Origin: Prevotella sp.
GTDB taxonomy: Bacteria; Bacteroidota; Bacteroidia; Bacteroidales; Bacteroidaceae
Assembly: GCA_017619375.1 (NCBI GenBank)
Contig: JAFZSL010000075.1
Coordinates: 241,189-305,188, forward strand
Direction of reading: 5' to 3'
Length of the DNA stretch: 64,000 nucleotides
Below, piece by piece: positions 1 to 64,000 of this stretch; position 1 is the first letter of the stretch, and the number at the start of each line of letters is the position of its first letter. A program made the translations under genes and the position numbers. The notes below the pieces were generated by a model, which did no database searches, was not told the DNA's origin, and saw nothing but the letters and a program-made list of their open reading frames with translations.

Positions 1-553
1 CCAATCCGGCTACGCCACCTTCTACTATTCCAACAGCGCATACGTCATTCCTCAAGGCGTGGAAGCAAAGGCAGTGGAGAATATCAGCGGGAGGACCATA
101 AATCTCATACCTGTCTCTGGCATCATTCCTGCAGGATATGCAGTAATCCTTGAGGGTAATCCAGGTGAATACACCTTCGAATCGACCTCGGAGGAGGGCG
201 TTGCTGTGGAGAACTTACTGCGCGGTACCGACGAGACCCAGATGATTATATCAGAAGACCAAGAGTGCAAATACTACAAGTTGTCGTTCAAAAACGACTT
301 GGTGGGCTTCTACTATGGTGCAAACCATGGCGCCGTCTTTGAGAATCAGGCTCACAAGGCATATCTCCCCGTGCCTGTGTCTCAGTCGAATGGTGTCAAC
401 TGCTTCCTCTTTGACTCCGCCACTGGAATCGACAACATACAGGCCGCTGGTGAGAATGCAGACTGTGCCATTTACAACCTCTCTGGCCAGCGCGTCAGTG
501 ACTCCTACAAGGGTGTTGTCATCGTCAATGGAAAGAAGGTGCTGAGAAAGTAA
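1..553 (+). CDS. Secreted protein, C-terminal part only (window edge)
   Basis: The reading frame is open from the first bases of the window to the TAA at 551-553, so the gene begins upstream and only about 183 residues are visible. The visible part is beta-rich (YATFYYS near the start, then PAGYAVILEG) and resembles the C-terminal region of Prevotella surface or secreted proteins. It ends in a short tail with YNLSGQRV followed by KGVVIVNGKKVLRK. That tail type closes many exported Bacteroidota proteins and resembles a type IX sorting domain. It is shared in kind with the PL11 lyase and the 996-residue protein in this window. The catalytic or binding part is not visible, so the function is unknown. 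Confidence 0.75.
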   Translation, partial: QSGYATFYYSNSAYVIPQGVEAKAVENISGRTINLIPVSGIIPAGYAVILEGNPGEYTFESTSEEGVAVENLLRGTDETQMIISEDQECKYYKLSFKNDLVGFYYGANHGAVFENQAHKAYLPVPVSQSNGVNCFLFDSATGIDNIQAAGENADCAIYNLSGQRVSDSYKGVVIVNGKKVLRK

Positions 554-605
554 TCGGCTTTGGATTAAAAAAACGAGGTTGAGTCATCACCCTCGCAAAA
601 TATAA

Positions 606-640
606 GGGAGCAAGCTTTTCTGGCTTGCTCCCTTTTTAGT
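606..640 (+). terminator. Rho-independent terminator
   Basis: A perfect 10-bp stem (GGGAGCAAGC at 606-615 pairs with 623-632) with a 7-base loop is followed directly by a T run. It lies 52 bp after the stop codon of the first gene. Confidence 0.9.
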
Positions 641-763
641 TTTTTTGTCTCTATGGTTTCTAACTCAAGTTTCGCTGAGTTGGAATAAGTCAAGGGGATT
701 GTTATCAAAAAACCAACGAGTTGACTTTCTCAACCCATTGGTTTTCAATCCTTTACCTTTTTG

Positions 764-834
764 AGCGGAATACGGGAATCGAACCCGCCTCCTCGGCTTG
801 GGAAGCCGATGCACTACCGATGTGCTAATTCCGC
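764..834 (-). tRNA. tRNA-Gly (anticodon CCC)
   Basis: Read on the minus strand this folds as a 71-nt tRNA. The acceptor arm is GCGGAAT paired with ATTCCGC. The T arm contains GGTTCGATTCC. The anticodon loop is TTCCCAA inside the stem TCGGC/GCCGA, giving anticodon CCC (Gly). No CCA is encoded. It lies 14 bp downstream of the tRNA-Thr gene and probably shares its transcript. Confidence 0.95.
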
Positions 835-848
835 AAACTTGTATTTTG

Positions 849-921
849 AGCCGATACCGGGACTCGAACCCGGGACCTATTCATTACGAATGAATTGCTC
901 TACCAACTGAGCCATATCGGC
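849..921 (-). tRNA. tRNA-Thr (anticodon CGT)
   Basis: Read on the minus strand this is a 73-nt tRNA with acceptor GCCGATA/TATCGGC, D-arm GGCTCAGTTGGTAGAGC, T-arm GGTTCGAGTCC and anticodon loop TTCGTAA, giving CGT (Thr). No CCA is encoded. It is the first gene of a two-tRNA unit. Confidence 0.95.
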
Positions 922-951
922 GGTTTCTATCCCTTTTTCGTATTGCGTCTG

Positions 952-982
952 CAAAGATAGGCTTTTTTTTCTTTCCTACAAA
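952..982 (-). promoter_or_regulatory. Bacteroidota-type promoter for the tRNA pair
   Basis: On the minus strand a -33 TTTG (979-982) is followed by a 19-bp spacer and the -7 box TATCTTTG (952-959), matching the Bacteroidota consensus TTTG/TAnnTTTG. It lies about 30 bp upstream of the tRNA-Thr 5' end. Confidence 0.75.
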
Positions 983-1090
983 ATTTTTTGTAAAAAAACT
1001 ATTTTGACTTGATTGTTGTGACTTGGTTTCTTCATGACTGCAACGAGGTCACAGCTACAGTAAAAACGAACACGTGCCTTAAACTCCCTA

Positions 1091-1333
1091 AACAAGCAGA
1101 CATATGTCCCTTTCCCGGGGGTTGACACCCCCGTCTGTGTTCTGTCACCCCTTCAGGGTTGGTGTGAATTGGCTTGTTGTCCCCTCCTGATACAAACAGA
1201 CATACGTCCCTTTAACTCCTCTTTAACTCCCCTTTAACTCCCTTTTAACTCCTGAAACAAGCGGTCCCTTTAACTCCTCCCCCTCTGCCCGAGAGGGGTT
1301 GGCTGCAGGCCGGGGGCGAGGGAGAACTCCCCT
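1091..1333. repeat. Complex intergenic repeats with CTTTAACTCC units
   Basis: The 412-bp gap before the uvrA stop codon holds no gene that I can support. Three related segments of the form AACAAGCAGACATATGTCCC (1091, about 1192 and about 1256) are present. The last two run into short tandem CTTTAACTCC-like units (about 1210-1252, 1266-1279 and 1327-1352, the last entering the uvrA 3' end). A small hairpin, CGGGGG...CCCCCG, sits at 1116-1133. The same CTTTAACTCC unit forms a cleaner array at 17020-17085. Confidence 0.6.
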
Positions 1334-4162
1334 TTAACTCCCCTTCAACTCCAGCACTTCCTTGAGATATTTCCCCGTGATGCTTTCCTTGCATTTCACC
1401 AAATCCTCCGGTGTTCCGGCAAACACCAGGTTGCCGCCCTTGTCGCCGCCGTCGGGTCCAAGGTCGATGACATGGTCGGCGCATTTCACCACTTCGAGGT
1501 TATGCTCTATCACCAGGATGGTGTGTCCTCTCAAAATCAGTGCTTGGAAGGCTTCGAGCAATTTGCGGATGTCGTGGAAATGCAGGCCGGTGGTAGGTTC
1601 GTCGAAGATGAACAAGGTGGGGTCTTGACGCTCTTGGCCGATGAAATAGGCCAGTTTCACACGCTGGTTCTCGCCACCAGAGAGAGTAGATGAACTTTGT
1701 CCCAGTTTGATGTAGCCCAACCCCACATCCTCCAAGGGTTGGAGACGCTTGGAGATGACGCCTTGGTTGTTGGCGTTGAAAAACTCTATGGCTTCCGAAA
1801 CCGTCATGTCGAGCACCTCGTTGATGTTCTTGCCGGCGAATTTCACCTCCAGGATGTCGTGCTTGAAACGTTGGCCGTGGCAGGCTTCACATTCCAACTC
1901 CAGGTCGGCCATGAACTGCATCTCCACCGTGATGACTCCGGCACCCTTGCACTCCTCGCAACGTCCACCGTCGGCGTTGAAGGAGAAATACTGGGCAGAG
2001 AAACCCATCTGGCGGGACAGTTGCTGTTCGGCGAACAATTGGCGAATGGCGTCGTAGGCCTTCACATAGGTGGCGGGGTTGCTGCGGCTGCTCTTGCCGA
2101 TGGGGTTCTGATCGACGAACTCCACGCGGCTCACCTGTTGCCAGTCGCCATCGAGGGCGAGGTATTCACCTGGGGCGTCGCACACGTCGCCGAGGTGTCG
2201 CTTCAATGCGGGATAGAGGATGCCGCTGACAAGCGATGACTTCCCGCTGCCGCTCACACCTGTCACTACGGTGAACACGTTGAGCGGTATCAGCACGTCG
2301 ATGCCGTGAAGGTTGTTCATACGGGCGCCACGGATGGTGATGTATTGGTTCCAAGGGCGGCGGCTCGAGGGGACGGGGATGGTCTCTTGATGGGTGAGGT
2401 ATTTCACCGTATAGCTGTTGGGGTACTTCTCCAAAGACTGCGCACACACCTCGGAGGCATTGCCCTCGAAAACAATCTCCCCTCCAAGGCGGCCGGCGTC
2501 GGGACCGATGTCGATGAGGTAGTCAGCGGCTCGCATGAACTCCTCGTCATGCTCCACCACAATCACCGTGTTGCCTATCGACTGTAGGTCCTTGAGAACG
2601 TTGATGAGACGATGGGTGTCGCGGCAGTGCAGCCCGATGCTGGGTTCGTCGAGGATGTAGAGCGACCCTACGAGCGAACTGCCCAATGAAGTGGTGAGGT
2701 TGATGCGCTGGCTCTCACCGCCGCTTAGCGTGTTAGACTGTCGGTTGAGGGTGAGGTAGCCCAGGCCTACATCGTCAAGGAAACGGAGACGGTTGTTGAT
2801 TTCCGTGAGAAGTCGTTTGGCTATCTCCTGCTCGTGTTCTTCCAGTTGAAGGTTGAGGAACCATTGGCGCAGGCTCCATATCGGCATCTCCACCAAGTCG
2901 GAAATGCTCTTGCCGGCTATCTGGACGTAGCCGGACTCTTTCTTCAGGCGGGTGCCGTGACATTCCGGACAGATGGTCTTGCCTTTGTAGCGACTCATCA
3001 TCACCCGGTATTGAATCTTGTATTGGTTCTCTTGGACCATCGCAAAGAAGGCGTCGATGGACACTTGTTCGTGGATGTCAAGGTCGAGCTCGCCAGGCAG
3101 GCCATGCCACAACCAGTCCTTCTCCTTACGCGACAGTTCAAGGTAGGGCTTGAAGATGGGGAAGTTGTGACGTGAGGCGCGACGACAAAACTCATCTTGC
3201 CAAAGTTTCATCTTCTCACCATGCCAGCACTGCACACAACCGTCATAGACGCTCAGCGTGGTGTTGGGAATCACCAAGCGTTCATCGATGCCCAATACAC
3301 GCCCGTAACCCTCGCAGCGTGGACAGGCACCCACGGGGGAGTTGAACGAGAACATGTTGTCGCTGGGTTCCTCGAAAATCATCCCGTCGGCTTCGAAACG
3401 CATGGAGAAGTCATAGGAGATGTTGGAGGGGAGGAACGTCAAGCGGCATTCGCCGTCTCCCTCGAAAAGAGCGGTCTCGCACGAGTCGGTCAGGCGTGAG
3501 AGGCTGTCGGGGCTGCCGTCCACGGAGAGGCGGTCGATGAGTACGTAGATGTCGGAGGGAGTGGTGGAGGAGAGTGCTGGGGTGTCGGCCAGGAAATCAT
3601 CTATCCGCACGAACTGCCCCTTGACAAACAACCTGACGAAACCTTGTTGCAGTTCCATCTGCAACTGCTTTTCCAACGTTCGGCCTTCGGGGACGTGCAG
3701 GGGAGCCATCACGCAGAACCGCGTGCCGGGAGAGTATTGGAGCACCTGTTGGATGATGTCGTCGATGGAATGCTTCTTCACCAGGCATCCGCTAACGGGG
3801 GAATAGGTCTTGCCGATGCGGGCGAAGAGGAGACGCAGGTATTCATAAATCTCAGTGGATGTACCCACCGTGGAACGAGGGTTACGACTGATGACGCGCT
3901 GCTCGATGGCTATGGCAGGGGGAAGGCCTTTGATGTAGTCGCATTCTGGCTTGCTCATACGGCCGAGGAATTGGCGGGCGTAAGAGGAGAGACTCTCCAC
4001 ATAGCGTCGCTGACCCTCGGCATACAAGGTGTCGAAGGCAAGTGATGACTTGCCGCTGCCGCTGACGCCTGCCACCACGACCAACTTCCCGTGGGGAATG
4101 CGCACATCGATGTTCTTCAGGTTGTTCACCCGAGCACCCTTCACTTCGATTTCCTTCCTCAT
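1334..4162 (-). CDS. uvrA: Excinuclease ABC subunit A (UvrA)
   Basis: This is the DNA-damage recognition ATPase of nucleotide excision repair; it loads UvrB at lesions in the cytoplasm. The 942 residues match the usual UvrA length. There are two ABC modules, each with a Walker A of the form GVSGSGKSSL (near residues 32-41 and about 640) and a signature LSGGESQR or LSGGENQR. The zinc-binding pairs CPRC and CPEC lie in the first half and CEEC/CEAC in the second half. The start ATG at 4162 gives MRKEIEVKGARVNNLKNI, the usual UvrA N-terminus. The 5' flank is a 9-bp tandem repeat array. No consensus promoter is evident immediately upstream. Confidence 0.97.
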   Translation of the reverse strand: MRKEIEVKGARVNNLKNIDVRIPHGKLVVVAGVSGSGKSSLAFDTLYAEGQRRYVESLSSYARQFLGRMSKPECDYIKGLPPAIAIEQRVISRNPRSTVGTSTEIYEYLRLLFARIGKTYSPVSGCLVKKHSIDDIIQQVLQYSPGTRFCVMAPLHVPEGRTLEKQLQMELQQGFVRLFVKGQFVRIDDFLADTPALSSTTPSDIYVLIDRLSVDGSPDSLSRLTDSCETALFEGDGECRLTFLPSNISYDFSMRFEADGMIFEEPSDNMFSFNSPVGACPRCEGYGRVLGIDERLVIPNTTLSVYDGCVQCWHGEKMKLWQDEFCRRASRHNFPIFKPYLELSRKEKDWLWHGLPGELDLDIHEQVSIDAFFAMVQENQYKIQYRVMMSRYKGKTICPECHGTRLKKESGYVQIAGKSISDLVEMPIWSLRQWFLNLQLEEHEQEIAKRLLTEINNRLRFLDDVGLGYLTLNRQSNTLSGGESQRINLTTSLGSSLVGSLYILDEPSIGLHCRDTHRLINVLKDLQSIGNTVIVVEHDEEFMRAADYLIDIGPDAGRLGGEIVFEGNASEVCAQSLEKYPNSYTVKYLTHQETIPVPSSRRPWNQYITIRGARMNNLHGIDVLIPLNVFTVVTGVSGSGKSSLVSGILYPALKRHLGDVCDAPGEYLALDGDWQQVSRVEFVDQNPIGKSSRSNPATYVKAYDAIRQLFAEQQLSRQMGFSAQYFSFNADGGRCEECKGAGVITVEMQFMADLELECEACHGQRFKHDILEVKFAGKNINEVLDMTVSEAIEFFNANNQGVISKRLQPLEDVGLGYIKLGQSSSTLSGGENQRVKLAYFIGQERQDPTLFIFDEPTTGLHFHDIRKLLEAFQALILRGHTILVIEHNLEVVKCADHVIDLGPDGGDKGGNLVFAGTPEDLVKCKESITGKYLKEVLELKGS

Positions 4163-4187
4163 CTCTCCTCTTCTTAAACTCCAATCA

Positions 4188-4277
4188 CTCTGATTACTCT
4201 GACGACTTCGATTGTTCTGACTATTCCGACAACTCCGACTACTCTGATTACTTAGATTTTTCTAATTACTCTGACAG
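4188..4277. repeat. Tandem 9-bp repeat array upstream of uvrA
   Basis: Ten consecutive 9-bp units with consensus YTCYGAYTA (for example CTCTGATTA, TTCTGACTA, CTCCGACTA) run without a break in the 187-bp gap between uvrA and the phosphotransacylase gene. The same 9-bp unit recurs at 13380-13442. Confidence 0.75.
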
Positions 4278-4349
4278 AGCGGCTTAAGTCATATAGCTCC
4301 CGTCCAATCCTAAATTATTACTTATAAATTATTAATTATTAATCCAACG

Positions 4350-5261
4350 TCATTCCGCGTTGATGACGGCCAGAGCGAGACTGCAGAACTTGCAAGCCTT
4401 GCTGTCACTGCGTGAGGGGAGCACCACCGGTGCGATGGTGCCTGCGAGGATGCCGGCGGTCTCAGCCTGGCAGAACAGGGTGATAGTCTTGTAGAACACA
4501 TTGCCGGCTTCGATGTCGGGGAACACCAAGGCGTCGGCGGCTCCTTCCAATGGCGACTGGATGCCTTTCTTTTCGAGGCTCTCCTTGCAGCAGGAGGTCT
4601 TCAAGTCGAGAGGGCCGTCGATGATGCAATTGCCAAACTCTCCTTGCCGGCCGGCTTCGATGATTTCGGAGTAGCGTTCGGTGAAGGGAAAGAACTTTCC
4701 GCCGACCTTCTCGGAGCAGTGGATAAGGGAGACACGTGGCTGGGCTATGCCGAAGTGATGGCAGAGGCGTGTCACATATCGCACTTGCTCCACTCGTTGC
4801 TCATGGGTGGGGTAGGGGATGACGGCAGCATCGGTGAAGAACAGCATACGGGGGTAGCCGGGGATGCTGGAGGCTGTGATGTGGGTCAGCACATTGCCCT
4901 TGGGAAGGAGGCCTTCCTCCTTGTTGAGGATGGCATGGAGCAGGTTGTCGGTGTTGATCAGACCTTTCATCAGCACATCGGCTTTTCCCTCGCGCACCAG
5001 GCTGACAGCGGTGCGTGCAGCATCGTCGGGAGTGGCGGCATCTACAAAGGTCACGTGTTCGGCTTGGCGAGCAAACACGTCAAGATGTTCCACCTTGCTC
5101 TTGTCGCCTACGAGGATGGCATCGATGAAGCCTTCCTCCAAGGCGCGCCCTACTGCATATTGTGTGGAGTCGTCATAGGCGCATACCACGGCGACACGTT
5201 TGCGAACTCCTCTTCCTGAAAGGTGAGCAATCAGCTGCTCAAATTGTGTGATTGTTTCCAT
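4350..5261 (-). CDS. Phosphate acetyl/butyryltransferase family protein
   Basis: This 303-residue protein belongs to the phosphotransacylase (PTA/PTB) family, which interconverts acyl-CoA and acyl-phosphate in the cytoplasm. Its length fits a phosphate butyryltransferase (about 300 residues) better than the longer acetyltransferases. Visible family segments are KADVLMKGLINTDNLLHAIL, GKFFPFTERYSEII near the middle, and the C-terminal GTIAPVVLPSRSDS. Butyrate or another short acyl group is plausible. A kinase partner (buk) is not next to it in this window, so the substrate is not settled. It has its own promoter about 27 bp upstream and no obvious operon partner. Confidence 0.85.
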   Translation of the reverse strand: METITQFEQLIAHLSGRGVRKRVAVVCAYDDSTQYAVGRALEEGFIDAILVGDKSKVEHLDVFARQAEHVTFVDAATPDDAARTAVSLVREGKADVLMKGLINTDNLLHAILNKEEGLLPKGNVLTHITASSIPGYPRMLFFTDAAVIPYPTHEQRVEQVRYVTRLCHHFGIAQPRVSLIHCSEKVGGKFFPFTERYSEIIEAGRQGEFGNCIIDGPLDLKTSCCKESLEKKGIQSPLEGAADALVFPDIEAGNVFYKTITLFCQAETAGILAGTIAPVVLPSRSDSKACKFCSLALAVINAE

Positions 5262-5287
5262 CTCTTTCTTCTTGTTGATTTATCCTA

Positions 5288-5295
5288 CAAAGATA
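5288..5295 (-). promoter_or_regulatory. -7 promoter box of the phosphotransacylase gene
   Basis: TATCTTTG on the minus strand matches TAnnTTTG and lies 27 bp upstream of the start codon at 5261. It is the edge of a duplicated segment (see the repeat at 5296-5413). Confidence 0.6.
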
Positions 5296-5413
5296 GTGCA
5301 AGCCGAAGACAATACAAAACAAATAACCTTTTTTTTGTTTTAATTGTTGAGGCGCCGCCTATCTTCGCCCGAAGGGCAAAGTACTGCAAGCCGAAGACAA
5401 AACAAATAACCTT
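5296..5413. repeat. Direct repeat copied from the promoter-proximal segment
   Basis: TGCAAGCCGAAGACAA at 5297-5312 recurs at 5385-5400. In both copies it is followed by AACAAATAACCTT, with a 7-base extra piece in the first copy. Both are preceded by a CAAAG.TA.. block, so the copied unit includes part or all of the -7 promoter box. The 260-bp gap holds no gene. Confidence 0.6.
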
Positions 5414-5430
5414 GACGCTAAAAATGTTCT

Positions 5431-5476
5431 GCCGGATTTGCAATCCGGCAGCATTGAATAGAAGGATTTGTAATCC
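5431..5476. repeat. Palindromic element with a shorter half-copy
   Basis: GCCGGATTTGCAATCCGGC at 5431-5449 is a near-perfect palindrome that could form a stem-loop. A shorter relative, GGATTTGTAATCC, follows at 5464-5476. It lies between two minus-strand genes and could end the upstream transcript, although no T run follows. Confidence 0.55.
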
Positions 5477-5521
5477 GATAAGATCCCTGTCTTCGTCTAA
5501 ATCAAGTTTTCGACCTGGTGC

Positions 5522-6703
5522 TCACACTATGACATCCCAAAAATCTTGTGGCAAATAGACGTTGTCAATCTCCTTCGCCCAATCAAACATAGGCGCTATT
5601 TCTTTAGGAGTAAAACCGGCAATGCCGCAGCCGATAGGTGTGACAAAGAATGTCTGTTGGGGATGGCTAATCGCATATTTCAGGAAATCAGAGATATATG
5701 GACGAATATTTTTCAGCCCTCCGACAATGGTGGGGATGGCATAGCACTGTCCTTGAGGACCGACGCCCTTGCCCAACTGCGCCCCGAAACTACGCAGGGC
5801 TTGATAAGCTGTTCCGCCACAGTGAACGCCACGCAGGTCGCTTCCGAATACAAAGATTTCGTTCTCGTTGAGTTTATGGATGACAGACGGAGTGATGCGC
5901 AGGGGCATGTCCATGCGATGTCTTTTCTTTCCCGATGGTTTATCAGTGTTGCCACCCTTGAACTTGCTACGGACTTTCTTCCAGATAGTCCCATCGCTTT
6001 CTGGGCTTTCAAGCGTAAATCGTTGAAAGGCATTTGGGAGATAGGATACATCTTGACATTGAGAAATCACGCATGGTTCGGTATAATACTTGATGAAATA
6101 TGGCCGCACCACCTTGTCCATCATCGTGTGATAGCGCTGGCTTACTGCGGCAGGAGTGATGCCCAACTGCTTTGCCACTTCTTTACCTTTCATTCCCATG
6201 ATCAGAATCATTCGCAGAATGCTTTGCGCCTTGCGGTCTTTGGCATAGTAAGCATGGCAAATCTCCTCGACCATCTGCTTTACTTCTTCCTGGGTGTTGT
6301 CGATAGGAGTGTCGAACATTTCTTTCCCTTTGGATGTCCGCTCCTCTAAACTCTCATCATGATGCTTTTTTAAATAGGTGTTGAGTCGCTCGCGTACAAG
6401 GTAATGAAATCTGTTGATTGTCCAGTTGGCAAGGGTGATGTTGGGCTTGCGTTCTTCAAGTTGTCGCCAGTCGTTGTTGCACAACCGCAAATAATAATCA
6501 TGGGCCAGGGAGTAAAAATCCATCCCCGTCTTGTAGCGTAACCCATACCTCTTATCATCTATGCAATAGGCTATACGACAAGTGTCATAAAAGAATTCAT
6601 TCGTCACCTTCTCGTCATATCGTTTAAGTCTTTGCAGGATTTCGGTATCTGAAAGATTCTCAATCATAGGCATTTTTTTATGCAAAAATACATTTTTTTC
6701 CAT
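5522..6703 (-). CDS. Sigma-like protein fused to a macro-like (A1S_2505-type) domain
   Basis: The protein has 393 residues in two parts. Residues about 15-205 look like a sigma-70-family protein: a helical region-2-like segment, then a region-4-like helix-turn-helix near 168-195 with GKEVAKQLGITPAAVSQRYH. After a basic linker (about 205-270), residues 275-393 form a separate domain with NEIFVFGSDLRGVHCGGTAY, GPQGQCYAIPT and FFVTPIGCGIAGFTPKEIAP. That pattern is typical of small phage or plasmid-borne A1S_2505-like proteins, which resemble macro domains. The start at 6703 is used; MPMIENL (6673) is an alternative. It is divergent from the VWA gene across 92 bp. Its role is unknown: it may be a ligand-sensing transcription factor, but that is inference. 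Confidence 0.8.
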   Translation of the reverse strand: MEKNVFLHKKMPMIENLSDTEILQRLKRYDEKVTNEFFYDTCRIAYCIDDKRYGLRYKTGMDFYSLAHDYYLRLCNNDWRQLEERKPNITLANWTINRFHYLVRERLNTYLKKHHDESLEERTSKGKEMFDTPIDNTQEEVKQMVEEICHAYYAKDRKAQSILRMILIMGMKGKEVAKQLGITPAAVSQRYHTMMDKVVRPYFIKYYTEPCVISQCQDVSYLPNAFQRFTLESPESDGTIWKKVRSKFKGGNTDKPSGKKRHRMDMPLRITPSVIHKLNENEIFVFGSDLRGVHCGGTAYQALRSFGAQLGKGVGPQGQCYAIPTIVGGLKNIRPYISDFLKYAISHPQQTFFVTPIGCGIAGFTPKEIAPMFDWAKEIDNVYLPQDFWDVIV

Positions 6704-6795
6704 TCGCTGCTTAATTTTTCCTGAATTATTTCCTTATTGGTTATAGAAGCATGCTTAATAACAATAATGTCTAATCTTCGAAAAAATAAAGGGAA

Positions 6796-7428
6796 ATGAA
6801 AAAAAGAGTATTTAATTTAATCATTGTTGATGAAAGCGGAAGCATGAGTTCTATCCGTCAACAAGCATTCTCAGGGATGAACGAGACATTGCAGACCATC
6901 AAGATTTGTGCCGAAAAGAATCCCGATATGGAACAATATGTGACGTTGATCACATTCGATTCCGACCACACCCGCTTCCATTACGACAATGCCAAAGGCA
7001 CGGCAGTGGTGCCCCTCAAGGAGAGCGACTACCGACCGGGAGGCTGCACTCCGCTTTACGATGCCATTGGGGCAGGAATAGCCAAGGTGAACGCGCAGAC
7101 ACAAGAAGGCGATTCGGTGTTAGTGACCATCATCACCGACGGCTATGAGAACGCTTCAAGAGAATACGATCTCAAGATGGTGAAGAATCTTATCGATAAG
7201 TTGACGGCACAAAATTGGACCTTCGCTTTCATTGGTACTGATGACTTGGACGTGGAGGGGATGGCTGCGTCGATGGGAATCAGCCACACACTCAGCTTCG
7301 CTCGAAATGAAAAACAGGCCAAGGCCATGTTCAAGGAGGAATGTGAGAGCCGCATGTGTTATTACGATCAATTATTGGTACAGCCAGACGGCGCAGATAT
7401 AACTTACTTCAAGAAAAAACACGTTTAA
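6796..7428 (+). CDS. Von Willebrand factor A domain protein (TerY-like)
   Basis: This 210-residue cytoplasmic protein is essentially one VWA domain. The metal-ion-dependent adhesion site is complete: DESGS at residues 12-16, Thr85 in GCTPLYDA and Asp115 in IITDGYEN. There is no signal peptide or membrane segment. VWA proteins of this TerY-like size act as scaffolds in bacterial stress gene neighbourhoods. Its divergent partner is the sigma/macro-like fusion, and the shared 92-bp gap suggests common control. The partner that the VWA binds cannot be told from sequence. Confidence 0.85.
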   Translation: MKKRVFNLIIVDESGSMSSIRQQAFSGMNETLQTIKICAEKNPDMEQYVTLITFDSDHTRFHYDNAKGTAVVPLKESDYRPGGCTPLYDAIGAGIAKVNAQTQEGDSVLVTIITDGYENASREYDLKMVKNLIDKLTAQNWTFAFIGTDDLDVEGMAASMGISHTLSFARNEKQAKAMFKEECESRMCYYDQLLVQPDGADITYFKKKHV

Positions 7429-7438
7429 GAAAGTATTT

Positions 7439-7469
7439 CCCTTTCCCCTCAGACTTTGAGGGGGAAGGG
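7439..7469. terminator. Stem-loop after the VWA gene
   Basis: A purine/pyrimidine inverted repeat, CCCTTTCCCCTCA against TGAGGGGGAAGGG, begins 10 bp after the VWA stop codon. It lacks a clear T run, so it may be a weak terminator or a processing site. Confidence 0.5.
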
Positions 7470-7767
7470 ATTGTTGCCTTTGGCCTTATGGTGATGTAAT
7501 TTGTTTCTTGACATTCCCCAATTGACATAAATCAATAAAATGGCGTTTTTACACTAATTATCGTAGTGATTTGATGGCTTTCCTCGCAATTATGTTTAAT
7601 TTTGCAACATCAGAACGACGAATGAGAATCTTTGTATAGGTAGTATTAAAGGTAATAGATTGGTTGAGGATGACATCATCTTTGAACCAATTTGACTATT
7701 TGGTAGAAAGATGATCGTTTTCGTTTTCAACGTATCAAGCAATTTTGAGAGAGTTGATTTATAGTTC

Positions 7768-7799
7768 ACCGGCCTGACGTAGTGATACATCAGGCCGGT
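7768..7799. terminator. Stem-loop between the VWA gene and the DUF4270 unit
   Basis: ACCGGCCTGA at 7768-7777 pairs perfectly with 7790-7799 around a 12-base loop. It lies between convergent transcription units, 16 bp downstream of the 42-residue gene. The rest of the 386-bp gap (7429-7814) is AT-rich and shows no gene that I can support. Confidence 0.55.
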
Positions 7800-7814
7800 T
7801 TGCTATTGGGGGGT

Positions 7815-7943
7815 CTATAATGCTTCGTCGTCGGGCTTTTCGAGTCTCTGTGGCTTGGGAGGGAGGTGGCGTTTCTTGCGGAGCCACTCCTCTTTCCTTC
7901 GCTCATACGATTCCCGGCGATATTCCAGATAGTTGTCTGCCAT
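7815..7943 (-). CDS. Conserved-looking 42-residue basic protein
   Basis: A 42-residue frame starts MADNYLEYRRESYERR and continues with KEEWLRKKRHLPPK before an acidic end. It begins 2 bp after the stop codon of the DUF4270 gene, so it is probably translationally coupled. It is strongly charged and helical at first and lacks a signal or membrane segment. Very short proteins beginning MADNYLE with a xxYExRKxxWLxKK pattern are common in Bacteroides and Prevotella and are often mislabelled as dehydrogenases. No function is known to me. It is too short for ordinary gene calling, but the coupling and codon use support it. Confidence 0.75.
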   Translation of the reverse strand: MADNYLEYRRESYERRKEEWLRKKRHLPPKPQRLEKPDDEAL

Positions 7944-7945
7944 TG

Positions 7946-9391
7946 CTATTCAAACTTGCTGTAAATCACATGGATTTTGATGGGAGAGTCTTTGCCACCT
8001 CGAAGACGTGTGCTGGTGAGCGACATGTCGTTTTGCACGTTGGTCAGCAATGTAGACGAACTGTACGTGGTCGTCATCGTCGTGACAGGCACGAGCAGCA
8101 CCTTGTTCCAATTGGGGTGGTTCAACACCCAGTCGGGGTCTTTCTTCAGCCCTTCGGTCTTGGCATAGTGCATGGCACTGATGAGTGCCCCGATGTTGCT
8201 GAATGTATATGAATTGCCCGCGGTGGAATAGGAGGCGAGGAACGACTGCTTGTAGTTGGCCACCTTGCTTTTCTCGAAGAAACTGTAAAGGCTGTCGGTC
8301 TCCACCAATAGAAGCTGTTCGGCGGCAGGAAGGTTGTAGGCGTTCCAATGCTCGTTGTTCAAGCGGTTGAGCGTGATTTTCGCACTGTTGATGGTGTCGT
8401 TGTCATGCCCGTTCATGATTTCGTCCACGGGAAGGGTGATTTCGGTGAAGATGCCAGAGGGGCTTTTGATGTATGTGCAACTTTCGTCAGCCACCAGGTT
8501 GGCGATGGCGTTGGCGTCATTGGTCACGGTGGTGGTTTGGAGGATTTCTTCAGTGCCATTGAACAAGGTGACGCGTTTGCCGATGCTGTCCTTGTTCACA
8601 CGCACTCTGTAATAGATGTTGAGCTGGGGAACCGAAACGTAGGCCATGGACCCCATGCCTCCCGTCACTTTGAAGAAGAATCCAGGCATCAGTTTTGTCT
8701 TGAAGATGTTGGAGTTCTTGAAATATTCGGGATGCTCGTAGAATTTGCGCATCACATAGGTGCCGTAGTTGTTGTAGGTCTCTCCCTCCTTGTCGATGTA
8801 GGGGGCGTTCAGGCGCACGCAAATGTTGTTGATGTAGTCCGTCTCTTTGCTATTATCCTCGTCGGAGTTGTTGATGAGCGTGTATGTCTTGGTGGCATGT
8901 ATGCCATCTTCACGCACATAACCTTCCCTGAGCGGACTGAAGTCACTGTAGTAGATGGTGTCCTCGGGCATCGGACGGTCGAGTTCGTAGAGTGTGAGTT
9001 TCATCGTGGCCAACGAGTCGCCGTAGTATTTGTTGTAGAACAGTCGTATCTCGCAGGAGTCGGCGATGATTTCGCCATTGTCGACATAGCTGGCCAGACT
9101 GTCCTTTGGTGTGAGTTCATAACCTTCAAGGCAGTTGAACTGTGTCATGAAGTCGCCGGTGACGTAGGCGTCGGTCTCGGGGTCTTTGATGCGTCCCAGG
9201 TAGCCGGTGGTGCTACGTGACACTACGGAGTCCACAGCAACAGAGCGTGAAAACGCTTCGAATGTGCTGGTGGCGACAGCGAGTCTGTCTACATTGTCGG
9301 TCAGCGAGATGCCGATGTCGTTGGTGGTGTCGTCGCAGGACGACAGAAGGAGGATGGCCAGGATGGCTGTTTGAAAGAGGCGGGTGCTCAT
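7946..9391 (-). CDS. DUF4270 domain lipoprotein
   Basis: This 481-residue exported lipoprotein has signal segment MSTRLFQTAILAILLLSSC followed by acidic residues (CDDTTND), which favours surface display in Bacteroidota. The body matches the DUF4270 family, typically one copy per genome and of unknown function: GYLGRIKDPETDAYVTGDFM near the start, CEIRLFYNKYYGDSLATMKL in the middle, and long beta-rich segments. An upstream in-frame GTG at 9409 would overlap the glycogen-synthase-like stop, but the ATG at 9391 gives a better signal peptide and a 10-bp gap. It lies downstream of the glycogen-synthase-like gene and upstream of the 42-residue gene, probably as one transcript. Confidence 0.88.
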   Translation of the reverse strand: MSTRLFQTAILAILLLSSCDDTTNDIGISLTDNVDRLAVATSTFEAFSRSVAVDSVVSRSTTGYLGRIKDPETDAYVTGDFMTQFNCLEGYELTPKDSLASYVDNGEIIADSCEIRLFYNKYYGDSLATMKLTLYELDRPMPEDTIYYSDFSPLREGYVREDGIHATKTYTLINNSDEDNSKETDYINNICVRLNAPYIDKEGETYNNYGTYVMRKFYEHPEYFKNSNIFKTKLMPGFFFKVTGGMGSMAYVSVPQLNIYYRVRVNKDSIGKRVTLFNGTEEILQTTTVTNDANAIANLVADESCTYIKSPSGIFTEITLPVDEIMNGHDNDTINSAKITLNRLNNEHWNAYNLPAAEQLLLVETDSLYSFFEKSKVANYKQSFLASYSTAGNSYTFSNIGALISAMHYAKTEGLKKDPDWVLNHPNWNKVLLVPVTTMTTTYSSSTLLTNVQNDMSLTSTRLRGGKDSPIKIHVIYSKFE

Positions 9392-9401
9392 TTCCTTTTT
9401 A

Positions 9402-10211
9402 TTATTCACCTAAAATTGATTCATAAAACTGTTGGTAGGCCTCTTTGTAATTCTCAGAACCAGGATAGTTCATGATGGGAAGGCCTTTGCCCTTGGCATA
9501 TTCCATCAGCGTGGAGTTCACCTCTGTCCCGGCTTCCACGATGCCATCGCTGTAGTCAATGGCCAGTTTGCCAAGTTCGATGAAATTGAAATCGTCGTTG
9601 TAGCCAGCCAACAATTCGGGGGTGGCTTCGCGGAAGGCGACACATTGCTTGAAGTTCGTGCCAAGGTCTTTCTTCAGTTGTTTGTTGAAAAGCGAGGTCA
9701 CCACCTTGGCATTGGCAAAGGAAGGCTCCTCATGGTAGGCCGTCTTCACATAGAAGGGCACCACGGCGGCCATCCAGCCTTGACAGACGATGATGTCGGG
9801 CGTCCATCTCAATTTCTTCACGGTTTCCAATACTCCACGGGCGAAGAAGATGGCTCTCTCACCGTTGTCGGCATACTCTTCGCCTTGCTCGTCCTCTTCC
9901 ATCTTGCGCTTCTGGAAATAGTCGTCGTTGTCAATGAAGTATACTTGGATGCGTGAGACAGGGATGGAGGCCACCTTGATGATAAGCGGGTGGTCGGTGT
10001 CGTCGATGATCAGGTTCATGCCAGAGAGGCGGATCACCTCATGCAATTGGCCGCGACGCTCGTTGATCGTACCCCATTTGGGCATGAAGGTGCGAATCTC
10101 GTAACCATGCTCCTGCATGACTTGTGGAAGGGTTTTCCCCAATTCCGACATTTCGCTTACAGGTACGTAGGGTTCTATCTCCTGGTTGATGAATAGGACT
10201 TTCTTGGACAT
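9402..10211 (-). CDS. Short glycogen/starch synthase-like protein (GT5 N-terminal half)
   Basis: The 269 residues match only the N-terminal Rossmann half of GT5 glycogen synthases: KKVLFINQEIEPYVPVSEM at the start, IRTFMPKWGTINERR, then CQGWMAAVVPFYVKT and a late FIELGKLAIDYSDGIVEAG. The C-terminal sugar-nucleotide half is absent. The K-x-G-G-L ADP-glucose motif near the N-terminus is replaced by SEMSELG. Bacteroidota genomes carry this short form alongside full-length enzymes. Catalysis is therefore doubtful, and a regulatory or glucan-binding role is possible. It leads a three-gene unit and has a TAAATTTG promoter box upstream. Confidence 0.82.
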   Translation of the reverse strand: MSKKVLFINQEIEPYVPVSEMSELGKTLPQVMQEHGYEIRTFMPKWGTINERRGQLHEVIRLSGMNLIIDDTDHPLIIKVASIPVSRIQVYFIDNDDYFQKRKMEEDEQGEEYADNGERAIFFARGVLETVKKLRWTPDIIVCQGWMAAVVPFYVKTAYHEEPSFANAKVVTSLFNKQLKKDLGTNFKQCVAFREATPELLAGYNDDFNFIELGKLAIDYSDGIVEAGTEVNSTLMEYAKGKGLPIMNYPGSENYKEAYQQFYESILGE

Positions 10212-10284
10212 CTTTATTGTTTTAATTTAGGTGGCATTTTAGGGCGCTGGGTGTGCTATGGACCCCCGCTTTGAAATCAATGTG

Positions 10285-10292
10285 CAAATTTA
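10285..10292 (-). promoter_or_regulatory. -7 promoter box of the glycogen-synthase-like unit
   Basis: TAAATTTG on the minus strand fits TAnnTTTG, 74 bp upstream of the start at 10211. The -33 region is T-rich without a clear TTTG. Confidence 0.5.
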
Positions 10293-10353
10293 CGAAAAAA
10301 AAAGCGAAAAAGAAAATCCTTTTTGCTTTATTAAGATATTTGTGTTTCTTTTT

Positions 10354-10416
10354 TGGAAAAAAGAAGATAGGACATCAAAGACGGGCGGACATGCCATCCA
10401 TCTTTGATGTCCTATC
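10354..10416 (-). terminator. Terminator of the carboxylase operon
   Basis: A perfect 16-bp stem (10366-10381 with 10401-10416) is followed on the minus strand by CTTCTTTTTTCC. It lies 17 bp past the biotin-carrier stop codon and closes the epimerase-carboxylase unit. Confidence 0.85.
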
Positions 10417-10433
10417 GCCAAAGTGTGGGTGAA

Positions 10434-10868
10434 TCATTCGATGACCACAAGGGGCGTGTCTTCCATCACGCTGGCGCCTTGCGACACCAGGATGGCGGTC
10501 ACCGTGCCGGCTTTCTCCGCCTCCAGGTTGTTGGCCATCTTCATGGCTTCGAGCACCAGGACGACGTCGCCCACGGCCACCTTGTCGCCCACGGCCACCT
10601 TGATTTCGGTGATGACGCCGGGGAGTGGCGCTTTCAGGGCATTGGCGGTGTTCACAGGGCCGGAAGATGCGGGGGCGTCGGCTGCTGGGGCGCTTTCCTT
10701 GGCGGCTCCTGTCTTCACCACCACCTTTTTCTTCTCTGGCTCTGCCTCTGGCTCCATCTCCACCTTGTACTCGTCGCCATTGACGGTCACGGTGGCGATG
10801 TTCTCTGTGATGTCGCCTATGGCCACCTCGTATTTGTTACCATTGATTGTATACTTGTAAGTTTTCAT
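10434..10868 (-). CDS. Biotin carboxyl carrier protein of methylmalonyl-CoA/acyl-CoA carboxylase
   Basis: The 144-residue carrier holds biotin and shuttles CO2 between the carboxyltransferase and its partner. The N-terminal 35 residues are a small beta segment ([15 protein letters not shown]). A Pro/Ala/Lys/Glu-rich linker (about 38-75) follows, then a biotinyl domain from 76. The biotinylation motif EAMKM has its Lys at residue 110, about 35 residues from the C-terminus as usual. It is the last gene of the operon, before a strong terminator. In related sodium-pumping decarboxylases this subunit is MmdC. The membrane beta subunit expected next is absent, so decarboxylase versus carboxylase use is unresolved. 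Confidence 0.92.
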
Positions 10869-10957
10869 AATATGCTGTTTTGTGGGCGGACTCCCTACAA
10901 CGAGGTCGGGCGGTGTCCACCTTGGTTAAGAAACTGTTTTTACAAAACGCACCTGTT

Positions 10958-11116
10958 TCAAGGATGCATTGTAGTCATCGGGAGATGTGCGTTCCACTCG
11001 GTGTGGTGCTCTCGGATGGTGATGATGCCCGTCTCCACGTCGTGTACGTTGTTGCCCTTGAATTCGTGCAGCGCCAAGGCGATGGCGGCATACACTTCGT
11101 TGCTTGATGTTGCCAT
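10958..11116 (-). CDS. Small MmdE-like subunit (52 residues) of methylmalonyl-CoA decarboxylase
   Basis: A 52-residue frame, MATSSNEVYAAIALALHEF... with VHDVETGIITI and TEWNAHLP, lies between the carboxyltransferase and biotin-carrier genes. It resembles the C-terminal soluble tail of the OadG/MmdD membrane subunit, including the E-V-Y/M-A-AIA-A-L-H start and IITI then W. In Veillonella a separate short subunit of about 55 residues, MmdE, has this relation to MmdD. No membrane helix is present here. The ATG at 11116 is chosen; the longer reading from GTG at 11149 would begin inside a hairpin. It may stabilise the complex, which is inference by position and length. Confidence 0.75.
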   Translation of the reverse strand: MATSSNEVYAAIALALHEFKGNNVHDVETGIITIREHHTEWNAHLPMTTMHP

Positions 11117-11137
11117 TTGAGAGGGATTTTGTTGTAT

Positions 11138-11173
11138 AAGGTAAGGCACCGCCCGATGGTGGTGCCTTACCTT
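11138..11173 (-). promoter_or_regulatory. Intra-operon stem-loop between carboxyltransferase and small subunit genes
   Basis: A perfect 13-bp stem (11138-11150 with 11161-11173) has a 10-base loop. It sits 10 bp after the MmdA stop codon and 21 bp before the small-subunit start. No T run follows, so it may be an attenuator or a transcript-processing or stability element that sets subunit ratios. Confidence 0.7.
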
Positions 11174-11183
11174 GGGTCACACA

Positions 11184-12749
11184 TTACATAGGGATGTTGC
11201 CATGCTTCTTGGCAGGCAGGTTCTGGCGCTTCGTGGCGAGTTGAGCCAAGGCGCGGCAGATGCGGAAACGCGTGTTGCGTGGCTCGATGACATCGTCGAT
11301 GTAGCCGTATTTCGCTGCCTGGTAGGGATTGGCGAACAGTTCGGAGTACTCCTCCTCCTTCTCGGCGAGGAATGCCTTCACGTCTTCACCGGCTTCTTTC
11401 TTCATCTTGGCTTCCTTTGCGCAGAGCACGGCGACGGCGCCGGAGGCACCCATCACGGCAATCTCGGCGTTGGGCCAAGCGTAGTTCAGGTCGGTGCGGA
11501 GCTGCTTGCAACCCATCACGATGTGGCTGCCGCCATAGCTCTTGCGAAGGGTGATGGTCACCTTGGGTACGGTGGCTTCGCCGTAAGCATAGAGCAGTTG
11601 TGCGCCATGGAGAATCACGGCATTGTATTCCTGGCCGGTTCCGGGAAGGAATCCTGGCACGTCGACGAGGCTCACGATGGGGATGTTGAAGGCATCGCAG
11701 AAACGCACGAAGCGGGCGCCCTTGCGGCTGGCATTCACGTCAAGCACGCCGGCGTAGCAAGCAGGCTGGTTGGCCACGATGCCCACGCTTTGGCCGTTGA
11801 AACGGGCGAAACCCACGATGATGTTCTTGGCGAACTTGGGCTGCACCTCGAAGAACTCGCCGTTGTCGGTGATGGCGGCGATGACTTTGTACATGTCATA
11901 GGCCATGTTCGGGTCGTCGGGGAGTATTTCGTTCAGGCTGTCCTCCATGCGGTTGATGGGGTCGTCGCAGGGCTTGCGTGGAGCCTCCTCCATGTTGTTG
12001 GAGGGGATGTAGCTCATCAGCGTCTTGATCATCTCGAGGGCTTCCTCCTCGGTGGCGGCAGTGAAATGCGTCACACCGCTCTTTGTGGCGTGCACCGAGG
12101 CGCCTCCAAGGTGTTCCTGGTCCACGTCCTCGCCGGTGACGGTCTTCACCACCTTCGGGCCGGTGAGGAACATGTATGAGGTGTTCTCCATCATCAACGT
12201 GAAGTCGGTGAGGGCGGGGGAGTAGACGGCGCCGCCGGCGCAGGGGCCGAAGATGCCGGAGATCTGTGGGATGACACCGGAGGCGAGGATGTTGCGCTCG
12301 AAGATTTCAGCGTATCCTCCCAGGGCGTTGATGCCTTCCTGGATGCGTGCGCCACCGGAGTCGTTGATGCCGATAACCGGTGCGCCCATCTTCATACCCA
12401 TGTCCATCACCTTGCAGATCTTCTCTGCCATGGTCTCGGAGAGGGAGCCGCCATTGACGGTGAAGTCTTGTGCGAAGATGTATACCAAGCGCCCGTCGAT
12501 GGTGCCGCTGCCGGCCACCACGCCGTCGCCGAGGAACTGCTTCTTCTCCATGCCAAAGTTGGTGCAACGATGGAGCTTGAACATGTCGAACTCCTCGAAA
12601 CTGCCTTCATCAAGCAGCATGTCGATGCGCTCGCGGGCGGTGTATTTACCACGGGCGTGCTGTTTCTCGATGGCTTTCTCGCCACCACCGAGACGAGCCT
12701 GTTCGCGCTTGGCGACAAGGGCTTTGATCTTTTCTAATTGCTTGCTCAT
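11184..12749 (-). CDS. mmdA: Methylmalonyl-CoA decarboxylase / propionyl-CoA carboxylase, carboxyltransferase subunit
   Basis: The 521-residue carboxyltransferase moves the carboxyl group between methylmalonyl-CoA/propionyl-CoA and biotin. It shows the acyl-CoA carboxyltransferase fold: [20 protein letters not shown] near residue 54, then [13 protein letters not shown] and [16 protein letters not shown] in the N-terminal domain, and [13 protein letters not shown] with [15 protein letters not shown] in the C-terminal domain. The length matches MmdA/PccB. Downstream are the small subunit and the biotin carrier; upstream, 125 bp away, is methylmalonyl-CoA epimerase. Together they fit the last steps of succinate-to-propionate conversion. 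Direction depends on whether a Na+-pumping beta subunit is encoded elsewhere. Confidence 0.95.
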
Positions 12750-12874
12750 TTTGTTTTTTTATGATTGATTTAAATCTACCATTTCTCGCCATTGCAAAGC
12801 CAAGCAAGCTTGGTTTGGCTCATTTGGCTTGTCGAAATGGTCGGTCTGCGTTGCAGTATGTTTCAGGTGATGGC

Positions 12875-13279
12875 TTAATGCTCGCAAAGCTCTGTGAGGA
12901 TGCCGCAGGTTGACTTTGGGTGAAGGAACGCGATGTTCAGGTTCTCGGCGCCCTTGCGGGGAGCTTTGTCTATCAGGCGGATGCCTTTGCCGTCGAGTTC
13001 GGCGAGAGCGTTGGCAACGCCGTCTTCGATGCAGAATGCCACATGGTGCACGCCGCGGCCACCTTTGTCAATCCATTTCTGAATGGTGCTCTCAGGTGAT
13101 GTCGGTTCGAGCAACTCCAGTTTCACTTCACCGCATTTCAAGAAGGCGGTCTTCACTTTTTGGTCGGCTACTTCCTCGATGGCGTAGCATTTCAGGCCAA
13201 GTACTTCCTCGAAAAAGGGGAGGGATTCTTCGATGCTCTGGACACCGATTCCCAAGTGTTCAATGTGTGAGATTTTCAT
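12875..13279 (-). CDS. mce: Methylmalonyl-CoA epimerase
   Basis: A 134-residue vicinal-oxygen-chelate protein interconverts (R)- and (S)-methylmalonyl-CoA. It has two beta-alpha-beta-beta-beta repeats. The metal-ligand regions are HIEHLGIGV at the start, GVHHVAFCIED near residue 76, and GILTELCEH at the end. The start MKISHIEHLG (13279) is the family start; a longer open frame to 13453 runs through promoter and repeat sequence and is not used. A TACTTTTG promoter box lies about 40 bp upstream. The enzyme feeds the carboxyltransferase encoded next. Confidence 0.95.
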   Translation of the reverse strand: MKISHIEHLGIGVQSIEESLPFFEEVLGLKCYAIEEVADQKVKTAFLKCGEVKLELLEPTSPESTIQKWIDKGGRGVHHVAFCIEDGVANALAELDGKGIRLIDKAPRKGAENLNIAFLHPKSTCGILTELCEH

Positions 13280-13319
13280 ATTGATAGTGTTAAAATAAAG
13301 CTGTCTTTTAAAAACGATG

Positions 13320-13327
13320 CAAAAGTA
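13320..13327 (-). promoter_or_regulatory. -7 promoter box of the epimerase-carboxylase operon
   Basis: TACTTTTG on the minus strand, followed by CATCG, matches TAnnTTTG and lies 41 bp upstream of the epimerase start. No consensus -33 TTTG is clear. Confidence 0.6.
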
Positions 13328-13379
13328 ATAAAATAAATCGACATCAGTGTATATTATTCCGAAAAAAATGCATCGATAA

Positions 13380-13442
13380 TTCTGATTATTCAGAATACTC
13401 CGATTATTCAGAATACTCAGAATACTCTGAATGCTTCGAGCG
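13380..13442. repeat. Tandem 9-bp repeat array upstream of the epimerase gene
   Basis: Seven consecutive 9-bp units (TTCTGATTA, TTCAGAATA, CTCCGATTA, TTCAGAATA, CTCAGAATA, CTCTGAATG, CTTCGAGCG) belong to the same family as the array at 4188-4277. The last units run into the 86-bp repeats, each of which carries three further 9-bp units. Confidence 0.75.
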
Positions 13443-13690
13443 GGCGGGCACAAGACCCGCCCCTACAGCCACACCGCCTCAATTCCCACTTGCTTGAAGA
13501 ATTGTAAATGATTAATTATTTCAGAATGCTCTGAATGCTTTGAGCGGGCTACAGCCGCACCGCCTCAATTCCCAATTGCTTGAGGAATTGTAAATGATTA
13601 ATTATTTCAGAATGCTCTGAATGCTTCGAGCGGGCTACAGCCGCACCGCCTCAATTCCCAATTGCTTGAGGAATTGTAAATTATTAATTA
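13425..13690. repeat. Three tandem copies of an 86-bp intergenic repeat
   Basis: Copies begin with CTCTGAATGCTT at 13425, 13529 and 13615. Copies 2 and 3 are 86 bp apart and nearly identical. Copy 1 is 18 bp longer because it holds a GC-rich hairpin insert near 13441-13466. Each contains CGCCTCAATTCCCA and GAATTGTAAATGATTAATTA. The third fades into TTAATTATTAATTATTAATT. Together with the 9-bp array this fills the 426-bp gap between the epimerase and TonB-receptor genes; I see no gene here. Confidence 0.85.
13441..13466. repeat. Dispersed 26-bp hairpin repeat, copy A
   Basis: A 26-bp element with arms CGGGCGGG and CCCGCCC around CACAAGA is identical, in reverse orientation, to 58034-58059, about 44.6 kb away. 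It is probably a small dispersed palindromic element. Confidence 0.75.
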
Positions 13691-13705
13691 TTAATTATTA
13701 ATTGT

Positions 13706-16093
13706 TCAAAACTCCACTTGCACCCTGAAATTGATTTGTCTTCCAGTGAGGTAGTTGGGCACGGCATATTGGTGGTTGGTCACGTCGGTGATCCAGTAGT
13801 AGGAATTGACGTTGTTGATGCCGAAGAGGTTGAGGCAGTCAATGCCCAACCAGATGTTGCGCAGGGGGTTGAGTTTCTTGTTTTGGTGCTTGTCGTTGTC
13901 GAGTGCTCGGAAACTCATGCCGATGTCGGCGCGCTTGTAGGCCGGTGCGCGGAAGTTGGAGTTTTCAAGTTCGCTATGAGGTGCGGCGAAGGGTAGGCCG
14001 TCGGCGAACGCCAGTTTCAGTGACATCTTCCACCGCTCCGTGTTGGGGAAATAGTCGGTGAAGAAGAGGTTGAGGGAGTAGCGTTGGTCGGTGGGCATGG
14101 GGATGTCTTTCCCATGGAGTTTCATCTTCGTGCTCATCACGGAGAAACTGACCCATGAGTCGGTGCCTGGCACGAACTCTCCATAGAGTTTGAGGTCGAG
14201 GCCCATGGCGTATCCGTTGGCCTCGTTTTGACCGTAATACACCACCTTCACGTTGTTCACGCTATAAGGCACGAGGTTGGCCATGGCCTTGTAGTATGCC
14301 TCGGCGCTGAAGCGGTAGTTGCGTTCATGCAATTTGAAACGTTGGTCGTAGGCGGCGATGAAATGTATGGAACGCTGACTCTTGATTTTCTTGTTGAGCG
14401 TGGCGTAGGTGATGCCGTCGATGGTGGTGGTATCGCGCAGTTCCTTGAAGAACGGTGCTTGGTAATAGAGGCCGGTGGCAAAACGGAAAGTGACATCGTT
14501 GTTGAAGGCGGGGACGATGGCCAGTGAGACCCTTGGGCTCACCAAACTCTCCCTATTGAAGTTCCAATGGGAGAAACGCACGCCGTAGTTGAGTGTGTAG
14601 AAGGAGGTCTCGTCGGCATTGTGGAAGCGGTAGGTGTCTTGGACATAACTCTCCAGACGGTTGGCTTTCAACTTGTTACTGGCATTCATCGAGTAGATCA
14701 TGTAGAGGTCCTTGCCGGTGTGTGGCATGGTGTAGCCAGCGGAGTCACGCATCTCATATTCACGGCTGTGTTCCTCTATGCGTTCCATCTTGTAGGTGAC
14801 ACCCACTTGGTAGTCGTGCTTGCCCGCTTGGTGTCTCCACGCCAGTTTGAAGGTTTCCACGTTGGCTTCCAAGTAGTTGCGTGCATGGTCCATATACGTT
14901 CCCACGCCCAGGTTCTCACTGGTCTCCGTCTGTGTGAGCCAGTATTGGCCTTGGATGTCATAACGTTCCTGCTCCTTGGTGTAGAAGGCGGAGGTGATGA
15001 ACGAGAGGGAGGTCTTTTCTGTGAAATGGCGTGTGATGTTCATCATCCCGAAATAGGTGCGGAAGAGGTCTTTCTCCTTTCCGTCGAAATACACCTTGAA
15101 ACTCTTTACGTTCTCCAGGGTGCCGAATTTGGTTTCACGGTCTTCGGGTACGAAGTTGTAGTGGTTCTCGGAGATGTTGCCGATGATGTCCACCGTCCAT
15201 CGTTTGTTAGGGAAGAAACTCAGATAAGTCTGATAGTCGAGGAAGTTGGGCTTGTATTCGCCTTTCGTTTCCAGCGTGCCGAGGAGGTAGCGGTTGGTCT
15301 TGTATCTCAGTCCATTGCTCCACGACATCTTCTTCGTGCTGAAGCCCAGGTAGGCACTGGCTCCCAGGAGGCTGGCGGCAATGCTGGCTTCCACGCCTTT
15401 GGGTCGTTTGTAGGTGATGTCGAGGGCCGATGACATTTTGTCACCGTATTTTGCTTCGAAGCCACCGGTGGAGAAACTGATTTTCTCCACCATCTCGGGG
15501 TTGATGATGGATAGACCCTCTTGCTGGCCGCTGCGTACAAGGAAAGGGCGGTAGACCTCTACATTATTAATATATACGCTGTTTTCATCGAAACTGCCGC
15601 CACGGACGTTGTATTGGGAGGACAACTCGCTGTGTGTGGACACGCCGGCCTGCGACTGGATGAGTTCCTCTACGGCGTTGCCGGTGGCAGAGGGCATCGT
15701 CTTCATGTCTTTCGTGTCGAGTTCCTCGCTTTGCCCGGTTTGGCGACGCCGTTGCAAGACAATCACCTCGTCCAACTCGTTGTCACTCACCAGATGCACC
15801 ACGAGGGTCTGCTCGCCACGGGGCTTCCGTAGCAAGTGGGTCTTTGCCTGGTAGCCCACCATGGAGAACCTCACGGTGACGCTGTCGGCAGAGGCCAATT
15901 GGATGGTGTACTCACCTTTTAGATTAGTGAAAGTCACGGCACCCTGGCTCGCCACGGCCACCGTGGCAAACTCCAATGGGTTGTTGCTTTCGTCGCACAC
16001 CTTTCCGTGCAGCGTGAACGTCTGTCCCGCAGCCGTCTGTATGCCAACCACCACAATCAGGAGAAGCTGGAATATCGCTCTTTTCAGTCTCAT
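13706..16093 (-). CDS. TonB-dependent outer membrane receptor with N-terminal carboxypeptidase-like domain
   Basis: This 795-residue outer membrane receptor has a signal peptide ending in AAGQ. A CarboxypepD_reg-like beta domain follows (about 25-105, with GKVCDESNNPLEFATVAVAS). Next is a plug domain (QSQAGVSTHSELSSQYNVRG, FSTGGFEAKYGDKMSSALDI) and a 22-strand-type barrel ending in INFRVQVEF. It is shorter than SusC proteins (about 1000 residues), has no SusD partner beside it, and so resembles the Bacteroidota receptors for metals, cofactors or peptides. The substrate is unknown. The ATG at 16093 is chosen over TTG at 16096. No TAnnTTTG box is seen in the 206-bp upstream gap. Confidence 0.9.
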   Translation of the reverse strand: MRLKRAIFQLLLIVVVGIQTAAGQTFTLHGKVCDESNNPLEFATVAVASQGAVTFTNLKGEYTIQLASADSVTVRFSMVGYQAKTHLLRKPRGEQTLVVHLVSDNELDEVIVLQRRRQTGQSEELDTKDMKTMPSATGNAVEELIQSQAGVSTHSELSSQYNVRGGSFDENSVYINNVEVYRPFLVRSGQQEGLSIINPEMVEKISFSTGGFEAKYGDKMSSALDITYKRPKGVEASIAASLLGASAYLGFSTKKMSWSNGLRYKTNRYLLGTLETKGEYKPNFLDYQTYLSFFPNKRWTVDIIGNISENHYNFVPEDRETKFGTLENVKSFKVYFDGKEKDLFRTYFGMMNITRHFTEKTSLSFITSAFYTKEQERYDIQGQYWLTQTETSENLGVGTYMDHARNYLEANVETFKLAWRHQAGKHDYQVGVTYKMERIEEHSREYEMRDSAGYTMPHTGKDLYMIYSMNASNKLKANRLESYVQDTYRFHNADETSFYTLNYGVRFSHWNFNRESLVSPRVSLAIVPAFNNDVTFRFATGLYYQAPFFKELRDTTTIDGITYATLNKKIKSQRSIHFIAAYDQRFKLHERNYRFSAEAYYKAMANLVPYSVNNVKVVYYGQNEANGYAMGLDLKLYGEFVPGTDSWVSFSVMSTKMKLHGKDIPMPTDQRYSLNLFFTDYFPNTERWKMSLKLAFADGLPFAAPHSELENSNFRAPAYKRADIGMSFRALDNDKHQNKKLNPLRNIWLGIDCLNLFGINNVNSYYWITDVTNHQYAVPNYLTGRQINFRVQVEF

Positions 16094-16248
16094 CAATAAT
16101 TATAACGATGAATCCCTTGGTTTATTGTGGTTTCTGCATTGAATCGAGAAATATAAAAGGGTTGACAAATTTTCCTTAGGCGACGGTTGTGCCACCGCTG
16201 TCTCCTTGACTTGGATACTTGGAAAGGTGTCAGAAAAAAGGTCGCTTT

Positions 16249-16280
16249 TTTGGATAGTTTGCATATTATTAGTACCTTTG
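16249..16280 (+). promoter_or_regulatory. Promoter of the nitroreductase gene
   Basis: TTTG at 16249-16252, a 20-bp spacer and TACCTTTG at 16273-16280 match the Bacteroidota promoter. The start codon follows 19 bp later. Confidence 0.7.
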
Positions 16281-16299
16281 TCATGAAAAAAGCATTCTT

Positions 16300-16824
16300 A
16301 TGGACTACAAGACTTTGGTGGCGGCGAGGAGAAGCCACCGCGTTTTTGACAAGGGAGAGTTGGATGGTGCTCAGGTGCAGGTCGTCCTCAGGTCGGCGCT
16401 GATGTCTCCCACCTCTCGCAACAACCGTGGGTGGCAGTTCGTGGTGGTGGATTCTCCTGCCGATCTCGACAAACTCGCTGATGTGAAGGAGCAGGGAGCG
16501 GCGTTCATCAGAGATGCCGCGTTGGCGGTGGTGGTGACGGGCTGTCCCGACCGCAATGACTGCTGGGTGGAGGATGGCAGCATCGCGGCCTACTCCATGC
16601 AGTTGCAGGCAGAAGATCTCGGTCTTGCCTCATGCTGGGTGCAGGTGAGGGGACGACGATTGAGCGACGGCACACTGGCATCGGACGTGGCGAAGGGCAT
16701 CCTCGACATCCCCGAAGACATGGAGGTGCTGTGCATCATCGCTTTCGGAAGGAAAGTCAAGGAACTTCCACCCCATGATGATGACGAACTCAAATGGGAG
16801 AACGTCCATCTGGAGAAATATTGA
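16300..16824 (+). CDS. Nitroreductase family protein
   Basis: A 174-residue FMN-dependent oxidoreductase of the nitroreductase fold, probably cytoplasmic. Family signs are the N-terminal RRSHRVFDKGELD, the FMN-phosphate region ALMSPTSRNNRGWQFVVVD near residues 34-52, and the Gly-rich end segment VLCIIAFGRKVKE. The substrate cannot be read from sequence; quinones, nitro compounds or flavin are all possible. It stands alone behind its own promoter. Confidence 0.92.
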   Translation: MDYKTLVAARRSHRVFDKGELDGAQVQVVLRSALMSPTSRNNRGWQFVVVDSPADLDKLADVKEQGAAFIRDAALAVVVTGCPDRNDCWVEDGSIAAYSMQLQAEDLGLASCWVQVRGRRLSDGTLASDVAKGILDIPEDMEVLCIIAFGRKVKELPPHDDDELKWENVHLEKY

Positions 16825-17019
16825 CTTCATCCAACCCTGCCCTGCAAAGCAAAGGAATTCTCCATTTCTCTAATTCGTGATAAAAAAAGAAATAGTTGTG
16901 AATCAATTTATAAGCCAAACAAATTTCGCAAGTAAGGAAAAATGAGACGTGAATAAGTTTACAAGGAAGTATGGATGGCATCATTCCCTCTTTAAAGGCA
17001 GTAAAAGTGAACATTTGTC

Positions 17020-17085
17020 CCTTTAACTCCCCTTTAACTCCCTTTTAACTCCCTTTTAACTCCCTTTTAACTCCCCTTTAACTCC
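17020..17085. repeat. Tandem 10-11-bp CCTTTTAACTC array
   Basis: Six consecutive units of CCTTTTAACTC or CCCTTTAACTC lie just upstream of the KdsC-like gene. They are preceded by ACATTTGTCC, which resembles the CATATGTCC that precedes the related units at 1101-1279. The rest of the 300-bp gap (16825-17124) is AT-rich with no gene seen. Confidence 0.75.
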
Positions 17086-17124
17086 TGAAAGTTGAACGAA
17101 TGTGAAACTTTAACCCTTACAACA

Positions 17125-17643
17125 ATGATCAACTACGACCTACGTAAAATCAAGACCATCATTTTCGACGTGGATGGCGTGCTCAGTAAACAGACCATCT
17201 CGATGGATGCCATGGGCGAACCCCTCCGCACCATCAACATCCAAGACGGCTATGCCATCCAACTCGCTTGCAAGATGGGTCTTCGCATCGCTGTCATCAC
17301 GGGCGGACGGACACCCAACATCAAACTGCGTTACGAGTATCTTGGTGTGAAAGATATCTTCCTCGGCAGTGCGGTGAAAGTGAAGGTATATGATCAGTTC
17401 CTCGCCGACAATGGTTTCACCGACGAGGAGGTGCTCTATATGGGCGACGACATCCCCGACTACGAAGTGATGGCAAGGTGCGGCTGCCCTTGCTGTCCTG
17501 AGGACGCTGCTGTGGAAATCAAAGACCTCAGTTGTTATATCAGCCATAGGAAAGGCGGTGAGGGATGTGCCCGCGACGTCATCGAACAAGTGCTCAAGGC
17601 GCAGGGCAAATGGCTCTCCGGCGCCGAAGCCTTTGGATGGTAA
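17125..17643 (+). CDS. 3-deoxy-D-manno-octulosonate 8-phosphate phosphatase (KdsC-like HAD)
   Basis: A 172-residue HAD-superfamily phosphatase of the cap-less KdsC type, which dephosphorylates KDO-8-phosphate in LPS inner-core synthesis. Motif I is IIFDVDGVL with Asp15 and Asp17, motif II is VITGGRTPN, and motif IV is [12 protein letters not shown]. The start [12 protein letters not shown] at 17125 fits the family; an upstream frame adds only 11 residues that overlap leader sequence. Maf follows 82 bp downstream in the same direction. Confidence 0.88.
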
Positions 17644-17724
17644 GAAGACGCTCTCTTTTTCCCATCATTCCCTCATTTGCGGAAGTTGGGATAAAGATGA
17701 TTAATTAAGATTTCAAGATGAAAG

Positions 17725-18372
17725 ATGAAAAAGATGGAAAAATCAATCCCCAATCTTCAATCTTCCGCTCGGCCATCAGGGACGCTTGCCGAAGCAAGAA
17801 TATTTAATAAAAAGAAGATTATTCTTGCCAGCAATTCCCCACGAAGGAGGGAATTGCTCGCCGGCCTCGACATCGACTTCGAGGTGAAGGTGCTTCAGGG
17901 TATCGACGAAAGTTATCCCGAAGACCTGCCCGTCGACGAGGTGGCGGAGTATATTTCCAAGGCGAAGGCAAAGGCCTATCAGAATGTCATCGCCGACGAT
18001 CAGTTGGTCATCACCGCCGACACCATCGTAGTGCTGGGTGAGCAAGTGCTTGGAAAGCCAGCCAACCGTGAGGAGGCTGTGGACATGCTACGCGCACTAA
18101 GCGGACAGACCCACCGTGTCATCACAGGTGTGAGTCTTACCACCGTAGAGCGGCAGCGCACATTCTCCGTGGTCTCCGAGGTGTCGTTCAAAAACCTCTC
18201 CGATGAGGAAATCTCTTATTATGTAGACCACTACAAACCGTATGACAAGGCTGGGGCTTATGGCATACAGGAGTGGATAGGATATGTCGGGGTGACAGGT
18301 CTTAAGGGCAGTTATTTCAACGTCATGGGCCTGCCCGTGCAGCGTATCTACCAAGAGTTGATGGCTTTCTAA
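17725..18372 (+). CDS. maf: Maf family nucleoside triphosphate pyrophosphatase
   Basis: The 215-residue cytoplasmic Maf protein hydrolyses nucleoside triphosphates (house-cleaning; also called septum formation inhibitor). It shows ILASNSPRRRELLAGL, ITADTIVV with the catalytic Asp, SGQTHRVITGV and DKAGAYGIQEW. The family normally starts two or three residues before IILASNSPRR, so the first about 30 residues from 17725 may be untranslated leader; no closer ATG exists, and the N-terminus is uncertain. It lies in the same direction as the KdsC-like gene. Confidence 0.93.
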   Translation: MKKMEKSIPNLQSSARPSGTLAEARIFNKKKIILASNSPRRRELLAGLDIDFEVKVLQGIDESYPEDLPVDEVAEYISKAKAKAYQNVIADDQLVITADTIVVLGEQVLGKPANREEAVDMLRALSGQTHRVITGVSLTTVERQRTFSVVSEVSFKNLSDEEISYYVDHYKPYDKAGAYGIQEWIGYVGVTGLKGSYFNVMGLPVQRIYQELMAF

Positions 18373-18424
18373 TACTTTCGGGTGGGACGACAATAGGACA
18401 TGGGATTGAAAAGTCTACAGACTC

Positions 18425-18450
18425 AAAGGACTCTGACAAAAAGTCCTTTT
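18425..18450. terminator. Possible bidirectional terminator between maf and rlmH
   Basis: An 8-bp stem, AAAGGACT paired with AGTCCTTT, flanked by A and T runs, lies between two convergent genes. Confidence 0.5.
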
Positions 18451-18478
18451 GTCCTTAAAGTCCGTAGACCTTTGCTGC

Positions 18479-18949
18479 CTATTCGTGGTGATAAGGCTCG
18501 CCCTTGATGATGGTGCAGGCGCGATAGAGCTGCTCCACGAACACCAGGCGCACCAATTGGTGGGAGAATGTCATGCGTGAGAGCGAAATCTTCTCGTCGC
18601 AGCGGGCATACACAGTGTCTGAGAAGCCGTAAGGGCCGCCTACCACGAATACCAGGCGCCGGACCCTCATCTGCTTCTTCTCCAACCAAGAGGCGAAGTC
18701 TACACTACGCCGCTCCTCCCCATGTTCGTCGAGCAGCACCACGTGGTCTCCGGAAGCCAATTGTTTCAAAATCAGTTCACCCTCGCGCTCTTTCTGCTGC
18801 GCCATGGAGAGGCTCTTCGTGTTTCTCAATTCCGGGATTACCTGCACGTCGATGGGCAGATAGTGCCCGATGCGGCCCACATAGTCGTCGATGCAGGCTG
18901 CGATATGCTTGTCGGTGGTCTTGCCCACCACCAATAATAATGCTCTCAT
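18479..18949 (-). CDS. rlmH: 23S rRNA (pseudouridine1915-N3)-methyltransferase RlmH
   Basis: A 156-residue SPOUT methyltransferase that uses SAM to methylate pseudouridine 1915 of 23S rRNA. The length matches the family (155). Visible motifs are LLVVGKTTDKHIAACIDDY at the start, LLDEHGEERRSVDFASWL, the SAM-knot segment FVVGGPYGF, and MTFSHQLVRLVFVEQLYRA; the C-terminus is YHHE. The start MRALLLVVG (18949) is the family start; the 13 residues upstream in frame are discarded. A TACTTTTG promoter box lies 37 bp upstream. Confidence 0.95.
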   Translation of the reverse strand: MRALLLVVGKTTDKHIAACIDDYVGRIGHYLPIDVQVIPELRNTKSLSMAQQKEREGELILKQLASGDHVVLLDEHGEERRSVDFASWLEKKQMRVRRLVFVVGGPYGFSDTVYARCDEKISLSRMTFSHQLVRLVFVEQLYRACTIIKGEPYHHE

Positions 18950-18985
18950 CTCTTTTATACTTTTTGCAGTGGTAAGGTGCGGATG

Positions 18986-18993
18986 CAAAAGTA
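18986..18993 (-). promoter_or_regulatory. -7 promoter box of rlmH
   Basis: TACTTTTG on the minus strand, followed by CATC, matches TAnnTTTG 37 bp before the rlmH start. Confidence 0.6.
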
Positions 18994-19088
18994 GTGAAAA
19001 AAGGTCGTAGTGGCAACTCGCCGTCCATTCTTTTCAAGAAAAAAATGAAAAAACACCTCGCAATGTAATCATGTTTCATTTTTTTTCT

Positions 19089-19096
19089 TATCTTTG
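19089..19096 (+). promoter_or_regulatory. -7 promoter box of the phosphoglucomutase gene
   Basis: TATCTTTG followed by CAG matches TAnnTTTG, 100 bp upstream of the chosen start at 19197. It is divergent to the rlmH promoter. Confidence 0.6.
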
Positions 19097-19196
19097 CAGT
19101 GCAGAGGTGTAATGTGGCCTTCCTTGGCTGATTTGACCTTTGCATCGAGTAGGCTACATGCCAGTAATGAATCTTTCATTTAATACTTATAAATCT

Positions 19197-20945
19197 ATGG
19201 CTAATAACACAGAACTTATTCAACAGTGTGAGGAAAGAGCCAAGAAGTGGCTCTCACCTTCTTTTGACGAGGAAACCAGAAATGCCGTTCAGGCTATGCT
19301 CGACAATGAGGACAAGACAGACCTCATCGACGCCTTCTATCGCGACCTGGAATTTGGCACCGGCGGACTGCGTGGCATCATGGGCGCAGGTACCAACCGC
19401 ATGAACAAGTACATTGTGGGCATGGCCACACAAGGCTTCGCCAACTACATCAACAAGGCGTTCCCCGGACGTACCGACCTCAGCGTCGTCGTGGGACATG
19501 ACTGCCGTAACAACGGTAGGATGTTTGCAGAGACCGTTGCCGACATCTTCTCGGCCAACGGCATCAAGGTCTATCTCTTCGAGAGCCTCCGTCCCACACC
19601 GGAAATTTCCTTCGCCATCCGTCAACTCGGTTGCCAGGCTGGTGTCAATGTCACCGCTTCGCACAACCCCAAGGAATACAATGGCTACAAGGCATATTGG
19701 GATGACGGTGCACAGGTGCTCGCACCGCATGACAAGGGCATTATCGACGAGGTGAACAAGGTGACCATCGACGATGTCAAATTCGAGGGCGACAAGGACC
19801 GCATCGTCATCATCGGCGGCGAGATGGACTGGGACTACCTGCAGGCCGTCAAGGAGGCCATGGTCGACCAGGATGTCATCCTGCGCCAGAAAGACCTCAA
19901 CATTGTCTATTCGCCCATGCATGGCGCTGGACGCGTCATCATCCCGATGGCTCTCCGCTCATGGGGATTCCAGAACATTCACGTCGTGCCGGAGCAGATG
20001 GTCATCGACGGCAACTTCCCCACCGTCGTGTCACCAAATCCGGAGAATGCAGAGGCCATGACCTTGGGCATGAAATTGGGTACAAAACTCAATGCCGACC
20101 TGGTCATCGCTTCCGACCCCGACGCCGACCGTCTCGCCATCGTCTGCCGCAACCCCAAGGGTGAGTGGGAAATCCTCAATGGCAACCAGACCTGCATGAT
20201 GTTCAGTTGGTACATCATAGCCAACAAGAAGAAACTCGGCCAACTCAAGGGCAACGAGTTCCTGGTGAAGACCATCGTGACCACCGAACTTATCAAGAAG
20301 ATTGCCGACAAGAATGGCGTGGAGTTGCGTGACTGCTACACCGGTTTCAAGTGGATTGCCAACGAAATCCGTGTCTCCGAGGGTGTAAAGAAGTACATCG
20401 GCGGTGGTGAGGAAAGCTTCGGCTTCCTGCCATTCGACAAGGTGCGCGACAAGGACTCACCAGCATCCATCTGTCTCATCTGCGAGATCGCTGCTTGGGC
20501 GAAGGACAACGGAAAGACCCTCTACGACCTCCTCATGGACATCTATCTCGAGTATGGCTTCTCCAAGGAAGTCACCGTCAACGTGGTGCGTCCAGGAAAG
20601 ACGGGTGCCGACGAAATCAAGCAGATGATGACCAACTTCCGCAACGACCCGCCTGCCGACCTCGGTGGAAGCAAGGTGGTGATGAGCAAGGACTTCCTCA
20701 AACTGGAACAGACCAATGCCGACGGAAGCAAGACGCCCATCGACATGCCGGACAAGAGCAACGTGTTGCAGTGGTTCTGCGACGATGGCACCAAGGTCAG
20801 CGTCCGTCCATCCGGCACAGAGCCGAAGATTAAATTCTACATCGAGGTGAAGGACACCATGAAGTGCGAGGGTTGCTACGAGCGTTGCTCCGAAGCCGGC
20901 CTCGAGAAGGTGGAAGGCATCAAGAAGAGCCTCGGCCTCGATTGA
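19197..20945 (+). CDS. Phosphoglucomutase / phosphomannomutase (alpha-D-phosphohexomutase)
   Basis: A 582-residue cytoplasmic enzyme that interconverts hexose 1- and 6-phosphates. It carries TASHNPKEYNG with the phosphorylated Ser155, the metal loop DPDADRLAI, the sugar loop GGGEESFGF and the C-terminal phosphate-binding RPSGTEPKIKFY. The length fits the long Bacteroidota phosphoglucomutases. The start MANNTELIQ (19197) is used; 19 in-frame residues upstream are AT-rich and look like leader. A terminator follows about 105 bp after the stop. Confidence 0.94.
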   Translation: MANNTELIQQCEERAKKWLSPSFDEETRNAVQAMLDNEDKTDLIDAFYRDLEFGTGGLRGIMGAGTNRMNKYIVGMATQGFANYINKAFPGRTDLSVVVGHDCRNNGRMFAETVADIFSANGIKVYLFESLRPTPEISFAIRQLGCQAGVNVTASHNPKEYNGYKAYWDDGAQVLAPHDKGIIDEVNKVTIDDVKFEGDKDRIVIIGGEMDWDYLQAVKEAMVDQDVILRQKDLNIVYSPMHGAGRVIIPMALRSWGFQNIHVVPEQMVIDGNFPTVVSPNPENAEAMTLGMKLGTKLNADLVIASDPDADRLAIVCRNPKGEWEILNGNQTCMMFSWYIIANKKKLGQLKGNEFLVKTIVTTELIKKIADKNGVELRDCYTGFKWIANEIRVSEGVKKYIGGGEESFGFLPFDKVRDKDSPASICLICEIAAWAKDNGKTLYDLLMDIYLEYGFSKEVTVNVVRPGKTGADEIKQMMTNFRNDPPADLGGSKVVMSKDFLKLEQTNADGSKTPIDMPDKSNVLQWFCDDGTKVSVRPSGTEPKIKFYIEVKDTMKCEGCYERCSEAGLEKVEGIKKSLGLD

Positions 20946-20949
20946 GAAG

Positions 20950-21024
20950 GATTTCGGTCTCCGATGGTATGAAACAGGATCTCGGTCTCCGATGGTATGA
21001 AACAGGATCTCGGTCTCCGATGGC
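20950..21024. repeat. 28-bp tandem repeat after the phosphoglucomutase gene
   Basis: The unit GATCTCGGTCTCCGATGG followed by TATGAAACAG occurs 2.7 times with an exact 28-bp period (starts at 20950, 20978 and 21006), between the stop codon and the terminator. Each unit contains a small inverted pair, TCGG and CCGA. Confidence 0.85.
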
Positions 21025-21049
21025 TCGGAAGAAGAGCCCTTAATAATAT

Positions 21050-21080
21050 AAAAGCAAGAGGGACCTCCTCTTGCTTTTTT
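21050..21080 (+). terminator. Rho-independent terminator
   Basis: AAAAGCAAGAGG (21050-21061) pairs with 21067-21078 around a 5-base loop, with a T run at its end. The following 100 bp is a C/T-rich run of CTCCTA-like repeats with no gene. Confidence 0.88.
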
Positions 21081-21222
21081 CCTAAAACTACCTATAATCT
21101 CCTATTCTCTCCTAAAACCACCTATCCCCTCCTATAAACCTCCTAAACCTCCATTTTTGCCACATTCACCACGTTTTTTGCTAAAAAACGACGTTTTCCT
21201 ATGATGATACGGTGATTTATAC

Positions 21223-21230
21223 TATTTTTG
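21223..21230 (+). promoter_or_regulatory. -7 promoter box of the GH2 gene
   Basis: TATTTTTG fits TAnnTTTG and lies 24 bp before the ATG at 21254, which argues against the longer frame starting at 21212. Confidence 0.55.
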
Positions 21231-21253
21231 TAGTGAAAAAGCAAACTACCTGT

Positions 21254-24232
21254 ATGAAACACCGTATCCTGTTCTTGTTGCTGGCAGTGACGAATACCAT
21301 TTTCATCACGGCCCGCGAAACATACAATTTCAACAGCGGATGGGTCATCGACAACAAGAAGACCGTCACCCTGCCGCACGCCTGGAATGAGGACGAGGCA
21401 TTCCGCCTCTCCACCTACGAGGTGTCCACTGCCGTCGTGTGGTATCGCAAGACCTTCACTTTGCCCGCATCTGCTGAAGGCAAAAGGGTGTTTGTGGAGT
21501 TCGAAGGGGCACGTCAGGCCGCCGAGGTGTGGTTGAACGGCCAGCGGCTGGGACTGTCGGAGAATGGCACGATGGCTTTCGGTTTCGAACTGACTCCCTA
21601 TCTGAAGAAAGGGAAGAACTTGATGGAGGTGAGGACCGACAACGATTGGGATTACAAGGAACAGGCAACAGGGTCGCATTTCCAGTGGCATTCCAAACCC
21701 TTCAACGTCAACTATGGCGGACTTACCAAGAACGTGTGGTTGCATGTCACAGGCGATGTCTATCAAACGCTTCCCCTCTTTTCCAATCTTGGCACTACGG
21801 GCATATATGTCTATGGCAAGCACTACGACGTGCCAGGGCGCAAGGCGACCATTCATGTGGAGAGCCAGGTGAGAAATGAGACCGACCAAGACGTGACACG
21901 CCGCTTGACGGTGGTGGTGGAAGAGACAGACGGCACAGAAATCGCACGCTTCGAGAGCGGAGAGGTGACGGTGCCCGCCCGTTCCCTCGCTACGTTGAAA
22001 GCTGAGAAACGTGTCGGCGGTCTCCATTTCTGGTCTTGGGGATATGGCTATTTGTATAAGGTGAAGACCATCGTTGGCGACGATGTCGTCACCACCACCA
22101 CCGGCTTCCGCAAGACGGAGTTCAGCCGGGGCTTGTTCTCCTTGAACGACCGCGTGATGATGGTGCATGGCTACGCCCAGCGCACCTCCAACGAGTGGCC
22201 CGGTGTGGGCATGTCGGTTCCCGCATGGCTCAGCGACTACTCCAACAACCTCCTCGTGCAGTCAGGCGGCAACCTCGTCAGATGGATGCACACCTGTCCT
22301 TGGAAGCAGGACGTGGAGTCATGCGACCGAGTGGGACTCATCCAAGCCATGCCTGCTGGCGATGCCGAGAAGGACGTCGCCGACCGTCGGTGGGAACAGA
22401 GGTTGGAGACGATGCGCGACGCCATCATCTACAACCGCAACAACCCCAGCATCATCTTTTACGAGTGTGGCAACCAGCGCATTTCCGGACAGCATATGCG
22501 GGAGATGAAGCAGTTGCGAAACCTCTACGACCCGGAGGGAGGACGTGCCATCGGCTGTCGTGAGATGCTCGACCAGCCAGAGGCGGAATATGGCGGCGAG
22601 ATGCTCTATGTGAACAAGAGCGACACCAAACCGGTGTGGATGATGGAATACTGCCGTGACGAGGCTCTCAGATGGTATTGGAACGCCTGGAGTTATCCCT
22701 ATCACCCCGAGGGAGATGGACCGCTTTACCGTGACGCCCCCGCTGACGCCTACAACCATAACAATGATGAGTTCGTGGCAGAATTGGTCAGACGGTGGTA
22801 TGATTATTGGTTGGAGCGCCCCGGTTCGGGTACAAAGGTGAACAGTGGGGGAGCGAAAATCATCTTCAGCGACACGCAGAGCCACGGTCGTAGTGCCGAC
22901 AACTACCGCGTCAGCGGCGTGGTTGACCCCATGCGCATCCCCAAGGACGCTTTTTTCGCTCACCAGGTGATGTGGAGTGGATGGGTGGACGACTATTCGC
23001 CGATGACCCACATCGTGGGGCATTGGAATTATGAGAAAGGTTTTGTGGTGCCCACCGTCTACGTCGTGTCCAACAGTGAATTCGTCTTTCTCGAACAGGA
23101 TGGCAAAGTCATCCCTCCCGTTTCCCACGACTACAAATATTTGTTCACTTTCAAGAACGTGCCATACTTGTCGGAGCAGTTGGTTGCCATCTCCTTTGGC
23201 AAGGACGGCATGGAGGAGTCGCGTGATAGGTTGCTGACTGCCGGCGCGCCTCACCATTTGCGACTGACATCCATCGTGAATCCCACGGGTTGGAAGGCCG
23301 ATGGCAATGATGTCGCCCTCGTCGAGGTGGAGGTGGTGGACGAGAACGGCCGTCGTTGTCCCCTCGACAACCGTGTGGTGAAGTGGCGTGTGAAAGGACC
23401 TGCGGAGTATCGAGGCGGGGTCGCCAAGAACAAACCCTTCAAGACCTACACCAACAAGGCCTCATTGGAGTCGAGGACGGCGGAGGTGAGCGGTGGCTAT
23501 TTCTTGGCCGACAAGGAAACCTTGGCGCATTTGAACCATGTCCTTTGTGACACCCTCCCCGTGGAGTGTGGTGTCAACAGGGTGATGCTACGCTCCCTCG
23601 ACAAGGCGGGCAAGGTGACGGTCACCGCCAGCGCGGAGGGTTTGCCTGCCGCCGTTGTCACCCTCAACACCCTGCCGGTGGAGGTGGTGGGCGGACTGTC
23701 CACCTATATGCCGTCGGACGGATTGGAGAGCAGATTGGACAGGGGAGAGACTCCCGAAGGTCCCTCTTTCCGTCAGTGGCGTGAGGAAGTGCCCATCCTC
23801 AAGGCCGTTGCGGGCAGTGGCAACGATGTGACGCTGAGTTACGACACCTACGAGAACACCAGTTGGAACAGTGTGGGGCTGCTCGACTCCGCATGGGTGT
23901 GCTATACCTTGGCGGAGAAGACCCGCATTGATGACATCTGCCTGAAGATGTCGTCTTTCAGAAGCACGTCCTATCCCATCGCCGTCTATGCCGACAGCGT
24001 GAAGGTGTGGGAGGGATGGACACCCAAGTCGCTTTCCTTCGTGCACATCCCTCTCAAGGATGCGCCTCCTGCCCGGAAATACACCATCCGCATGGTGGGG
24101 GAGAGCACCACAAGGGATGCTTTCGGGGCGGTGAAGGAGATGGATGCCCGCAACGATGAAAAGAAAGAGTCAGCCAAAAACGCCTTGAAAATCATCGAGG
24201 TGGAATTCCTTAGATTAATTAATAATTTATAA
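21254..24232 (+). CDS. Glycoside hydrolase family 2 protein with atypical acid/base residue
   Basis: A 992-residue exported GH2 protein with a signal peptide starting MKHRILFLLLAVTN. The N-terminal sugar-binding beta sandwich (about 25-170) is clear: WVIDNKKTVTLPHAWNEDEA and AEVWLNGQRLG. An immunoglobulin-like domain and the TIM barrel (about 290-600) follow, with HTCPWKQDVESCDRVGLI, then C-terminal beta domains. Where GH2 enzymes have the acid/base Glu in GNE, this protein has FYECGNQR, with Gln at residue 408 (codon 22475-22477). PVWMMEYCRDEA may hold the nucleophile. Beside a PL11 lyase, beta-galactosidase or beta-galacturonidase activity on rhamnogalacturonan side chains is plausible, but the Gln makes normal hydrolysis uncertain. 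Confidence 0.88.
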   Translation: MKHRILFLLLAVTNTIFITARETYNFNSGWVIDNKKTVTLPHAWNEDEAFRLSTYEVSTAVVWYRKTFTLPASAEGKRVFVEFEGARQAAEVWLNGQRLGLSENGTMAFGFELTPYLKKGKNLMEVRTDNDWDYKEQATGSHFQWHSKPFNVNYGGLTKNVWLHVTGDVYQTLPLFSNLGTTGIYVYGKHYDVPGRKATIHVESQVRNETDQDVTRRLTVVVEETDGTEIARFESGEVTVPARSLATLKAEKRVGGLHFWSWGYGYLYKVKTIVGDDVVTTTTGFRKTEFSRGLFSLNDRVMMVHGYAQRTSNEWPGVGMSVPAWLSDYSNNLLVQSGGNLVRWMHTCPWKQDVESCDRVGLIQAMPAGDAEKDVADRRWEQRLETMRDAIIYNRNNPSIIFYECGNQRISGQHMREMKQLRNLYDPEGGRAIGCREMLDQPEAEYGGEMLYVNKSDTKPVWMMEYCRDEALRWYWNAWSYPYHPEGDGPLYRDAPADAYNHNNDEFVAELVRRWYDYWLERPGSGTKVNSGGAKIIFSDTQSHGRSADNYRVSGVVDPMRIPKDAFFAHQVMWSGWVDDYSPMTHIVGHWNYEKGFVVPTVYVVSNSEFVFLEQDGKVIPPVSHDYKYLFTFKNVPYLSEQLVAISFGKDGMEESRDRLLTAGAPHHLRLTSIVNPTGWKADGNDVALVEVEVVDENGRRCPLDNRVVKWRVKGPAEYRGGVAKNKPFKTYTNKASLESRTAEVSGGYFLADKETLAHLNHVLCDTLPVECGVNRVMLRSLDKAGKVTVTASAEGLPAAVVTLNTLPVEVVGGLSTYMPSDGLESRLDRGETPEGPSFRQWREEVPILKAVAGSGNDVTLSYDTYENTSWNSVGLLDSAWVCYTLAEKTRIDDICLKMSSFRSTSYPIAVYADSVKVWEGWTPKSLSFVHIPLKDAPPARKYTIRMVGESTTRDAFGAVKEMDARNDEKKESAKNALKIIEVEFLRLINNL

Positions 24233-24414
24233 TTAACAATTAATAATTCGCCCGCTTTCGTGTTTAAGATTAAAAAACCGACAAAAGGCCATGGCTAACA
24301 AGCTGTGCGCATCTCCCCTCCCCTCGAGGGGTAGGGGTGGGGGCTTTGAATAATAGTGCTAAAAAGTTAATACTGCAAATCGGACACCACACTCCGTTAA
24401 CTTCGAAATAAAAG

Positions 24415-26862
24415 ATGAAATTAAAAAATCAATATATGAAATATCTTTACGTTTTGCCGTTTGTGTTGTTGATGGCTTCACCGATTCTGGCACAGAACAC
24501 TCCGGAAAGTCAGATGGAGAAATTGAACCGTGGCGTGGTGGCACTGCCTTCCACCTCCGGTTCCAGTCGCACGTTTGTCAGTTGGCGTTTCCTTGGCACC
24601 GATGACGAGACAGCCACCACGTTCGATGTCATCAGGGACGGCAAGGTGGTCAAGGCTGACCTGTATGAGACTTGCTACCTCGACAACACCAAGGGTGGTG
24701 CATACCAGGTGGTCACCAAGGTGGACGGCGTGGCCGTGGACACCACCGAGGCGGTGTCGCCGTGGGAGAAGACCTACCTCAAGGTGGTGCTCGACCGTCC
24801 GGCGGGTGGAACGCTCGAGGGAGCGGCCTATACCTACAGCCCCAACGATTGTTCGGTGGGCGACGTGGACGGAGACGGGGAATACGAACTGTTCGTTAAA
24901 TGGGACCCTTCCAACTCCAAGGACAACTCCCAGAGCGGCATCACCGGAAATGTCTATATCGACTGCTACAAACTCGACGGCACCAGGTTGTGGCGTATCG
25001 ACCTAGGCAGGAACATCCGTGCCGGAGCGCATTACACCCAGTTCATGGTCTATGACTTCGACCGTGACGGGAAGGCTGAGTTGATGTGCAAGACCGCACC
25101 CGGAAGCCTCGATGGTCAAGGGCGGTATGTCAACCAAGCGGCTACGGAAGATGTCATCAAAAACGCCTCGAATACCCGGAGTTGGGTGGTGAGTGGCGGA
25201 CGCATCAATGGTGGCCAGGAATACCTTACTGTCTTCAAAGGGGAGACGGGAGAGGCGTTGCACACCATTTTCTACAACCCCAACCGCAACATGGGGTATG
25301 GCGGCGAGGCCGCTGGAACGGTCAACTGGGGCGACGTGGACAACAAGAACGATACCGGGTCCTACGGCAACCGTGGGGAGCGCTACCTCGCCGCCGTGGC
25401 TTGTCTCGACGGACCCGACAGCAATGCCAGCGGCATCTTCTGTCGTGGCTACTATGGCTATGCCTTCATTTGGGCGGTGGACTTTGACGGTACGCTCCTG
25501 CATCAGAAATGGCTTTGCTCCTGCAAGTCGGGAAGCAGTTACACGCTCACCAACTATGACGCAGAGGGCAATAGGACCATCAGGAACTTCGGTGGGATGA
25601 AACCTACCTCCGGCGGAGGAAGCGGAACGATGTTCGGCAACGGCAACCACAACCTCACTATCGGCGATGTCGATGGCGATGGTTGCGACGAGGTGGTGTG
25701 GGGCTCTGCCGCCCTTGACAACGATGGCACCGTGCTCTACGGCACCGGCTTCGGCCATGGCGATGCCATCCACATGGGACCAATGATACCGGGACGGCAG
25801 GGGCTGCAGGTCTTCGAGGTGCATGAGAGCAAGGGAACATACTCTTGGGACCTCCACGATGCCGCCACAGGGGAGATTCTCCTCAAGGGAGGAAACCAAG
25901 GCAAGGACAACGGTCGTGGAATGGCGGCGCAGTTGAGCAGCAAGACTCACGAATGGTGGTTCAGCTCTGCCGATGAGCGGCAGCAGCGCAGTGCGGTGAC
26001 GGGCCAGGTGGCTTCTTCGGCCAACGGCTCCCTTAATTTCCGTGTCTATTGGGACGGCTCTCTCCAGGACGCTTTGCTCGATGGCAACGTCATCACCAAA
26101 TACAATGACACCAGCAAGAACTTCAACCGGCTCGTCTCTTTCAGCACGCTCGGCCCCTCTTCCACCTGCAACGGCACAAAATCGACTCCCAACCTCTCTG
26201 CCGACATCCTTGGCGACTGGCGTGAGGAAGTCGTCCTCTACACCGTGACCGATGCCGAGACTTGTCTGGGCATCTATTCTTCCAACATCGTCACCGGGTC
26301 CCGTGTTCCCACGCTCATGCACGACCACACCTACCGCATGGCCGTCTGTTGGCAGAACACGGCCTACAACCAACCGCCTCATCTGGGCTACAACCTTGCG
26401 GAGGCCATGCAACCCAGGCTGCTCAATCCAGAGAGGGAGATGTCGCTTGCCTTGGGCGAGGAGATGTCGTATGAGAGCGGCACCCGCTATGTGAAGACCC
26501 TCTCCGTTTCAGGCAGCATACTGCCCGATGGCACCAAGAAATTCTACTCCCTCCCCGATGGTTTCGATAGCGCCATCGACAATGACAAGATGACCATCGC
26601 CATCAAGGGCGTCCCGCAGGAGGCCGGCGACTATCGCATCATCATTAAGATGACTGGAAGGAACTCAGAGGTGGTGGAGGACACCCTCACGGTGCATGTG
26701 ACCGGGACGGAAGGCATTGTTGACACGTTTGCCGATACGCATGATGGCAAGGAACGTGTATACGACATGTCGGGACGTCTCGTCACCGAAAAGGTGGGCA
26801 GCCTGCCCAAGGGAGTCTATCTTGTGCAGAAGGGAGGCAAGGTGAGGAAAATCTATAAATGA
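24415..26862 (+). CDS. Rhamnogalacturonan lyase, polysaccharide lyase family 11
   Basis: An 815-residue secreted lyase that cuts the rhamnogalacturonan-I backbone by beta-elimination. The signal peptide ends near PILAQ. The PL11 beta-propeller covers about residues 30-640, with repeated Ca-binding loops of the form VGDVDGDGEYELFVKWDPSN and IGDVDGDGCDEVVWGSAALD, the family segment GGRINGGQEYLTVFKGETG, and LSADILGDWREEVVLY. About 170 residues follow: an Ig-like domain, then a tail (VYDMSGRLV, LPKGVYLVQKGGKVRKIYK) resembling a type IX sorting signal. M8 (24436) is an alternative start. It lies 182 bp after the GH2 gene without a recognised promoter and may share its transcript. Confidence 0.92.
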   Translation: MKLKNQYMKYLYVLPFVLLMASPILAQNTPESQMEKLNRGVVALPSTSGSSRTFVSWRFLGTDDETATTFDVIRDGKVVKADLYETCYLDNTKGGAYQVVTKVDGVAVDTTEAVSPWEKTYLKVVLDRPAGGTLEGAAYTYSPNDCSVGDVDGDGEYELFVKWDPSNSKDNSQSGITGNVYIDCYKLDGTRLWRIDLGRNIRAGAHYTQFMVYDFDRDGKAELMCKTAPGSLDGQGRYVNQAATEDVIKNASNTRSWVVSGGRINGGQEYLTVFKGETGEALHTIFYNPNRNMGYGGEAAGTVNWGDVDNKNDTGSYGNRGERYLAAVACLDGPDSNASGIFCRGYYGYAFIWAVDFDGTLLHQKWLCSCKSGSSYTLTNYDAEGNRTIRNFGGMKPTSGGGSGTMFGNGNHNLTIGDVDGDGCDEVVWGSAALDNDGTVLYGTGFGHGDAIHMGPMIPGRQGLQVFEVHESKGTYSWDLHDAATGEILLKGGNQGKDNGRGMAAQLSSKTHEWWFSSADERQQRSAVTGQVASSANGSLNFRVYWDGSLQDALLDGNVITKYNDTSKNFNRLVSFSTLGPSSTCNGTKSTPNLSADILGDWREEVVLYTVTDAETCLGIYSSNIVTGSRVPTLMHDHTYRMAVCWQNTAYNQPPHLGYNLAEAMQPRLLNPEREMSLALGEEMSYESGTRYVKTLSVSGSILPDGTKKFYSLPDGFDSAIDNDKMTIAIKGVPQEAGDYRIIIKMTGRNSEVVEDTLTVHVTGTEGIVDTFADTHDGKERVYDMSGRLVTEKVGSLPKGVYLVQKGGKVRKIYK

Positions 26863-26893
26863 TGGCCTTTAACTGCAAAAAATGACCGCGCAT

Positions 26894-26924
26894 TTTGCCC
26901 TTTCGTGAAAAAAAACTATATTTG
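26894..26924 (+). promoter_or_regulatory. Promoter of the 996-residue secreted protein gene
   Basis: TTTG at 26894-26897, a 19-bp spacer and TATATTTG at 26917-26924 give a full Bacteroidota consensus, leaving a 5' leader of about 55 bp. Confidence 0.8.
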
Positions 26925-26986
26925 CACCAAATAACAACTTCTAAAAAACCATAATTTATCAACCTAAACTTTTAAATGTTAAATTT

Positions 26987-29977
26987 ATGAGAAAAAAACT
27001 ACTTCTTGCAGTTATCGCAATGGTAAGTACGGTTGGGTCGTTCGCATACAACGTGAACGATTACATCTTCACTGCCTCGCAGAGACTGAAGGTCACCGGT
27101 GAGAACATCGTGGCCAATGGTGATTTCTCCGATGGCACCACAGGATGGTATGATGCCGAAAAGGGGGCTCCCGCGGCTGAGACATGGTCTGTGGAACCCG
27201 GCATGGGACCCAACGGGGAAAGCGTGATCAAAAGCCTCGGCGCCACCGAGGGCGCTGCACTCTGCAACGCTTGGCAACCGGGAGCAGGCACCTATGTCAT
27301 CTCCTTCCAAATCAAGGGTGAGGCAAGTGGTGCTCTCTCCATCACAGCCGGAGAGAACAACTATGCCAACTTCTTTGTCAACAACAATGGCAGCTTCGTC
27401 TATGGCGAGGGAACGGGTGTGGACACCGTCTACACTGTAGCTTCAACGGAAACCTTCACTGCCGAGTGGAAGACCATCGCTTACACCGCCACTATCGAGG
27501 ACTACCAGTATATCTGCATGCGACTGGAGAAGTTCGTCACCGGCACCATGATCACCAACATCGAGATTTATCCCGTATTGGAGGTTTATGACACCCGCAT
27601 CGCAGAGCGCAAGCTCGCTTATGCCGACCTGCTCCTCTCACGTCCGGAGTTCAAGATTGACAATGAGGACTTCCGTGGCACCGTGGCCACCATCCACGCC
27701 ATGTTGGCAGAGAACAACCCCATCTTCGACGACCTCGCTTCCGCAGAGGACATGATGGGAAGTTATGACCTGGCACTGGCCACCTTCCTGAATGACAACT
27801 CCGCCGACATGATCGTTGTCAATGGTCTTAGACGCTGGTCGGAGATTTCCAAGACCCAGAGAGCCAACGGCGTGACACCTTGGAGCGGCTCCGGTGGACG
27901 TTGGTTCCATGCCGACGGTTATGCCGGTGATGCCACCGACGATGTCATCACCAACTACATCCAAGGCACCTACGACCTGCCCAATGCCACGCAGTATATC
28001 ACTTTCTCCAACCTGCCCTACACTGGCACCTATATGTTCTCCATGGACATCAAGGGCTACCATATGGCAGGAACGGCTTCTGCTGTCCGCTACACGCCCA
28101 ACTATGACCTTGACTTCAACGGCGTGACCCTCTATGCAGGTCCGGCAGAACTCACCGACAACACCGTCATCGAAACCGCAGAGGGCGAGAAACTCGACTG
28201 CGGTAACCTCGACCATCGCAACTTCAACACCTACACCGTGTTTGGCCAAGGCGAGAAGGGTGGCTCCATCACCTTCGGCGTCTCCTTCACGCTTCGTGAA
28301 GAACTGGTAGGAACGAAACTCGGTGGCGTGCTCTTCCTCTCCAATCCGCAGATTCGCTTGTTGGAGAAGAGCAACGACGATGTAACCTATGTGTCTGAGG
28401 TGGATGCCATCATCCTCCAACAGGCAGAAGTGGTGAAGCGCATAGAACTCATCAACCAAGACCTTGCCCTCACCAAGGCCGACGGTTATCCTTGGGGCAA
28501 GGAAGCCCTCAAGACTGTCCTTGACGAGCAGACCGCACTCTATGAAGCCTCTCAGGCTTACGTGAAGGACGGCGTGGTGCTCGACGAAGAGGGCATCCGT
28601 TACAAGTTGTTCACTGAGGGTGAGACCAAGGTGTCCGACGAGGTGCTGGCCATCGTGCGTGCCATGAACACCGCCCGTAACACCTTCAGCAGCCTCAATG
28701 CTTCCTACACCACCTTGCAGGCAACCGTGGCAGAGGCTGATGCCGTACTCGCTGAGAATGCTGGTGGAAACGCTGCACGTCGTGCCACCCTGGTGACGCT
28801 CGTGGAGCAAGCCAAGGTTCTTATCGCCGAGACAGTGGATGGCAGCGACGGTAGCGACAAGGATGCTTTCGATGCCAAGAACGCTGAAATCAAGGAGGCC
28901 ATGGTCGATTACCTCAACTCGCTCGTTTCCTACGAGTCTCCTTCTTTGCAGAACATCGTCAACCCGAACTTCGAGAGCAACATCTCTGGTTGGACGCTTT
29001 CCGCCAACAACACCAGCAAGGAGAACTTCAAGAGGGACACCCAGCCCGACCGCGGCGCCGAGCACGGCACTTACGCTTACGTATGGCGTGGTGAGACCGC
29101 TTCGCCCAACAGCAAATTCGTGCAGACCATCAAGATCAAGGACGCCGGTGTCTATGAGTACAAGACCAGCGCCTACGCATTCAACGAGAAGGCTGCTTAC
29201 GACACCTATATGCTCGACATCATCACCGATCCCGAGACCGGTCTGTCTCTCGACACACTTTACACCAAGTCTGAGGTCAAGATGTTCTTCGGTCCCAACG
29301 GTGCTCCTGACTCCGTACGCGTACACAGTCATTACGCTCCTGGCAACGCTTGCGTGATGCGTCCCGATGCTCCCGACACCTACCTCACCGGTTACTGGAT
29401 GAGCAAGTACTCCGTCGTCTACATCAAGGATACAGATGTAGAAGAGGAAGTGGAATTCGGTATGAGTTCTTATGGACAAGTGGACAAGGAAGGTGCCAAC
29501 ACCTACGGATTCAGTGACAATGTCATCTACTTTGCCGGCGGTGTCGACCAGTACATCGTTGATGCCACTGCAGAACTCAACGCCCTCATCGCCAAGGCAG
29601 AGGCCATCGTCGCTGCTAACGAGAACACCGAGGATGTCGCCCTGGGTTACAAGGTCAGCCGCGTGGCTCGTCGTCTCGCTGATGCAAAGGCAGTGGTTGC
29701 TGGCGACTTCAGTTTCTATGTCAGCGAGGCTCTTGTCTCCGACAACACCAAGCGCATCAAGAACATCCTCAACGCACGTAACTGGTTGTTCGAGACCATT
29801 AGAGACGTCAACGCAGAGGTCGATGGCATCACCCCGCAGTATATCCCGACTGCTGAGAAGGTGGCCAACGGCGTGTTCACCATCGCAGGTGTGAAGGTGG
29901 CCAACACCGTGGAGGGCGTGAAGACTCTCCCGAAGGGCATCTACATCATCAATGGCAAGAAGTTCTTTGTGAAATAA
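26987..29977 (+). CDS. Large secreted multi-module protein, unknown function (CBM-like)
   Basis: A 996-residue exported protein with signal peptide MRKKLLLAVIAMVSTVGSFA. At least two jelly-roll, carbohydrate-binding-like modules are suggested by the repeated N-F-x-G-W pattern: NIVANGDFSDGTTGW near residue 40 and NIVNPNFESNISGWTL near 655. A third diverged module lies near 285-470. Helical, Ala/Glu-rich segments join them (for example residues about 480-650 and 860-950). The end, LPKGIYIINGKKFFVK, is a type IX-like tail. No catalytic motif is recognised. It sits between the lyase and SusC with its own strong promoter and a terminator. A glycan-binding or scaffold role is inference. Confidence 0.8.
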   Translation: MRKKLLLAVIAMVSTVGSFAYNVNDYIFTASQRLKVTGENIVANGDFSDGTTGWYDAEKGAPAAETWSVEPGMGPNGESVIKSLGATEGAALCNAWQPGAGTYVISFQIKGEASGALSITAGENNYANFFVNNNGSFVYGEGTGVDTVYTVASTETFTAEWKTIAYTATIEDYQYICMRLEKFVTGTMITNIEIYPVLEVYDTRIAERKLAYADLLLSRPEFKIDNEDFRGTVATIHAMLAENNPIFDDLASAEDMMGSYDLALATFLNDNSADMIVVNGLRRWSEISKTQRANGVTPWSGSGGRWFHADGYAGDATDDVITNYIQGTYDLPNATQYITFSNLPYTGTYMFSMDIKGYHMAGTASAVRYTPNYDLDFNGVTLYAGPAELTDNTVIETAEGEKLDCGNLDHRNFNTYTVFGQGEKGGSITFGVSFTLREELVGTKLGGVLFLSNPQIRLLEKSNDDVTYVSEVDAIILQQAEVVKRIELINQDLALTKADGYPWGKEALKTVLDEQTALYEASQAYVKDGVVLDEEGIRYKLFTEGETKVSDEVLAIVRAMNTARNTFSSLNASYTTLQATVAEADAVLAENAGGNAARRATLVTLVEQAKVLIAETVDGSDGSDKDAFDAKNAEIKEAMVDYLNSLVSYESPSLQNIVNPNFESNISGWTLSANNTSKENFKRDTQPDRGAEHGTYAYVWRGETASPNSKFVQTIKIKDAGVYEYKTSAYAFNEKAAYDTYMLDIITDPETGLSLDTLYTKSEVKMFFGPNGAPDSVRVHSHYAPGNACVMRPDAPDTYLTGYWMSKYSVVYIKDTDVEEEVEFGMSSYGQVDKEGANTYGFSDNVIYFAGGVDQYIVDATAELNALIAKAEAIVAANENTEDVALGYKVSRVARRLADAKAVVAGDFSFYVSEALVSDNTKRIKNILNARNWLFETIRDVNAEVDGITPQYIPTAEKVANGVFTIAGVKVANTVEGVKTLPKGIYIINGKKFFVK

Positions 29978-30035
29978 AGACCCAAAGGACCTTTAAGACC
30001 TTAAAGACCTTAAGGCCTTTTGAAACCAATCAGAA

Positions 30036-30073
30036 AACAAGGGGTGGCGCGTCACGTCACCCCTTGTTGCATT
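30036..30073 (+). terminator. Terminator of the 996-residue protein gene
   Basis: AACAAGGGGTG at 30036-30046 pairs with CACCCCTTGTT at 30058-30068, followed by GCATTT. It separates this gene from the SusC promoter. Confidence 0.65.
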
Positions 30074-30167
30074 TAGATTTGCCAGGCGGATGGTACGGAT
30101 GATTCCTTCATCTTGCGCTTACAGGGTTTTAAAATATGAATTTATACTACATTTAGTGCTAAAAGAA

Positions 30168-30198
30168 TTGGAGTTTTCCTTTTTTTTTCCTATATTTG
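30168..30198 (+). promoter_or_regulatory. Promoter of the first SusC/SusD operon
   Basis: TTG at 30168-30170, a 20-bp spacer and TATATTTG at 30191-30198, with ATG at 30235. The -7 box is identical to that of the preceding gene. Confidence 0.7.
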
Positions 30199-30234
30199 CA
30201 AATGTTAATAAAACCAATTTACTAAAAACCACAC

Positions 30235-33200
30235 ATGAGAAAAAAATTATTATTTGCGACAATGCTGTCGTTAGGCGTCATTGTGGGAATGCCATTCGTT
30301 TTCCCGCAAACTGCGACAGCTGCAACGACCCAGCAGACCGTCAAGGTGACAGGTCAGGTTGTCGACCAGGACGGTGAACCGCTCATCGGTGCCACCGTGA
30401 AGGTGAAAGGTTCGCAGACTGCCACTGTGACCGACTTCGATGGCAACTTCACCCTCGATGTTCCCTCTAACGCCACCCTCGTGTTGAGTTATGTGGGATT
30501 CAAAGACTTGGAAGTGCCCACTCAAGGGCGAACCTCTCTCGGAACAATCAAGATGGAGAGCGACTCTCAGTTGCTCGAGCAAGTGGTTGTCGTGGGTTAT
30601 GGCACCCAGAAAAAGGCCGACCTTACAGGTGCGGTGGCCGTGGTCAATGCCGATGAACTGAAGCGTGTGTCACATTCCAACATTTCCACGATGTTGGAAG
30701 GCAAGGTGGCTGGCGTGCAAATCACCACTGACGGCCAGCCTGGCGCCGACCCGTCGGTGCGCATCCGCGGCTTGGGCTCCTTCGGCAGCACCGCTCCCCT
30801 TTACGTCATCGATGGCGTGCCCATGGGCACCACCATCCGCGATTTCTCGCCGAATGACATTGAGACCATCCAGGTGCTGAAGGACGCATCGGCAGGTGCC
30901 ATCTATGGTTCGCGTGCCGCCAACGGCGTGGTCATCATCACCACCAAGGGTGGAAAGAAAGACCAGCCGCTGAAGGTCGACTACAAAGGTTACTTGGGTA
31001 TGGACAAGATTGACGGCAGCGTCTACGACGTGATGAATTCCTCGCAGTACAGCCAACTCTTGGGCTTGTCGAGCGTGAATACCGGCGTGGCTGCTCCCGG
31101 CGGTTACACCTTGGGCACCGACGGTCGCTACCATTTCATGGACGACACCGACACCGATTGGTTCAATGAAGTGTTCAAAACAGGCTATCGCCAGAACCAC
31201 AACGTGAACTTGAGCGGAGGTGGTGCCAATAATACTTATAACATAGGCCTTGATTATTTCAAACAGAAAGGCACGATGGAGGGCACCGGCCCCAATTTCG
31301 AGCGCTTCACTGCCCGAGTGAACAACACCATGGATACGAAGTTCATCAAATTCCGCACCTCCATGGTCTATTCGCATTCCAACCAGGACAACATGTCCAT
31401 CTCCAATGCCAACGAATACATTCAAGGACTTTATGGCAACCTTCCCAACGTGCTGCTCGGCACGCTGACCATGCAACCCACCATCAAGGCTTACGACGAG
31501 TCGACCTGGTGTCTGGACGATAGGGTGGGGGCTGCCAGCAACTGGGAATATGATGCCTATGGATATGGAGTCTACTACGATGACATCCATGGTGACATCT
31601 CGGCCACGAACCCGTTGCTTACCAACAACCTCTTTTCGCGCAAAACCATCGTCGACCGCTTCGTGGGCACGGCCTCTGCCGATGTGGACCTGCTGAAGAT
31701 GATTGGTGTGGAAAGCGACAAGCACAAACTGAATTATAAAATCAACCTTTCTTATAGTGCAACCCACGCCAATGACAGGACATGGATTTCGGCCTGGATA
31801 CAAAGCAACCGTGTATATCTTGCCAAGGACAACGAGCGTCTGACGAAGGCACACCGCAAATATACCGATGCGCTGATAGAGAACACGCTGACCTACGACG
31901 GCACCTTCGGTTTGCACCATATCAACCTCTTGGGCGGCATCACCTACGAAGAGGAGAACACCAACACCTTGTCGGCATGGGGACTGAACTACTCGGAACC
32001 CTACTTCTTGCAATTGCAGAACGCCGCCAAGCGCGATGCCGACTCTTACGAGTACAAGCACGCCCTGAATTCATATATCGGCCGTCTCATTTACGATTAT
32101 GACGGCAAATACCTCTTCTCAGGCATCATTCGTCGAGATGGCAGCTCACGCCTCACCAAGGCTATCCGTTGGGGCACCTTCCCCTCTGTTTCTGTGGGCT
32201 GGCGCTTCGACAAGGAGAATTTCTTCCCCTTCAGTCACGACCTGTTCTCCATGTTCAAACTCCGTGCCAGCTATGGTGAGTTGGGTAACGAGAACATCGG
32301 CGAGTACGTCTATCAGGCCACGATGCTTCGCAACAATATGAAGTACAGCTTTGGCAACTCTGAGGTGAGTGGTTCAGCCGTCTCCACTTATGTCAACGAG
32401 GAACTGGCGTGGGAGAAGAAGTCGACCTCCAACGTAGGCCTTGACCTCGCCATGTTCAACAACCGCATCGAGTTCTCCGCCGAGTGGTTCAAGAACAACT
32501 CCACCGACCTGCTCTATAATGTTTCGGTGCCCCTCAATGCTGGTGTGCAGAACACCAGCGTGACGATGAACGCCGCCTCGATGGAGAACACTGGTTGGGA
32601 ATTCTCGCTCACCTATCGTAACAACGACCACGCACTGAAACATCAGATCAGTGCCAACATCAGCACCGTGCGCAACAAGGTGACCGCCTTGAGCACGGGC
32701 AAGGACACCCAGATCGACGGAGCCTATATCACCAAGGTGGGCGAAGAGGTCGGAAAGTTCTATGGATGGCAGTATGGCGGCATCATCCGCACGCAGTCAC
32801 AACTCGACCAGTTGAACGAAAACGGCCGCCAGGCGCATAACAACCTGGAACTTGAAAAACAAAAAGCCGACCCGACCTATGTTCCCAACATCGTTGATGC
32901 CGGCAATTGGAACTACCAGCCAGGTGCACAGGTTGGCGACTGCTGGTATGGCGACGTCAATGGCGACGGTCAGATTACCGATGAAGACCAAAAAGTGCTG
33001 GGCAGCGGCCTGCCGAAGATGACTTTCGGCTTGAGTGCACACTTGGAGTACAAGGGCTTCGACCTTAGCATTTCCACTTACGGCGCATTAGGCTACCACG
33101 TGTCCGACCATATTTATAACGCACTGAACAGCTGCTATGGGTACGGCAACAAGGATGTCGCCCTGGCTGATGCCAACCGTTGGGCTGACGACGGCTCTTA

Positions 33201-33528
33201 TCTGTCGGATGTGCCCCGTACGTTCACCACGGTCACCCATCCCGGTGGCACACTGGCCTGGAACGACCTGTTCAGCGACCGTCAGATTCAGAACGCCGCT
33301 TATTGGAAGATTGCCAACGTGGAGTTGGGATACAACATCCCCAACCGCGTATTTGGCGGATACATCACTGGTGCTCGCATCTATGTGTCGGCCCAAAACC
33401 TCTATACATTCACTGGCTACAAAGGATACAATGTGGACTATGCCCCCGGCACGTTCACCCCGGGCTACAACTACTGCTCCTATCCCTCGGCACGCAGCTT
33501 CATGTGTGGTGTTAATTTTACGTTCTAA
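30235..33528 (+). CDS. SusC/RagA family TonB-linked outer membrane transporter (pair 1)
   Basis: A 1097-residue outer membrane channel that imports oligosaccharides with its SusD lid, powered by TonB. It has a signal peptide (MRKKLLFATMLSLGVIVGMP). A CarboxypepD_reg-like domain follows at about 40-115, with GQVVDQDGEPLIGATVKVKG. The plug domain is next (GYGTQKKADLTGAVAVVNAD, IRGLGSFGSTAPLYVIDGVP, IYGSRAANGVVIITTKGG), then a long beta barrel ending in MCGVNFTF. It is the first gene of a three-gene unit with SusD and a surface lipoprotein. With the PL11, GH2 and GH43 genes around it, the likely substrate is pectin-derived rhamnogalacturonan/arabinan oligosaccharide (inference). Confidence 0.96.
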   Translation: MRKKLLFATMLSLGVIVGMPFVFPQTATAATTQQTVKVTGQVVDQDGEPLIGATVKVKGSQTATVTDFDGNFTLDVPSNATLVLSYVGFKDLEVPTQGRTSLGTIKMESDSQLLEQVVVVGYGTQKKADLTGAVAVVNADELKRVSHSNISTMLEGKVAGVQITTDGQPGADPSVRIRGLGSFGSTAPLYVIDGVPMGTTIRDFSPNDIETIQVLKDASAGAIYGSRAANGVVIITTKGGKKDQPLKVDYKGYLGMDKIDGSVYDVMNSSQYSQLLGLSSVNTGVAAPGGYTLGTDGRYHFMDDTDTDWFNEVFKTGYRQNHNVNLSGGGANNTYNIGLDYFKQKGTMEGTGPNFERFTARVNNTMDTKFIKFRTSMVYSHSNQDNMSISNANEYIQGLYGNLPNVLLGTLTMQPTIKAYDESTWCLDDRVGAASNWEYDAYGYGVYYDDIHGDISATNPLLTNNLFSRKTIVDRFVGTASADVDLLKMIGVESDKHKLNYKINLSYSATHANDRTWISAWIQSNRVYLAKDNERLTKAHRKYTDALIENTLTYDGTFGLHHINLLGGITYEEENTNTLSAWGLNYSEPYFLQLQNAAKRDADSYEYKHALNSYIGRLIYDYDGKYLFSGIIRRDGSSRLTKAIRWGTFPSVSVGWRFDKENFFPFSHDLFSMFKLRASYGELGNENIGEYVYQATMLRNNMKYSFGNSEVSGSAVSTYVNEELAWEKKSTSNVGLDLAMFNNRIEFSAEWFKNNSTDLLYNVSVPLNAGVQNTSVTMNAASMENTGWEFSLTYRNNDHALKHQISANISTVRNKVTALSTGKDTQIDGAYITKVGEEVGKFYGWQYGGIIRTQSQLDQLNENGRQAHNNLELEKQKADPTYVPNIVDAGNWNYQPGAQVGDCWYGDVNGDGQITDEDQKVLGSGLPKMTFGLSAHLEYKGFDLSISTYGALGYHVSDHIYNALNSCYGYGNKDVALADANRWADDGSYLSDVPRTFTTVTHPGGTLAWNDLFSDRQIQNAAYWKIANVELGYNIPNRVFGGYITGARIYVSAQNLYTFTGYKGYNVDYAPGTFTPGYNYCSYPSARSFMCGVNFTF

Positions 33529-33552
33529 TATCTATAAACAAGCTACATCAAT

Positions 33553-35322
33553 ATGAAACCATATAAATTATCGTTAGCACTTTTGCTGGTACTTGGTACG
33601 CTGACTTCGTGCGAAGACAAGTTGGAACTTATCAACCCCAACCAGCAGACCACCGCGACCTTCGGCAAGACGGCTTCTGACCTGGAGGAATGTGTCATTG
33701 CCGCTTACAACCACATCCGCATGGAAGGGTCCTACGCACGTGTAGGTTATGGATACGACTTGTGCCGCGGCGACGAGGTATGGAACTCCAGCCAGGTGTG
33801 GTACCTGCCATTCGACGATTTGAACGCTCCCGCCACCGAAGAGATGACACAATGGGTGTGGCGCGAGTGGTACTATACCATCAACGTCTGCAACTTTATC
33901 TTGTCGCGCACCGGTGACGACAACGCCACGCTTGACGAAGCCATGAAGCGCGCCAAGGGACAGGCGCTGTTCCTTCGCGGACTGAGTTACTACAACCTGG
34001 TGGGTTACTATCAGACCCCGCCACTCATCACCGACTACAGCCAATATGGTTCGCTCGACGGACTCTACGCTTCCAACAGCACCTATGCAGAAGTGCTGGA
34101 GCAGGTGGAGAAGGATTTCTCCGAGGCTATCACATTGCTGCCCAGCCGGGATGCCGGCGGAGAGTGGGCCAAGGGGCGTGCCACAAGTGGCGCAGCAGCA
34201 GGATACTATGCACGCGCGTTGATGATGAATCACAAATATGGTGAAGCGCTCGCAGTGCTCAAGGACATCATGTCGGGCACTTACGGCCACTATGAACTGA
34301 TGAAGAACTATGGCGATAATTTCCGTGAGGGTTCGCAGTATGAGAACAATACAGAAAGTCTCTTCGAAGTGCAGTTCATGGACTATGGCACGCAGGGTAC
34401 CGACGAGGAATGGACACCGGTGAACACCAGTTCCAACGCCACTCAGGCCCATGCCATAGAGAGCAACTTCTGCCCTGGCTCATTCGGCGGCTGGGCCGAC
34501 CTGTCGGCTTCCCCATGGCTCTACCAACTCTTCAAGCAGGAGCGCACTACCGAGGGCAAACTCGACCCGCGCCTCTATTGGACCATTGGCACTTACGAGG
34601 CCGACTGGGAAGGCTTTGAATACGGCAATGTGTGTTACAAGAAAGGCATGGACGCTTTGGACAACGTGATGACCAACAACAACAACGGCGGTCTGCCCAT
34701 TGCCAAGTGGACCAACATGCGCACCAACCTCTACGAGTCGGTGGTCACCGGCCTGCATTGCGGCATCAACCTCCGCATGATGCGCTATAGCGACGTGCTG
34801 TTGCGTGCCGCAGAGTGTGAGAACGAGGTCAACGGCCCCACCCAGCAAGCCATCGACTGGATCAACCAGGTGCGCAATCGTGCACAACTGCCCGGCTTGA
34901 AACTTGCCGATTTCAACAGCAAGGACAAACTTTTCGAGCAAATTGCCAATGTGGAGCGTCCCAAAGAGTTCGGTTGTGAATTCGGACGTGGCTTCGACCT
35001 CATCCGCTGGGGATTCTATTACAATGCCGACCGTCTGCAGCAACTCAAAGCCCATGGCGCCGTGCTGCTGAGCAACGATCCCAGCATGGTGAAGATGCCG
35101 GTGGACTATGCCACATTGCCCAAGGCTGCTGACGGCACGCTGGAGAGGCCCTACAAGACTTCATACGACACCTTCGTACAGGGCCATGAGTTCATACCCA
35201 TATATCAGGGTCTGCTCAATGCCAACCCCAACTTGAGGGGTAATTCAGCCAACAGCAACACCAACAACTCCGCCTATTTCGCTGAGCAGGGATGGACGGT
35301 GCATCCTGTGGTGAACCTCTGA
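33553..35322 (+). CDS. SusD/RagB family surface glycan-binding lipoprotein (pair 1)
   Basis: A 589-residue surface lipoprotein that caps the SusC channel and captures glycan. The lipobox ends LTSC at residue 18-19, followed by EDKLE. The N-terminal TPR-like helices (ALFLRGLSYYNLVGYYQTPP) and the C-terminal SusD region (RGFDLIRWGFYYNADRLQQL) are clear, and the protein ends with the usual FIPIYQG segment and a tail. It starts 24 bp after SusC and is probably translated from the same mRNA. Confidence 0.96.
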   Translation: MKPYKLSLALLLVLGTLTSCEDKLELINPNQQTTATFGKTASDLEECVIAAYNHIRMEGSYARVGYGYDLCRGDEVWNSSQVWYLPFDDLNAPATEEMTQWVWREWYYTINVCNFILSRTGDDNATLDEAMKRAKGQALFLRGLSYYNLVGYYQTPPLITDYSQYGSLDGLYASNSTYAEVLEQVEKDFSEAITLLPSRDAGGEWAKGRATSGAAAGYYARALMMNHKYGEALAVLKDIMSGTYGHYELMKNYGDNFREGSQYENNTESLFEVQFMDYGTQGTDEEWTPVNTSSNATQAHAIESNFCPGSFGGWADLSASPWLYQLFKQERTTEGKLDPRLYWTIGTYEADWEGFEYGNVCYKKGMDALDNVMTNNNNGGLPIAKWTNMRTNLYESVVTGLHCGINLRMMRYSDVLLRAAECENEVNGPTQQAIDWINQVRNRAQLPGLKLADFNSKDKLFEQIANVERPKEFGCEFGRGFDLIRWGFYYNADRLQQLKAHGAVLLSNDPSMVKMPVDYATLPKAADGTLERPYKTSYDTFVQGHEFIPIYQGLLNANPNLRGNSANSNTNNSAYFAEQGWTVHPVVNL

Positions 35323-35370
35323 AGGAAGCAAAGAAGTGATTAATAGTGAATAAGTAAGAAAGCAAAAAAC

Positions 35371-37326
35371 ATGAAATATATCAATCAATTATCAACGGTC
35401 TTCGCTGCGGCTGCCATGGGACTGATGACCCTGACGGGGTGTGAAGGTGGCGACTTGTATTCCGTAGACGCACCCGACTGGATTTCGGCAAAGGCTGACT
35501 CCATCGCCGCTGCAAACACCCCCGAGGAACTGGAGGGCATGATGGAAGATGTATATACCATTGGCGCCACAGACTATTCCACTGGCTGGTGGGCAGCCTT
35601 CTCCAAGTATTACCAGATTGCCGAAGGACAGGTGTGGAATGCACAGTTCAACTTGAACATCAATCCTGCCGCGCCCAACACCTACAAGAACTTCGCCTTG
35701 ATTCTCTGTAACGATGAGGATCGCGGCGCTGCCAACTATCAAGAGTATGGAGCCATCCGCTATGACAACCAGCCAAGCGGCAACTCCGAGTGGGGCACTT
35801 ACATCGACCGCGGCTGCGTGGAGAGTAATCTCACCTTCGAGACTGACACCGACGATGGCGTCGACAAACTGGGTGGCAAGGTGACACTGACCATCGACCG
35901 CACGGTCCCCAACCTGTTCTTTGTCAGGATTACCAATGGGGTGGTGACAAAGACCTACATCCAGAAGACTGCAATGCCCAATCTCAATGCCAATGCTGCC
36001 AACACCAACATCCGCGCATTCATCGTGCCTGAAGGCTCCTTTATCAATTTCCTGCAAACCAATATCGAACCCATCGGAGGATGCACTTCTGCCGAGGACA
36101 AACTGCCGTTGTCGATGACACTCAATGGCGTGCCACGCAAGGTGCTGCAAGGTACGGAAATGGCCGATGCCTTCGCCAACGTCACCGCTACGGTGGAGTT
36201 TGAGCAAGGTGTGTCGAAGACCGTGCCCTATGCCGACCTCACCCTGCAGGTCGTGCCAGACATATACTCGTTAGGCAAAAAGTCCATCGTCGCCGTATAC
36301 AATAAGAGCTACAAAGGCGAGAGCTGCACTCCGGTCATTGCCACTGCAGAGTTTGAGGTGGTCGACAAGATGTTCACATGCGTTGGTTCTGCCGATAATA
36401 CAACTGCATTCTGGGGCGCTCACTCCGATGCCATCAAGGTGGCTCCCAACGAAACATTTGTCAGCACGTTCACCAATTACACCAACGGAGCCAATGGCTG
36501 GAACAACTTCGTTGTTGTCCTGGCTTCACAGGATGGGTCATATGAGTATGGCGTGCTTCGTGCCGACAACTGGGGCTGGGGCACCGGATGGGCAGGCGAA
36601 GAACTCTCTTCAAAGTGCACTACCAGTGGCGGACAATCCGACTGGAGTTCTTGGCTCGCTGCAATGGATGGCGCCAGGGTCACCGTCTATGTCACCAACA
36701 ACGGCGATGGCACGGCTGATGTGCGCACCGTCATGGCAGGCACCGATGGCAACACCTATACGCAGGACTACATCGGACTGAACACCGTCACCAATCCCGA
36801 CGATTTCTACTTCCACTTCACCGTCGACGGTTGCCACTTGGAGTTTGATGAAGTAGTAGGTGCCGAGAACAATTCCACTGGCTTCTGGGGCGATCATTCA
36901 CAAGCATTCCAAGTGCCCGTGGGACAAACCCTCACCCGTCGCTTCAAGAACTTCACCAATGGAGGTAGCAATTGGAACAACTTCGTGATTGTCCTGGCCT
37001 CCGAGGATGGCTCATACGAGTATGGCGTGCTTCGTGCCGACAATTGGGGCTGGGGCACCGGATGGGCAGGCGAAGAACTCTCTTCCAAGTGTTGGACGAG
37101 CGGTGGTCAGGCCGACTGGGCTGAATGGCTCGCTGCCATGGATGAGGCAATGGTCACTGTCTCTGTCACCAACAATGGCAACGGTACGACTGATGTCAGA
37201 TGCGTCATGTTGGGTAACAATGGTAAGACCTACACGCAGGACTATCTTGGACTGAACACGGTCACCAATCCCCAAGACCTGTTCTTCCACCTCACTGTTG
37301 ATGGCTGCCATCTCGTCTTTGAATAG
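35371..37326 (+). CDS. Surface lipoprotein with three related beta modules (SusE/F position)
   Basis: A 651-residue lipoprotein (lipobox LTGC, then EGGD). A diverged module at about 70-240 (TGWWAAFSKYYQIAEG, NTYKNFALILCNDEDRGAAN) is followed by a short Ig-like segment (about 245-335). Two closely alike 158-residue modules follow at about 345-500 and 503-651, sharing GSYEYGVLRADNWGWGTGWA and LGLNTVTNP-type ends. The Trp-rich NWGWGTGW loop could be a glycan-binding platform. Over a 75-base stretch the two modules differ at only about two bases, so the duplication or a gene conversion is recent. It occupies the SusE/SusF position after SusD, and a terminator follows. Function is inferred as glycan binding. 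Confidence 0.85.
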   Translation: MKYINQLSTVFAAAAMGLMTLTGCEGGDLYSVDAPDWISAKADSIAAANTPEELEGMMEDVYTIGATDYSTGWWAAFSKYYQIAEGQVWNAQFNLNINPAAPNTYKNFALILCNDEDRGAANYQEYGAIRYDNQPSGNSEWGTYIDRGCVESNLTFETDTDDGVDKLGGKVTLTIDRTVPNLFFVRITNGVVTKTYIQKTAMPNLNANAANTNIRAFIVPEGSFINFLQTNIEPIGGCTSAEDKLPLSMTLNGVPRKVLQGTEMADAFANVTATVEFEQGVSKTVPYADLTLQVVPDIYSLGKKSIVAVYNKSYKGESCTPVIATAEFEVVDKMFTCVGSADNTTAFWGAHSDAIKVAPNETFVSTFTNYTNGANGWNNFVVVLASQDGSYEYGVLRADNWGWGTGWAGEELSSKCTTSGGQSDWSSWLAAMDGARVTVYVTNNGDGTADVRTVMAGTDGNTYTQDYIGLNTVTNPDDFYFHFTVDGCHLEFDEVVGAENNSTGFWGDHSQAFQVPVGQTLTRRFKNFTNGGSNWNNFVIVLASEDGSYEYGVLRADNWGWGTGWAGEELSSKCWTSGGQADWAEWLAAMDEAMVTVSVTNNGNGTTDVRCVMLGNNGKTYTQDYLGLNTVTNPQDLFFHLTVDGCHLVFE

Positions 37327-37355
37327 GTACGACTCATAGCAAGTCTTGAAAAGTT

Positions 37356-37385
37356 CGGGGCAGGATGTATTGTCCTGCCCCGTTT
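37356..37385 (+). terminator. Terminator of the first SusC/SusD operon
   Basis: A perfect 10-bp GC-rich stem (37356-37365 with 37373-37382), a 7-base loop and TTT. It lies 30 bp after the lipoprotein stop and separates it from the GH43 gene. Confidence 0.85.
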
Positions 37386-37522
37386 CCAATGGTAGTTGAC
37401 TTGGGTATAAGCCGTTGAGAATCAGTCAATACACCAATGTGCCAAGGACATGCCATCAAAAGAATGTAAAACGTATGTTGAATAAGTAACCAAGGAATAA
37501 CCTAATCGACAAAGAAATAGAG

Positions 37523-38574
37523 ATGACACACAAATTGTTGCTCGTTTTGGCACTCGGGACGATATGCATGACGAGTGCGGCACAGGGACCGCGCCGCGGC
37601 TTCCAGCGCGAGGCGTTCCAGACAGAGACTCCCATGGCACACGATCCCGTGATGGCTAAGGAAGGTGACACTTATTACATCTATGCCACAGGCATGGGCA
37701 TCCAACAGATGACTTCGAAGGACCGCAAGACATGGACGGTGTTGCCACAACCTGTGATGACGGTCATTCCCGGCTGGACGACCGACTCCGTGCCGGGTTT
37801 CGGAAACCATGTTTGGGCACCTGATGTCATCCAGTGGCATGGCAGTTGGTGGTTGGCTTACAGCTGCTCCACCTTCGGCAAGAATGGTTCGGCCATAGGT
37901 CTGCTGAGCAGTCGCTCGCTGAGAGCCAACATATGGAAAGACGAAGGTTGCATCGTTACCTCGCACGACTGGAAACGAGGCGCCGACGGACAAATGACGG
38001 GTGACAATTGGAATGCCATTGACCCAAATTTCGTCATAGACGATGACGACACCCCGTGGCTCGTCTGGGGGTCGTTTTGGGACGGCATCCAACTGGCTCG
38101 CCTTGACTCCACCATGCATCTCGCCAAGGGGGCAAGCCCCGAACCATTGCACGTCGATACGACCCAAACTACAAGCCCTCGGAGCCCAACCCCACTTCGA
38201 AATTTGCCGGCACGAACGCCATCGAAGCACCGTTCATCTTCAAACACGGCGGATACTACTACCTTTTTGTGTCGTGGGACTACTGCTGTCGTGGTGCCAA
38301 AAGCAACTACCGCGTGGCCGTCGGACGCAGCAAGAGTGTCGAAGGCCCTTACCTCGACCGTGAAGGCAAGGACATGGCCAATGGTGGCGGCGTGCTCTTC
38401 CTGGAGGGCGACAAGAAGGAATGGGAGGCTGCCGGCCATTGTGCAGCCTACAATTTCGACGATGAAGACATCTTCATCTGCCATGGTTACAGTGCCACAC
38501 ATGACGGCGCAGCCATGCTCATCCAGCGGCCTATTGTTTGGACTGCTGATGGTTGGCCTGAACTGAAGCAGTGA
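37523..38574 (+). pseudogene. GH43 arabinan endo-1,5-alpha-L-arabinosidase, frameshifted
   Basis: The first about 203 residues are a clear GH43 arabinanase: signal peptide, MAHDPVMAKEGDTYYIYATG with the catalytic base Asp41, NHVWAPDVIQWHGSWWLAYS, TFGKNGSAIGLLSS and NAIDPNF with Asp167. At the G run 38128-38132 the frame breaks. With one more G the protein continues as KGGKPRTIARRYDPNYKPSE, IEAPFIFKHGGYYYLFVSWD with the acid Glu, and runs to TGA at 38572-38574, for 350 residues. As written, the frame gives about 145 junk residues to 38566. It is a real lesion, a slippage-prone switch or a sequencing error. It probably acts on arabinan side chains when intact. Confidence 0.85.
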
Positions 38575-38594
38575 GTGTCGCCCTTTGGTTTTTT

Positions 38595-38627
38595 AATGCT
38601 CACCTTTTGGATGAGCATTTTTTTTCG
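38595..38627 (+). terminator. Terminator after the GH43 gene
   Basis: AATGCTCA (38595-38602) pairs with TGAGCATT (38612-38619) and is followed by an eight-base T run. Confidence 0.85.
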
Positions 38628-38681
38628 TAGAAAAGCATTTTTTATAGGTGGTTTTTTTATGGGTGAATCGCGTTTTTTTAT

Positions 38682-38689
38682 TAATTTTG
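38682..38689 (+). promoter_or_regulatory. -7 promoter box of the FAS1-SusC/D operon
   Basis: TAATTTTG followed by CAC matches TAnnTTTG, 47 bp before the first FAS1 gene. No clear -33 TTTG is seen. It is the only promoter-like box I recognise for the seven-gene unit to 56013. Confidence 0.6.
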
Positions 38690-38735
38690 CACAAATAATC
38701 TAAATAAAACGAATTACCATCCTAACAACTAACCT

Positions 38736-41639
38736 ATGAAGAAATTCTTTATCTGTATCACTCTCGCTTTTGTGGGAATGGTAACCTCGTGCGTCGACAA
38801 GGACGTGGAGGTGGATGCAGACAGCAGGCCGACATGGCTTGGGGGAAGCATATTGGAGGAATTGAGGAATCCGGGAAAGCACGGATTGTTGACGGGGACT
38901 TTTGACACCTATCTCAAACTGATTGACGACCTTGGCTATGCCGAGGTGCTCAACAAGACCGGGTCGAAAACCGTGTTCCCCGCCAACGATGAGGCTTTCG
39001 CAAGGTTCTTCCAAAACAACGAATGGGGCGTGACAGGTTACAATCAACTGTCTGAAGCCCAGAAGAAATTGTTGCTGTATTCCTCCATGCTTGACAACGC
39101 ACTCCTGCTTGAGATGCTACCCAATGTCTATAACGGCACCAACGAGCCGTTGAAAGGCCAGGCCATCCGCCATGAGTCCACCATCAGCACCATCGACTCC
39201 ATCCAATGGATTGCCGGCAAGGAGCAGATGCCCAAGAACAATGTCTATTGGAAACCGTATTACGACAAGGGCATCCATGTCGTCTCCGACAACAGCACGC
39301 AGATGATGCTGCACCTGACAAGGGAGTTCATGACCAACAACGATATCACCGTCGTGGGCGACAACAGCGACTTTGCCATCCTCACCGGAACACCGTATCC
39401 GGAGAACGAAAAAACCGCATATATTTTCAACGACAGGGTGGTTAAGGGAGACCTCACTTGCCAGAATGGATACATCCATCAGATGGAGGATGTCATCGTG
39501 CCTCCAGGCAACATGGCACAGGTGCTGAAAAAACATGACAACACCAAGTATTTCAGCCACATCCTCGACTATTTCGCCGTACCCTATTTCGATGCCGTCA
39601 CCACGCAGCAATACAACGACTGGGCTGTCACCAACGGGAGAAGCACCATCGACTCCATCTACCAGGTGAGATACCTCAGTTCTCGTTCGCAAGGTGGTGA
39701 GGCCTTGGTGCGCGACCCTTACCGTCAGACGCTCTCCACGTCGCAGGTGTTGGGCTATGACCCGGGATGGAACGAATACCACCCGGCGGTGGCCAGGGCC
39801 GGCAACCTCGATATCCGTATCATGGATGTAGGTGCCTTCTTCGTGCCCGACGACAAGGCGGTGAGGAACTATTTCCTCCCAGGAGGAGCTGGGGCGTATC
39901 TCATCGACATCTATGGCAACCTGCCCAACACTGAGGAGAATCTGATGGTGAACCTCGACTCGCTACAGTCGAAAAACCCGCAGGTGCTCACCGCATTCAC
40001 ACGCAACCTGATGAAGGCCTCCTTCTCTGCCACCGTGCCCAGCAAGTTTTCCACCATTCTCAACGACGCCAGCGAGAACATGGGGCTCTCTCTCGACATG
40101 GTCAACAGAAAGGAAAATGGAAAATACGACATCTCATTCGCCAATAACGGAGCCATCTATGTCATCAACGAACTGGTTGCCCCCGACGAGTACCAAGCCG
40201 TAATGGCACCGGCATCCGTCTATCCCGACATGCGTGTGATGAACTGGGCCGTGCAGGATGGTGTTGCCAACGGTGACTACCTCGGCGTGGACTTCAAGTA
40301 CTACCTCCTCGCCATGAGTGCCAACTATGCCTTCTTCATTCCCGAAGATGCCGCCTTCGATTACTATTACCTTGATCCCGCCAGCCTCGCACACCGTGAG
40401 AACAACCAGGCCACCGGGCGCATACAACCCGACCTCCTGCACTTCTACTACGACAAGGCTGCCACCAACCAACCCTTCTTGAAATGTGACCGCTATTATT
40501 TCAACATGCAGACCGGGCAGGTGGAGGGAGAGGCAAGGCAGGCCAATATCTCCGAGGTGAAGACCCAACTCGTGGACATCCTCAACTACCATACCCTGGT
40601 GCTCAACGAAGGCGACCTCATCGGCTCCAACCACTACTATAAGACCAAGCATGGTGGAGAGATATTTGTCGATGGCAATTTCATCGGAGGAAGAGTGATG
40701 GGAGGCTTGCAACTCGAGCAACCCAACTTGTTCCCCGCACCGCAGATCAAGCAGATATATAATGAGAAGAACGGCAATGCCTACCGCCTCAGTCGTGTCG
40801 TGCAACCGCCGACTAAGAGCGTGTATGCCGTACTCAGCGAGAACAGCCAGTTCTCCGAGTTCCTCGAGGCTTGCTCCGGATTCGGCGCCACGCAGATTCT
40901 TGCTTGGGCCGGCATATCCGACGAGGTGAACCCTGCCACGGGCTCCTCTCCCCAGGATGCCTTCACCATTTTCACCCGCAACTACAAGATGGGTGCCACA
41001 AGCATCAGCGAGGCTTGCCTCGACTACAACGTGAAGATGTTCAACACCTACAACTACACCCTCTTCGCACCCGACAACAATGCCATGCAGAGGGCTTATG
41101 CACAAGGGCTACCCAAGTGGGCCGACATACAGGAACTCTTTGAGAAATACGCCGAACTCGACGACAATCACGCCGTCACCGCTCAGGAAGAGTCCGACAA
41201 GGCGCTGGCCTATGTCAAGATCAAGGCACTGCGCGACTTTGTGAGATATCATTTCATGACCAATTCCGTCTATGCCGACAACACCATCGAAGGCGGGCGT
41301 TACACCACGCTCAGCGCCGACGAGATGGGTGTCGCCAAGGAGGTCGTCCTCTCTGGAGGCGGAGGCCAGTTGAATGTCTCCGATGTCACGGGGCACTCCG
41401 TGGCCGTCAGCGCATCCGGGTCCAAGGTGTCCAACAAGATGGCGCGCGACTATTGGTTCAACAACAACAAGATGAGGGCCACGTCCATCGTCACCTCCTC
41501 CTTCTGTGCCGTGCACCAGATCTCAGAACCACTCTATGGGGAAAGTTCTGGTCGTTTCGATGGGGCATGGGCCAACAAGGCTTCCTTCGCCAAGTCGAAG
41601 AAGGTCTATAAGCAACGTAAAGCAAATCACGAACTCTAA
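38736..41639 (+). CDS. Fasciclin (FAS1) repeat lipoprotein, four units (FAS1-A)
   Basis: A 967-residue surface lipoprotein with lipobox VTSC at residues 16-19 and acidic residues after it (VDKDVEVD). Four FAS1-like units are indicated by recurring F-x-P-x-D-x-A motifs: SKTVFPANDEAFARFF (about 77), VGAFFVPDDKAVRNYF (about 366), NYAFFIPEDAAFDYYY (about 530) and NYTLFAPDNNAMQRAY (about 770). Closing segments such as NGYIHQMEDVIVPPG and NGAIYVINELVAP are also present. FAS1 domains mediate adhesion or ligand binding in other proteins. It starts the seven-gene operon, 11 bp before a SusC gene. The ligand is unknown. Confidence 0.88.
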   Translation: MKKFFICITLAFVGMVTSCVDKDVEVDADSRPTWLGGSILEELRNPGKHGLLTGTFDTYLKLIDDLGYAEVLNKTGSKTVFPANDEAFARFFQNNEWGVTGYNQLSEAQKKLLLYSSMLDNALLLEMLPNVYNGTNEPLKGQAIRHESTISTIDSIQWIAGKEQMPKNNVYWKPYYDKGIHVVSDNSTQMMLHLTREFMTNNDITVVGDNSDFAILTGTPYPENEKTAYIFNDRVVKGDLTCQNGYIHQMEDVIVPPGNMAQVLKKHDNTKYFSHILDYFAVPYFDAVTTQQYNDWAVTNGRSTIDSIYQVRYLSSRSQGGEALVRDPYRQTLSTSQVLGYDPGWNEYHPAVARAGNLDIRIMDVGAFFVPDDKAVRNYFLPGGAGAYLIDIYGNLPNTEENLMVNLDSLQSKNPQVLTAFTRNLMKASFSATVPSKFSTILNDASENMGLSLDMVNRKENGKYDISFANNGAIYVINELVAPDEYQAVMAPASVYPDMRVMNWAVQDGVANGDYLGVDFKYYLLAMSANYAFFIPEDAAFDYYYLDPASLAHRENNQATGRIQPDLLHFYYDKAATNQPFLKCDRYYFNMQTGQVEGEARQANISEVKTQLVDILNYHTLVLNEGDLIGSNHYYKTKHGGEIFVDGNFIGGRVMGGLQLEQPNLFPAPQIKQIYNEKNGNAYRLSRVVQPPTKSVYAVLSENSQFSEFLEACSGFGATQILAWAGISDEVNPATGSSPQDAFTIFTRNYKMGATSISEACLDYNVKMFNTYNYTLFAPDNNAMQRAYAQGLPKWADIQELFEKYAELDDNHAVTAQEESDKALAYVKIKALRDFVRYHFMTNSVYADNTIEGGRYTTLSADEMGVAKEVVLSGGGGQLNVSDVTGHSVAVSASGSKVSNKMARDYWFNNNKMRATSIVTSSFCAVHQISEPLYGESSGRFDGAWANKASFAKSKKVYKQRKANHEL

Positions 41640-41650
41640 AGGACAATGCC

Positions 41651-44600
41651 ATGAGTATCAAGAAAATCATATCCATAGCACTGTTGTGTGTCGCCTGCCT
41701 GACGGTTTCGGCGCAGGAAATTCTTGTCACGGGTACGGTAGAGGACGCTGAAGGCCCTGTCGTGATGGGCAACGTCGTCGAACGCGACGCCAACAACCGT
41801 ATCGTCTCCGCCACCCAGACCGACTTCAATGGCAACTTCAGCATGAAGGTGAAGAGTAAGAAAAACAAACTTGTCTTCTCCTACGTGGGCGACAAGACGC
41901 AGACGGTCGCCATCGGTGACAAAACCACTTTCAACATCGTGCTGGAGGAAAACAACACTCTCGTCGATGTCGTGGTGATAGGCCGAAGCGGCAGTTCGGG
42001 AGGACTACGCATCCCCAAGAAGGAGATGACCGTCTCGCAGCAGGTGATGAACATGACCGACGTGGAGGGACTCGCCTTCACCTCCGTCGATGAGGCTCTC
42101 CAAGGCGAGATCGCAGGTCTCGACGTCGTCAGCAACTCTGGCAACCTCGGTGCGGGTACGCAGATGCGTCTTCGTGGTGTCACCACCCTCAGCGCAAATG
42201 CCAACCCGCTGATTGTCGTAGACGACAAGATTTTTGATAATCCCGATGAAGACTTCGACTACGCCAATGCCGACGAGGAGCAATATTCCTCGCTCCTTTC
42301 CGTCAACGTGGAGGACATCGCCGAAATCACCGTGCTCAAGGATGCCGCCGCAACCGCCGTTTGGGGTTCGAGAGGTTCCAATGGTGTCATCATGATCACC
42401 ACCAAGCGTGGCATGAGGGGAAAACCAAGGTTGAATTTCTCTTACAAATTCACTGGAACTTGGCAGCCCGACGGTTACACGTTGCTCAATGGTGACGACT
42501 ACACCATGCTGATGAAGGAGGAGTTCTACAACCCCACACAGAGGTCCGACCGCACCACTTCCATTGCAGAGTTGAATTATGACCGTACATGGAGCGAATA
42601 TGAGAATTGGAACAACAACACCGACTGGGTGAAGGCCGTCAAGCAGTTCGGTGCCATGCACGAATACAATATCAACCTCTCTGGTGGCGGCGAGAAGGCC
42701 ACGTTCCGCGTCTCTGCCGGTTATAAGAACCAGACTGGTTCCATCATCAGGCAGAAATTCCAGCAATACACCACGCGTCTCGCCCTCGACTACTACGTCA
42801 GCGACCGCATCAGGTTCATCACCAACTTCGCCCTCACCTACACGGACAATTACAAGAACTATGAGGGCAACATCAACGGTGTGTCCAATCCAAGCCTTCT
42901 CTCCATCGCACAGACGCAGGCGCCCAATATGAGCATCTACAGGCAGAACGCCGACGGTTCGGACACCGACGAGTTCTACCTGCCCAATCCCTACCAGTCG
43001 GGAAAGACACCCTACGACGGACCATACCTCTCTTATGACCTCAGGAACATACAGGAGTTGGGCAACCCCGTCGCCATCGCCAATCTCGCTTGGATCAAGG
43101 ATAAGACCTACAGGCTCACGCCCGACTTCACCCTCAAGTACGACATTCTTGGCACATCGGCCAACAAGAGCAGGCTGACGTTCACCGGACGCGTAGATTT
43201 CGACATCTTCGCAGAGAGCAAGCCCACCTATCATCCGGCATCGCTCGCCACCAACCAGTGGACCAGCAACGATTACAACCTGGCCACCAACTACGAGTAC
43301 AACAGCACCAAGATAGGGGCAAGGACAGAACTCCTCTTCACCCCTTGTTTTCGCAACAAGGACTGGTCGGCTTCCATGCTCGTCAGGTATGAGATGAACA
43401 TGGCGAAGAACAATAACCAGACGGTCATCATGTACCATTTGCCCAATGGTGTCACCTCCTCCACCGTGGAAGCTTTCAGCGGGACGCCGTCGAGCAGCAA
43501 CGGGCGTTCCAACTCCCAGAAGGTGCTCTACAACTCACACCTCTCTTACAAGGACGGACGCTACAGCCTCGGTTTCTCTCTCAGCGCCGACGGAAACTCC
43601 AAGTTCGGCCCCAAGAACAAATGGGCGTACTTCCCCGGTGTCTCCGCACGCTACAACATCATCGACGAACCCTTTATGGCGTGGTCGAGGAAGCAGGTTT
43701 CCATGCTCGGACTCAGGGCCTCATGGGGCATCACCGGCAATTCACCCGACAGGGACTACCTCTTTTATAACACCTACAACACTTCCGCGGGCAACTATGG
43801 AAAGGGAAGTGACAGAGAACCCTATGCCACCCTTGACGGACTGAAACTCGACAACCTCAAATGGGAGAAGACCACTTCCTACAACATCGGATTCAACCTC
43901 GGACTCTTCCAGGACAAGATCGAGGTGGATTTCGACTACTACCACAAGAACACCACCGACCTCCTCAGGGGCATCACCATCCCTTCCATGACCGGATACT
44001 CGTCGCTCAGTTACGCCAACGTGGGTCGGATGACCAATGACGGATGGGAACTCAACCTCACCGCCAAGAAATTCATCAAGATAGGAAAGTTCTCCGCCGA
44101 CTTCAGTGTCAACGTGGCACAGAACTCCAACATCCTCGAGGAGATGGACGAGAGCGTGCTGCAGTCCATCAACGGTACCACCTGGGACCCGACGCTCAGG
44201 GGTACGACGGTCAACAACGGCAACACGCAGGCCAACGGATATCCCATCCGCGTACAGATAGGCAACTCCCTCGGCTCCATCTATGGATACCATTGCAAGG
44301 GCGTCTACCAGTACTCCTACGACTATCTCGAAAACTACCGCAGGGAGAACAACCTCACCACTGCCGAGTATGAGGCGTGGATCAACGACTTCCTCGCCAG
44401 CGGCAAGACGGCTCCCGTGGCCGTGGGGGCCGACGGAAAGGTCCTTATGACCAATGCCGGAAGACCGCAGCGCATGAAATACGCCTACGGCACTACGTCG
44501 GAATACGACTTCCAAGGCGGCGACCTCATCTACGAGGACATCAACCACGACGGACAAATCAACGCGCTCGACGTGATGTACCTCGGAAACTCCCTACCCA

Positions 44601-45085
44601 AGGTGAACGGTGGCTTCAACCTCACGTTGAGGTATGGCAACTGGACCCTCAAGGGACGTTTCAACTATCGTTTCGGCAACAAGGTCATCAACCTCGCTCG
44701 CATGAGCCTGGAAAACATGTACAGCACCAACAACCAAAGCGCCACCGTCAACTACCGCTGGCGCAAGGACGGAGATGTCACTCCCATCCCAAGGGCGCTC
44801 TACAACTCAGGATGGAACTTCCAGAATTCCGACCGCTATGTGGAGGATGGAAGCTTCGTCAGATTCCAGAACCTGCAGATTTCCTACAACTTCCCCAAGA
44901 GACTCATCAAGAGTTGGGGCATCAGCACCTTGCAGGCTTATGCTTCCATGAACAACCTTTACGTGTGGACCAAGTACAGCGGCACCGACCCCGAGATTTC
45001 GGCCACGGGCTTCTATCCCGCCAGGGACCAGGCCAAGACACCGCGTTCGAAACAGTTCACCGTCACGCTCAACGTGGGATTTTGA
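41651..45085 (+). CDS. SusC/RagA family TonB-linked outer membrane transporter (pair 2)
   Basis: This 1144-residue SusC protein has a signal peptide ending in VSAQ. Its CarboxypepD_reg-like domain covers about 22-105 (GTVEDAEGPVVMGNVVERDA, SATQTDFNGNFSMKVKS). The plug domain (VVVIGRSGSSGG, ITVLKDAAATAVWGSRGSNG) and barrel follow, ending in FTVTLNVGF. The plug loop after LIVVDDKIFDNPDEDFDYAN is longer and more acidic than usual. It lies 11 bp after FAS1-A and 34 bp before its SusD. No enzymes surround it, so the imported ligand cannot be inferred from context. Confidence 0.95.
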   Translation: MSIKKIISIALLCVACLTVSAQEILVTGTVEDAEGPVVMGNVVERDANNRIVSATQTDFNGNFSMKVKSKKNKLVFSYVGDKTQTVAIGDKTTFNIVLEENNTLVDVVVIGRSGSSGGLRIPKKEMTVSQQVMNMTDVEGLAFTSVDEALQGEIAGLDVVSNSGNLGAGTQMRLRGVTTLSANANPLIVVDDKIFDNPDEDFDYANADEEQYSSLLSVNVEDIAEITVLKDAAATAVWGSRGSNGVIMITTKRGMRGKPRLNFSYKFTGTWQPDGYTLLNGDDYTMLMKEEFYNPTQRSDRTTSIAELNYDRTWSEYENWNNNTDWVKAVKQFGAMHEYNINLSGGGEKATFRVSAGYKNQTGSIIRQKFQQYTTRLALDYYVSDRIRFITNFALTYTDNYKNYEGNINGVSNPSLLSIAQTQAPNMSIYRQNADGSDTDEFYLPNPYQSGKTPYDGPYLSYDLRNIQELGNPVAIANLAWIKDKTYRLTPDFTLKYDILGTSANKSRLTFTGRVDFDIFAESKPTYHPASLATNQWTSNDYNLATNYEYNSTKIGARTELLFTPCFRNKDWSASMLVRYEMNMAKNNNQTVIMYHLPNGVTSSTVEAFSGTPSSSNGRSNSQKVLYNSHLSYKDGRYSLGFSLSADGNSKFGPKNKWAYFPGVSARYNIIDEPFMAWSRKQVSMLGLRASWGITGNSPDRDYLFYNTYNTSAGNYGKGSDREPYATLDGLKLDNLKWEKTTSYNIGFNLGLFQDKIEVDFDYYHKNTTDLLRGITIPSMTGYSSLSYANVGRMTNDGWELNLTAKKFIKIGKFSADFSVNVAQNSNILEEMDESVLQSINGTTWDPTLRGTTVNNGNTQANGYPIRVQIGNSLGSIYGYHCKGVYQYSYDYLENYRRENNLTTAEYEAWINDFLASGKTAPVAVGADGKVLMTNAGRPQRMKYAYGTTSEYDFQGGDLIYEDINHDGQINALDVMYLGNSLPKVNGGFNLTLRYGNWTLKGRFNYRFGNKVINLARMSLENMYSTNNQSATVNYRWRKDGDVTPIPRALYNSGWNFQNSDRYVEDGSFVRFQNLQISYNFPKRLIKSWGISTLQAYASMNNLYVWTKYSGTDPEISATGFYPARDQAKTPRSKQFTVTLNVGF

Positions 45086-45119
45086 TTAAGGTAACGTCAA
45101 ACTTTGAAACCATAAGGAT

Positions 45120-46886
45120 ATGAAAAGATATATTTCAATGATTCTTGCATGCATGACACTCGTGTCGTGCGTGGACACCATCATCCTGCCTGACGACAAG
45201 ACCGTGGACGAGGATTTCTGGAAGTCGAAAGAGGATGTGGCATTGATGGTCAACTCTGCCTATGCAAGTCTGGCCAGCGAGGCGTTGCTCACCAGACTTG
45301 TCATCTGGGGCGACTTCCGTTCCGACGAGATGGTGCGTTCCTCGGCCCTTACAGGTGCCATTCCCGACGCTTTGGACGAAATCTCCACCGTCAACATGCA
45401 GACCACCAACACCTTTGCTTCGTGGAACTCGGTCTATTCTGTCATCAACTATTGCAATATCGTGCTCGAAAGGGCTGAGGCGGTCATGCAGCTCGACCCC
45501 AACTACACGCAGTCGGACTATGAGGCCGACCGTTGCCAGATGCTCGCTTTACGCTCGCTGTGCTACTTCTATCTCGTGCGTAACTTCCGCGATGTACCGT
45601 ATGTCACGACGGCCTTCATGAATAGCAGCCAGGACATGCAGATACCGCAGTCGTCGCCAGAATACGTCATCGGACAAATCATTCAGACCCTCGAGGAGGT
45701 GGCCACAAATGCCAACATGCTCCGCTCCGATGGCATGCCGACCAGTGAATGGAGAAGGGTGGGGTGGTTCCGCCTCGACGCCGTCAACGCGCTCCTCGCC
45801 GACGTCTATCTCTGGAGGGCCTCTGTCTTGCACAGCACGAGCGACTACCAGAAATGCATCGAATACTGCGACAAGGTCATCGCCTCCAAGCGCAGCCAGC
45901 ATGTCAGGGGGCGTAACGAGGTGCAAGAGAAGGAATTCCCTCTCGCCGACGGCAACTCCTACTACTCCGACATCTTCGTCACGCAGAACGCCGAGGAGAG
46001 CATATTCGAGATACAGTCCACTGGCAACCTCGGCATCTGCAAGTACCTCTACAAGTACAATAACAACAACAGCACCGAGGGGTTCCTCAGGGCATCGAAC
46101 ATCTTCGGAAACGGAACACTCTTCCCCAATGGAGACCTCTCCACCAACAATTCCAGCAGTTCCGACCTCAGGTTCTATTCTGCTTGCTACACTTCGAGCG
46201 ATGACTACTACCACATCAAGAAGATGGTCTCGCAACTCAACGTGGCAACCAAGGCTGGTTCCGCACGCTCTAACGACAGGACCTACACGGCGTTCGATCA
46301 AAACTACATCGTCTACCGCCTCACCGATGTCATGTTGATGAGGGCGGAGGCCATGGTGCAACTTGTCAACGACCTTCCCGATGGAGCGAGTGACAGTGAG
46401 AAGGCGGCCAACACCACGCTACTGCAAGGCGCGTTCCACCTCGTGCAGGTGGTCAACACACGCTCGCTCTACACCGACAACCTCACCGACTCCATGAAAT
46501 GGAACACCTATCGTTCCTACACCAAGGACCAGATGGAGCGTCTCATCCTCGAGGAGAGGTTGCGTGAACTTTGCTTCGAGGGGAAACGGTGGTATGACTT
46601 GCTTCGTTACAACTACAGGCACGTCATGGGCGTGAACTACGCGCAGACCTTCGGCGAGCAGATGCAAGGCATGGGGACCAATGAAATCAACCTTGTGGAC
46701 AATTACGAGGAGATGCTCAACCTCGCCACTAGGAGCAGGGGAGCCGACGCACCGGCCATCAGGGCCAAGATGCGCAACGAGGCATACCTCTACATGCCCA
46801 TCCCCAATGCCGACATCATCGTCTGCCCCTTGTTGGTGCAGAACCCGGCCTACAAGACTTCAGGAGATTTTGAAAAATCATATTAA
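45120..46886 (+). CDS. SusD/RagB family lipoprotein (pair 2)
   Basis: A 588-residue SusD-like surface lipoprotein with lipobox LVSC at 14-17, followed by VDTIILPDD. It contains FWKSKEDVALMVNSAYASL near residue 37, the TPR-like RCQMLALRSLCYFYLVRNF and the C-terminal LRELCFEGKRWYDLLRYNYR. It is the lid partner of the SusC encoded just upstream. The next gene begins 17 bp downstream with a strong AAGGAGG-like site, which is unusual for Bacteroidota. Confidence 0.95.
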   Translation: MKRYISMILACMTLVSCVDTIILPDDKTVDEDFWKSKEDVALMVNSAYASLASEALLTRLVIWGDFRSDEMVRSSALTGAIPDALDEISTVNMQTTNTFASWNSVYSVINYCNIVLERAEAVMQLDPNYTQSDYEADRCQMLALRSLCYFYLVRNFRDVPYVTTAFMNSSQDMQIPQSSPEYVIGQIIQTLEEVATNANMLRSDGMPTSEWRRVGWFRLDAVNALLADVYLWRASVLHSTSDYQKCIEYCDKVIASKRSQHVRGRNEVQEKEFPLADGNSYYSDIFVTQNAEESIFEIQSTGNLGICKYLYKYNNNNSTEGFLRASNIFGNGTLFPNGDLSTNNSSSSDLRFYSACYTSSDDYYHIKKMVSQLNVATKAGSARSNDRTYTAFDQNYIVYRLTDVMLMRAEAMVQLVNDLPDGASDSEKAANTTLLQGAFHLVQVVNTRSLYTDNLTDSMKWNTYRSYTKDQMERLILEERLRELCFEGKRWYDLLRYNYRHVMGVNYAQTFGEQMQGMGTNEINLVDNYEEMLNLATRSRGADAPAIRAKMRNEAYLYMPIPNADIIVCPLLVQNPAYKTSGDFEKSY

Positions 46887-46903
46887 AGGAAGGAGGAACT
46901 GAT

Positions 46904-49006
46904 ATGAAATACGAAATGAAAAGAATAAGTGGACGCATCCTGGCCATCGTCGCTCTTGTCGTGGGCATGGCGACCCTTGCCGGCTGCAATCCCGAGCCGG
47001 ACGAATCGGACCTCTATACCGCCACGGGTGAGACCGCTGCTGACTACATCAAGCGGAAAAGCGAACTGACCTCGTTCGACTACATCCTCACGCGTGTCAG
47101 GCTCGACCGCAATCTCTCCTCCTATGGGGAATACACGGTCTTCGCCCCCACCAATGAAGCCATCGCTGCATACATCGACAGCCTCTACAACGATACCGAA
47201 TGCCCCGTGCCACACAATAGCATGACGGAGAACTCCCTCGAAGGACTTTCCGACAGCCTTTGCAACGACATCGCAAGATATCACCTCGCAAGCGGCATTC
47301 ACAACACCATCGAACTCGGTGGAGGCGGCGTCAATGTCAACACCATGCTCGGAACGCCGGTCACCACCGAAGGCACCACCGACCCCATCGGACGCGTCAC
47401 CATCAACAACAAGGCGGTGGTCATACAGCCCGACAGCCTCGTCACCAACGGAGTGGTGCATGTGCTCAACAACGTCATACCAAGGAGCACCAGGGTGCTC
47501 GTCAACGAGATGGAGCGCCATGAGGAATACAGCATCTTCGTCGAGGCACTCAAGATGACGGGACTCGCCGACTCCCTCAAGCGTTACAAGAAGGACAAGA
47601 CCTACACCGTCTCCGACAACACCGACACCAGCGGCGAACCACTCTATTCACCGGAGGAGTGCAAGATAGCATACACCATCTTCGCCGAGCCGGATGTCGT
47701 CATGAAAGAGAACGGCATCAACAGCATAGAGGACCTCATCGCCTACGCCAACCGCGTCTATGGCGGGGCTGCTGCGTGGTACGACTACCCGGTGGAGAAA
47801 GGCATCGCCATCAGCACGGGCAATGATTACACCAATCGGTTCAACACCCTCAACATGTTTGTCGCATACCACATCCTCTATGCGGGAATGCCCGAGACGG
47901 AACTGGTCTATGAATACACCACCAAGTGGCTCACCACGTGGAACTATGTCAACGGTGGAGAACCCTACGACTACTATGAGACCATGCTCCCCAACACCAT
48001 ACTCAAGATATGGCAACCGCAGCCGGGGAAGATACTCTACATCAACCGCTATCGTACCTTCAATACGCTCACCGACCAACTCGCCAGTTATGGAAGCGAG
48101 GGCATGCACACGCTCGTCAGACAAGGCGTGAGGGTGGCAAGGTCTACAGACCCCAACCTCCCGTATCCCACCAACATCATGACCTTCAACGGCTACATCC
48201 ATGGCATCAGGGGCATGCTTGTCTATGACGACCTCGTGCCGAAGGGCGTGTTGCACGAGCGTATGCGATTCGACTCTGAGACCTTCCTCCCCGAACTCAT
48301 CAACAACGGCTTCCGAACCTCCTCCAGTTCTGAAATCAGCGTGCTCAACGGAGGTGGAAGTGGAGCACGTGTCGCTTTTCCGCTCGACTATTTCGACAAC
48401 GTCGTCAGCTACACCTCGGAGAACAGGTTCCGCACCAATGTCCGTGGCGCCTACAACGCCTACCAGTCCGACTGCTTCCAAGGTTGGGGCAACTACGACC
48501 TCGCAGTGAAGATGCCTCCGTTGCCTACGGGAACCTATGAGTTCCGCCTCTACTACGCTCCCATGAGCCACGGCGGGATGATGCAGTTCTACATGGGCAC
48601 CTCCAGCAACATGCAGACGATGATGGCGCTCGACATCCCCCTCGACGTGCGCATCGACAAGGAGGACCCGCGTATCGGATGGACCGACTTCACCTTGGAG
48701 GACGACCAGGGCGTGGCCACCGACGAAGCCATGCGCAACCGTGGATATATGAGAGGCCCCTATGGCTTCAAGGACCATGCCGAGAACAACGAGTCCGGGT
48801 TGGAATACAACATGCGGCGTGGACACAGGAACGCAGGCCTCAGACGCATCCTCGGACGACTCAACATCAAGCAGAGCGACGACCATTGGTTCAGGTTTAA
48901 GAGCGTACTGCCTGATGAAACTGACCTCAAATGGCAACTCGACTTCGTGGAGTTCGTACCTATCGACGTGGTGGACAACGACACTTATTCTGAAGACTGG
49001 TTCTAA
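46904..49006 (+). CDS. Fasciclin (FAS1) domain lipoprotein with C-terminal beta module (FAS1-B)
   Basis: A 700-residue lipoprotein with lipobox LAGC near residue 28, followed by NPEPDESD. The first FAS1 domain (about 40-200) is classical: EYTVFAPTNEAIAAYI and LVTNGVVHVLNNVIP. A second, diverged FAS1 region follows (about 210-465), closing with NGYIHGIRGMLVYDDLVP. The last about 220 residues form a beta-rich module (PTGTYEFRLYYAPMSHGGMM, WQLDFVEFVPIDVVD) that looks like a galactose-binding or jelly-roll fold. The start at 46904 has a GGAGG site 7 bp upstream. It lies between SusD-2 and FAS1-C. Confidence 0.86.
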   Translation: MKYEMKRISGRILAIVALVVGMATLAGCNPEPDESDLYTATGETAADYIKRKSELTSFDYILTRVRLDRNLSSYGEYTVFAPTNEAIAAYIDSLYNDTECPVPHNSMTENSLEGLSDSLCNDIARYHLASGIHNTIELGGGGVNVNTMLGTPVTTEGTTDPIGRVTINNKAVVIQPDSLVTNGVVHVLNNVIPRSTRVLVNEMERHEEYSIFVEALKMTGLADSLKRYKKDKTYTVSDNTDTSGEPLYSPEECKIAYTIFAEPDVVMKENGINSIEDLIAYANRVYGGAAAWYDYPVEKGIAISTGNDYTNRFNTLNMFVAYHILYAGMPETELVYEYTTKWLTTWNYVNGGEPYDYYETMLPNTILKIWQPQPGKILYINRYRTFNTLTDQLASYGSEGMHTLVRQGVRVARSTDPNLPYPTNIMTFNGYIHGIRGMLVYDDLVPKGVLHERMRFDSETFLPELINNGFRTSSSSEISVLNGGGSGARVAFPLDYFDNVVSYTSENRFRTNVRGAYNAYQSDCFQGWGNYDLAVKMPPLPTGTYEFRLYYAPMSHGGMMQFYMGTSSNMQTMMALDIPLDVRIDKEDPRIGWTDFTLEDDQGVATDEAMRNRGYMRGPYGFKDHAENNESGLEYNMRRGHRNAGLRRILGRLNIKQSDDHWFRFKSVLPDETDLKWQLDFVEFVPIDVVDNDTYSEDWF

Positions 49007-49026
49007 ACACAATAAACCAAGTAATT

Positions 49027-50754
49027 ATGAGAAGATACCATTATATAGCCTGCGCGATGATGGCGGCGATGACGCTCGCCGTCACCTCGTGCTCGGAGTT
49101 CGATGACTACAACGAGGCTCCGACCGATGCAATGGCCTCGGGCAACATGACGCTTTGGCAGAACATCACGCAAAACCCGCAACTCTCCGACTTCGCTTCG
49201 TTGGTGAAAAGGACCAAGTTCGACACCGAATTGGACAACACGAGGGCCTACACCGTATGGGCGCCGCTCAACGGCACCTTCAACATGGGAGCCTTCCTGC
49301 AGTTGGACGATTCCACGCTACTGGCACAGTTTGTCAAGAGCCATGTGGCCCAGTACAACCATGTGGCCAGTGGGAGCATCGACGAGCGCATTCACACGCT
49401 CAACAAGAAGTCGTTCTCCTTCACCGGTAACGGTGACTACACCTATGGCGGGATACACGTCAATGCCCCCAACCGACCTGGTTCCAACGGTGTCATGCAC
49501 CTCTTGGATGGGGCGGTTCAGTTCTTCCCCAATCTCTATGAGTACCTCTCCATGGGACAGGGCATCGACTCGCTAAGAAACTATTTCCTCGGCTACGAAC
49601 TCACCACCCTCGACCTCCAGAACAGTGTGAAAGGCTCTGTCGTTGGAGGCGTGCAGACCTACATCGACTCCGTGCTTATCACGACCAACTCCCTTACAAG
49701 GCAACTCAATGCCAGCCTCTCCAACGAGGACAGCACCTATACCTTCATCATGCCCACCAACAAGGCATACCAGCAGATGTATGACAAGGTGAAGCAGAAC
49801 TACAACTTCATTGCCACCACCAAGGTGCAGGATGTGGAGCAGTTCGCCAGTGCCAGCGCCAACAATTCGAAGAACATTACCGTGGATGCGGAATACCTCT
49901 CCGACTCACTCACCAGAAGGCATATCGTGAACAACCTCATTTTCAGCAATAACGACGGGTACAACCGCTGGGTGATAGGCAAGGGGCTCTTCTCCGACAC
50001 GCTCCGTAGCACCACGAAGCACAAACTCTCCAACCCCAACGACATCCTGGCCCAGACCATGGAAAAGGTGGAGATGAGCAATGGCTTCGCTCACATCGTG
50101 GACAGTCTTGCCTTCTATCCTTGGGAAACCTATGCACCGGAGATAGAGGTGTCACCCTCAAGGTATATCGCCAACAAGTTCAACTGCTCTTCGCAGAGCA
50201 TCACTTTCACCGACTCGGAGGGAAGGGTGTTCGGACCGGAGATAAAGGAATTCAGGTACACTTGGATATACCCCACCAGCGACTACTCCAAACCTGATGT
50301 GTTTATCTCGCTGCCCAATGTGAATTCCACCACATACAATTTCTATTGCGTGTTCCTGCCGAGTGCCTATGTAGCCAACGACTCCCTGCCCAACATCCTG
50401 AACTTCCAACTCAGTTATTGTGCGGCAAACGGCAACTTGGCCACATACAACTTCAGCAAGGCATACGCCGACAGCCTCCTCACCGGAGGGACGCTGCCAA
50501 GGGTGCCTTCCTCCGTGAGCATGACGACGGCCTTCGTCAACGATCCGTTGAAGACCGACACCGTCTTCATCGGCAGGTTCCAGTTCCCCGTGGCTTACAA
50601 CGGACTGGGCGACGACTATCGGCCGAACATTCACATCAGCAATCCCATCAGCGTGTTCAACAAGACCCAGATGGCCACTTATACGCGTGACATGCGCATC
50701 GCCGCCATCATCTTGAGGCCGGTCGAGATGGATGAATTTGAAAAAGAACAATGA
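49027..50754 (+). CDS. Fasciclin (FAS1) domain lipoprotein (FAS1-C)
   Basis: A 575-residue lipoprotein with lipobox VTSC at about 19-22 and SEFDDYNE after it. FAS1 unit 1 (about 38-180) has RAYTVWAPLNGTFNMG and a closing GVMHLLDGAVQFFP. Unit 2 (about 185-365) has TYTFIMPTNKAYQQMY and SNGFAHIVDSLAFYP. The last about 200 residues are a separate beta domain (DVFISLPNVNSTTYNFYCVF, ILRPVEMDEFEKE). Its stop overlaps the next SusC start by 4 bp, so the two are translationally coupled, which links FAS1-C directly to SusC pair 3. Confidence 0.88.
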   Translation: MRRYHYIACAMMAAMTLAVTSCSEFDDYNEAPTDAMASGNMTLWQNITQNPQLSDFASLVKRTKFDTELDNTRAYTVWAPLNGTFNMGAFLQLDDSTLLAQFVKSHVAQYNHVASGSIDERIHTLNKKSFSFTGNGDYTYGGIHVNAPNRPGSNGVMHLLDGAVQFFPNLYEYLSMGQGIDSLRNYFLGYELTTLDLQNSVKGSVVGGVQTYIDSVLITTNSLTRQLNASLSNEDSTYTFIMPTNKAYQQMYDKVKQNYNFIATTKVQDVEQFASASANNSKNITVDAEYLSDSLTRRHIVNNLIFSNNDGYNRWVIGKGLFSDTLRSTTKHKLSNPNDILAQTMEKVEMSNGFAHIVDSLAFYPWETYAPEIEVSPSRYIANKFNCSSQSITFTDSEGRVFGPEIKEFRYTWIYPTSDYSKPDVFISLPNVNSTTYNFYCVFLPSAYVANDSLPNILNFQLSYCAANGNLATYNFSKAYADSLLTGGTLPRVPSSVSMTTAFVNDPLKTDTVFIGRFQFPVAYNGLGDDYRPNIHISNPISVFNKTQMATYTRDMRIAAIILRPVEMDEFEKEQ

Positions 50755-53700
50755 GTATGAAGCGTACACGATATCATTTCTTGCAGAGGATGGGTCGGAG
50801 ACTCCTCTTCTGCACCGTGGCGGCCGCCATTGGCGCATCGCCGGCCATGGCACAGAACGAAGACGAAGAGACCGTGGAGGTGGAGACTACCATCAAGCAG
50901 CCACAACGCAAGGTGGTGGCAGACAAATTCGCCACCGTCAACCTCACCGGCGTCGTGACGGAGATGGGCAGCAACCAGCCGTTGCCCGGCGTACAACTTC
51001 AGGCTATGGGATTCGTGCGCTACACCGCCATGACGGAGGAGAACGGAGCGTTCACCATCAAGGTGCCGGAATTCGCCACCGCGCTTTATGTCAAGGCACC
51101 GGGCTATATGCCCCAACAGGTGGCCATTGTCCCTGGCGACCCCTCACAGGTCATCGCCATCAAGATGATGAAGGATAAGTTCCAACCCATGTATGGCACG
51201 GGAACCGACTACACGGCGAAGGCCGAGGCCGGCATCGACCGTTTCGGCCTCTCCGTGGACAATGAGATGACCGGCAGGTTGGGTGGTGACGTGCGCATGA
51301 TGATGCGCTCGGCTGCACTCGACGGCGGCGCATCCATGTTCATCAGGGGACTCAACAGCATCACCAGCGACGCACAGCCACTTATCGTTCTCGACGGTGT
51401 GGAACTCGACATGCAGCGTGACAGGTATTCACTCCACGACGGGCAGTTCAACAACATCCTCGCCAACATCGCACCCGACGACATCGAGAAGGTCACCGTG
51501 CTGAAAAACGCCACTGCACTTTATGGCGCAAGGGGCGGCAACGGTGTCATTCTCATAGATACGAAGAGAGGACGTTCCATGGCCACACGCATCGACGCCA
51601 ACATCTCCGCCGGCGTGACGCTCCTGCCCAAACTGCCTAAACTGATGAACGCCCAGCAGTACCGTACCTACGCTACAGAACTGCTTGGCACCATCGACGG
51701 AATTATGGAGAGGACCATCGACTTCCGATTCCTCAATGACGACCCCAACGGCTACTACTACCACATGTATCACAACGACACCGATTGGAGCGACCATGTC
51801 TACAAGAATGCCTTGACGCAGAACTACAGCATCAACGTGCAGGGTGGCGACAACATCGGCATGTACAATCTTTCACTCGGATATGTGGACGCCAAGTATT
51901 CAGCCAAGGAGAACTCCTTCAACCGCATGAACGTCAGGTTCAACACCGACATCAGCATCCTCTGGAACCTCAAGACCAAGTTTGACATCTCCATTTCGAG
52001 AACCAACAATTTCCTCTTCGACAACGGGATGCCGGCCGACTTCACCAAGGGAACGGTGGTGTCGCCCATCGCGTTGGCCATGATCAAGTCGCCGCTCGTG
52101 GCACCCTATCAGTACAACGAGCACATCAACAACGGGAAGGGCGGTTTCTCCTCGCTTCTCTCTGGTGCCGATGACTTATTCTACCAGTTGGAGCGAAACC
52201 ACGCCTACGACCTGGCCAACCCCGTCTCCATCATTGAGAACGCCCAAGGCGACAACAAGAACAAGGCGGAGAACACCTATTTCAATGTCCGTGTCGAACC
52301 GGTCTATCAGATTGCGAAAGACTTCAACCTCTCCGCAATGTTTAGTTACACCCTCGACCGTAATGCGCAACGCTATTTCCGACCTTATGGCGACGTGCCT
52401 TCGTTCAACATCGCCGGCACTGGAAGGGTCTATGCCAAGGCGCAGTCGATGTTTGCCAAGGAAAACAACATCGTGGGAAAACTCCAACTCGATTGGTCGC
52501 ATCAGTATGGCAAGCACTATGTGGCAGCATTCGCTGGAGCAAGATACAACTCTTTCACCTATGACTCCAACGACATCGCTGTGGAGGCCAATGGTGCCAC
52601 CAGCGACAAGAATCCGTCGCTCGGATGGTCGGGATACCGCACCATCACCGGAGCCAACGACGAGTGGAAACAGATACAGGCCTATGCCAACGTCGACTAC
52701 AACTTCATGAATCGCTATTTCGCCACACTCTCGGTGCTCGGTGAAGCCAACAGCCGATTTGGCGAGAATGCTGACGGGCTGAGCATGTTCGGCGAGAAAT
52801 GGGCGTTGTTCCCCAGCCTCCAACTGGGATGGGTGATGACCAACGAGAAATGGTTCCCAAAAAACATCGGGGTGAACTACCTCCGACTCAATGCCGGCTT
52901 CGACATCAGTGGCAATGACGGCATCAGCAACTATGCGGCGCGTACCAGCTACACCACCGTGCGCTACAACTACGACGCCATCGGAACACAACTCACCAAT
53001 GTCGGAAACGACAAGATTCAGTGGGAGAGCACCAAGAAACTCAACATCGGACTCCAGGCCTTCCTGTTGAACAATAGGGTGGGGGTGAGGTTCGACTACT
53101 TCATCCATAAGACAGACAACCTCCTTACACTCAAGTCTTTCTCCAATCCCATCGCTGGCATCAACCGCTACTGGAGCAACGAGGGCGAGTTGGAAAACAC
53201 TGGCTTCGAGGGAACGCTCACCGTCAAACCCGTCGTGAGCAAAGACTGGAACGTGGAGGTGGGACTCTCCGCAGGACACTACACCAACGAGGTGACGAAA
53301 TTGCCTGATGGGGCATACACCTCCTCCATCTACGGAGAGGATAACATCCTCACATCGAAGGGAAATCCCGTGGCCGTGTTCTATGGGTACAAGACCAACG
53401 GGGTGTTCGCCACCGATGCTGAGGCACTGGCGGCAGGAAAGGGAGGCTACCTCTACATGGAGGATCAGGCTGGACAGCGTCATGAGTTCAAGGCCGGCGA
53501 CGTGAGGTTTGTCGACATCAACAACGACGGTGTCGTCAACGAGAGCGACAAGACCGTCATCGGCGACCCCAATCCCGACTTCTATGGCAATATCTTCGGC
53601 ACCGTCAGTTGGAAGAACTTCACTTTGAGCCTCGTCTTCAACTACAGCCTGGGCAACGACGTGTTCAACTACCAGCGCATGGTGCTCAACTCTGGTTCCA

Positions 53701-54068
53701 ACTTCTACAACCAACAGGTGGCTGAAGTGGGAAGATGGAGGTATGAAGGACAAGTCACCGACATCCCAAAGGCCACCTTCGCCGACCCCATGGGCAACAA
53801 CAGGTTCAGTGACAGATGGATAGAGGATGGCTCATACCTCAGACTCAAGTCGCTACACCTCTCGTACCGCGTACCCGTGCCAGGGACTTGGACATGGCTG
53901 CAGGGACTGTCGGTTTGGGCGGAGGCGCAGAACCTCCTCACCTTCACCAAATATCTCGGGAGCGATCCGGAATTCTCCGTCGGCAGCGGCGTCCTCTTCC
54001 AAGGCATCGACAGCGGAAACCTCGCTCATAGCCGGGCTTTCATGATGGGGTTGAAAATCAACCTGTAA
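50751..54068 (+). CDS. SusC/RagA family TonB-linked outer membrane transporter (pair 3)
   Basis: A 1105-residue SusC-like protein with signal peptide ending in AMAQ. A charged, Glu/Val/Lys-rich stretch of about 40 residues precedes the carboxypeptidase-like domain (LTGVVTEMGSNQPLPGVQLQ), which is unusual. The plug region has FIRGLNSITSDAQPLIVLDG and VTVLKNATALYGARGGNG; the barrel ends in AFMMGLKINL. It starts inside the FAS1-C stop (ATGA overlap) and is followed 22 bp later by its SusD. It is clearly different in sequence from pair 2, so this is not a recent tandem copy. Confidence 0.95.
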   Translation: MSMKRTRYHFLQRMGRRLLFCTVAAAIGASPAMAQNEDEETVEVETTIKQPQRKVVADKFATVNLTGVVTEMGSNQPLPGVQLQAMGFVRYTAMTEENGAFTIKVPEFATALYVKAPGYMPQQVAIVPGDPSQVIAIKMMKDKFQPMYGTGTDYTAKAEAGIDRFGLSVDNEMTGRLGGDVRMMMRSAALDGGASMFIRGLNSITSDAQPLIVLDGVELDMQRDRYSLHDGQFNNILANIAPDDIEKVTVLKNATALYGARGGNGVILIDTKRGRSMATRIDANISAGVTLLPKLPKLMNAQQYRTYATELLGTIDGIMERTIDFRFLNDDPNGYYYHMYHNDTDWSDHVYKNALTQNYSINVQGGDNIGMYNLSLGYVDAKYSAKENSFNRMNVRFNTDISILWNLKTKFDISISRTNNFLFDNGMPADFTKGTVVSPIALAMIKSPLVAPYQYNEHINNGKGGFSSLLSGADDLFYQLERNHAYDLANPVSIIENAQGDNKNKAENTYFNVRVEPVYQIAKDFNLSAMFSYTLDRNAQRYFRPYGDVPSFNIAGTGRVYAKAQSMFAKENNIVGKLQLDWSHQYGKHYVAAFAGARYNSFTYDSNDIAVEANGATSDKNPSLGWSGYRTITGANDEWKQIQAYANVDYNFMNRYFATLSVLGEANSRFGENADGLSMFGEKWALFPSLQLGWVMTNEKWFPKNIGVNYLRLNAGFDISGNDGISNYAARTSYTTVRYNYDAIGTQLTNVGNDKIQWESTKKLNIGLQAFLLNNRVGVRFDYFIHKTDNLLTLKSFSNPIAGINRYWSNEGELENTGFEGTLTVKPVVSKDWNVEVGLSAGHYTNEVTKLPDGAYTSSIYGEDNILTSKGNPVAVFYGYKTNGVFATDAEALAAGKGGYLYMEDQAGQRHEFKAGDVRFVDINNDGVVNESDKTVIGDPNPDFYGNIFGTVSWKNFTLSLVFNYSLGNDVFNYQRMVLNSGSNFYNQQVAEVGRWRYEGQVTDIPKATFADPMGNNRFSDRWIEDGSYLRLKSLHLSYRVPVPGTWTWLQGLSVWAEAQNLLTFTKYLGSDPEFSVGSGVLFQGIDSGNLAHSRAFMMGLKINL

Positions 54069-54090
54069 CATAACACTAAAAGGAAAAATC

Positions 54091-56013
54091 ATGGAAACGA
54101 TGAAACAAATTAAAATAGTTGTTTGCAGCATGGTTGTCGCTTGTGCTTGCTTCTCGTGCTCCGACATGTTGGAAACGGAGAGCACCAGGCAGAACATTGA
54201 GCCGGAAATCCTCGACAAGACCGACTCCGTCTTTTATGGCTATGGTATCTTGCAGGCCATGCAGCAGTTGGCCGACCAGTATGTCTTCCAAGGTGAGATG
54301 AGGGGCGACTTGGTGAAAACCACCGTCTATACGGACAACAACCTCAGACAATTGGCCAACTTCTCCGCCAACACCACCAACAGGTATGACTCAGCATACG
54401 TCTATTACAGGGTCATCAACAACTGCAACTACTATCTCGCCAAACGCAACACCGAACTCTACACTGGCTCAACTAACGTGGTGATGAACGAATATGCGGC
54501 GGTGGCGGCCATCAGGGCATGGGCCTACTTGCAGTTGGGGAGAAACTATGAGCGAGTGCCGTTCTTCACCGAACCGCTCACCAAAATCACGCAGATTGAT
54601 GAGAACAAGTATCCCGAACTCGACCTCCAAGGCATCGTCGAACAGTTGGCTCCTGAATTGGAGAAATACAAGAACTACAAAGTGCCCAACTATGGACTGA
54701 CTTCAGGACGCAGCGTCGGCTCCCCCAACTGGGAGAGTGCCGCAAAGACCTTCTTGCCCAGCCTTTGCTTCATACCCGTTGCTGTAGTTCTGGGAGACAT
54801 GTATCTGGAGACTGGCAACTACGATGCGGCGGCAAAGACGTATGTCACTTATCTCACACAAGTGGCGGAGACTACCAGTAGTCCCTTCCTCGCACCCATG
54901 GTGTCGAAGAGCATCAGTTCGGGAAGATTCGGGGAAACGGGTGATGACGACCTGCCCGACCCCAGCCTTATCGGGGTACAGATTACCACCTCGCCATCAT
55001 GGGCCGGCATCTTCGCACGCAATTCCACATCAGACATTATCTCCTACATCCCCATGGCGGTCAACAGGCAGAACGGATGCGTCACCAACGTACCTCTCGC
55101 CTTTGGCTTCAACTACTACGCCACATCTGAGGAACTGAGCGCCAATGGAAACACCAACCCATATGTCGATGAGATTCAAATCCAGGTGTCCGACCAACTC
55201 AACTTCCTCTCTGACTCCACGGAATATTACTATTACGCCCGTGGTGGCATCAACGACTTCGACAGCATCAATGCGGCCAACTGTGGCGACATGAGGCTCA
55301 GGAGCATCATCCATCAGACCCTCGTCGATGACTCCACGCACCAGTGGATAGACAAGTACAAGTATGCCAACATTGTCCTCTACCGTACCAGCACCGTCCT
55401 GCTGCATTTGGCTGAGGCCTTCAACCGTCTGGGCATGCCTGATGCCGCTTTCGCCATCCTGAAAGACGGATTGAGCGAAAACCTCATAGAGAGGAACAAT
55501 CTCGGTGAGTATTACGTCAACTACCTCTCCGAAGAAACCAGGAATATGTTGCAGACCACATACCCGTTGCTCTCCCAGGAGAACCTCTACCTCTTCCCTA
55601 AGGCGTCTGCTTACGGCATCCACACCCATGGGGCGGGGAAAGCCGCCAGCGACTACGCAGGAGCGTCGGGACAGGGTGGCACCAGTTACCAGACAGGCAA
55701 GTCACCTTACAAACTCGACCGCATCTTGGGAAAGAAGATGAAGGAGATTGCTGAAACCTTCGGCGTGAATGTCGGTGCCACCAAACAGGATACCATCAAC
55801 GCCGTGGAGGACCTCCTCTGTGACGAGTATGCCATGGAACTCGCCTTCGAGGGCAACCGTTACTACGACCTTATGAGGCTCGCCCGACACAAGAACGAGG
55901 CTGGGCTCTATGATGCCAATTTCGGCAGCAGGTGGTTCGCCCGCAAACTGGCCCACAAGAACCCCGTGGTCAATCTCGAGGACCGGAAAAACTGGTATCT
56001 GCCTTTCAAGTGA
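54091..56013 (+). CDS. SusD/RagB family lipoprotein (pair 3)
   Basis: A 640-residue SusD-like lipoprotein with a Cys-rich signal end, ACACFSC, followed by SDMLETEST. SusD features include YVYYRVINNCNYYLAKRNTE, AVAAIRAWAYLQLGRNYERV with the TPR-like helices, and the C-terminal CDEYAMELAFEGNRYYDLMR. It is the last gene of the seven-gene unit; a 17-bp stem-loop starts 4 bp after the stop. M4 at 54100 is an alternative start. Confidence 0.95.
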   Translation: METMKQIKIVVCSMVVACACFSCSDMLETESTRQNIEPEILDKTDSVFYGYGILQAMQQLADQYVFQGEMRGDLVKTTVYTDNNLRQLANFSANTTNRYDSAYVYYRVINNCNYYLAKRNTELYTGSTNVVMNEYAAVAAIRAWAYLQLGRNYERVPFFTEPLTKITQIDENKYPELDLQGIVEQLAPELEKYKNYKVPNYGLTSGRSVGSPNWESAAKTFLPSLCFIPVAVVLGDMYLETGNYDAAAKTYVTYLTQVAETTSSPFLAPMVSKSISSGRFGETGDDDLPDPSLIGVQITTSPSWAGIFARNSTSDIISYIPMAVNRQNGCVTNVPLAFGFNYYATSEELSANGNTNPYVDEIQIQVSDQLNFLSDSTEYYYYARGGINDFDSINAANCGDMRLRSIIHQTLVDDSTHQWIDKYKYANIVLYRTSTVLLHLAEAFNRLGMPDAAFAILKDGLSENLIERNNLGEYYVNYLSEETRNMLQTTYPLLSQENLYLFPKASAYGIHTHGAGKAASDYAGASGQGGTSYQTGKSPYKLDRILGKKMKEIAETFGVNVGATKQDTINAVEDLLCDEYAMELAFEGNRYYDLMRLARHKNEAGLYDANFGSRWFARKLAHKNPVVNLEDRKNWYLPFK

Positions 56014-56017
56014 ACTT

Positions 56018-56069
56018 ATAGGAAGCCTTAGGAAAAACAAGTATCCTTGGTATTCCTAAGGCTTCCTAT
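56018..56069 (+). terminator. Stem-loop at the end of the FAS1-SusC/D operon
   Basis: A 17-bp inverted repeat (56018-56034 with 56053-56069) with an 18-base loop lies directly after the last SusD stop. It is followed by a C/T-rich stretch with CTCCTAAG and TTCCTATA, reminiscent of 21086-21150. Confidence 0.75.
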
Positions 56070-56113
56070 TCCCTCCTAAGACTTACCATCCTTCCTATAA
56101 AAATTCTCTTCCC

Positions 56114-56572
56114 ATGCAACAAGAAGATAAAAACGAGGTCGAATTCATCCCCAGTGAATTCTCCGCCCAACTCTCACTGAGTTATGCACCTGGAATCAAG
56201 GCAGGATTTGCCTCGCCGGCAGAGGCGTACGAGGTGGAGGTCCTCGATTTCAACAAGGATATGATTCGCCATCCCGACACCACCTTTTATGGTCGCGTCA
56301 GGGGAGACTCCATGATGGATGCCGGCATATGCGATGGCGACATCCTTGTCATCGATCGTTCGCTCATCCCTCGTAACGGCGATGTCGTGGTGGCGTATTA
56401 TGACAACAAGTTTACTGTGAAATTCTTTGACAACACGCACCTCGACGAGGGTTTCATCGACCTTGTGCCGGCCAACAAGGATTTCGCGTCCATACGCATC
56501 ACCGCTGAGGACCAACTCACCATCTGGGGCGTGGTGCAATACACCATCAAGAACTGGCACGTGCCAAGATGA
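56114..56572 (+). CDS. umuD: UmuD-like S24 peptidase, translesion polymerase subunit
   Basis: A 152-residue S24/LexA-type self-cleaving protein; its processed form joins UmuC in error-prone DNA polymerase V. The cleavage site is Ala30-Gly31 in KAGFASPAEAYE, the nucleophile Ser66 in RGDSMMDAGICDGD, and the general base Lys103 in KFTVKFF. The Ser-Lys spacing of 37 equals that of E. coli UmuD. The length is typical (139-155). UmuC starts 27 bp downstream. I see no LexA-like palindrome in the 100 bp upstream. Confidence 0.94.
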   Translation: MQQEDKNEVEFIPSEFSAQLSLSYAPGIKAGFASPAEAYEVEVLDFNKDMIRHPDTTFYGRVRGDSMMDAGICDGDILVIDRSLIPRNGDVVVAYYDNKFTVKFFDNTHLDEGFIDLVPANKDFASIRITAEDQLTIWGVVQYTIKNWHVPR

Positions 56573-56599
56573 TTGGTAAATGTCCTAATACCTGAGAAA

Positions 56600-57898
56600 A
56601 TGTACGCACTGGTTGATGTGGACAACTGCTATGTAAGCTGCGAGCGGGCATTCAGGCCCGACCTCGTAGGCAAGCCTGTTGTCGTGCTTTCCAACAACGA
56701 TGGGTGCGTGGTGGCACGTAGCAACGAGGCGAAGCAGCTTGGGGTGAAGGATGGGACTCCTTTCTTCCAATTGAGAGACCTCTTCCCGCAACACCATATC
56801 CATGCCTTTTCCTCCAACTACGAATTGTATGGCGACATGACGCGACGGCTGATGAACATGGTGCGGAATGCCTCGCCGGAGTTCCACCGTTATAGTATCG
56901 ATGAGGGCTTTTGCATGCTGCATGGCATGGAGAAGGTGGACCTCAAGGCTTGGGGTGAGGACCTTTACCAACGTATTAAGAGGGGGCTCGGAATGCCGGT
57001 GAGCATCGGTATTGCGCCTACGAAGACCTTGGCGAAGGCGGCCAGTAGGTTTGCCAAACGTTACCCCGCTTACAACCACTGCTGCATCATCGACGATAAC
57101 AACAAGAGGGAGATTGCATTGACGCTCCTCCCCGTCGGCGACGTCTGGGGGATAGGGAGAAGATGGGAACGTAAATTGCAGGCGATGGGCGTGCGCACGG
57201 CCTATGACTTCGCCTCGCACACCCAGTCATGGGTGAGGGCGACCTTCAACATCGTGGCGGAGCGCACGTGGAAGGAACTCAACGGCATCGACTGCATTCC
57301 CGTCGATGACATGGAGATGGTCACGAAGAAGAGCATCATCACCTCCCGTTCTTTCCCAAAGAATCTGACGAACATCGATGAAGTGAGGACCCACGTGGCC
57401 AATTATGCCGCGAAGTGTGCCGCAAAACTGAGAAGACAGCATTCCGTGGCACAGGTGGTGGGCGTTTTCGTAGACACCAATCATTTCAGGGAGGACCTGC
57501 CGCAATACGGCATGTTCCGCACGGTCGCCTTGCCCACGCCGACGGCTTCCAACATCCCCATCACCCAGGCTGCCCTGCGTGGTCTTGAGATGGCTTTCGT
57601 TCCTGGGTTCCAATATAAGAAGGCGGGGGTGATGGTGCTGGACATCTCTTCCGATTCGGCGGTGCAGACCAACTTCGTGGACTATGACGCGGAGCATTAT
57701 GAGAAAATGCGGAAAATCGACGAGGTGATGGACCACATCAACAAGGTCAACGGCTCTGAGACCATCGTGCTGGGCGCACAGCAATACACCGCTAAGGACG
57801 GAAAGGGTAAGGCGGGGCGTTTTGCTCAGGCTATCAAGCGTGATTTGAAAAGTCCCAACTACACCACGCGGTGGTCGGACATCATGGAAGTGGAGTGA
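56600..57898 (+). CDS. umuC: UmuC-like Y-family DNA polymerase (Pol V catalytic subunit)
   Basis: A 432-residue Y-family translesion polymerase. The palm carries [18 protein letters not shown] with the metal-binding Asp6 and Asp8, and the second motif RYSIDEGF with Asp/Glu; [18 protein letters not shown] and [20 protein letters not shown] are family segments. A helix-hairpin-helix region ([20 protein letters not shown]) and a little-finger domain follow. The start at 56600 (MYALVDVD) is the family start; nine upstream in-frame residues are discarded. It forms a two-gene unit with umuD and provides damage-induced mutagenesis. Confidence 0.95.
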
Positions 57899-58033
57899 GA
57901 CCAAGAAAGACAAACACATCAACAACATTATTCTATTATTTCACTGACACGTTCCAAACACTACAACTAACATGAAATAGCCGAAAATGGCTGATATATC
58001 AACTTGCAACGTGGTGCGGCAAACGTTGCGGAA

Positions 58034-58059
58034 GTAGGGGCGGGTCTTGTGCCCGCCCG
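58034..58059. repeat. Dispersed 26-bp hairpin repeat, copy B
   Basis: This is an exact reverse-complement match to 13441-13466, in the 315-bp gap between umuC and the zinc-ribbon gene. The rest of that gap holds AT-rich sequence and the promoter at 58112; no gene is seen. Confidence 0.75.
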
Positions 58060-58111
58060 AAAATCAGGACAAATAAGTTGGCTCGTTTGAACATCTTTCC
58101 AAGAAATTTCT

Positions 58112-58119
58112 TATCTTTG
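58112..58119 (+). promoter_or_regulatory. -7 promoter box of the zinc-ribbon/esterase unit
   Basis: TATCTTTG followed by TGG matches TAnnTTTG, 95 bp before the start codon at 58214. A TTTG at 58086-58089 is 22 bp upstream, slightly too far for a standard -33. Confidence 0.55.
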
Positions 58120-58213
58120 TGGCATCTTTTTACCGTGGCAGGCTTTTGACAACCTTCAAGGGAAGTGGAACCAAAGGCCGCACTTTTCAAACAGTAACTA
58201 TAAACCGACAACC

Positions 58214-58909
58214 ATGGCACTGATTAGATGCAGAGAATGTGGACAAGTGATTTCTGACAAGGCGGAGAGATGTCCGAGATGCGGATGCCCTTCCATTGGA
58301 GGAAGAGCGACCTATCAAGGTCCTGATACTTCATCCAATACCAAGATTATTTATAAGAAGGAAAACAATTCCAACAAGTTGCTGTACGGCATCATCGCTT
58401 TCCTCCTTGCAGTCTTGGTTGGAGGTGCAATCTTGTGGTTCACGATGTCTAATCGGGACCATGATGTCCAACAACCAGCTGGGCAGATTGCACAACAAGG
58501 AGTTCAAACAACAGCCGGTGAAACTGGCCAGGATCAGCAAAAACAGGCTGGCACTGTTCAAGAGGTGGTGCCCGTGCAGCAAGTAGCGCCCGCGCAGCAA
58601 GTTGTTCCGCAGCAGCAGCCTGTCCAACAAACATATGTGCCGGCCGATAATATCGTGTTGAATGGCATTTTGAATGGCGACAATGTAACATTCGTGCTAG
58701 CTCCTACTGGTCCATCCAGCGTGAGCGGTCAATTCTACAACAGGACCATAAATGTGTCGTTTGCCGTGAAAGGAGAATACACTGATGACGGCATGAATCT
58801 TCGCAGCGTGAACCATGGGAAATGGCGTTTCGTTGCATCCAATTATGGCGGCGTGCTGCAAGGTTATGCCTCTAATGGTTCTGTAACATATGATATGAGT
58901 ATTCAATGA
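58214..58909 (+). CDS. Zinc-ribbon, single-pass membrane protein with Gln/Pro-rich linker
   Basis: A 231-residue protein. An N-terminal zinc ribbon has two CxxC pairs (Cys6/Cys9 and Cys20/Cys23), with RCPRCGCPS. A single membrane helix spans about 57-77 (LLYGIIAFLLAVLVGGAIL). A Gln/Pro/Val-rich extracytoplasmic linker follows at about 84-140, with QQVAPAQQVVPQQQPVQQ. The C-terminal domain of about 85 residues (PADNIVLNGILNGDNVTFVL) is beta-rich. The zinc ribbon is probably cytoplasmic and the tail periplasmic. Function is unknown. Its stop overlaps the esterase start by 4 bp, so the two are coupled. Confidence 0.8.
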   Translation: MALIRCRECGQVISDKAERCPRCGCPSIGGRATYQGPDTSSNTKIIYKKENNSNKLLYGIIAFLLAVLVGGAILWFTMSNRDHDVQQPAGQIAQQGVQTTAGETGQDQQKQAGTVQEVVPVQQVAPAQQVVPQQQPVQQTYVPADNIVLNGILNGDNVTFVLAPTGPSSVSGQFYNRTINVSFAVKGEYTDDGMNLRSVNHGKWRFVASNYGGVLQGYASNGSVTYDMSIQ

Positions 58910-59880
58910 AACACCACACGATGAAACTCTACTTATCCTTTGTGTTTGTTGGAGCGTTGGCATTGGCATGTCTTGGCCCGACAAAAGAGCCGAAACCGAC
59001 GACGTCTTGCGACTCCACCCAGTCACAGCAGGTTGCCCACAAACAAGATGATGCACCAATGCCAAGCAAAGGTGGCATCATACAAGACAGCGTGTTCTAT
59101 AGCAAAGTGCTCGGAAGCAACCGCAACTTCACGGTCTATCTCCCACCATCATACCATGCTGACACACACCGCGAATATCCCATCCTCTACCTGCTCCACG
59201 GGATGTTGGATGATAATCGTTGCTGGACCGAACGCGCACATCTCCAAGCGGTGACCGACTCCTTGATAGCACAGGGGAAGTGCTGCGAGATGATCATTGT
59301 GACGCCATGCGCTGGTGGCAAGGCCAACGTGGATTGGAACGGTTATTTCGACATGCCAGGATGGGCGTACGAGACTTTCTTCTTTCAGGAATTCTTGCCA
59401 TTCATCGAGTCTCTATACCGAGTGAGCCAGGCCAAGGGACAGCGAGCCGTTGCAGGACTCTCCATGGGTGGAGGTGCCGCCACGAGTTACGCCCAGCGCC
59501 ACCTTGGCATGTTCTGTGGTTGTTATGCCATGAGTGCTCTGATGGACATCGTTCCTCTGCCGGGCAGCAAGGCTGGAAAGAACAGCAAGGTTGGGTTGAT
59601 GAGCACGTCGGTGGCGGAGAAAAGTTGTATCAAATTTGTTCAGAAGGCCAGCGAAACCACAGTGGATAGTCTGCGCCATGTGAAGTGGTATGTGGATTGC
59701 GGTGACAAGGATTTCCTCTTGCAGCGCAACCGTGAATTCATTGCTGCCATGAAAGCGAAAAAGATACCGCTTGAAGTTCAGATTCGCAAGGGTACCCATT
59801 CTTGGCAGTATTGGCATTCCGGCCTTTACATTTGTTTGCCGTTCATCAGCGATTGTTTTTCCAAGGAAACCACATTGTGA
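58906..59880 (+). CDS. Esterase lipoprotein, alpha/beta hydrolase (CE1/esterase-D type)
   Basis: A 324-residue exported lipoprotein (ALALAC, Cys22) with a Ser/Gln-rich linker to about residue 58 and then an alpha/beta-hydrolase domain. FTVYLPPSYHADTHREYPIL is typical of esterase D / feruloyl esterase-like proteins. The nucleophile is Ser186 in AGLSMGGG, a likely acid is Asp in DCGDKDF, and the histidine is in KGTHSWQYWH. CE1 relatives act on acetyl or feruloyl groups of plant polysaccharides. No polysaccharide enzymes are next to it, so the substrate is open. Its start overlaps the zinc-ribbon stop (ATGA). Confidence 0.88.
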   Translation: MKHHTMKLYLSFVFVGALALACLGPTKEPKPTTSCDSTQSQQVAHKQDDAPMPSKGGIIQDSVFYSKVLGSNRNFTVYLPPSYHADTHREYPILYLLHGMLDDNRCWTERAHLQAVTDSLIAQGKCCEMIIVTPCAGGKANVDWNGYFDMPGWAYETFFFQEFLPFIESLYRVSQAKGQRAVAGLSMGGGAATSYAQRHLGMFCGCYAMSALMDIVPLPGSKAGKNSKVGLMSTSVAEKSCIKFVQKASETTVDSLRHVKWYVDCGDKDFLLQRNREFIAAMKAKKIPLEVQIRKGTHSWQYWHSGLYICLPFISDCFSKETTL

Positions 59881-60002
59881 CATGTTTACTCCGAAATGCC
59901 GCTTTTATGGGTTCCACGGAGTAACTGAGGGAAGGAGATTACGCCTGGCATATAGAAACGAAATGAATTAAAAAAGCAAAACAATCCATTTGTCCCATAC
60001 TA

Positions 60003-61634
60003 ATGATGAAAACGAGGATTAAGAATATCTTGAAGCAATTGCTTCATAGTCCTTTGGAGTTTCCGGTCGAGGCCGCCATGGGGTTTTTGTTTTTCTGCAT
60101 CAGCGCCTGGCATACTGGTCATGCTGAATGGAATAGTGCAACAGGCGAATATGAAAGCCTTGTCAATGTGGACATTCTTTGGTTGTTTGTGCCACTGCTG
60201 GTGCTGACATTCTGGTTGCACAAAGTGAACCGCTGGGCATATATGGTATCAGGTTTGCTGTTCCTGCCATTGATGGCGCTCAACCTCAAACCATTCCTAT
60301 GGACATACGGCTTTGCCTTCACCTATGTCCTTGCCGCTATTTTGCTGTTGGTGGGCGTGCGACGCATGGATAATCGAAACTTTGCGGCACATGCCCTGCA
60401 TGTGGTCACCCAGTTGTTTTTTGGAGTTGTCATCTCAGGACTGCTCACAATTGCCGTCATGGCCATCGTCGCCTCATTCCTCTACATCTTCGGCATAGAC
60501 ACATCGACGCATATCTACGAGTACATCTATGAGTTCATTTGGTTCTTCATTGCACCGCAGGTCTGCTGCACGCTCATCTCACAGAATGAGGATGAAGTCA
60601 ATGAACCTGCCAAGGTGCTGCGACTGATACTCAACTTCATCCTCTCACCAGCCGTCATCATCTACACCGTCATCCTCTATGTCTATTTCATCAAGATAGT
60701 CCTTGTGTGGGACTTGCCGAAAGGTGGCGTGGCATGGATGGTCATGGGTTTCGTGACGGTGGCTCTCGCGGGACGGCTGATGCAGTACGTGCTCAAAGAG
60801 CATTATTATGACTGGTTCTACCGCCACTTCACATGGATTGCCATTCCGCCGCTTATCATGTATTGGATAGGCTCCATCTACCGCATACGCCTGTACAGCT
60901 TCACCGAGAGCCGCTTCTATTTGTTGGTTGCCGGTGCGCTGATGACGCTCTTCGTCCTCATGCTGCTTTGGCGCCGTACCCGTTGGTTCCAATTGATGGC
61001 ACTGATTTTCGGAGCGGCCATCATCATGTTCACCTACATCCCCGGCATCTCTGCCAAGAACATCGGCTTCCGTTGCCAGAAGGCCCGCCTGCAGCAGTAC
61101 ATTAGTGACTTGAAACTGCTGGATTCGAAAACGGGAAAGTTTGTCCAAAGACTGAATTTTGATGAAATCTATAAGGATAGCATGCTTTGTAGGCAATACC
61201 AAGAGGTGTGCAGCATCATCGATTATGTGCGTGATGACATGGGGCGTGACGCCTTTGTCGAACAATATGGTCGATGGAGTTGGTATGACTCGAATTTTGA
61301 CACCAAACATGACTGTGATTTGGTAGAAGATAATCTATACAAGCTCAATGCCCCTCTCCATTTGGGTGAATACAACATTATGCTGCACACTGAAGATTAT
61401 TATATAAGTACCAAGGATGGCAAGGTCACGGTGAAGAAAGACAACAAAGTCGTATTAATCTATCCCCTCGATGAAAGAATCCAAAAGAATCCCCAACTGC
61501 TTGACTACCCTGACAGCCTTTTCCAATGGAGTAACGATTCTCTGATGCTTGTCTTTGAAGGTTTCTATAAGAGTCGCGAAGGAATGGCAAATGCAAATTA
61601 TGGTGGTTTTCGGTTGTTCAGGAAATCGGAATGA
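60003..61634 (+). CDS. DUF4153-like polytopic membrane protein
   Basis: A 543-residue protein with about ten hydrophobic helices over residues 20-350 (for example ILWLFVPLLVLTFWLHKVN, LFFGVVISGLLTIAVMAIVA and MALIFGAAIIMFTYIPGIS). A soluble C-terminal domain of about 190 residues follows, with no known motif. The arrangement and the segment WFFIAPQVCCTLISQNEDE fit the DUF4153 family, whose function is unknown. It stands 122 bp after the esterase with no promoter that I recognise. The soluble tail is probably periplasmic, but topology is not certain. Confidence 0.75.
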   Translation: MMKTRIKNILKQLLHSPLEFPVEAAMGFLFFCISAWHTGHAEWNSATGEYESLVNVDILWLFVPLLVLTFWLHKVNRWAYMVSGLLFLPLMALNLKPFLWTYGFAFTYVLAAILLLVGVRRMDNRNFAAHALHVVTQLFFGVVISGLLTIAVMAIVASFLYIFGIDTSTHIYEYIYEFIWFFIAPQVCCTLISQNEDEVNEPAKVLRLILNFILSPAVIIYTVILYVYFIKIVLVWDLPKGGVAWMVMGFVTVALAGRLMQYVLKEHYYDWFYRHFTWIAIPPLIMYWIGSIYRIRLYSFTESRFYLLVAGALMTLFVLMLLWRRTRWFQLMALIFGAAIIMFTYIPGISAKNIGFRCQKARLQQYISDLKLLDSKTGKFVQRLNFDEIYKDSMLCRQYQEVCSIIDYVRDDMGRDAFVEQYGRWSWYDSNFDTKHDCDLVEDNLYKLNAPLHLGEYNIMLHTEDYYISTKDGKVTVKKDNKVVLIYPLDERIQKNPQLLDYPDSLFQWSNDSLMLVFEGFYKSREGMANANYGGFRLFRKSE

Positions 61635-61675
61635 TATGGGACGTTTGAAATTGAAGAAGGTGCAATAATGATTTT

Positions 61676-62233
61676 TTATTCGAATTGGAAATCGTATTCA
61701 ATATTGTTGCTGGTCTTTCCTGCCTTCTTCAATATCTGATACATGCGCTGCATGCCCTCTTGCTGCTGTTCGTTAGGCATTCCCTCCACTTTTCCGTCTT
61801 GGTTCACAATGTGGGTCGCACCAAGGTCGTATCTTGCCAGACCATTCTTGTCAGTAAAGAAATGGCAGAAGGTCAGTCCGCTTGGAAGATAACTGGAGAT
61901 GACGCTGTTGAGTTTGGCTTCAAAGAGTAAACAACCTTTTGAATAGAACAGGATAAGGTGCTGATTCGTCGGCATGGGAAAGGCTTTCGAGTCAATCCTT
62001 TCGGTGTTCTTGACCTTGAATTCGCCGGTTTCCGGATTCACGGCAATGATGTTGTCGAAAGTCAGGACGTAATCGCCGGGGGTGATGTTTGTCGGTTGCA
62101 CTCCTTCCTGTATGACGATGGCATAAAGGTCGTCGGAAGAGTATTCATCCACAAAGTCCTCGCTGCTGCCGCATGCCATTAACAGACATGCTGCCAGTGT
62201 TGTCATCATGATGGTTTTCAGCTGTGTCATCAT
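61676..62233 (-). CDS. Small lipoprotein of unknown function (185 residues)
   Basis: A lipoprotein with signal TTLAACLLMAC and acidic residues after the Cys (GSSEDFVDE). The rest is a compact, probably beta-rich domain (NITPGDYVLTFDNIIAVNPE, LILFYSKGCLLFEAKL, FFTDKNGLARYDLG) with no motif I can name, and a helical end (MQRMYQILKKAGKTS). It has its own promoter and is convergent with the DUF4153-like gene. The start at 62233 (MMTQL) is used; the next Met, 62230, is equivalent. Confidence 0.8.
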   Translation of the reverse strand: MMTQLKTIMMTTLAACLLMACGSSEDFVDEYSSDDLYAIVIQEGVQPTNITPGDYVLTFDNIIAVNPETGEFKVKNTERIDSKAFPMPTNQHLILFYSKGCLLFEAKLNSVISSYLPSGLTFCHFFTDKNGLARYDLGATHIVNQDGKVEGMPNEQQQEGMQRMYQILKKAGKTSNNIEYDFQFE

Positions 62234-62270
62234 TTAATAGTATTAATCATGTTTACATACGAAATGGCTA

Positions 62271-62301
62271 CAAAGATAGGGAAATGATTGAATACAATCA
62301 A
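62271..62301 (-). promoter_or_regulatory. Promoter of the small lipoprotein gene
   Basis: On the minus strand TTG (62299-62301), a 20-bp spacer and TATCTTTG (62271-62278) match the Bacteroidota consensus, 38 bp upstream of the start. Confidence 0.7.
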
Positions 62302-62343
62302 GTTTTTTTCATCAAAACATGTCTTTATCTTGATAATATCCGA

Positions 62344-63660
62344 CTATTCCCCGGTAAACTTGCCCACGAAGAGGATAACACCTGAGGATGCCTCACGGAT
62401 GACATATACGAAGGGACGGTTGGCGTGGAAGTTCGCCCTGGGGTATTCTATGGGTTTTGAAACTGAGTTCACCATCGTACCAGCCACGGTTACGGCGGCA
62501 GCCTCCGAGCCTTCCTCATTCACCTTGATTTTGGCCTTTTGACGCATCATCGCAATATAAACAGGCAGGTCGCACATGTTGCGTATTTCTTCACAATTGG
62601 GGTCGAAAGCCATTTTGACACCCATCCGCTTCATCAATCCAATCAACCCTTCATCCATATCGTTGGTGTCGGAAGTGGTCTCAAAGTTCGGCAGTTTCAG
62701 GTCCACTTCGTATGGGGAAACCATATTCATCAAGTTGTTGGAAAGGTTGACCGACTTTCCAATATTCGCTAAGATGGCAATGATGTCATCGGTGGTCTTG
62801 CCTTCCTCGGGTAGCATCACCGTCATGCTCCAATTGCCATTGCTATATGGGATGTCGACAGCAGCATAGGTGTCGTTCCTCAGGTAGTTGATGAGCACGG
62901 TCTGGTGCATCAAGGGTAGCTGCTTGTTGCCTTTCTCTGTAGTAAAGGTTTCCTTCCTGGTGTTCTTGGGGTCGAACTTCGAAGTCCAGTCGGCCTTGAA
63001 ATAGATGGCGTTGAGCAAATACGACATCATATTGGGGTCCACCTCGTCAAGGATGGTGGGAATCATGCCGTTGGTTTTGTCGTTGCACCAGCCGTTGATA
63101 TGGTCGAGGGTTTTCGACGAGGAGAAGTCGAGGGCTTCGGCCTTGGCATCATAATACATCTCCATGTCCTTTTGGAACTGTTCCTTCAAGGAATAGCGTT
63201 GGTTCAAGAAGATGGCGTTGGCGATATTGAGTTTCACCTTCGGATCCACTTTCGGCAAGTTGTCGATGAGGTTCTTGCAGTATTCGTTCACAGCCTTGAT
63301 GCCGCCCTCGTGGAAGCCCAGTGTCTGTTCCAGTTCCTGTTCCGTCTGCCCCGTGGCAGCATCGTTAACCATGCCCAAGACATAGGTGATACTCAAAGGC
63401 GAGTAGATGAAGCTCTTTCCGCTGCGGTCGGTCTCATTTACCGTTTTGAGGAAGTTGAGAGTGAACTGGTTGTTGTCATTGACGAAGACCTTCTGTGCCT
63501 GTGTCAGCTCTACAGGTTGCGACTCCGACAACATGTTCACCACTTGTTTTGTCTCGCTTGAATACTCATCATCAGAAGATGAACACGCCAGCATCACACC
63601 GCTCAGCATGATGGCTGCCAAAACATACAAACTCTTTTTCATAAACAGGTATTTTTTCAT
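62344..63660 (-). CDS. Serpin family protease inhibitor lipoprotein
   Basis: A 438-residue serpin anchored as a lipoprotein (MLSGVMLAC, then SSSDDEYSSE, acid-rich and so probably surface-exposed). Serpin landmarks are SFIYSPLSITYVLGMVNDAA, LNIANAIFLNQRYSL, MMSYLLNAIYFKADWTSKF and the end HANRPFVYVIREASSGVILF with VGKF. The reactive-centre hinge NEEGSEAAAVTVAGT fits the inhibitory pattern (E-E-G-S-E-A-A-A), so it is likely a working suicide inhibitor of serine or cysteine proteases. The predicted scissile region is about MVNS. Start 63660 or 63642 (MKKSLYVL) is possible. The partial lipocalin-like gene ends 20 bp upstream on the same strand. Confidence 0.93.
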   Translation of the reverse strand: MKKYLFMKKSLYVLAAIMLSGVMLACSSSDDEYSSETKQVVNMLSESQPVELTQAQKVFVNDNNQFTLNFLKTVNETDRSGKSFIYSPLSITYVLGMVNDAATGQTEQELEQTLGFHEGGIKAVNEYCKNLIDNLPKVDPKVKLNIANAIFLNQRYSLKEQFQKDMEMYYDAKAEALDFSSSKTLDHINGWCNDKTNGMIPTILDEVDPNMMSYLLNAIYFKADWTSKFDPKNTRKETFTTEKGNKQLPLMHQTVLINYLRNDTYAAVDIPYSNGNWSMTVMLPEEGKTTDDIIAILANIGKSVNLSNNLMNMVSPYEVDLKLPNFETTSDTNDMDEGLIGLMKRMGVKMAFDPNCEEIRNMCDLPVYIAMMRQKAKIKVNEEGSEAAAVTVAGTMVNSVSKPIEYPRANFHANRPFVYVIREASSGVILFVGKFTGE

Positions 63661-63680
63661 CTTTTTTCTTTTTTCTTTCT

Positions 63681-64000
63681 TTATTTGCGATAAAACCTAA
63701 GGTAAAGGCCGTTGTCGCCCCAGTTTTCGTTAGATACTTCATCCCATTCCATCCTGTCTTTCGAAAAACTCACTATGTCATATTCAAAGACCGTCTGGCC
63801 ATAATAGGATTCTGTGTTCGTGAGATTCAAAGTGATGTGGTTCCCGTTGATTTTGTACCTGAATGATTTTGTGGCATAAAGGCCAGTGCCCGTGCCATCA
63901 GGATTGAAGGTGAAAGGCCACATGTCGGCTGTGTCTGCATATTTGGGATTCTTACTCTGATGACTCGCCGACCATTCTCCAATCAATGATGATGGATTGA
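63681..64000 (-). CDS. Lipocalin-like small domain protein, partial (window edge)
   Basis: The frame is open beyond base 64000; about 106 residues are visible, ending KLRFYRK-like (LYLRFYRK). The visible start LIGEWSASHQSKNPKY and segments FTFNPDGTGTGLYATKSFRY, KINGNHITLNL and DIVSFSKDRMEWDEVS fit the small lipocalin-like beta-barrel domain common in Bacteroidota lipoproteins. The signal peptide and N-terminus lie outside the window. It probably shares a transcript with the serpin, 20 bp downstream. Confidence 0.7.
   Translation of the reverse strand, partial: NPSSLIGEWSASHQSKNPKYADTADMWPFTFNPDGTGTGLYATKSFRYKINGNHITLNLTNTESYYGQTVFEYDIVSFSKDRMEWDEVSNENWGDNGLYLRFYRK

What the first reader, a model, noticed from the sequence alone, without database searches (positions are those of the whole stretch)
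38682..56069. Seven-gene operon combining three FAS1 lipoproteins with two distinct SusC/SusD pairs and no enzyme
Gene order is FAS1-A, SusC, SusD, FAS1-B, FAS1-C, SusC, SusD. Gaps are 11, 34, 17, 20, -4 and 22 bp, with one promoter-like box in front and a 17-bp stem-loop behind. The two SusC proteins differ clearly, so this is not a simple tandem duplication. No glycosidase, lyase, peptidase or regulator is included. Polysaccharide loci normally carry enzymes. The FAS1 proteins are lipoproteins with acidic post-Cys residues, and FAS1-C is translationally coupled to SusC-3. They may act as extra capture or lid subunits, with two receptors handling different parts of one ligand, perhaps a glycoprotein or host-derived polymer. 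The ligand and assembly are inference.
Basis: partly seen in the sequence, partly recalled or inferred. Interest (0 to 1): 0.78.

Follow-up and report, generated by a model that had tools for sequence, protein, structure and literature searches.

The report
Conserved seven-gene outer-membrane uptake module
A block of seven genes, encoding two nutrient importers and three surface proteins with "fasciclin" domains, recurs in the same order across a bacterial phylum and probably captures branched plant cell-wall sugars such as pectin, yet I found no published description of it.

Summary
In detail: seven co-directional genes (FAS1-A, SusC, SusD, FAS1-B, FAS1-C, SusC, SusD), with gaps of 11, 34, 17, 20, -4 and 22 bp, one promoter-like box in front, no such box inside, and a strong hairpin behind. 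It is far more than one odd operon. The same genome holds five diverged copies. I gathered 67 complete cassettes from several families of Bacteroidota, all in the same order. The seven protein trees are largely, not fully, congruent, so the block is mostly inherited as a unit. A cassette marker is in 131 of 201 genomes of the family but in only 7 of 296 drawn from the class. Enzymes are absent from the core but adjacent in at least 11 of 36 cassettes examined. In the window's own clade rhamnogalacturonan lyase lies near 5 of 8, against 3 of 55 other cassettes. I read it as a seven-part SusCD uptake module for branched plant cell-wall polysaccharides, with RG-I pectin likeliest for this copy, not a host glycoprotein. 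One physical complex is inference; structure prediction could not be run. Searches of an open-access library found no description. A new variant of the SusCD/utilisome kind.

The parts
38682..38689 (+). promoter-like TAnnTTTG box, 54 bp before the first ATG
   Evidence: one such box between 38567 and 38740, none on the + strand inside the 17.3-kb operon; 16 of 36 cassettes have one within 150 bp of FAS1-A against 2.5 expected from mononucleotide shuffles; no -33 TTG part seen by my check
38736..41639 (+). FAS1-A lipoprotein, 967 aa, four FAS1 repeats
   Evidence: PF02469 57.8 bits; repeats at about 55-272, 367-485, 523-692 and 694-933 with a self-built iterated model, the first found as two pieces; lipobox pattern in 61 of 65 cassettes
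41651..45085 (+). SusC-1 TonB-dependent transporter, 1144 aa
   Evidence: TIGR04056 675 bits, over cut-off
45120..46886 (+). SusD-1 lipoprotein, 588 aa
   Evidence: PF07980 88.9 bits, over cut-off
46904..49006 (+). FAS1-B lipoprotein, 700 aa, two FAS1 repeats plus a C-terminal domain
   Evidence: PF02469 68 bits; repeats 41-198 and 200-443
48335..49003 (+). C-terminal domain of FAS1-B, perhaps a carbohydrate-binding module
   Evidence: profile of 27 homologues matches a xanthan-binding module and a xanthan lyase weakly: 7ehg E 6.7e-4 (best domain i-E 0.005), 6f2p E 0.0056 (best domain i-E 3.6); five of 27 members match DUF5108, best E 1.6e-5, the window's own domain does not
49027..50754 (+). 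FAS1-C lipoprotein, 575 aa, two FAS1 repeats plus a C-terminal region with no match
   Evidence: PF02469 63.9 bits; repeats 40-182 and 226-369; C-terminal profile has no PDB match better than E 1.6
50751..54068 (+). SusC-2 TonB-dependent transporter, 1105 aa, overlapping FAS1-C by 4 bp
   Evidence: TIGR04056 564 bits, over cut-off; the -4 overlap recurs in 8 of 36 cassettes, this one included
54091..56013 (+). SusD-2 lipoprotein, 640 aa
   Evidence: PF07980 42.5 bits, over cut-off
56018..56069 (+). 17-bp stem-loop, likely transcription terminator
   Evidence: fold -31.8 kcal/mol, z = -7.7 against dinucleotide shuffles
26987..29977 (+). 996-aa secreted protein of unknown family, clade-specific neighbour of the cassette
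   Evidence: a homologue lies near the cassette (219 to 3,682 bp; here 8.8 kb, with other genes between) in all 8 members of the window's clade; no Pfam match
24415..26862 (+). rhamnogalacturonan lyase PL11 of the upstream locus (context, not part of the operon)
   Evidence: PF21348 537 bits

Best explanation
The seven genes encode one outer-membrane uptake module. Two TonB-dependent SusC transporters, each with a SusD lid, are made in fixed company with three surface lipoproteins built of eight FAS1 repeats in all (4+2+2). FAS1-B and FAS1-C add C-terminal regions, that of FAS1-B perhaps carbohydrate-binding. The FAS1 lipoproteins take the place that enzymes and surface glycan-binding proteins hold in known utilisomes: they catch a long branched polymer and pass fragments, cut by separately encoded enzymes, to two transporters that differ in what they accept. 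The ligand differs by clade: decorated xylan for some copies, and most likely rhamnogalacturonan-I pectin for the window copy. Shown: gene content, fixed order, largely joint inheritance, lipoprotein-like N-termini, clade-linked enzyme neighbours. Inferred: one physical complex, division of labour, ligand.
For: 65 of 65 complete cassettes gathered have the same order and orientation, although the test asked only for seven hits on one strand within 22 kb; two more; none are identical and two pairs are near-identical. In the 29 named-locus cassettes each protein scores best with its own position's model, at least 1.69 times the next position's, even in Flavobacteriaceae. Gaps are tight: median 18 bp, 204 of 216 at most 60 bp. 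Distances between the seven protein trees correlate at 0.88-0.97 over 65 cassettes and 0.83-0.96 within the 49 Bacteroidaceae-type ones. Own copies C16, C52 and C7 each have one same nearest relative in another genome for all seven proteins; C53 has it for six, C33 for four. Lipobox pattern in 61-65 of 65 for each of the five lipoproteins. Neighbours include PL11, GH2, GH43, GH51, GH10, GH30, GH67, GH98, GH115. Window clade: PL11 within 25 kb in 5 of 8, against 3 of 55 other FAS1-A places in the same 16 genomes (my tally; Fisher p = 3.9e-4).
Against: No structure, interaction, expression or binding datum. Over all 63 FAS1-A places PL11 is near only 8, against 6.8 expected if spread evenly, so pectin is not a general ligand; the clade contrast was drawn after seeing the data, and the 3 'others' were not placed in the tree. 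Two of the window clade have GH115 beside them, a family also named for xylan (PMC8002723). Several cassettes have no enzyme beside them (G402 lies near genes that read as leucine biosynthesis). No control of enzyme density around ordinary SusCD pairs was made. The carbohydrate-binding match of FAS1-B is weak, and FAS1-C has none. My lipobox pattern also fires in 28 and 11 of 65 SusC-1 and SusC-2, which are not lipoproteins. Trees are not fully congruent: FAS1-B conflicts with SusC-2 at 9 supported splits, and all seven proteins share a nearest neighbour in only 33 of 65.
Confidence: 0.55

Rival explanations
1. The FAS1 proteins are adhesins, not transporter subunits. They hold the cell to plant particles, matrix or other cells, while two independent SusCD pairs, co-expressed with them, import what is released there.
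For: The best FAS1 relatives of solved structure are matrix or adhesion proteins (periostin, TGFBIp; also fasciclin I). FAS1-B-like genes also occur alone: 5 of 42 fetched regions.
Against: An adhesin need not be locked to two SusCD pairs in one order over a phylum; FAS1-C is placed directly before SusC-2 in 65 of 65 and their ORFs overlap in 13 of 36, starts taken at the first start codon.
Confidence: 0.22
2. The ligand is a protein, peptide or host glycoprotein, as in RagAB-like importers; the FAS1 proteins bind it.
For: Enzyme-free SusCD loci with extra lipoproteins exist: PMC7618045 mentions a B. [quoted passage not shown] SusC-2 matches RagA in the PDB by sequence, though less well than chains named SusC homolog.
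Against: Adjacent enzymes found by Pfam are carbohydrate-active and mostly plant-wall types; no peptidase family was the call for any of the 24 of 37 adjacent genes scanned. One esterase after G033_C21 has a secondary Peptidase_S9 match. Named complete cassettes include many ruminant MAGs but also Leeuwenhoekiella and Flavobacterium alvei.
Confidence: 0.12
3. The FAS1 lipoproteins are assembly or spacing factors that help build or cluster two SusCD complexes and never touch the ligand.
For: A spacer role has been proposed for another PUL lipoprotein domain, DUF1735 (title and start of abstract of PMC11216935 in the listing). FAS1-C's C-terminal region has no known relative.
Against: The FAS1-B C-terminal domain shows weak likeness to a carbohydrate-binding module; FAS1 sequences differ more between the own copies than the SusCs do, as expected of ligand-facing parts.
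Confidence: 0.08

Closest known systems
Levan and dextran utilisomes of Bacteroides thetaiotaomicron (PMC7618045; passages read)
   Same: SusC and SusD with extra surface lipoproteins from one locus, shown there to be a stable complex
   Different: One SusCD pair with a glycoside hydrolase and a glycan-binding protein; here two different pairs, three FAS1 lipoproteins and no enzyme
Rhamnogalacturonan-I locus of B. thetaiotaomicron with two SusCD pairs, BT4164/65 and BT4168/69 (PMC8002723; passages read)
   Same: Two SusCD pairs for one pectic ligand, and a surface glycan-binding protein (BT4167)
   Different: Works with many enzymes; no FAS1 protein is mentioned in the passages read
XusABCD of Prevotella bryantii (PMC8002723) and the tandem SusCD xylan locus of Segatella copri (PMC11784079; passages read)
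   Same: Two SusC/SusD pairs together for a plant polysaccharide
   Different: No FAS1 lipoproteins in the passages read; a GH10 xylanase works with or lies in the locus
SusCDE complex of Flavobacterium johnsoniae (PMC12611786; passages read)
   Same: SusCD with an extra surface lipoprotein, function unknown
   Different: One pair; the words fasciclin and FAS1 are absent from the text
FAS1 proteins such as periostin and TGFBIp
   Same: Several FAS1 repeats in a row
   Different: Animal proteins (extracellular matrix, recalled); here bacterial surface lipoproteins in a transporter operon

Membership tests
SusC/RagA TonB-dependent transporters | Score over the curated TIGR04056 cut-off (368 bits) | tested here: met
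   675 and 564 bits
SusD/RagB lipoproteins | Score over the curated PF07980 cut-off and a lipobox | tested here: met
   88.9 and 42.5 bits against 23.1; lipobox pattern in 64 and 65 of 65, a loose pattern that also fires in some SusCs. SusD-2 is weak.
Fasciclin (FAS1) domain proteins | Score over the curated PF02469 cut-off (22 bits) | tested here: met
   57.8, 68 and 63.9 bits
Polysaccharide utilization locus | SusCD genes with carbohydrate-active enzymes in the same transcription unit | tested here: not met
   No enzyme among the seven genes; enzymes adjoin in other copies
Polysaccharide utilization locus | Functional link to neighbouring enzyme genes | tested here: inconclusive
   RG-I locus upstream in the window; PL11 within 25 kb in 5 of 8 of the clade; no expression data
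Utilisome | SusCD and extra surface lipoproteins encoded together | tested here: met
   fixed order in 65 cassettes and lipobox pattern in 61-65 of 65 for each of the five lipoproteins
Utilisome | Stable stoichiometric complex in the outer membrane | not testable with these tools
   Needs purification and cryo-EM; structure prediction was always busy
Utilisome | Contains a surface glycoside hydrolase | tested here: not met
   No hydrolase among the seven
Xus-like tandem SusCD | C-D-C-D order without FAS1 proteins between | tested here: not met
   Two FAS1 genes lie between the pairs in 65 of 65 cassettes

The most novel reading that the evidence does not exclude
An ancient seven-protein outer-membrane machine of the Bacteroidota: two different TonB-dependent SusCD transporters yoked by FAS1 lipoproteins as a new class of surface glycan-binding subunit, kept as one unit of fixed composition and re-used with different plant-wall enzymes for different branched polysaccharides.
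Probability: 0.45. Interest if true: 0.78.

Novelty: new variant of a known kind. Interest (0 to 1): 0.62.

Why it matters
Utilisomes are known with one SusCD pair and an enzyme. A block with two pairs, three FAS1 lipoproteins and no enzyme, found in several orders of the phylum, would add a second architecture, give FAS1 domains a role in nutrient uptake, and put a name to operons that occur in one to seven copies per genome in 131 of 201 genomes of this family. It makes testable how one cell handles branched fibre with two transporters, and it gives a marker for fibre use that enzyme-centred annotation may overlook.

Tried and rejected
Simple tandem duplication of one SusCD pair: rejected; SusC-1 and SusC-2 share about 25% and each groups with its own position across orders. 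Oddity of one genome: rejected. Pectin as the general ligand of all copies: not supported; PL11 lies near 8 of 63 FAS1-A places, against 6.8 expected if spread evenly. A recurrent eighth gene common to all cassettes: none found by clustering 379 proteins within 12 kb of 36 cassettes; the largest clusters occur in 6 of 36. A glycan-binding domain in FAS1-C: no match. Phage origin: no match at high DNA identity in the phage collection (megablast only). Structure prediction for FAS1-B and, once, FAS1-A: sixteen attempts met a full queue, so no fold search was run. Not done: a control of enzyme density around ordinary SusCD pairs; the SusC list was obtained for it but not used.

Literature: nine searches, seven of them with fasciclin or FAS1 terms, in an open-access library showed no description of FAS1 with SusC/SusD as an operon. 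Lists were capped: one search showed 15 of 15,974 papers, 20 of 64 and 15 of 1,184. PMC10199937 and PMC7661554 hold the words in separate places (passages). Subscription papers are not covered.
Full report
What is there. Seven ORFs run head to tail on the + strand from 38736 to 56013, with gaps of 11, 34, 17, 20, -4 and 22 bp. Three match the Fasciclin domain over its cut-off, two are SusC by TIGR04056 and two are SusD by PF07980. A TAnnTTTG box (the Bacteroidota promoter element, recalled) lies 54 bp before the first ATG and none occurs on the + strand inside the operon; my check found no -33 TTG part before it. Over 36 cassettes 16 have such a box within 150 bp of FAS1-A, against 2.5 expected from mononucleotide shuffles. 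A 17-bp hairpin ends the unit (z = -7.7). Repeat searches with a self-built, iterated model give FAS1-A four FAS1 domains (its first found as two pieces), FAS1-B two and FAS1-C two in the window; over 67 cassettes FAS1-B has two in 65 and FAS1-C two in 59.

It is repeated in the genome. A Fasciclin search of the own genome gives 12 hits in five places. Reading those places shows the same seven genes in the same order at contigs C7, C33, C52, C53 and C16, the window. Copies share 33-64% in SusC-1 and 28-60% in SusC-2, while SusC-1 and SusC-2 share about 25%.

It is conserved across the phylum. Complete ones include Leeuwenhoekiella nanhaiensis (Flavobacteriaceae), Flavobacterium alvei, Puteibacter caeruleilacunae (Prolixibacteraceae) and a Chitinophagaceae MAG. 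Together 65 cassettes, all in one order, and two more later. None of the 67 is a duplicate; two pairs are near-identical. The position models were built from the five own copies, which match them by construction. In the 29 named cassettes each protein scores at least 1.69 times higher with its own position's model than with the next. With FAS1-C as marker (E at most 1e-40), 131 of 201 genomes of the family have a match (83 of 132 of the best quality), but only 7 of 296 genomes drawn from the class, the own one and one of its genus included. In a phylum draw of 392 genomes, 72 match the FAS1-B profile at E 1e-20, most over the FAS1 part only; seven outside the family have a full-length match, and the eight cassettes of those seven genomes are all complete. 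So it is common in the family and scattered beyond it.

It is largely inherited as a block. Patristic distances of the seven protein trees correlate at 0.88-0.97 over 65 cassettes and at 0.83-0.96 within the 49 Bacteroidaceae-type ones. SusC-1 and SusC-2 trees have no conflict between well-supported splits. Against this, FAS1-B conflicts with SusC-1 at 6 to 9 and with SusC-2 at 9 supported splits, and all seven share one nearest neighbour in only 33 of 65 cassettes. Own copies C16, C52 and C7 each have one nearest relative, in another genome, for all seven; C53 for six and C33 for four.

Neighbours. In the window the operon follows a locus with GH2, PL11, a 996-aa secreted protein, SusC, SusD, a 651-aa protein and a frameshifted GH43. 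I listed 37 same-strand genes within 420 bp of the other 35 cassettes and scanned 24. Carbohydrate enzymes directly adjacent: GH51 (G033_C1, G108_C8), GH98 and GH10 (G070), GH30 (G137), PL11 (G199_C78), GH43 (G050_C23, G141), GH67 (G087), GH2 (G233) and an esterase (own C53). Counting the broken GH43 of the window, at least 11 of 36 cassettes have a carbohydrate enzyme beside them. Others have none: G402 sits among genes that read as leucine biosynthesis, and G183, G155 and G141 lie after a ribosomal-protein cluster (by reading), with a GH43-type protein between (scanned in G141, clustered with it in the other two). So the core carries no enzyme, but it is often set beside plant-wall enzymes. 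I did not measure how often ordinary SusCD pairs are.

The window copy. Eight cassettes form one clade with support 1.0 in both the SusC-1 and SusC-2 trees. PL11 lies within 25 kb of FAS1-A in 5 of these 8, and in 3 of the other 55 FAS1-A places of the same 16 genomes (my tally; Fisher p = 3.9e-4). This contrast was made after looking, contig ends limit it, and the three others were not placed in the tree. Over all 63 places PL11 is near 8, against 6.8 expected if spread evenly. Homologues of the window's 996-aa protein lie near the cassette in all 8, within 3.7 kb in seven and 8.8 kb away in the window. GH115 adjoins in two, and an esterase with a GDSL domain follows the cassette of G033_C21. 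I read RG-I pectin as the likeliest ligand of this copy; the clade around own C53 (GH98 and an esterase there, GH30 in G137) looks like a xylan type.

FAS1 proteins. A simple lipobox pattern was found in 61, 63 and 64 of 65 for FAS1-A, -B and -C, with two or more acidic residues in the next six in 46, 44 and 50; it also fires in 28 and 11 of 65 SusC-1 and SusC-2, so it is loose, and some cysteines are misassigned. The C-terminal domain of FAS1-B matches a xanthan-binding module and a xanthan lyase weakly (E 6.7e-4 and 0.0056, best domain i-E 0.005 and 3.6); that of FAS1-C matches nothing.

Mechanism. In the levan utilisome SusCD carries an enzyme and a glycan-binding lipoprotein on the lip of SusC as a stable complex (PMC7618045, passages). 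I propose that here the FAS1 lipoproteins take those places on two different SusCs, with cutting left to enzymes encoded elsewhere. Two SusCD pairs for one ligand have precedent in RG-I and xylan uptake (passages of PMC8002723, and PMC11784079). The complex, the division of labour and the ligand are inferred. Structure prediction was tried sixteen times and always met a full queue.

Verdict. A new variant of the SusCD/utilisome kind, not found described in the searches listed (some lists capped).

Noticed in passing
window 37523-38574: The GH43 gene just before the operon is split over two reading frames (37523-38566 makes GH43-like sequence only in its first part; the rest reads in another frame ending at 38574). 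Either a real pseudogene or a sequencing slip.
   Followed up: partly
regions G187_C1, G021_C9, G050_C1, G133_C6, G199_C103; L053, L064, L069, L073 among the named loci: FAS1-B-like lipoproteins occur without the SusC/SusD genes of the cassette nearby; role unknown.
   Followed up: partly
L114 3514-16112 (Niastella sp.): A six-gene variant, FAS1-SusC-SusD-FAS1-SusC-SusD, which may resemble an ancestor made of two FAS1-SusC-SusD triplets.
   Followed up: no
window 26987-29977: 996-aa secreted protein without Pfam match whose homologues accompany all 8 cassettes of this clade; its C-terminal end resembles a sorting tail (by reading).
   Followed up: partly
L011 489-2780: A 763-aa gene without Pfam match stands 5 bp before FAS1-A in own copy C33, and an HTCS-type sensor follows that cassette (L016 1543-5490).
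   Followed up: no
region G120_C20 (loci L205, L206): A rearranged copy with two FAS1-B genes followed by FAS1-C, SusC-2 and SusD-2, without FAS1-A, SusC-1 or SusD-1 in the fetched 38 kb.
   Followed up: no
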